Shown piece by piece: positions 1-21,413 of a DNA stretch of 21,413 nucleotides; position 1 is the stretch's first letter, and every line of letters begins with the position of its first letter. The notes below the pieces were generated by a model. It made no database searches, was not told where the DNA came from, and saw nothing but the letters and a program-made list of their open reading frames with translations. Source of the DNA: a virus; IMG/VR virus record IMGVR_UViG_3300043602_000114, positions 1-21,413 of that record; one strand, given 5' to 3'. The position numbers and the translations under genes were made by a program.

Positions 1-1
1 A

Positions 2-193
2 GAGCAGGAGGTGCTGGCGTTCCGCCGGCACACCGAGACGTGCCTCAGCCTGGACCTGCGCCTGGCCTTGTTCACCCAGCAGATCCTGCCCATCGCCCAC
101 GCCATCGTCACGGGCTCGTGGATCGATACTCGGGCGCCCGTGCCCGGGCCCATCACCACCGAACTCGTCGAGCGCCTCGGCCGGCGGTCGTGA
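2..193 (+). CDS. C-terminal part of an unrecognised plus-strand protein
   Basis: The reading frame is open from the left edge of the window to the TGA at 191-193, so this is the 3' end of a longer gene; a GTG at 11 is only an internal candidate start. The codons are strongly G/C-ending, as in the real genes of the window. The visible ~63 residues contain a hydrophobic stretch (LFTQQILPIAHAIVTGSW) and end in ...ELVERLGRRS. I do not recognise the family. Its stop overlaps the GTG start of the next small gene (GTGA), which suggests translational coupling. It is one of only two plus-strand genes and converges on the long minus-strand gene array. Confidence 0.6.
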   Translation, partial: EQEVLAFRRHTETCLSLDLRLALFTQQILPIAHAIVTGSWIDTRAPVPGPITTELVERLGRRS

Positions 194-297
194 ACGCCAT
201 CGAGTTCGTCCAGCACGCCCTGGCCGCCTGCATCGCAGGCCCCGTGCTCGTGCTGGCTGCCATCGTCGTCCGAGCCATCTGGTGGCACGGCGACTGA
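190..297 (+). CDS. 35-aa small membrane protein
   Basis: This short ORF begins at a GTG that overlaps the previous gene's stop in a GTGA arrangement and ends at TGA 295-297. The product is about 35 residues: a short N-terminus (MNAIEFVQH), one hydrophobic segment of about 20 residues (ALAACIAGPVLVLAAIVVRA) and a short tail IWWHGD. It is predicted to be a single-pass membrane peptide. The same stop closes a longer open frame from 40, but that would lie inside the upstream gene. No family is recognised. A hairpin terminator follows 27 bases downstream. Small size limits confidence; overlap geometry and a clean transmembrane segment support it. Confidence 0.5.
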   Translation: MNAIEFVQHALAACIAGPVLVLAAIVVRAIWWHGD

Positions 298-323
298 GCG
301 GGGAGGAAGCCCTGCCAACCATC

Positions 324-356
324 GAGCCCCTCGCCTAATCCGGCGGGGGGCTCTTT
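324..356 (+). terminator. Intrinsic terminator between convergent genes
   Basis: GAGCCCC-T-CGCC (324-335) pairs with GGCG-G-GGGGCTC (342-353), giving a 12-bp stem with one T-G wobble around a TAATCC loop, followed on the plus strand by TTTGCGTT. It lies between the last plus-strand gene (ends 297) and the last minus-strand gene (ends 361). The T-rich side favours termination of plus-strand transcripts, but the same hairpin is met by minus-strand transcripts and may stop both. Confidence 0.8.
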
Positions 357-360
357 GCGT

Positions 361-525
361 TCAGCGCTTGACTCTGAGCAGCCGGGGGTTCCGCTTGACG
401 GCCTTCTTCGAGGCGTGCCGTGCAGCGTTGGCCAGGGCGCCGGCCGGCACCCCTCGGGCCACGAGCGCTGCGAACCCGGGGTGGGCCGCTGAGTGACCGT
501 GGATCGGGTGCGGGTGCCGAGCCAT
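361..525 (-). CDS. 54-aa basic protein of unknown function
   Basis: The ATG at 525-523 overlaps the endolysin stop by one base (TGATG), and the frame ends at TGA 363-361, just before the bidirectional terminator. The product has a His/Pro-rich start (MARHPHPIHGHSAAHP), an alanine-rich middle and a strongly basic tail (SKKAVKRNPRLLRVKR). The tail could bind nucleic acid or simply be a basic C-terminus; no family is recognised. It would be the last gene of the minus-strand transcript. The ribosome binding site is weak, so it probably depends on coupling to the endolysin gene. Confidence 0.5.
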   Translation of the reverse strand: MARHPHPIHGHSAAHPGFAALVARGVPAGALANAARHASKKAVKRNPRLLRVKR

Positions 526-1361
526 CACGGACCAGCGACGGCGTCCACGCACTGCCAGGTGCGCTGGTCGAGCACGGCGGTGACCGGCAGCCCGCAGACC
601 CGCTGGAGGTTCTGCATGGCGGCGATGCTCCACAACTGCATGACCTGGTAGGGCGGGTGGATGTCCTGGCCAGCCTCGAAGATGGCAACGTGGTTGAAGT
701 ACGTCACCGCACCCTGTGTAAACGGGTCGTTGGTGCCCGAGGCGTAGCCCGAGCCGAGCACGAGGTCCGGCTTGACGGCCACCGGCCACAGCCCGTACTG
801 GTGGTGCCACGGGTCGTAGACGATCGCTGGCGGCGGGCTCGGCGGGCCCGAGTCCTTGAAGGTGCAGGTGTTGAGCACCCACGGCGCACGCCGGTAGTTC
901 CGGCTCGCCGGGATATCGCTCGGCTGGATATGCCAGGGCTCGGCGTTGACGTTGGCGAAGTCCCGCAGGCAGAACTTCCACTCGTTGGCGTTCATCCAGG
1001 CCCACGAGGAGGTCGGGACCATGTCGCAGGCCACCGCACCGCCGCTCGTGCCGTCGGCGGGGAAGCCCTCGTGGTTGGAGTTGCCGGGCGAGGCGAAGCC
1101 AGGGCCCCCGTTGGTGGGCTGGACCCGCCAGCAGGTGCCAACGCCGAGGCTCACGCCGTTCGCAGCGGCGAACTCCATGAGGCCACGGACCCGCCGCCAG
1201 AACTCGAAGTTGGCCTGGCGCACGGTCTGCTTGGTCTCCAACTGCGCCATCGTCACCTGAGCACCGGCGTAGCCGTACGGATACGGCTGGCCCTCGGGCA
1301 GGCAGGCGGACAGGGCGGCGACAGCGGCGACGGCGCAGAGCGCCGCCAGCGCCCGCCTCAT
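525..1361 (-). CDS. Secreted M15-family peptidoglycan peptidase (putative endolysin) with lipobox
   Basis: 278 residues. The N-terminus is a Sec signal with a lipobox (ALSAC, Cys20), so the protein may be lipid-anchored outside the membrane. Residues ~60-150 match the M15 (VanY / L-alanyl-D-glutamate or D,D-carboxypeptidase) zinc-peptidase layout: SNHEG (His97), ACDM (Asp113) and EPWH (Glu141, His144) give the metal ligands and catalytic base. Residues ~245-275 (MQNLQRVCGLP...LDQRTWQCVD) resemble a small peptidoglycan-binding domain. Its ATG overlaps the upstream small membrane-protein stop by 4 bases (ATGA), a typical holin-endolysin arrangement. Cutting of wall peptides during lysis is inferred. 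The lipobox is unusual for an endolysin; an alternative is a lipoprotein that remodels the host wall. The family call is fairly sure, the lysis role less so. Confidence 0.85.
   Translation of the reverse strand: MRRALAALCAVAAVAALSACLPEGQPYPYGYAGAQVTMAQLETKQTVRQANFEFWRRVRGLMEFAAANGVSLGVGTCWRVQPTNGGPGFASPGNSNHEGFPADGTSGGAVACDMVPTSSWAWMNANEWKFCLRDFANVNAEPWHIQPSDIPASRNYRRAPWVLNTCTFKDSGPPSPPPAIVYDPWHHQYGLWPVAVKPDLVLGSGYASGTNDPFTQGAVTYFNHVAIFEAGQDIHPPYQVMQLWSIAAMQNLQRVCGLPVTAVLDQRTWQCVDAVAGP
716..724 (+). repeat. GTGTAAACG motif, copy 1
   Basis: First of seven exact copies of this 9-base word in the window. This copy is preceded by T, while the other six are preceded by C. It lies in the endolysin gene, where the coding strand reads CCG TTT ACA CAG (Pro-Phe-Thr-Gln), a reading frame different from most other copies. 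This argues for DNA-level rather than protein-level conservation. Confidence 0.75.
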
Positions 1362-1492
1362 GCCAACGCTGGGACGAGGCCGAGGAGCAGCACGAGGCCG
1401 ACCACGGCCACGATCACAGCCCAGAGAGCGCCGGCCACCCGACCGACGACGAAGACGATCACGAGCAGGACGAGGAAAGCGATGAGGCTCAT
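1358..1492 (-). CDS. 44-aa membrane protein, putative holin
   Basis: The start ATG (1492-1490) is preceded by a Shine-Dalgarno AAGGT about 8 bases upstream; a longer frame reaching 1558 would overlap the upstream gene and add non-hydrophobic residues, so the short form is preferred. The product is almost entirely hydrophobic: MSLIAFLVLLVIVFVVG, then RVAGALWAV and a second hydrophobic block, consistent with one long or two short membrane segments. Its TGA overlaps the endolysin ATG (ATGA). Position directly before the endolysin and the small all-membrane form suggest a holin that controls lysis timing. That is inference from context; no family signature is visible. Confidence 0.65.
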   Translation of the reverse strand: MSLIAFLVLLVIVFVVGRVAGALWAVIVAVVGLVLLLGLVPALA

Positions 1493-1502
1493 GGTCTGGA
1501 CC

Positions 1503-1823
1503 TTAGGCGCCGAGTTGCCGGTCGATGCCCTTGCCCTTGTACCGCTTGTTGTAGGCATAGGGCCCGAAGCCGCCCTCGAAGTCCGGGCCTCGGCCCCGAG
1601 CAGCCTTGCGCAGCCTGTACATCTTGTTGTAGGAGCCGTTCGGACCTGGGCCGGTGCCCCGCTTCATCACGGAGCCGTCGGGACGGCGGGTGTTGGGCCC
1701 GTACTTGCGGTTGCCCATCGTGACAGGGTCGAACTGGGGCGAGTCCTCGGTGATCGTCGAGGCCCGGGAGCCCACCTTGCCCTTCTTGCCCTTCACGGCG
1801 TTGAGGTACTTGTTGCCTGCCAT
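1503..1823 (-). CDS. 106-aa basic protein of unknown function
   Basis: ATG at 1823, TAA at 1505-1503. Codons are G/C-ending, as expected for a real gene here. The product is rich in Gly, Lys, Arg, Asn and Tyr (for example MAGNKYLNAVKGKKGKVGSR, near the end YNKRYKGKGIDRQLGA), has no membrane segment and little predicted hydrophobic core. It could be a small basic virion or nucleic-acid-binding protein, but no family is recognised. It lies 10 bases after the upstream gene and 10 bases before the putative holin start, in the same transcript. The ribosome binding site is weak. Confidence 0.65.
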   Translation of the reverse strand: MAGNKYLNAVKGKKGKVGSRASTITEDSPQFDPVTMGNRKYGPNTRRPDGSVMKRGTGPGPNGSYNKMYRLRKAARGRGPDFEGGFGPYAYNKRYKGKGIDRQLGA

Positions 1824-1833
1824 GCGGGCGAGC

Positions 1834-2133
1834 CTACCGGGCCTGGCCGGGCGGCCTGCTTGCCGCTCCTCGGGCCAGCGCCTGCTGGAACCGGGCGCTG
1901 ATGGCCGCCAGCATGGCGTCGTTGACGTCCCGCTTCTTGGGCTGGTAGGCGGGCCGATTCGACGTGAAGCGGGGCAGCGGGGTGGGGCCGGGGCTCGGCT
2001 GCCAGTACATCAACGAGTGCGCACGGCTCCCCGTCGGCTTGCGAGCAGCCCGGAGGATCGAAGCCTGACGGCTGCCCAGTCCCCGGCGGTCTCGGATGTC
2101 GTCGGGGTTGCCCGGAGGCAAGGTCAGGCCCAT
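1834..2133 (-). CDS. 99-aa protein of unknown function
   Basis: ATG at 2133, TAG at 1836-1834; the codon bias matches true genes. The product is basic, with an early charged segment (DDIRDRRGLGSRQASILRAARK), a Pro-rich middle (WQPSPGPTPLPRF) and an amphipathic helix near the end (VNDAMLAAISARFQQALARG). No catalytic motif or membrane segment is visible. It sits between a tiny membrane protein and the 106-aa basic protein in the late-type end of the array. A competing frame over the same stretch (1793-2185) has shadow-like composition. No clear Shine-Dalgarno is seen. Confidence 0.6.
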   Translation of the reverse strand: MGLTLPPGNPDDIRDRRGLGSRQASILRAARKPTGSRAHSLMYWQPSPGPTPLPRFTSNRPAYQPKKRDVNDAMLAAISARFQQALARGAASRPPGQAR

Positions 2134-2142
2134 GGGCCGAGA

Positions 2143-2238
2143 CTAGTGGTCGGCCAGCGCTTGGATGACGAGCACGGTCCACCACGAGACCCCCACGAGC
2201 ACGACGGCCAGGAGGAGGCCCTCGACCCAGCGCCTCAC
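2143..2238 (-). CDS. 31-aa single-pass membrane peptide
   Basis: The GTG at 2238-2236 overlaps the metallophosphoesterase stop TGA (2237-2235) as GTGA, a junction used repeatedly in this window. The product is MRRWVEGLLLAVVLVGVSWW followed by TVLVIQALADH: two arginines, a hydrophobic span of about 20 residues and a short tail, so N-terminus inside by the positive-inside rule. Function is unknown. It may be a small lysis or envelope accessory because the holin-endolysin pair lies ~650 bases downstream. The call rests on the overlap geometry and the clean transmembrane pattern. Confidence 0.5.
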   Translation of the reverse strand: MRRWVEGLLLAVVLVGVSWWTVLVIQALADH

Positions 2239-3284
2239 GGCTGGGCCTTCGAGGAGGCGAAGACGGGCAGGCGCTGGACGATGCCGTGCTCGGGCGTGAC
2301 GAAGAACATGCCCTGCTGGGGCCGCTCGAACCCGAAGCCGCCGTCCTTGGCGTACTCGTCGTACCCCTTCAGGCTGCCGTTCACGACGAAGTCCTGGCCC
2401 CAGAGCATCTGGTGCCAGTGCCCCATCAGGGCCACGTCGTAGGGCTTCTGGACGGCGCCGTACATGGCGTGCCGGCGCAGCCCCCACTTCATCAGCGAGG
2501 GATAGAGCCCGCCGACGCCGCCGGCCGAGCGGAACGAGTCGCCGTGGGTGAGCAGGAAGGTCGTGTCGTAGACCTTGATCTGCTGCTCGGCCGCCGTCGA
2601 GATCTGGAACGTGATGCGGCTGTCGTCCCTCAGCGTGTCGGCGAGCCAGTTGTAGATGATCCAGGCGTTGCTCGACTCGGCTCGCTTCTTCTTGGGCGTC
2701 TGCTTGTAGGTGCGGTCGTGGTTGCCGTCAACCGTGGGGACGTGAACGTGGCCGAACTCGTCGGCGAGGTGCCGCAGGGCCGAAGCGAGAGCCGGCACCC
2801 AGTGGACGATGGTCGCCGGCACAGGCGCAGTGTTGGTTCGAGCCAACTCGTCATGGATCTCTCCTGTGATGATGTCCCCGAGAAGGGGGACGACGATGCC
2901 CTGGAGCGTCACGCCGGCCACGTAGTTCTTGGCCAGGTCGACCGCCCCGTTGACGATGCGCTCCAGCCTGGCGTGAGCGATGGGCCGGTCGTAGGCGTTC
3001 ATGCCGTCCATCTCGTCGAGGTCGACCACCTCGTCGAGGTGCAGGTCGCTCAGCATGAGCACCGGTGTGGCGACGTGGGTGCGCTTCGAGCGGGGCGTGG
3101 TCACCCAGGCCGGCGCCGTCAGGTCCGACGCCTTGACGTAGGCATACCGGTCGAGGCGCTTCTGGAGTGCGTCGAGCGTCAGCGCCTGCTGCCCGCTCTC
3201 CCGCTTCAGGCGCCGGATCTCGTTGAAGCGCTCCTCGGCCAGTCCGTTCGCCCGGGCGAGGGCCTTCTCGATGTCAACGGTCAC
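2235..3284 (-). CDS. Calcineurin-like metallophosphoesterase
   Basis: 349 residues from a GTG at 3284 that overlaps the preceding stop (GTGA); the open frame runs further upstream, but only as a shadow of the preceding gene. An N-terminal helical, charged segment (residues 5-48) could form a coiled coil. The metallophosphoesterase motifs follow in order: SDLHLDE (79-85), LLGD (134-137), DGNHD (186-190), THGDS (246-250) and GHWH (288-291), all with metal ligands intact. Such enzymes cut phosphodiester or phosphomonoester bonds with two metals; the SbcD/Mre11 nucleases belong to the same superfamily. It follows nuclease, nucleotide-hydrolase and polymerase genes, so a DNA-processing or nucleotide role is plausible. 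The substrate is unknown; the superfamily call is secure. Confidence 0.88.
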   Translation of the reverse strand: MTVDIEKALARANGLAEERFNEIRRLKRESGQQALTLDALQKRLDRYAYVKASDLTAPAWVTTPRSKRTHVATPVLMLSDLHLDEVVDLDEMDGMNAYDRPIAHARLERIVNGAVDLAKNYVAGVTLQGIVVPLLGDIITGEIHDELARTNTAPVPATIVHWVPALASALRHLADEFGHVHVPTVDGNHDRTYKQTPKKKRAESSNAWIIYNWLADTLRDDSRITFQISTAAEQQIKVYDTTFLLTHGDSFRSAGGVGGLYPSLMKWGLRRHAMYGAVQKPYDVALMGHWHQMLWGQDFVVNGSLKGYDEYAKDGGFGFERPQQGMFFVTPEHGIVQRLPVFASSKAQP

Positions 3285-4273
3285 TGACCCACCGTACCCC
3301 GTGAGTCGGTGCCGAGGTCCCGGATCTGGAACGTCAGCAGGGCCAGGGCGTGGAAGACCACGGCCTGGAGGTGGAACGAGCCCGTCTCCTCGTCGACATC
3401 CTCGCCGGACCAGAAGGCGGCCAGGTGGCGCTGTAGCGCCGCCATGCTCAGCCCCCAGTCGTAGCCCTTCTCCCAGTTGCGGTCCTCGTACTTGGTCGCC
3501 CCCTTGCCGTAGTGCTCGGCCACGAGGGTGAGGGCGTCGTAGGGCAGCAGGTCGAAGCGGGCCAACTTCGAGCCCTTGGCCCCGCCGGTCTCGGGGTCGA
3601 CGACCATCATCCCCTCGCCCCGCAGCCACTGCTCTTTGAGGGCAGGCAGCGTGTAGGTCACGACGTCCTCGTTCTCGTACTCGTCCTTCAGCCCATGACC
3701 GAACCAGGCGTTCGCCCAAGCCGACCAGTTCGTCCGCCTGGGGTCGACGTAGTTCTGGAACGAGCCCGTGTAAACGGGGCGGTGCTCGGGCGGGACGACG
3801 GCGCTGGCGGCGAGCGCCTCCTCCTCGGGCTCGCTGTCCTCCAGGGTGTAGTCGTCCATGACCTGCCTCACGCTGGTGCTCAGCGGGCCGTCGAGCACCC
3901 ACGGCTGGAGCCGGTCCTCGTAGTAGTGCAGCCGGTAGATGTCCTTACCGAGCGAGCGAGCCAGGCGGTACTCCCGCTGGGCGCCGGCCGACATCTCCCA
4001 GTCGTCGAGCAGCACGAGGGCGTCGGACACGGTGACGGCCGCCTCGTCCCACCGGAACGCCTCGGCGAGATCGAAGCGGGGCAAGCCCTCGACGTCACCG
4101 GCGAGGTAGCCCGGGTCGAGGATGGACACGGAGCCCGAGTCCAGGTCGTGCCTGGCCGGGTTGAAGACGTGCCAGCCGAAGCCCGAGAGCAGCGTGTCCG
4201 CCGCCATGAAGCGGGGGAAGTTGAACTCGGGGATGCCCCGCATGGGGCCGGCAATGTAGGCGGTAGTGGTCAT
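3281..4273 (-). CDS. DUF4406 domain fused to dATP/dGTP diphosphohydrolase-like domain (DUF5664)
   Basis: 330 residues; the start ATG at 4273 has a strong GGAGG five bases upstream and overlaps the HNH gene stop (ATGA), so the longer frame to 4441 is rejected. Residues ~4-115 (IAGPMRGIPEFNFPRF; DALVLLDDWEMSAGAQREY) match DUF4406, a nucleoside 2-deoxyribosyltransferase-like fold. Residues ~228-325 match the DUF5664 / phage dATP-dGTP diphosphohydrolase pattern: KLARFDLLP, GATKYEDRNWEKGYDWG, LQRHLAAFWSGEDVDEETG and HLQAVVFHALAL, an all-helical MazG-type arrangement with acidic metal-binding residues. Together they suggest nucleotide-pool remodelling during infection, in the cytoplasm. The linker (116-227) is acidic and unassigned. 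Domain identification is fairly confident; the exact substrate is inferred from the family. Confidence 0.8.
   Translation of the reverse strand: MTTTAYIAGPMRGIPEFNFPRFMAADTLLSGFGWHVFNPARHDLDSGSVSILDPGYLAGDVEGLPRFDLAEAFRWDEAAVTVSDALVLLDDWEMSAGAQREYRLARSLGKDIYRLHYYEDRLQPWVLDGPLSTSVRQVMDDYTLEDSEPEEEALAASAVVPPEHRPVYTGSFQNYVDPRRTNWSAWANAWFGHGLKDEYENEDVVTYTLPALKEQWLRGEGMMVVDPETGGAKGSKLARFDLLPYDALTLVAEHYGKGATKYEDRNWEKGYDWGLSMAALQRHLAAFWSGEDVDEETGSFHLQAVVFHALALLTFQIRDLGTDSRGTVGQ
3768..3776 (+). repeat. GTGTAAACG motif, copy 2
   Basis: Exact copy, preceded by C. It lies in the linker of the DUF4406/diphosphohydrolase gene, where the coding strand reads GTT TAC ACG (Val-Tyr-Thr in PVYTG). It lies 3,052 bases from copy 1. 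Confidence 0.75.
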
Positions 4274-4596
4274 GGTGCCTCCTGGATGAGCCCGGCAGCG
4301 CCGGGGGAGTCGGGAACGTAGACGGTGCGGCCGAGGGCCGCCTTGACGTGCGCCTGGCCGTTGTCGAGGTAGTCGACGGCGCTGCGCAGCCAGGCCAAGT
4401 CCTCGTGCAGGGTGCCGAGGGTGCGGTTGCAGTAGACGCAAAGCAGGCCCCGGACGGCGCCGGTGCGGTGGTCGTGGTCACGCTGCGGCGGCCGGCCAGG
4501 CCGGAAGCGCTTGCCGCAAATGGCGCAGACCCCTCGCTGTGCGTGCAGCAGGAGTTCGACGTCGACATCGGTGAGACCGAGGCGCTTCACTTCCAC
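4270..4596 (-). CDS. HNH endonuclease of the recombination endonuclease VII type
   Basis: 108 residues. Two zinc-binding CxxC pairs (Cys24/Cys27 in GVCAICGK and Cys53/Cys56 in LLCVYCN) flank RDHDH (residues 39-43) with the trailing TGAVRGLLC, the standard pattern of the T4 endonuclease VII-like family, which cuts branched DNA such as Holliday junctions. In phages this helps resolve replication and recombination intermediates before packaging. The start GTG at 4596 is favoured by GAGGG six bases upstream; a GTG at 4590 would give a GTGA overlap with the polymerase stop and is the alternative. The 3' end overlaps the next gene as ATGA. Confidence 0.88.
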   Translation of the reverse strand: MEVKRLGLTDVDVELLLHAQRGVCAICGKRFRPGRPPQRDHDHRTGAVRGLLCVYCNRTLGTLHEDLAWLRSAVDYLDNGQAHVKAALGRTVYVPDSPGAAGLIQEAP

Positions 4597-6440
4597 TGCT
4601 TGCCCTCGAATCGGAGCGGCAGGGCGTACGGGTTCACGTCGGCCAGGATACGGCCAAGGGTGGCTGTGACCACCTCGTGGTAGCCGGGCTCGATCTCGAA
4701 CATGAAGGCGTCGTGCACTTCGAGCACGAGCCCGTCAAGTTCCCGCTCGGCGTCGATCATGACGTCCTTCATCACCTCGGCCACCGCCCCCTGGATCAGG
4801 GAGTTGGCCACGGCGTACTCGGGCACCCGCCCGAAGCGGGAGTTGACGTGCCGGCGCCGGCCGGGCCAGGGCAACTGGGCGTAGCCACGGCGACGGGCCT
4901 CTTTGCCGACCCGCTTCGACCAGGCGTGGTAGGTGGGGAACATGGACCTGTGGCCGTCACGGACCTTCGTGGCCATCGCCCTGGCCTGCTCCTGCGGGAT
5001 GCCGGCCTTGGCGGCGAACCGGGTCATCTGGTCGATGCCGGCGCCGTACGGGATGCCGTAGTCGACGTTCTTCGCCAGCGTGTAGTACCGGCTGGCGTGG
5101 TCCTTCGTGCCGAACAGGTCGAAGGCCATCTCCTCGTGCATGTTCCGGCCCTCTTGGAGGATGGCGGTCATCACGGGGTCACCGCTCAGGGCGGCCATGA
5201 TCCACAGTTCGGCCGAGGCCAGGTCCCACTCCCACATCTCCAGGCCGGGGGCCGGCCGGAACGACTCCCGCACGCCCGGCAGGGTCGAGCCCTTCGGGAT
5301 CTGGTGCAGGTTGGGCATCGACGACGAGCGCCGGCCGGTGACCGTGCCCACCGGGTTGAACGACGGGTGGACCCGGCCGTCGACGCTCGTGCTGGCGTAC
5401 TCGAACAGCGGGCCGACGTAGGAGTTCAGCGCCTTGGCGGCGCCCCGGTAGGAGAGGATGTCCTCGGCCACGGGGTGGCCCTCCATCTGCTCCAGGGCGG
5501 CCTTGGCGGTGCTCGGGACGCCCTTGTCCGTCGTCTCGATGACCGGGAGCCCGTGGACGTCGTAGAGCAGCGCTCGCACCTCGACTGGCTTGGACAGGTC
5601 GTGGTCGGGGTACTTCTCCTGGATGGCCTCGACGATGGCCCGGTACTCGTAGCCGGCGGTCTGGAGCCGCTCAGGGTCGACTAGGACGCCCCTGCGGCGC
5701 ATCCTGTACAGGCACTCCTGGACCTGCATCTCCCGGCGCAGAGCGGGCGTCCAGCGGGCGCCCTGGTAGGTCTGCAACTTCAGCGTGTCGACCGGGTCGG
5801 TGCCGGCGTAGGGCGCCATCTCCTCGGGGTACAGGTCGCCCCAGGACAGGTCCTTCGAGGCGCTCCTGGCCTTGGCCCGGGACCAGGCGGCCGGCATGTC
5901 GGGGTACTCCGCTCGCAGCCGGCGGTACATCTCGGTCTGGTTCGGCCGCTTGCGCAGTTCCGCCAGGGCCTTCTGCTCGGCCCTGCTGTCGCCGCCGAGG
6001 TACAGGTCGGAGAGGGTCTTCAGCCCCTTGGGCCGGTTCTCATCCTCCAGCCAAGCGGCGGTGGCCGTGTCGTAGGTGTTCCAGCGGTGGGTGAAGCCCC
6101 GGCCCGAGCGCTCCAGGATGGCCCAGTCGAACTGGGCGTTGTGCATGACGTGGCGGGCCGGCGTGCGGCTCAGGGCGTCGAGCAGCCCCTCGATGCCGGC
6201 GGGGTCGGCCTGGCGCCCGAGCCGGTGCTGGACGGGGATGTAGTAGCCAGTCCCCTCGTCGATGGCCACACTTAGCCCGGACATCTGGGCCCCGTTCCAG
6301 GGCATGAGGTTGCGCCCGTGGTCACCGATCTTGCGGTCACCCTCGTCGAACGTCTCGGTGTCGATGCCGACCCGGTCGGCCCGCATCACCCGGTCGGCCA
6401 GGTCACCGAGTTCGGTGCGGTCCCGGAGCAGTCGGATCAT
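4587..6440 (-). CDS. Family A DNA polymerase with 3'-5' exonuclease domain
   Basis: 617 residues; ATG at 6440 with GGAGG four bases upstream, overlapping the primase-polymerase stop by one base (TGATG). The N-terminal proofreading exonuclease is intact: IDTET (Asp27, Glu29), HNAQFD (Asn101, Asp105) and YAGTD (Asp215). The polymerase has TGRRSSSMPNLHQIP (368-382), motif A DLASAELW (Asp406), motif B around Lys457 with Tyr461 at the position that is Phe in E. coli Pol I and Tyr in T7 polymerase, and motif C EVHDA (574-578). There is no 5'-3' nuclease domain, as usual in phages. Oddities: motif C has HDA instead of HDE, and the motif B arginine is not at the usual four residues before the lysine. 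It replicates the phage genome; identification is secure. Confidence 0.95.
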   Translation of the reverse strand: MIRLLRDRTELGDLADRVMRADRVGIDTETFDEGDRKIGDHGRNLMPWNGAQMSGLSVAIDEGTGYYIPVQHRLGRQADPAGIEGLLDALSRTPARHVMHNAQFDWAILERSGRGFTHRWNTYDTATAAWLEDENRPKGLKTLSDLYLGGDSRAEQKALAELRKRPNQTEMYRRLRAEYPDMPAAWSRAKARSASKDLSWGDLYPEEMAPYAGTDPVDTLKLQTYQGARWTPALRREMQVQECLYRMRRRGVLVDPERLQTAGYEYRAIVEAIQEKYPDHDLSKPVEVRALLYDVHGLPVIETTDKGVPSTAKAALEQMEGHPVAEDILSYRGAAKALNSYVGPLFEYASTSVDGRVHPSFNPVGTVTGRRSSSMPNLHQIPKGSTLPGVRESFRPAPGLEMWEWDLASAELWIMAALSGDPVMTAILQEGRNMHEEMAFDLFGTKDHASRYYTLAKNVDYGIPYGAGIDQMTRFAAKAGIPQEQARAMATKVRDGHRSMFPTYHAWSKRVGKEARRRGYAQLPWPGRRRHVNSRFGRVPEYAVANSLIQGAVAEVMKDVMIDAERELDGLVLEVHDAFMFEIEPGYHEVVTATLGRILADVNPYALPLRFEGKQWK

Positions 6441-7087
6441 CAGTCCTCCATCTCGATCAGGATGTCCGGCCTCGGGTTGTAGCGGGCGACGGAGCGGGCG
6501 ATGAGCCCGACTTCCTCTCGGTCAAGCGGCGGGTCGACCAGCACGGCGTTGAGGGCGGCTACGGCCCGGCCGATGGCCTCGGGGCTGCCGCCCTGCTTGC
6601 GCACGGTGCCGGCGATGGCGGCCAGGGTGTGGTTGCGCCGGCCCGCAGGGATGCGGTCCCACTCCAGGCCCGTGTAAACGTCCCCGGGCGTGCGCCGGGG
6701 CAGCCAGTCGGGGTCGAACGAGCGGATGCCCGAGGCGATGTAGAGCGTGCGCCCGGCAGCGTCCGGCGCCACGATGTAGGAGCCCCGGCCAGCCCGGATG
6801 TCGACGTCGGGGAACACGCCCACCGCTGGCCCCTCGGGTGCACCGGGTTCCCACTTGTAGATGGCGTGGTAGCCCCGGGGCGTCCGGTAAGTCAGCGTGT
6901 CGAGGAACGGGCTCTGCCAGTAGGTGTTCCAGGCGTCCAGGCTGTCGTAGTCCACGACCACGAGGCCGTCGGTGCGCATCCCGTGCCAGTCGCCCGGCTT
7001 GTGCGGGACGCCCGGGTAGTCCGGCGAAGCCCACCCGCCGACAGCGGGTTCCTTCGAGCCGTCCTTCAGGGGAAGGTAGATCGTCAT
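6440..7087 (-). CDS. Primase-polymerase (bifunctional primase/polymerase N-terminal domain, AEP type)
   Basis: 215 residues. The N-terminal part carries the archaeo-eukaryotic primase signature: VVVDYD (Asp46, Asp48), TPRGYH (69-74, His74) and VDIRAGRGSYIVAP (Asp96 and the glycine loop). Residues ~148-205 (GRRNHTLAAIAG ... DPPLDREEVGLIARSVARYNP) match the primase C-terminal (PriCT) helical domain. No helicase domain is attached, so this is a short stand-alone primase-polymerase, which probably primes synthesis for the family A polymerase encoded immediately downstream with a one-base stop/start overlap. The ATG at 7087 has AGAGGA five bases upstream, and this binding site is one of two tandem copies that may pair with an upstream hairpin loop. 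The family call is confident; helicase partner unknown. Confidence 0.9.
   Translation of the reverse strand: MTIYLPLKDGSKEPAVGGWASPDYPGVPHKPGDWHGMRTDGLVVVDYDSLDAWNTYWQSPFLDTLTYRTPRGYHAIYKWEPGAPEGPAVGVFPDVDIRAGRGSYIVAPDAAGRTLYIASGIRSFDPDWLPRRTPGDVYTGLEWDRIPAGRRNHTLAAIAGTVRKQGGSPEAIGRAVAALNAVLVDPPLDREEVGLIARSVARYNPRPDILIEMED
6672..6680 (+). repeat. GTGTAAACG motif, copy 3
   Basis: Exact copy, preceded by C. It lies in the primase-polymerase gene; the coding strand reads GTT TAC ACG (Val-Tyr-Thr in DVYTG). It lies 2,904 bases from copy 2. Confidence 0.75.
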
Positions 7088-7091
7088 GGGT

Positions 7092-7107
7092 TCCTCTCAT
7101 TCCTCTC
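7092..7107 (-). promoter_or_regulatory. Tandem Shine-Dalgarno copies before the primase-polymerase
   Basis: On the minus strand the 7-base word GAGAGGA occurs twice, nine bases apart (complement at 7101-7107 and 7092-7098). The copy nearer the gene is correctly placed for the ATG at 7087; the farther copy precedes an out-of-frame ATG. Both are perfectly complementary to UCCUCUC in the loop of the hairpin at 7121-7150. Confidence 0.6.
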
Positions 7108-7120
7108 GCTGTGGTCGCCA

Positions 7121-7150
7121 GCCCCGGGGGGAGAGGATCACCCCCGGGGC
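7121..7150 (-). promoter_or_regulatory. Strong hairpin with anti-Shine-Dalgarno loop in the longest gap of the operon
   Basis: GCCCCGGGGG (7121-7130) and CCCCCGGGGC (7141-7150) form a perfect 10-bp all-G/C stem around a 10-base loop. In the minus-strand transcript the loop reads UGAUCCUCUC, which contains UCCUCUC, the exact complement of both GAGAGGA ribosome-binding copies downstream. No U-run follows, so it does not look like an intrinsic terminator. It fills most of the 78-base gap (7088-7165) between the SSB-like and primase-polymerase genes. It may be a translational control element or an mRNA processing/stability structure; function is inferred. Confidence 0.55.
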
Positions 7151-7165
7151 CAGCACTCGACGTCG

Positions 7166-7654
7166 TCAGCCGGGAAGGCTGGCGGCCTCGAAGTTGGACA
7201 GGTCGTTCCACCCGTCCTTGACGGTGGCGTGGGCCTTGAAGACGGCCACGCCTCGCTGAGCCTGAAGACGGGCCAGCGACAGGCTGACCTTGCCGGTGGC
7301 GTAGTCGACTGTTTCGCCGAGCGCCTCCAGCAGTGGCAGCGTGAAGCCGGCGCCCTTGCCGACCAGCATGAAGTTGCGCTGGACCGTCCGGTCCATCATG
7401 GGCCCGACGTCGAGCACCTTGGCGGTGATCGCCAGCATCGGCCGGTGGTCCTTGGTGGCCGACTTGCCGATGTCGACGAGGAGGAACGTGTAGTCGCCCT
7501 CGGGGATCGGCAGCATCGCCTCGGACAGGTCGAGCACCATCTCGTCCGCCTCCGCTTGGGCGGCGGCGATCAGGTCATCGGCATCTGCGAGGCCGAGTTC
7601 CTCGTCCGAGAACTGGTCGGCGGGGTCGTCCTGCATGGTGGGCTCAGCGCTCAT
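7166..7654 (-). CDS. Putative phage single-stranded-DNA-binding protein (DUF669-like)
   Basis: 162 residues from ATG 7654, with AGGAG just upstream and a 4-base overlap with the ATPase stop (ATGA); the open frame to 7867 is shadow. The first ~48 residues are acidic (DDPADQFSDEELGLADADD). The rest is a beta-rich domain: PIPEGDYTFLLVDIGKSATK, MLAITAKVLDVGP, DRTVQRNFMLVGKGAGFTLPLLEALGE. The IPEGxY start followed by beta strands and a 'gR.v' strand resembles phage DUF669-type proteins, which accompany RecA-fold annealing ATPases and are regarded as SSB-like. The gene order (ATPase, this gene, primase-polymerase) fits that role. The family match is from pattern memory and moderately certain; ssDNA binding is inferred. 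Confidence 0.6.
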   Translation of the reverse strand: MSAEPTMQDDPADQFSDEELGLADADDLIAAAQAEADEMVLDLSEAMLPIPEGDYTFLLVDIGKSATKDHRPMLAITAKVLDVGPMMDRTVQRNFMLVGKGAGFTLPLLEALGETVDYATGKVSLSLARLQAQRGVAVFKAHATVKDGWNDLSNFEAASLPG

Positions 7655-8436
7655 GGGGTCTCCTTCGTCGGGGTGGGCTTGCGGTACGCACGGCCGATGG
7701 CCGCCTTGATCTTGGGGATGGTCGGGTCTGTCATCGAGCCCCTCAGGGTACTGGTCCAGCGGTTGCCGGCCACCCTGCGGGGATCGTCGGGAGCCCACGA
7801 GAGGGTGCGGACGTCGGTGCCGTCCGGCTTGGTGCCCTTCTCGTACTCGCCGATCACGTTGGCCCACTCCTCCAGCACCTTGCGGGTGGCGGCGGGCAGA
7901 TCCGGGCCCCGGCGGTACTCGCCGTGCTCGGGGTCTGGGTCCCTGGTGTGGCAGAGGACGATGATGTCCTTGCCCGTGCGCCGCAGCATGCTGAGCACAC
8001 GACCGTACGCCTGGGCCAGGGCGTTGTAGTCCCGGAGTTCGGGCACGGTCTTGCCAATCTGGAGCATGCCGGCGTTCTCGCCCCGGTTCTGCCCGGTGGC
8101 GGTGTCGACGGCCTCCTCGATCAGGAAGCGGGCCAGGGCGTTGCCGGTGTCGATGACCCAGGTGTCTCGCTCCCAGGAGCGGCGCTTGGCCTCGACGAAC
8201 AGGCCGTTGAGGTCCTGCCAGGCGGTGGGTTCCCAGGAGAGGATGTCGGCGCCCTCGGGCACCGCCTCGCCTTCGAGGGACCCGTCCAGGTCGATGAACA
8301 GCGGTCGGCTGGCGGTGGCCGCCAGCGTCGTCTTGCCGACAGCCTTGCGGCCGTACACGACGAGACGGAGGGGAGGAACCTGTCGAACAACCGGGGCCGG
8401 CTGCTGCGACAGGGTGGGGATGGTGCTACCAGTCAT
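7651..8436 (-). CDS. RecA-fold AAA ATPase, Sak4-like recombination protein
   Basis: 261 residues. Residues 24-37 carry a Walker A loop (VVYGRKAVGKTT), LFIDLDGS (46-53) follows as expected for this group, and TWVIDTGN (92-99) is the Walker B strand; IIVLCHTRD is a later conserved strand. This arrangement, close to a single RecA core without the RecA N- and C-domains, matches phage 'AAA domain' proteins often called Sak4, which promote single-strand annealing with help from an SSB. The SSB-like gene follows with an ATGA overlap and a Cas4-like nuclease is encoded upstream, supporting a recombination role. ATG at 8436 has GGAG five bases upstream and overlaps the WhiB gene stop (ATGA). The ATPase call is secure; Sak4 assignment is probable. 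Confidence 0.82.
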   Translation of the reverse strand: MTGSTIPTLSQQPAPVVRQVPPLRLVVYGRKAVGKTTLAATASRPLFIDLDGSLEGEAVPEGADILSWEPTAWQDLNGLFVEAKRRSWERDTWVIDTGNALARFLIEEAVDTATGQNRGENAGMLQIGKTVPELRDYNALAQAYGRVLSMLRRTGKDIIVLCHTRDPDPEHGEYRRGPDLPAATRKVLEEWANVIGEYEKGTKPDGTDVRTLSWAPDDPRRVAGNRWTSTLRGSMTDPTIPKIKAAIGRAYRKPTPTKETP

Positions 8437-9107
8437 GGATCTCCATTCGACTGACGTAGGTGGGTTGGGAGCCAGCGCCCGATCGCTCGGGGGAGGGCCC
8501 GCCGCACATAGTAGCGGCTGTGTGCGTTGTCCCCTACCTGGCGCTCGGGGTTACCGACCACGTCGAGCGTGCCGTCGGCCACGAGGGCGTCGAGCACGAT
8601 GCGCAGCGGGCCGGGGTTGCAGGGGATGGCGAGGCAGATAGCCGTCTGGGAGGGAAGGCGCCCGCCCTCGGGGACCGACCTGAGCCACCGCAGGACCTTG
8701 TGGGCCAGCGTGGTGTGGTGCCGGCTCCAGCGGTCGCCGTCGTTCGGTATGGGGGGCACTGAGCGCCCGTTCTGCGTGCCGGCGATGACGTCGAGCGGGT
8801 CGGCGCCCTTCAGCCCGCCTCGCTTCTCGATCGACCAGCGCTGCTGCGGGGTGAGCCCGCCACGGATGCCATCCCGCTCGACGGAGTCGATGGCCAGGCC
8901 GTGCTCCTCGTAGAGCGCATGTTCGGCGCACTCATAGCGGACTGGGCACAGGGCGCACACGGCCCGAGCGGCCTCGATCCCCTCCGCACTGGCCTCGATC
9001 TCCTCGCCGTCGCCCAGGGCGTCCTCGAAGAACATCCCTGGGGGTGCTCCAAGGCATTGAGCGTGGTCCAGCCAGTCGAAGTCGTTGCGCCAGCCGAAGC
9101 GGGTCAC
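8433..9107 (-). CDS. WhiB-like iron-sulfur protein with C-terminal winged-helix-like region
   Basis: About 224 residues. Four cysteines are spaced as in WhiB proteins: Cys18 (AQCLG), then Cys51/Cys54/Cys60 (AVCALCPVRYEC), followed by the GIRGG turn (80-84) and a basic stretch, so it should hold a 4Fe-4S cluster and act on transcription by binding sigma factor or DNA. WhiB proteins are confined to actinobacteria and their phages, which identifies the host group. Residues ~128-187 (HHTTLAHKVLRWLRSVPEGG ... IVLDALVADGTLDVVGNP) look like a winged helix. WhiB proteins are usually 80-130 residues, so the extension is notable. The start GTG 9107 overlaps the upstream small ORF stop (GTGA); GTG 9116 is an alternative three codons longer. 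Confidence 0.88.
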   Translation of the reverse strand: MTRFGWRNDFDWLDHAQCLGAPPGMFFEDALGDGEEIEASAEGIEAARAVCALCPVRYECAEHALYEEHGLAIDSVERDGIRGGLTPQQRWSIEKRGGLKGADPLDVIAGTQNGRSVPPIPNDGDRWSRHHTTLAHKVLRWLRSVPEGGRLPSQTAICLAIPCNPGPLRIVLDALVADGTLDVVGNPERQVGDNAHSRYYVRRALPRAIGRWLPTHLRQSNGDP

Positions 9108-9271
9108 AGCATCCACTTTGTGAGGAACCAGCCCTCACCCGGCCAGTGTTCGAGACCGTCCGGGTCGATCTCCATGATCTCGGCGTCGGACGGCGGGTTG
9201 TCCTGGTCGAAGTGCCACGCCTTCAGCGTGTAGCCGTTGCCCAGTTCGGCCGTCCGATCAGGCTCCCTCAT
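9104..9271 (-). CDS. 55-aa acidic protein of unknown function
   Basis: A short frame between the exonuclease and WhiB genes: ATG at 9271, TGA at 9106-9104, with GGGAGG upstream. The nearer ATG at 9277 is only three bases from that site, so 9271 (nine bases away) is preferred; either gives the same protein bar two residues. The product begins MREPDRTAELGNGYTLKAWH and ends EGWFLTKWML, is acidic and Trp-rich, and has no membrane segment. It overlaps the exonuclease 3' end by 14 bases and the WhiB start by 4 (GTGA). No family is recognised. The G/C-ending codons and the way it fills the gap support a real gene. Confidence 0.65.
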   Translation of the reverse strand: MREPDRTAELGNGYTLKAWHFDQDNPPSDAEIMEIDPDGLEHWPGEGWFLTKWML

Positions 9272-10196
9272 CGTCATCGTCCTCCCACTCGATCATGTCG
9301 CCGTAGTCCTCACGGCCGAGCAGGGTACCCCAGCACTCGGACCGAGCGGGGCAGTGCCCGCAGTGCGCCCCGATGTTGGGCAGCGGGTCGGCCTTGACGT
9401 TTCCGTCTGTGATGTCCTGGCGCCGCTTGATGGCCTCGGCCACGATCAGCAGCGCCTCGTCGATCTGCGGCTGCTCCCGGCTGAGGAGGATGCGGTTGAA
9501 GGACTCGGCCGGCGGCCGCTCGATGCCGGGGTCCATCGCCTGGATGGCCTTGGCCTGGAGCCGCAGTTCCTTCTTGGTGACGCCGGCCACGTTGCCCATC
9601 TCGGCCTCGATCTCGGCCAGGGTGCGCTGCTTGGGCTTCCAACGGTACGTGTAAACGCCGTCGAACAGCACGCCGAGCACGGGCATCTCGGTGAGTTGCT
9701 GCACCCCGTGGGTGTACAGCGTCTCCTGGAGCGTGACGTCGAGCAGGGCCAGCCGCCGCCGGCTGCCGTACGACTTCGTCTCCAGCACCCAGAGGGCGCC
9801 CCCCTGGTCCATGATGACCTTGTCGACGTGGAACGTGAGGTCGACGCCCTCGACGGGGCTCGGGATGCGGCCCTCCATCTCGCTGGCGTAGAGGCTCAGG
9901 CCAGTGTCGCTCGGCGAGCGCCCGTAGACCTGGATGTAGCGGTCGATCAGCCAGAACAGCAGGTCGGCCTCCTCGCCGATCAGCCCGTAGGCCGTGGGCG
10001 TGAAGTAGCCCGGCACCTCGTACCGGCCCCACCACCAGTCGTCGGTGAACAGGTGCCAGGACGTGCCGATGCGCAGGCCCTTGCCCTCCTGGTCGTAGCC
10101 CTGGCGGTAGGTGTAGTCCCACTGCCGCTCGCAGGTGGTCAGGGTGTCGATCTCGCTGTAGGAGATCGTGGCGGGGTCGTACGCTCGAAGCGCCAT
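9258..10196 (-). CDS. PD-(D/E)XK exonuclease, Cas4/RecB-like, with iron-sulfur cysteines
   Basis: 312 residues; ATG at 10196 overlaps the preceding stop by one base (TGATG). The RecB-family nuclease residues are visible: His48 (GTSWHLF), Asp125 (TFHVDKV), Glu139-x-Lys141 (VLETKS) and Gln157 (QETLYTHGV). Cys22 (TTCERQW) together with Cys279, Cys282 and Cys288 (AHCGHCPARSECWG) makes the N-/C-terminal four-cysteine cage of a 4Fe-4S cluster, as in Cas4 and AddB. It probably resects DNA ends for recombination with the Sak4-like ATPase and SSB-like protein encoded downstream. The tail is very acidic (EWEDDDDEGA). No CRISPR array or other cas gene is in the window, so a CRISPR role is not suggested. 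Confident family call. Confidence 0.9.
   Translation of the reverse strand: MALRAYDPATISYSEIDTLTTCERQWDYTYRQGYDQEGKGLRIGTSWHLFTDDWWWGRYEVPGYFTPTAYGLIGEEADLLFWLIDRYIQVYGRSPSDTGLSLYASEMEGRIPSPVEGVDLTFHVDKVIMDQGGALWVLETKSYGSRRRLALLDVTLQETLYTHGVQQLTEMPVLGVLFDGVYTYRWKPKQRTLAEIEAEMGNVAGVTKKELRLQAKAIQAMDPGIERPPAESFNRILLSREQPQIDEALLIVAEAIKRRQDITDGNVKADPLPNIGAHCGHCPARSECWGTLLGREDYGDMIEWEDDDDEGA
9649..9657 (+). repeat. GTGTAAACG motif, copy 4
   Basis: Exact copy, preceded by C. It lies in the Cas4-like exonuclease gene; the coding strand reads GTT TAC ACG (Val-Tyr-Thr in GVYTY). It lies 2,977 bases from copy 3. Confidence 0.75.
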
Positions 10197-10597
10197 CAGC
10201 AGTCGTCCAGTCGCTCGTCGGCCTCCCGCAGGAGAGCCATGCTCGAAGCGCCCAGGATACCGGGGCGGCCCACTCGACGGTCGCTGACCTGGCGCACGAA
10301 GCGCTCGTGCCGGCTCGGAGCCGGCGGGCCCTGTAGCGGGCCGAGGAACCACTCGTCGCCGAAGATCTGGCGACCCATCTGCCGATGCAGGTCGAGGTGC
10401 AGGGCGTTCATCTCCTGATCCAGCAACTGCTGGAACATGCCGGGCTGGTAGGTGTTCTTGACGATCCGGTCGAGGCCGCTCAGGGTGATCGGCTGGTACA
10501 GCCAGCGCAGCGGCAGGCGGTCGCCGCCGGGGGCGTTCCGCCGCAGCCAGAAGTACGCCTTACGCTTCAGCCGCCTCAGCCATCGGGGAGTGGTCAT
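10196..10597 (-). CDS. 133-aa protein of unknown function
   Basis: ATG at 10597 with AGAGGA eight bases upstream; it overlaps the helicase 3' end by 38 bases and its own stop overlaps the exonuclease ATG by one base. The N-terminus is highly basic (MTTPRWLRRLKRKAYFWLRR), followed by a predicted helical middle (GLDRIVKNTYQPGMFQQLLDQ) and a charged tail ending ERLDDC. There is no membrane segment or enzymatic motif. Being tightly embedded between helicase and exonuclease genes, it may be an accessory of the recombination machinery, but that is only context. No family is recognised. Confidence 0.7.
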   Translation of the reverse strand: MTTPRWLRRLKRKAYFWLRRNAPGGDRLPLRWLYQPITLSGLDRIVKNTYQPGMFQQLLDQEMNALHLDLHRQMGRQIFGDEWFLGPLQGPPAPSRHERFVRQVSDRRVGRPGILGASSMALLREADERLDDC

Positions 10598-11975
10598 GCC
10601 AGCGTCCTCTCACCAGGTCCTGCCAGGTCGCCCCGAGCAGGAGTTCCTTCACGTCCTTCTGCTGCCTGTTGGCCTCGGCGACCACCTCGTCGATGGTGTC
10701 CTCGGCCGTCAGGGCCCAGACGTTGACCGGGCGGGCCTGCCCCGAGCGCCAGAGGCGCCCGACGGCCTGCCGGTTCACGTCGTAGACCCAGTCCAGGTCA
10801 ACGAAGATCAGGTTACGGCTATTCCGCTGAAGACCGTCGACCCCGACACCCAGGGCGGCGATGGTGCCCACGATGGCCGGGAGCCCACCCCCGGCGAAGC
10901 GGTCCTTGTTGCGGTCCCGGTCCGCCTGCGACAGCCGGCCCGTGTAAACGACCGAGCCCGGGATCTTGGCGGCGATGCGGTGCGCTGTCTCCTGGTTGGC
11001 GGTGAGCACCACGGCGGGCTCGTCGATGTCCTCGACTAACTCGACGGCGGCCTTCGCCTTCGAGGTCAGGCCGTCCTCGGGGTGGACGTCGGCCCAGCCG
11101 CTGACCAACTGGCGCAGCCGCCCCTGGCGGGCGATGGCCAGGTCGGCCGAGATGAAGCCCTCGTCGTTGTCGGCCTCGACCCAGCCGTGCTCGGCCATCT
11201 GGTTGTAGACCTTGCGCTCGGCCGGCGCCAGGGCCACGGCCAGGTTCGTCCAGATCGGCTCACTGCCCAACTCGGGCATGAGGTCCTCGATCGGCCGGTA
11301 GAGCAGCAGCCCGAGCATCTCCTGCTGGAGGATCTTCTCGTGGCCCGGCCGGATGGCGCCGACGATGCGCACGGGGAAACGGGTCGCCTTGCCGAAGGTG
11401 GTCGACTTCACGTAGAAGTGCTCCTCGGCCCACGGCCAGTACGCCGGCCAGCGGTGGCGGTCGATGAGGTGGAGCAGGGCCCAGAGTTCCTCGGCCCGGT
11501 TCATGACGGGGGTGCCGGTGACGGCCAGGAACGTGGTCGAGGCGGTCGACAGGCGGGACACGGCCCGGGAGATCTGGGAGGTGCGGTTCTTCAGCCGGTG
11601 CGCCTCGTCGAACACCAGGTTGCGGATCTTGGCCTTCAGCAGCCAGTCCACGTCCCTGCGTACGGCCTCGTAGTTGGTGATGAGCGCCCCACCACGCTGA
11701 AGCCAAGAGTCAACAGCGGTCGTGCGGCGCTTGGCGCTGTCGGAGCCCCGGTACCAGGCCAGCGGCCAGTCGGGGACGGCGTCCTGGGCCTCGTGCACCC
11801 AGTGGTGGAGGACGTTGGCCGGCGTCACGATCAGCGTGCGGCCGGGCCTGCCGGCGGCGAGAGTCAGCGACGTGGCGGTCTTTCGGGTGCCGGGAGGGTC
11901 ACCGTAGATGGCCCTCCCAGCGGTCCCGAGGAACCCGAGCGCCTGCTCTTGGAACTCAGCGAGTGCTCGGGGCAT
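10560..11975 (-). CDS. SNF2-type superfamily 2 helicase
   Basis: 471 residues, ATG at 11975 with AGGA just upstream. Motif I is GDPPGTRKT (25-33), motif Ia LIVTPANVLHHW, motif II FDEAH (122-126), motif III VTGTP (152-156) and motif VI QAVGRLWRSGQ (403-413), the last being characteristic of the SNF2/Rad54 group. The motif I loop ends T-R-K-T rather than G-x-G-K-T, an unusual substitution beside the essential lysine. Phage SNF2-like enzymes translocate on double-stranded DNA and help replication, recombination or branch migration. It is transcribed ahead of the unknown 133-aa gene and the Cas4-like exonuclease, which places it in the recombination group. The gap to the upstream secreted-protein gene is only five bases. 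Confidence 0.92.
   Translation of the reverse strand: MPRALAEFQEQALGFLGTAGRAIYGDPPGTRKTATSLTLAAGRPGRTLIVTPANVLHHWVHEAQDAVPDWPLAWYRGSDSAKRRTTAVDSWLQRGGALITNYEAVRRDVDWLLKAKIRNLVFDEAHRLKNRTSQISRAVSRLSTASTTFLAVTGTPVMNRAEELWALLHLIDRHRWPAYWPWAEEHFYVKSTTFGKATRFPVRIVGAIRPGHEKILQQEMLGLLLYRPIEDLMPELGSEPIWTNLAVALAPAERKVYNQMAEHGWVEADNDEGFISADLAIARQGRLRQLVSGWADVHPEDGLTSKAKAAVELVEDIDEPAVVLTANQETAHRIAAKIPGSVVYTGRLSQADRDRNKDRFAGGGLPAIVGTIAALGVGVDGLQRNSRNLIFVDLDWVYDVNRQAVGRLWRSGQARPVNVWALTAEDTIDEVVAEANRQQKDVKELLLGATWQDLVRGRWHDHSPMAEAAEA
10942..10950 (+). repeat. GTGTAAACG motif, copy 5
   Basis: Exact copy, preceded by C. It lies in the SNF2-type helicase gene; the coding strand reads GTT TAC ACG (Val-Tyr-Thr in VVYTG). 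Confidence 0.75.
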
Positions 11976-11980
11976 TCGTC

Positions 11981-12463
11981 CTACTGCTGGTTGGCGTTAG
12001 CCACCATGTTCCACCTGTACCCCGAGTAGTTGTACCCAGGGCCGAGCACCGGGCTGGTGCAGTACGGGTGGTTGCTGATGGACACCCACAGGTAGCGGAC
12101 AGGGCGCTGGGGCTGAGCCCAGAAGTCACCCCACGGCGGACCCCAGGAGCCGATGACGGCCCCCCGGTAGCCCGCCGAGCAGCCCGTCAGCACGTACCCG
12201 TGGCTCGCCTCGACGTAGTAGTCGAGGCCCGAGCCCCGGCGCAACTGGCCGTTGACCCGAATCCACGTGTAGCACTCTGGGCTACCGTCACCTGTGTTGT
12301 AGGCGTCGCAGGAGATGTTGCCACCAGCCCGCTGAGTGTCGATGACGCTCAGCCCCGGGAAGGTGTAGTCGGCGTGAGCCTGCGACCCGGTCAGGGCCAC
12401 CGCCCCCGCAACGGTGGAGATGACGAGCGCACAGGCGCCCAGCCATCGAAGTACACGGCCCAT
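11981..12463 (-). CDS. Secreted cysteine-containing protein of unknown function
   Basis: 160 residues from ATG 12463, which has the strongest ribosome binding site of the window (AAGGAGG, complement at 12469-12475, six bases from the ATG). Residues 1-31 form a classical Sec signal peptide (MGRVLRWLGACALVIST... ending in SQAHA, cleavage expected before Asp32). The mature part has four cysteines (52, 64, 95, 135), enough for two disulfides, and many Gly, Tyr and Trp residues, consistent with a small extracellular beta-rich domain. No family is recognised. A phage-encoded secreted protein could alter the host envelope or block other phages; that is speculation. The strong start signal suggests high expression. 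Confidence 0.78.
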   Translation of the reverse strand: MGRVLRWLGACALVISTVAGAVALTGSQAHADYTFPGLSVIDTQRAGGNISCDAYNTGDGSPECYTWIRVNGQLRRGSGLDYYVEASHGYVLTGCSAGYRGAVIGSWGPPWGDFWAQPQRPVRYLWVSISNHPYCTSPVLGPGYNYSGYRWNMVANANQQ

Positions 12464-12519
12464 ATGGACCTCCTTGGTGACTCGCTTGTGGCGAGGAGCC
12501 CAGTCTACCGGCTACCGAC
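12464..12519. other. 56-base gap before the secreted-protein gene
   Basis: This gap holds the AAGGAGG ribosome binding site (12469-12475), a weak 5-bp hairpin (CTCGC 12481-12485 with GCGAG 12491-12495) and a short direct repeat of CTACCG (12505-12510 and 12512-12517). I see no convincing promoter or terminator, although a minus-strand TAGACT could serve as a poor -10 element. Confidence 0.4.
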
Positions 12520-12843
12520 TCAGGGGGTACACGACTCGCCGAAGTGCCAGAAGTGGTCGCCCATGAGCGGGTCCATCTTGTCGAGGTCGCCGCAGTACAT
12601 GGTCAGGCCGTTGATGAGCCGGCCGTCGAACCGCCACCACTCTCCGTGAGTCTTGCCCGTGGTCTTCCCGACGAAGACGTAGTTGGTCGTGGCCGGGTCG
12701 TGGGGCGGCGGCGGGGACCCGCAGGCGTAGAGCACGAGGGCTGCCAAACCGGCCCCTACGATCGCCCGTACGGTCAGGCGCCGTGACCCCCTCACTCGGG
12801 AGTGCACTCCTGGGAGGCGGCCACCTGGCTTGACTGGTGCCAT
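12520..12843 (-). CDS. Putative small lipoprotein
   Basis: 107 residues from ATG 12843; the stop is TGA 12522-12520. A basic N-region (HSRVRGSRRLTVR) is followed by a hydrophobic stretch (AIVGAGLAALVLYAC) and CGSPPPP, so Cys41 fits a lipobox (LYAC) with a Pro-rich tether after it. The mature part has two more cysteines (84, 105) and motifs such as GEWWRFDGR and HFWHFGESC. The start is uncertain: the ribosome binding site for 12843 is weak, and in-frame GTG codons closer to the signal sequence would give a shorter, more typical leader. It belongs to a run of six membrane or exported proteins. Function is unknown. Confidence 0.62.
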   Translation of the reverse strand: MAPVKPGGRLPGVHSRVRGSRRLTVRAIVGAGLAALVLYACGSPPPPHDPATTNYVFVGKTTGKTHGEWWRFDGRLINGLTMYCGDLDKMDPLMGDHFWHFGESCTP

Positions 12844-12850
12844 TCTGGGC

Positions 12851-13156
12851 TCAGCGACCGAGGACTGCCTTGGCGACCTCGTCGCCAGCGTCCGCCATCT
12901 TCTCCAGGGCGAGCCGGGAGTAGCGCTCGGCGAGCCGCAGCGCCTCCTTCTCGTCGGCCGGGAAGGCCGGGCTGACGAAGGCCCGCACGAGGGCGAAGCC
13001 CAGGGCGCTCGCCACGGCGGCGATCGAGGCCGAGGCCGGCAGGCTGGTGAGCGTGGCGAGGACGACGGCGAGCACGGCCGAGACGCCTGACAGCGTGGCC
13101 GGCACCTCGTTCTGGACTCGCTTCAGCAGGGCGATGACCTTCTCCATGCCGGTCAC
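12851..13156 (-). CDS. 101-aa two-helix membrane protein
   Basis: The GTG at 13156 overlaps the upstream stop as GTGA and has AAGG a few bases before it; an internal ATG at 13147 is the alternative. After a short amphipathic start (MEKVIALLKRVQNEVP) come two hydrophobic segments, about residues 22-41 and 44-62, then a charged helical tail (ADEKEALRLAERYSRLALEK). This hairpin-like membrane topology with a cytoplasmic charged tail occurs in small holins, so a lysis or membrane-accessory role is possible. No family signature is seen, and the window already has another holin candidate beside the endolysin. Confidence 0.65.
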   Translation of the reverse strand: MTGMEKVIALLKRVQNEVPATLSGVSAVLAVVLATLTSLPASASIAAVASALGFALVRAFVSPAFPADEKEALRLAERYSRLALEKMADAGDEVAKAVLGR

Positions 13157-13569
13157 TCTACCTTGCAGCCCTCGGCCGCCCGCAGTTGGGCAGCGATGGC
13201 CGCCTTCAGCGACTCGGCGTTGGCCTTGATCCGAGGCAGGAACTCCTCGTAAGCCGCCCGAGCCGAGTTGGCGTCCGTCTGGCCAGCGATGCGCTGGATG
13301 GCCAGGGTAACGAAGTCGGCCAGGTCCACGTTCACGTTGGCCGCAGCGGCCGTGGTACGGGCAGCGGCGTCCCGGTAGCAGCGCTGCTCGGTCGTCAGGG
13401 CCCGCACCCGCTCGTCAGCAGCCGCCCGACCGCCGGCCACGAGGTACAGCGACCAGGTCAGGCTCGCCACGGTCAGCACGGCGGCAATCGCCCCCCACAG
13501 GCGCCAGTCCCGCAGCGGCCGCTTTGGACGGACCACCACTACGGTGCTCTCAGTCATGTTTCTCATCAT
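13153..13569 (-). CDS. 138-aa single-pass membrane protein
   Basis: Starts at ATG 13569 or, with better spacing from AGGTG, the adjacent ATG 13566; ATG 13557 is also in frame. It overlaps the upstream gene end. A basic N-terminal tail (RPKRPLRDWR) precedes one membrane helix (residues ~25-47, WGAIAAVLTVASLTWSLYLV), followed by an Ala-rich, probably helical domain of about 90 residues with two cysteines (64, 135). The positive-inside rule puts the C-terminal domain outside the cytoplasm. No family is recognised. It forms part of the membrane-protein run between the giant gene and the helicase. Confidence 0.68.
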   Translation of the reverse strand: MMRNMTESTVVVVRPKRPLRDWRLWGAIAAVLTVASLTWSLYLVAGGRAAADERVRALTTEQRCYRDAAARTTAAAANVNVDLADFVTLAIQRIAGQTDANSARAAYEEFLPRIKANAESLKAAIAAQLRAAEGCKVE

Positions 13570-13801
13570 GGCACCTGGCTAGATCGTCCCTGCACGCATT
13601 GAGTCTGTCCCGGGCCACGTCCCGCTCGGTGCGCACTCGGGTGTAGTCCTCACCGAGCGTCTCCAAGGTCGTGCGCATGATCTGCTGGGCCAGCGTCTCC
13701 CCGTCCTGGCTCCGGCCCCAGAGGGCGGCGAGGCCGGTGACGATGCCGGCGATGGCCACACCGGCAGTCGAGATCAGGAGAGCCAGTTCGCCGCCAGTCA
13801 T
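13550..13801 (-). CDS. 83-aa membrane-anchored coiled-coil protein
   Basis: ATG at 13801; the TGA at 13552-13550 lies inside the next gene's 5' end. Residues 5-29 (ELALLISTAGVAIAGIVTGLAALWG) are a membrane anchor with the N-terminus probably outside. The remainder is a charged helix with heptad-like spacing (TLETLGEDYTRVRTERDVAR, DRLNACRDDLARCHDEKHD), suggesting a cytoplasmic coiled coil. No catalytic motif is seen. The overall shape recalls small phage accessory membrane proteins near lysis genes. The Shine-Dalgarno (GGAG) is almost touching the ATG, so the start is not certain. Confidence 0.62.
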   Translation of the reverse strand: MTGGELALLISTAGVAIAGIVTGLAALWGRSQDGETLAQQIMRTTLETLGEDYTRVRTERDVARDRLNACRDDLARCHDEKHD

Positions 13802-13810
13802 GCTCCGAGA

Positions 13811-14020
13811 CTACTCGGGCACCTCGATGTCATGGTCGTTCAAGGTGGTCTCCAACTTGGCGATCGTGGCGTGCAGCACGTCGGACTGGGAGTTGACCAG
13901 GACGTGGACCCGCTCCACCGCCCGCTGGTTGCGCAGGGCGAGGTAGAAGTTGCCCAACGACGTGGCCAGGGCGGCGAGGGCGGCAATGACCGCCGAGAGG
14001 GCGAAGGCGAAGGTGGACAT
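13811..14020 (-). CDS. 69-aa membrane-anchored coiled-coil protein
   Basis: ATG at 14020, nine bases after the giant gene's stop; it ends with TAG-free TGA-type closure at 13811. Residues 2-28 (STFAFALSAVIAALAALATS) are hydrophobic, followed by NFYLALRNQRAVERVHVLVN and a helical acidic tail (SDVLHATIAKLETTLNDHD). The RVHVLVNSQ segment after a membrane helix resembles small phage membrane proteins commonly found near holin and endolysin genes, although this is from pattern memory. Together with the neighbouring 83-aa protein it forms a pair with the same anchor-plus-coil design. The ribosome binding site is weak. Confidence 0.62.
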   Translation of the reverse strand: MSTFAFALSAVIAALAALATSLGNFYLALRNQRAVERVHVLVNSQSDVLHATIAKLETTLNDHDIEVPE

Positions 14021-14029
14021 TGCCCGAGG

Positions 14030-17000
14030 TTACGGGCACTTCACGAAGCGGCCGCTTGCGTCCCGGCACGGGGCGCCCTTGCGGGGGCTCACGGGCGTCG
14101 GGGTAGCCGTCGTGGTCGGCGGCGCAGCGGCCTTCTCCCTGGCCAGCCGGGCCTTCTCGACCTTGGCGTCGTGGGTGGCCTTGGCCTTGGCCGCCTTGTC
14201 TGCCGCCGCCTTGTCCTTCTCGGCCTGGGACTTCTCGGGCTTCTTGGGCGGCGGGTTGACCTTGGCCTTGGCCTTGGCGATCCGCTCCCGGATCTTGTCC
14301 ATCTCCTCGGGCGAGTAGATGCGGGGAGCGCCCAGGTACCGGCCGATGCTCGTGGCGGCCGACGGGCTCTGCTCGTACACGTCCTTGCCCCGGAGGGTCT
14401 GCTCGCCCATGCGGATCAGGGGGACGCCCCGGATCGTCTCCTGGAGGTCCTTGACGGGGTCGCTCTTGGGCACGGCGTAGCCGGTGGGGCTGTAGCCGTA
14501 GGCGTCGGCGAAGCCGCCCTCGGGGGCGTTCAGGCCGGCCCGCACGAACGAGCCCACGAACGGGTTCATGGCGTCGGCGATCCCGTTCACCGTGGCCAGG
14601 CTGCCGGCGTCGAGCAGGGGGTTCCACGGCCGGGTGTTGATGCCCTGCCCGTGGTTGCCGATGACGAGGCCCTCGTAGGCGCTCGGCAGGATGCCGCCGA
14701 ACTGGTCCTGGAGGTACTCGGTGTGCTGCACGCCCAACTGCTGGAGCAGGCGGGTGGCCAGGGGGTGATCGGCCGGCATCCGGGCGATCAACTTGACCAT
14801 GCCCTTCTGCCAGGCGTAGAAGGGGAGGACCGAGCGAACGAAGCCCCGCTCCAGCGGCCCGAGGTTGCCGTAGTCGACCATCGCCTCGTACGCCCGGTGC
14901 AGGGCGGCCTCTCGGGTGGCGCCGGTGCGCATGGCCCGGTCCATCACGGCGGTGCGGCTGAACTCGTCGACCACCTCGTTGAGCCGGGCGGTCTTCGCCT
15001 TCAGGGTGTCCCGGAGCGCCCGGTTCGACTCGTGCAGGGCGATGTCCTTCAGCCCCCGGCCCACGACGGTGCCGGCCCCCTCCTCGAAGGAGTTGATCGA
15101 CTGGCCGACGATCTCGGCCGGCATGTTGCCGGCCCGCACCTTGCGCCAGGCCGACAGCCAGTCCTGCGGGCGCACGCCCTCCAGGGTGGCCAGGATGACG
15201 TTGCCGAACAGGTTGTTGACGTACCACTTGGGGCTCAGGGTCAGCACGAAGGTCCGCCACGGCGAGGTGAAGCGGCGGATCATGCGGAAGGTCCAGTGGT
15301 CGTACTCCTTGCTCATCGAGCGCAGGGCGGTCTTGACCTCCTTGGGGACGATGTACTGGGCGCCCTGGACGGCCTGATCCTGGACGCTCTTGGTCGTGAC
15401 CTCCTTGCCGGTGAGCACCCAGTCCCGCTCGGGGTCCCAGGCGACCCAGCCGTCTGGGATAGCCTGCCCGGGCTTGATCGGCTTCGTGTAAACGCTCTCG
15501 ATGTGGTCTACCAGGGCGTTCGTCATCTTCTCGTGGGCGACCTCGACGGCCGCCGAGGCCAGGGCCTCGATGGAGCGGTCAGCGGCGCCGATCTGCACCA
15601 GGCGCCCCGAGCGGGCCTTGCGGGTGCCGGCCTCGATGGCCGTGTCGACGCCCTGGCGGCCGAGGCCGAGGTGGCCGAACAACTGCGCCTGGGCCTTGTC
15701 CCAGGAGACGTCCTTCAGGTGGGTCGGCCGGAAGCCTCGGGCCTCGGCCTGTCGGATGACCTCGCTGAAGGTGTCGGGCACGCCCTCCAGCATCGTGGCG
15801 ATCGAGCCCGTGGGGTCGGCCTTGGCCTCGTTCATGAGGCCCTGCCAGGCGTCGTACATCGGGCTCCAGGCGGCGTCAGCCGGCTTGCGCACGGCGTCGT
15901 GCCGGCGCACGGTGTCCATCGCCTTGGCGGCGCCCCGCTCCAGGCGGCTGGCCTGGACTTCGGAGTCGGCCAGGCCGTCCATCGCATCGAGCACCCGCTT
16001 GTGGCCCTTCTCCAGGGTGCGGATCATGGCCTGGTTGTGGGCGATGCGCAGGTCGACGGCGTCGGAGGACTTGCGGGCCTCGCCGTACATCCTGGCCCGC
16101 TGCATCGACTCGAAGTCCGTCTCCCAGCGATAGCGCTTCGTCTCGACGGGGTGCGGCAACTGCCCGCTCAGCGGGTTGTCCAGCATCTGACCGGCCTCGC
16201 CGGGCGGGGCGAACATGTCGTCCCAGAAGGCCCGGACGTGCTCGGGCACGTCGCCGACGGCCGAGGACAGGTAGGCGCCGTAGGTCTGCTCCAGGCTGGC
16301 GGCGATCTTGCGGAAGGGGGCGTCGAGGCCAGCCCGGCCAGCGGCCAGGGTGCCTCGGCTGGTGACGTAGCCCATGAGCCCGCCGACGAAGCCCTCCTCG
16401 GCCCGCCGCTTGGCGGCGGTCAGCCCTTTGTCGAGCAGGCCGGGGTACGCCCGGGCGAGCGCCTGGACGTCGGCCTCGGGCAGGATCTGGCGCAGCAGGT
16501 GGCCGCCCTCGTGGACCAGGGTGCCGAAGTTGGCGTCCTGGAACAGGCGGACGATCAGGCGGGCGTCGGGGTTCGAGGGCATGACCATCGCCCCGACCAA
16601 CTTGTCGCCGAACGACTGGTGGAGTTCGCCGACCGAGCCCCGGCGGCTCATGTAGTCGGGCTGGACCATCTCGCCCGGCCAGTCGGTGGCGATCTTCTGC
16701 GGGGCGAACTCGCCGTGCGTCACGAGGTAGGCCGTCTGGCCTCGCAACTCGGTGGTCATGGCCCCGAGCGCCTCCTCGGGGAACATCTGGCTGTGCAGGA
16801 TGAAGGCGATGTTCTCACCGTGCCGGCTGAAGGTGTTGCCCGCCTGGGCGTGGCCGAAGAAGTCGTGGACCGCCCGGAACTTGTCGTTGACCATGACCCC
16901 GTCGGGGTCGACGGCGGCCATGAGCGGGTTGGGCTCGTCGCCGGCCAGGGCGGTGCCCCGGATGTTGAGGTGGTTGTTCTTCTGGACGTCCTCCCGCATA

Positions 17001-20000
17001 GCGGCGTGCGCTGCCTCGTCGGCCGACAGGGTGTTGCCGGGGACGCCGACCCCTCCGTACTCCTGGCCGGGCGGGACGTACTCCACCTGGAGCCGGGGCC
17101 CGTCGGGCGCCTGGGTCATCCACTCGTACTGCTGCCGGACGTTGTCGACCAGCACGGCGTAGGAGCGCTCGGCCATCGCTCGCTGCTCGGGCGTCATGGA
17201 CTCCAGGTCGGGCAACTTCTCGTACTGGGCAGCGATCTCGGCCGTGCGCTGCGGGAGCACTCGGACGGTCGTGTCAGTGAACTCGGGACGAGGAAGGCCG
17301 TGGGCCCGGTTGTAGCGGCCAGCCATCGAGGAGGTGTACCGGGTCAGCCAGTCGTTCGGCGCCGGCACCGCCCGGGTCTTGTTGGTGGCCAGGCGCTCGG
17401 CGGCCAGGGCCTGGCTCGTGCCGGCCTCGGTCACCGAGCGAGCGCCCTCGACGGCCATGCTGCCGCCCGAGGGGCCCAGCAACTTGGGCTTCCACGCTGC
17501 TGCGTAGTCGTTCAGCAGGCGGGTGGCCTCGGCGCCGTCGCCGGCCCGCACGGCCGCACGGATCTTGGGGAGGACGTCGCCCTCCCAGACGTTCAGGCTG
17601 TCCAACTTCTGGCCCAGGATCTTGGCGTCGTCCGCCACCTCGTAGCGGGTCTCGGCCGTCTGCCAGTCGTCGGGCAGCATGGCCAGGCTCTCCCGGTCCT
17701 TGGCCGTCATCACGGCGGACTCCACCGGGCTGGAGACGTCGGTGGCCATGAGCCGGGCGTACTCGCCCTGGAGGTCGTTGGGCGGTGTCTCGCCGTGCTT
17801 GGCGTAATCCCGGACCTGGGCGGCGACCTGCTTGCGCTGCGTGCGCACGTCCTGGGCATAGAGGCTGTGGCTCAGTTCCTCGTCCCAGTAGTCCTTCAGG
17901 GGGTCCCAGCCGGGACCCGGGCGCCGGGCGCCCTCGATAGCCCGGCCGATCTCGTCCATCGCCACGTCGTGGTGAGCCAGGAAGCGGCCCCAGTCCTGAC
18001 GGCCCACCTCCTGCTTGGCGTAGACCCAGAGGAGCGCCTGCACCTCGTGCGGCCGCACGTCCCGGCCCAACTTCTGGGTCAGGTTGGCGGCCTGCTCCCG
18101 GATGCCCCGGGCGTACTGGCCATAGGTGCCGCCGCCGGCCCAGTCGGTGGCGTCGAGACCGTACAACTGCGCCATGACCGAGTCGAGGGTCACGGCGGTG
18201 GAGTCGGCCGGGTTGGCGAGGTTGTCCCGGAAGGAGCGCAACTTCGCCAGCGCCTTCGAGCCGTGGTACTCCATGAGCGCCCGGTCGTGCGCCTGGGCGA
18301 TCTCGGGGAAGTTCGCCAGGAGCGTGTCCTCCTGGGCGACCAGGGTCCGGGCCTCCCGGGCGAAGTCGATCCTGCGGGGGACACGAGCCAGTTCCCGGGC
18401 CTGCTTCTCGGTGGCCCCACCCTTCTTGAAAGCGCTCACCCGGGCCTTCATGTCGAGCATCTCCTCGTGCGCTCGCTGGAAGCCCTGGTAGGCGGCGTGC
18501 GCCGGGGTGCCCTCGACGAGCCCGTCGGCGACGAGCGAGCGGGGCATGTTGGTGGCGGCCAGGCCCTTGTTGACGCCGGTCCACGCCTCGGGCAGGGCGG
18601 CGATGTCGGCCGTGTCGGCCTTGCTCAGGTCCAACTTCCCGGTCAGGATGTCGATGACGTTCTGCTTGGGGGCGGCGATCATGCTCGTCGACTTCGTCAG
18701 GTCCCGGAGTTCGGGGATCTCGCTGAAGCGGCGGGCGACCTCGGCCGTCGAGGCGAAGCCCGTCGGCGTCGGGCCCCGGCCCGGGGGCGTCTCCTCGATG
18801 CGCTTCATGAGGGCCTTGGTCGCACGCATGGCGTTGGCCTGGCCCTTGCGCCAGTCGGACATGTTGGCTACGGCCATCATCGCCCGGCCCAGGTTCTGCT
18901 TGGGGTTCGCCATCACCGAGGTCACGGCCAGGAGGTCGTAGAACACGTCGGCCGAGTCCCGGACCGTGCCGTTGAGCATGGTCATCGGCTTGCCTCGGTA
19001 CAGCCCCTCGACGTAGTCATGGGAGTCGTAGTACCAGGACAGGGACTCACTGACCTGCTGCGGGTTCAACTCGGCCAAGGCTCGGCCCGTGGCCTCCTCG
19101 GTGCTCAGGTTCAGCACGGTCTGGGCCAGGTACTGAGCCGACGGGGCCCGGGTGCCAGCCTGCACCTCGGCGCTCTTGAAGAACTCCCCGAGCGGGGTGC
19201 CCTTCGTGGCGTGCATCCCGTAGTCCCAGTTCATCCAGATCTGCATGACACCGTCGGCGGTGCTGGCAGGAAGGCCGACCGCCTTGGCGGCGTCGACCGC
19301 CTCGTGCCACGTCCGCAGCAGCGGGCTCTTGCCCGGGTTGGCCAGGACGTCGTTGTGGTAGATCTTGGCCAGGGCCTGCATGTCGGCGTTGCCCGACAGC
19401 GTGAGGTCGCCCTTCGCCGTGATGTCGTACAGCGCCTGCTGGCCCCGGGCCTCGCCCATGAGGATGGCCAGTTCCCGGTCGTCGACCGTGGTGCTGATGT
19501 CCCCGGCGATGCGGCCCAGGCCGTTGTCATCGGTGTAGGTCCAGAGCCCGAGCCGGGCGTCCGGGTGGTACCAGACCTCCAGGTTGTCTCGGACGATGCC
19601 CCGCAGGATTTCGTCGGAGTTGGCGGCGAACTCCTCGTAGGGCATGTCGATCAGGTCCCGGGCCGTCCCGGTCATCCCGCCCACGGCGTAGCCGGTGTCG
19701 CCGAGCGCCGGCTTGCCGGTGGCGACGTCGAAGGTCGTGCCTCCGTTCACGGCCAGGTCGGCCTTGATGGCCTCGATGGTGCGGTCGATCTTCAGCACGC
19801 CCGGAGGTACCGGCTGGTGCAGTTCGCTGGTGCGCACGCTGATCTCGTCGAGCCGCTTGCGCAGGTCGCCTACGGCGGTCTTTCGGGTCTCGATCACACC
19901 GCTCAACTTCTCGGCCTTGGCGGCCAGGGCCAGGCGCTCGTCCGGCGCACGGTCCCGCAGGTCAGTGGCCCGCTTCAGGTCACGGCGGGCCTTGTTCAGG

Positions 20001-21413
20001 CGCTTCAGGTCGGGACCGCTCAGAAGTGGAGCATCTGTTTCAAGAATGGCGTCCTCCAGGCCGCTGGCGCCGGCCCGGCTGGACAGCAACTCGTTCAGGC
20101 TGGACTTGCGCTGGTCCCGCCAGGCGACCACGGCCTGGTCGATGGCCTCGTTTACACGCTGTGCAGCCTCTGGGCCCAGACGGGCCGTCATCTCGGGCGT
20201 GAGCCCCTCGAAGCCCCGACGAGCCTGGAGCCGCAGAGCGTTGGCGGCCTCGGCGTTGCCGCCGTCTCGGATGACCGTCTCGAACCAGTCGGTGCCGTCG
20301 AGGCGAGCGCCGATCTCCTCGCCGATGATGCGGGACACCTCGAAGCGGTCCAACTCCGGAACCGTGCGCAGGATGTCCTCGGCCGCCGTCTTGGCGGCCA
20401 CTACGGCCGGGGACGCCTGGGCGACCTTCTGCGCCATGCGCACGTTGCGGCCGAGGTCCTGGGTGACCTTGGCCAGGCGGCGCTTGTTCACGAAGGGTGC
20501 CCCGGCGGCCAGGATGCGGTTGACGGGGTCGGGCAACTTAGAGGTGATCCAGGTGGCCCACGGGGCCGGCGGGCGGGAGGCCAACTGCGTGGCCAGGGTG
20601 GCGGCCTCGGGCGCCGGGCTGGCGACCCGGGCGTCGTGGACGGCGTTGTCGACCGCCGCCATGTGGGCGTCCTTCAGGCCAGGAGTGGTGGCCTCGGCCA
20701 GGGTCTTCCCGGCCCGGGTGGCCTCGGTGGTGGTGAGGGCGCCAGCGGCCTCCTCGGCGGTGGGGGCGATGCCGACGGCCGTCTTCACGATCTCGGCGGC
20801 TCGTGGCACTCGGGTGGCGAGGTCCTCGACGAGGCCGGGGCGGACCTTCTCGGCGGCGGCCCGCATGACGTCGCCCATGCTGCGGGCGGCCGTGGCGTAG
20901 GGGTGAGCGATGGGATCGAGGTGCTCAGCAGCGCCGGCCAGCCGCTCGGCCGTGCCCAGCGCCCCGCCCCGCTCGGCCAACTTGGCGCCTGCGCCCAGGG
21001 CGCCCTTGGCGGCGCCGGCAGCGAGGGAGACGTTGCCGACGTCCTCGATGGCGGCCGGGATGATGCCCCGCTCGTGCGCCTTCTCGGCGAAGTCCTTGGG
21101 GCGATACTTGTCGTCGCCGAGGGCCTGGGCCACGGCGTCCGAATAGGAGTCCTTGATCGAGCGGCCCTTGCCCGAGCCGCCGCCCGGGGTGCCCATGCCG
21201 CCAGGGCTGACGTTCGGAACGGCGTTCTTCACTGTGCCAGCGACAGACGAGATGAGCCCCTTGCCCGCTTGGGACCAGACCTGGCCGGCGGGCTGGCCGC
21301 CGGGGGCGAGCGAGGACCCCATCTGGACGATGCCGGTCAGGCCCTGGCCGATCTCCTTGAACGCCTGGCCGATGCCCAACTTGAAGCCGCCCTTACCCGA
21401 GCCCTGGACGGGC
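14030..21413 (-). CDS. Giant polyvalent, probably virion-associated protein with metallopeptidase-like motif (5' end outside window)
   Basis: The frame is open through the right edge; a TTG at 21379 is only an internal candidate, so the gene is partial with at least 2,460 codons. Counting from 21379: residues 1-150 are Gly/Ala-rich; 300-560 are helical and charged; ~1490-1570 contain VHDFFGHA (His1505, His1510) and RHGEN (Glu1522), a possible metal site; 1622-1629 is VHEGGHLL, an HExxH zinc-peptidase motif; ~2033-2065 (SPKWYVNNLFGNVILATLEG) and ~2167-2195 (YGNLGPLERGFVRSVLPFYA) are hydrophobic blocks typical of large phage polyvalent proteins; ~2360-2449 is a Lys/Ala/Pro-rich tail ending RFVKCP. 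Such giants are often carried inside the capsid or ejected with DNA. The role is inferred; the domain reading is moderately certain. Confidence 0.85.
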   Translation of the reverse strand, partial: PVQGSGKGGFKLGIGQAFKEIGQGLTGIVQMGSSLAPGGQPAGQVWSQAGKGLISSVAGTVKNAVPNVSPGGMGTPGGGSGKGRSIKDSYSDAVAQALGDDKYRPKDFAEKAHERGIIPAAIEDVGNVSLAAGAAKGALGAGAKLAERGGALGTAERLAGAAEHLDPIAHPYATAARSMGDVMRAAAEKVRPGLVEDLATRVPRAAEIVKTAVGIAPTAEEAAGALTTTEATRAGKTLAEATTPGLKDAHMAAVDNAVHDARVASPAPEAATLATQLASRPPAPWATWITSKLPDPVNRILAAGAPFVNKRRLAKVTQDLGRNVRMAQKVAQASPAVVAAKTAAEDILRTVPELDRFEVSRIIGEEIGARLDGTDWFETVIRDGGNAEAANALRLQARRGFEGLTPEMTARLGPEAAQRVNEAIDQAVVAWRDQRKSSLNELLSSRAGASGLEDAILETDAPLLSGPDLKRLNKARRDLKRATDLRDRAPDERLALAAKAEKLSGVIETRKTAVGDLRKRLDEISVRTSELHQPVPPGVLKIDRTIEAIKADLAVNGGTTFDVATGKPALGDTGYAVGGMTGTARDLIDMPYEEFAANSDEILRGIVRDNLEVWYHPDARLGLWTYTDDNGLGRIAGDISTTVDDRELAILMGEARGQQALYDITAKGDLTLSGNADMQALAKIYHNDVLANPGKSPLLRTWHEAVDAAKAVGLPASTADGVMQIWMNWDYGMHATKGTPLGEFFKSAEVQAGTRAPSAQYLAQTVLNLSTEEATGRALAELNPQQVSESLSWYYDSHDYVEGLYRGKPMTMLNGTVRDSADVFYDLLAVTSVMANPKQNLGRAMMAVANMSDWRKGQANAMRATKALMKRIEETPPGRGPTPTGFASTAEVARRFSEIPELRDLTKSTSMIAAPKQNVIDILTGKLDLSKADTADIAALPEAWTGVNKGLAATNMPRSLVADGLVEGTPAHAAYQGFQRAHEEMLDMKARVSAFKKGGATEKQARELARVPRRIDFAREARTLVAQEDTLLANFPEIAQAHDRALMEYHGSKALAKLRSFRDNLANPADSTAVTLDSVMAQLYGLDATDWAGGGTYGQYARGIREQAANLTQKLGRDVRPHEVQALLWVYAKQEVGRQDWGRFLAHHDVAMDEIGRAIEGARRPGPGWDPLKDYWDEELSHSLYAQDVRTQRKQVAAQVRDYAKHGETPPNDLQGEYARLMATDVSSPVESAVMTAKDRESLAMLPDDWQTAETRYEVADDAKILGQKLDSLNVWEGDVLPKIRAAVRAGDGAEATRLLNDYAAAWKPKLLGPSGGSMAVEGARSVTEAGTSQALAAERLATNKTRAVPAPNDWLTRYTSSMAGRYNRAHGLPRPEFTDTTVRVLPQRTAEIAAQYEKLPDLESMTPEQRAMAERSYAVLVDNVRQQYEWMTQAPDGPRLQVEYVPPGQEYGGVGVPGNTLSADEAAHAAMREDVQKNNHLNIRGTALAGDEPNPLMAAVDPDGVMVNDKFRAVHDFFGHAQAGNTFSRHGENIAFILHSQMFPEEALGAMTTELRGQTAYLVTHGEFAPQKIATDWPGEMVQPDYMSRRGSVGELHQSFGDKLVGAMVMPSNPDARLIVRLFQDANFGTLVHEGGHLLRQILPEADVQALARAYPGLLDKGLTAAKRRAEEGFVGGLMGYVTSRGTLAAGRAGLDAPFRKIAASLEQTYGAYLSSAVGDVPEHVRAFWDDMFAPPGEAGQMLDNPLSGQLPHPVETKRYRWETDFESMQRARMYGEARKSSDAVDLRIAHNQAMIRTLEKGHKRVLDAMDGLADSEVQASRLERGAAKAMDTVRRHDAVRKPADAAWSPMYDAWQGLMNEAKADPTGSIATMLEGVPDTFSEVIRQAEARGFRPTHLKDVSWDKAQAQLFGHLGLGRQGVDTAIEAGTRKARSGRLVQIGAADRSIEALASAAVEVAHEKMTNALVDHIESVYTKPIKPGQAIPDGWVAWDPERDWVLTGKEVTTKSVQDQAVQGAQYIVPKEVKTALRSMSKEYDHWTFRMIRRFTSPWRTFVLTLSPKWYVNNLFGNVILATLEGVRPQDWLSAWRKVRAGNMPAEIVGQSINSFEEGAGTVVGRGLKDIALHESNRALRDTLKAKTARLNEVVDEFSRTAVMDRAMRTGATREAALHRAYEAMVDYGNLGPLERGFVRSVLPFYAWQKGMVKLIARMPADHPLATRLLQQLGVQHTEYLQDQFGGILPSAYEGLVIGNHGQGINTRPWNPLLDAGSLATVNGIADAMNPFVGSFVRAGLNAPEGGFADAYGYSPTGYAVPKSDPVKDLQETIRGVPLIRMGEQTLRGKDVYEQSPSAATSIGRYLGAPRIYSPEEMDKIRERIAKAKAKVNPPPKKPEKSQAEKDKAAADKAAKAKATHDAKVEKARLAREKAAAPPTTTATPTPVSPRKGAPCRDASGRFVKCP
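15486..15494 (+). repeat. GTGTAAACG motif, copy 6
   Basis: Exact copy, preceded by C. It lies in the giant gene; the coding strand reads GTT TAC ACG (Val-Tyr-Thr in SVYTK). Confidence 0.75.
20149..20157 (-). repeat. GTGTAAACG motif, copy 7 (inverted)
   Basis: The only copy in the opposite orientation: the plus strand reads CGTTTACAC and the word GTGTAAACG is on the coding strand of the giant gene, read as CGT GTA AAC GAG (Arg-Val-Asn-Glu). It is also preceded by C on its own strand. The different reading frame and orientation show that the word is not tied to one peptide. Confidence 0.75.

Follow-up and report, generated by a model that had tools for sequence, protein, structure and literature searches.

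The nine-base word GTGTAAACG is a real, selected and lineage-specific element of the phage DNA studied here; it is strict in sequence, its copy number is kept up while its places turn over and it is maintained at a cost to protein sequence. A word that prevails over protein sequence, and whose number holds steady as its sites come and go, must be under real selection, and some phage-encoded protein very probably reads it. On the sequence evidence we see about an even chance that the word, preferably in its ten-base form CGTGTAAACG, is recognised by a sequence-specific DNA-binding protein which the phage encodes and which serves the whole DNA molecule. The site would be a quasi-palindrome without any obvious functional polarity, maintained at a density of about one per 3.7 kb over the entire genome, and its reader would act genome-wide by marking, organising, replicating, recombining or packaging the phage DNA rather than by switching single genes. 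As the number and spread of the word appear to outweigh its exact places, its most likely role is one for the entire DNA molecule. Dispersed exact words of this type are seldom noticed in phage genomes.

The window and its seven word copies

The window, which is the whole stretch of DNA analysed, is a virus record of 21,413 bases with a GC content of 69.5%. It aligns at about 96% to the record IMGVR_UViG_3300011444_000003 (G001, 48,648 bp), window 1-11843 corresponding to G001 36973-48648 and window 11721-21413 to G001 1-9684. The first 123 bp of G001 recur at its own end, and because of this terminal repeat it is apparently a complete circle of about 48.5 kb. Two further records, G004 and G005, make up one phage of about 48.8 kb with about 70% DNA identity to G001. 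Profiles pointed to a portal, a major head protein and a terminase; also recognised were a PolA-type polymerase, a primase, a PD-(D/E)XK nuclease, an SNF2 helicase, an endonuclease VII, a WhiB protein and a metallophosphatase. The nearest named relatives by the major head protein (about 26%) are the Arthrobacter podovirus Jasmine and the Microbacterium phage Shocker (PMC5513430). The window is part of the genome of an actinophage whose gene set is of podovirus type. Its host is probably a soil actinobacterium and its virion probably of podovirus type; a terminase search of bacterial genomes for a prophage or host found none.

The original prediction had placed seven copies of GTGTAAACG in the window, and every coordinate and strand proved to be exact:

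716..724, plus strand: antisense in the gene 525-1361 (minus), read as Phe-Thr; unlike the other window copies it follows a T and not a C; equivalents at the same position in G001 (37688) and in the relative G002 (845)
3768..3776, plus strand: antisense in the gene 3281-4273 (minus; DUF4406 and dATP/dGTP diphosphohydrolase-like), read as Val-Tyr-Thr; in a hypervariable segment
6672..6680, plus strand: antisense in the primase-like gene 6440-7087 (minus), read as Val-Tyr-Thr; kept in G001, G002 and G003
9649..9657, plus strand: antisense in the PD-(D/E)XK nuclease gene 9258-10196 (minus), read as Val-Tyr-Thr; same codons in G004 (8221)
10942..10950, plus strand: antisense in the SNF2-type helicase gene 10560-11975 (minus), read as Val-Tyr-Thr
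15486..15494, plus strand: antisense in the giant gene 14030-21412 (minus), read as Val-Tyr-Thr
20149..20157, minus strand: sense in the same giant gene 14030-21412 (minus), read as Val-Asn

The giant gene has at least 2,460 codons, had no Pfam hit when a frame of 2,449 aa was scanned and holds two words in opposite orientations.

The word had been described as far rarer by chance, which holds well: dinucleotide-preserving shuffles give 0.03 expected copies (maximum 1) against the seven observed, and the Markov-1 estimate for the window is 0.022. By log-likelihood the word is the top 9-mer and the top 10-mer of the window. The 10-mer assigned to six of the seven copies was found in exactly these, with four of its five base pairs complementary (8 of 10 bases), and all six TAAA tetramers and the sole TTTA of the window do fall within word sites. 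The reading in at least three ways was also confirmed on the coding strand, where Val-Tyr-Thr occurs five times and Phe-Thr and Val-Asn once each. The coding strand is minus for every word-carrying gene of the window, and the strand split of the word there is 6:1.

Since Val-Tyr-Thr is encoded by five of the seven copies, the word might have arisen by chance or as a by-product of peptide or codon usage, but we hold the probability of this to be practically negligible. Shuffling of synonymous codons in the window genes, which preserves the peptides, gives only 0.15 expected copies (maximum 2), and three reading frames are in use. Val-Tyr-Thr is three- to fourfold in excess in the proteomes that bear the word (6 against 1.9 expected and 7 against 1.7), with no such excess in the word-less relatives G459 (1 against 2.0) and G460 (0 against 1.8). 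The peptide by-product was ruled out by these counts together with the codon shuffles.

Copy number, turnover and lineage of the word

The word occurs 7 times in the window, 13 times in G001 (48.5 kb) and 12 times in G004 and G005 together (48.8 kb), where synonymous shuffling gives 2.2 copies for G001 (two fixed intergenic copies included) and 0.4 for G004/G005. Its excess extends to the full genome, as among all 9-mers and 10-mers of the 48.5-kb G001 it ranks first. The copies of the two lineages (13 and 12) were taken as one set of 25 sites, in which all nine bases are invariant in 25 of 25; C precedes 18 sites, G five and T two, and the flanks are random. One-mismatch forms number 0 in G001 and 6 in G004/G005, with no excess over expectation. 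A depletion of these forms in G001 was considered and dropped as not robust, since codon shuffles predict 6.3 of them and Markov-1 predicts 2.7.

Only three positions are common to both lineages; two are genic and lie at homologous codons of the portal gene and the PD-(D/E)XK nuclease gene, and the third is in one intergenic gap before homologous early genes. The other positions differ between the lineages, so the word count has been kept while positions were gained and lost. The same is seen within the variable segment of the gene 3281-4273, where the word is present in the window, G001 and G003, each time elsewhere, and absent from G002. This short hypervariable segment (window 3656-3821) belongs to phages that are otherwise 95% identical. 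A conserved approximate place was rejected, as unshared sites are no closer to each other than random (P 0.46). Genic sites amount to 22 of 25 against coding fractions of 0.93 and 0.91, and the copies are spaced more regularly than by chance (P 0.02 in G001, P 0.07 in G004/G005).

Gains of the word alter the protein, as with Met to Val at G004 1576 and Glu to Asn at G004 30166 relative to G001, and 11 of the 16 peptide-permissive places in G001 minus-strand genes use the word. It is maintained while peptides change, and with its top rank in G001 this means that the refuting outcomes named in the original prediction did not occur. The earlier claim that the signal is in DNA and not in protein is upheld by a count which stays steady in the relative of about 70% identity despite the turnover, by the overriding of protein sequence, by absence from word-less relatives and by the lack of enrichment in host genomes (below). 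The kept count, the turnover, the protein override and the lineage restriction likewise favour the suggested protein-binding or genome-organising site; the recombination or packaging signal suggested along with it would be one possible use of such sites.

The word belongs to one phage lineage and not to hosts. It is carried by fragments with a terminase identity of at least 78% (14 copies in 62 kb) and was found neither in 194 kb of fragments with a terminase identity of 53-68% nor in the 49-kb records G459 and G460. These word-less relatives yielded no comparably strong word, gapped or ungapped, except for a looser motif in G460. Among 396 evenly drawn Actinomycetota genomes the 10-mer has 0-7 copies each, like the reversed control, and the word is not enriched in 20 chosen Actinomycetota genomes. 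Phages do carry host signals, and a host protein might read the word as a host Chi, KOPS, nucleoid or segregation site if the host falls outside the genomes surveyed; with no enrichment in the 20 and 396 genomes and a phage density of about 270 per Mb, we regard this as very improbable, and host Chi and KOPS were rejected on these genome surveys.

Other repeated elements were seen in the same set of records. In G460 its own looser motif, with a partly conserved GAC downstream, has eight copies:

GTATGAGTC motif in G460, at 5455, 25876, 31854, 33149, 47576, 49094, 49143 and 49165: four lie within 47.5-49.2 kb, near the right end

In G459 the TGCGCA-containing 7-mers TGCGCAG and GTGCGCA are 5- to 7-fold above the codon-shuffle expectation, and the effect is milder in G460 and G001. 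Most early-gene gaps of G001 between 31.6 and 37.3 kb share one leader, in the order of a strong stem-loop, ACTGCG with a small stem-loop, and GAGAGGAG, to which ATCATCATG is often added; the word copy at 32551 sits in the small stem-loop of such a leader.

Orientation, placement and candidate reader

The strand split is 10:3 in G001 and 9:3 in G004/G005, and the total excess of 19 of 25 (P 0.015) could mean polarity, though frame availability explains it. Nearly all genes lie opposite the word-rich strand, and of the genic sites 16 are antisense and 6 sense. Antisense copies within minus-strand genes have two readings open to them, Val-Tyr-Thr and Phe-Thr, whereas a sense copy must be read as Val-Asn if it is to avoid cysteine, a stop or the rare TTA codon; with two usable antisense frames against one sense frame, the ratio of 16:6 is as expected. 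A functional polarity was not upheld on this account, and an orientation that follows replication was rejected as well, as the skew at fourfold sites tracks the coding strand only and has no replication-type switch.

This bears on a further reading, in which the word is a Chi-like or replication signal for the phage's own nuclease, helicase or primase and protects or processes the phage DNA. The phage does encode a primase, a PolA, a PD-(D/E)XK nuclease, an SNF2 helicase and a metallophosphatase, and the word has a strict sequence, an even spread and few occurrences in host genomes; but directionality is expected of such a signal and none is seen beyond frame availability, nor is there a skew switch at fourfold sites, and we consider this reading improbable.

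Within the window one gene product was taken up as a candidate reader:

8433..9116, minus strand: candidate reader of 227 aa, with an N-terminal WhiB iron-sulphur domain and a C-terminal GntR-type winged helix

The C-terminus matches Pfam GntR with an E of 0.04 (1.7e-5 in an orthologue), and the structure model matches GntR structures with a best Z of 9.4 and an rmsd of 2.0 over 67 residues; the mean pLDDT of the model is 61.6, the winged helix being the better part. The protein is 77% identical in G004, above most replication genes. It is also encoded by the word-less relatives G459 and G460, and in comparison with FadR the arginines which we take to read G in canonical GntR proteins seem to be missing from it. 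G001 and G004 share further lineage-specific genes, and the reader could be any lineage-specific gene product common to the two. A 212-aa HTH protein of G001 (30594-31232) was rejected as reader, as its position suggests a terminase small subunit and its model is poor. The genes shared with distant word-bearing phages are only those of the major capsid protein, the portal, PolA, the SNF2 helicase, an AAA protein and a tail protein, and a profile comparison in search of a shared reader gene gave no candidate. By its domains the WhiB-GntR protein would be the best candidate in the window, as a lead and not as a result. We infer a phage-encoded reader with genome-wide action, for which this protein is the leading candidate.

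The same protein, by joining a WhiB domain to a GntR-type winged helix, also gives some ground for transcription control, in which a phage repressor or regulator silences or paces transcription from many stoperator-like or other sites. Short sites dispersed in an actinophage are in keeping with this, as are three intergenic sites of the early region, one pair of them in the same gap of two lineages. Known stoperators occupy short gaps between genes, follow the direction of transcription and have several variable bases (PMC9283540), whereas 22 of the 25 sites here are genic, 16 antisense and 6 sense, and all are exact. The stoperator model also calls for a temperate phage with an immunity repressor of two DNA-binding domains; Pfam and PHROGs scans, in which many early genes have no known family, recognised no integrase or immunity repressor among the proteins scanned. 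The stoperator suggestion of the original prediction was therefore not sustained, the sites being strict and mid-gene with neither orientation with transcription, nor promoter or short-intergenic placement, nor tolerated substitutions, and we find transcription control as a whole quite unlikely.

Comparison with known systems

The stoperators of Cluster A mycobacteriophages (L5, TipsytheTRex) are alike in that numerous short sites are scattered over the genome of an actinophage, but the present word is mid-gene, has no transcription orientation and no tolerated variants, and no repressor or lysogeny module was recognised in the phage. The likeness to GntR/HutC operators lies in the GT-N-TA-N-AC frame, which GTGTAAAC fits, in the quasi-palindrome and in the GntR-type winged helix encoded in the window. 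The HutC operator consensus is GTMTAKAC (PMC4494728), and the word differs from it by central bases G/A and not M/K, by an imperfect palindrome, and by a dozen exact copies away from promoters. Most GntR-family operators are less strict than the word; every GTNTANAC is the word, in 7 of 7 cases in the window and 13 of 13 in G001.

A much stronger case was found in the more distant Microbacterium phage Shocker (NC_073470), where CTGTAAAG occurs 45 times against 0.4 expected, on both strands and usually as (C)CTGTAAAGG, and holds 45 of the genome's 47 TGTAAA. It has the same TGTAAA core and quasi-palindrome as the present word, with inverted outer dinucleotides (CC..GG against CG..CG here), and 40 genomes from the actinobacterial family of Agromyces show no enrichment of it. 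The 484-bp end repeat of Shocker holds four copies, with three packed into about 80 bp, and at gene junctions certain copies double as stop codon and ribosome-binding site. Weaker dispersed words (47 copies per 7-mer) are CTGTGGG(A) in Arthrobacter phage Jasmine, which also repeats CTATCCTATCC, and (C)CTGTAGG in ctEqG8; these two are shorter and less strict, and so weaker. Like Shocker's CTGTAAAG(G) they are lineage-specific and over-represented, have TGT-purine at the core and come from phages whose capsid, portal and PolA genes are related, and they differ from the present word by 28-47 copies and somewhat looser flanks. The same search gave no word of comparable strength in ctLwi270, G459, G460 and G461. 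We tentatively propose that podoviruses of actinobacteria may have a class of genome-marking words, in which each lineage has its own exact quasi-palindrome (GTGTAAACG here, CTGTAAAGG in Shocker), spread genome-wide and read by a phage-encoded protein, possibly the WhiB-GntR fusion; such a word would organise or label the DNA and would serve neither nicking nor immunity. Shocker is an isolated phage, so the question is testable at once on virion DNA. To our knowledge, the known dispersed words, which are nick words, have had no assigned function for fifty years.

The main rival reading is that the word is a nick site cut on one strand by a phage nickase, leaving localized single-strand interruptions in virion DNA. 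Such interruptions are known from T5, phiKMV-like phages and the Pseudomonas phages tf and Rembedalsseter, and the nick words of the latter two (TACTRTGMC / WACTRTGAC) are exact lineage-specific 9-mers, with 13-14 copies in a 46-kb podovirus-type genome (PMC3517423, PMC11780129). The present word is of the same type, an exact lineage-specific 9-mer lying in genes at about the coding density, and among the phage's gene products are nucleases of the endonuclease VII-like, PD-(D/E)XK and metallophosphatase types. As a positive control the same pipeline recovered the tf word TACTGTGAC(G) as the top 9/10-mer of the tf genome, where it scores weaker than the present word. Against nicking, the known words are on one strand only (14:0 in tf) whereas the splits here are 10:3, 9:3 and 6:1 with an excess that matches the frame-availability prediction, the present word is palindromic at four of five pairs and the tf word is not, and no nickase was identified in the phage; we regard nicking as unlikely, though it leads the alternatives.

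By analogy the nick word of tf and its relatives is the closest described kind, and membership is not claimed because nick words keep strictly to a single strand and that of tf is non-palindromic. An exact short word over-represented at about 8-14 copies in a 43-48-kb genome is found here too (13 and 12 copies), while copies on one strand only are not. The present word differs in being quasi-palindromic, on both strands and of another sequence; it is alike in being a strict word of about nine bases, with about 13 copies per podovirus-type genome of 45-48 kb, which ignores gene boundaries and keeps its copy number across relatives of little nucleotide similarity.
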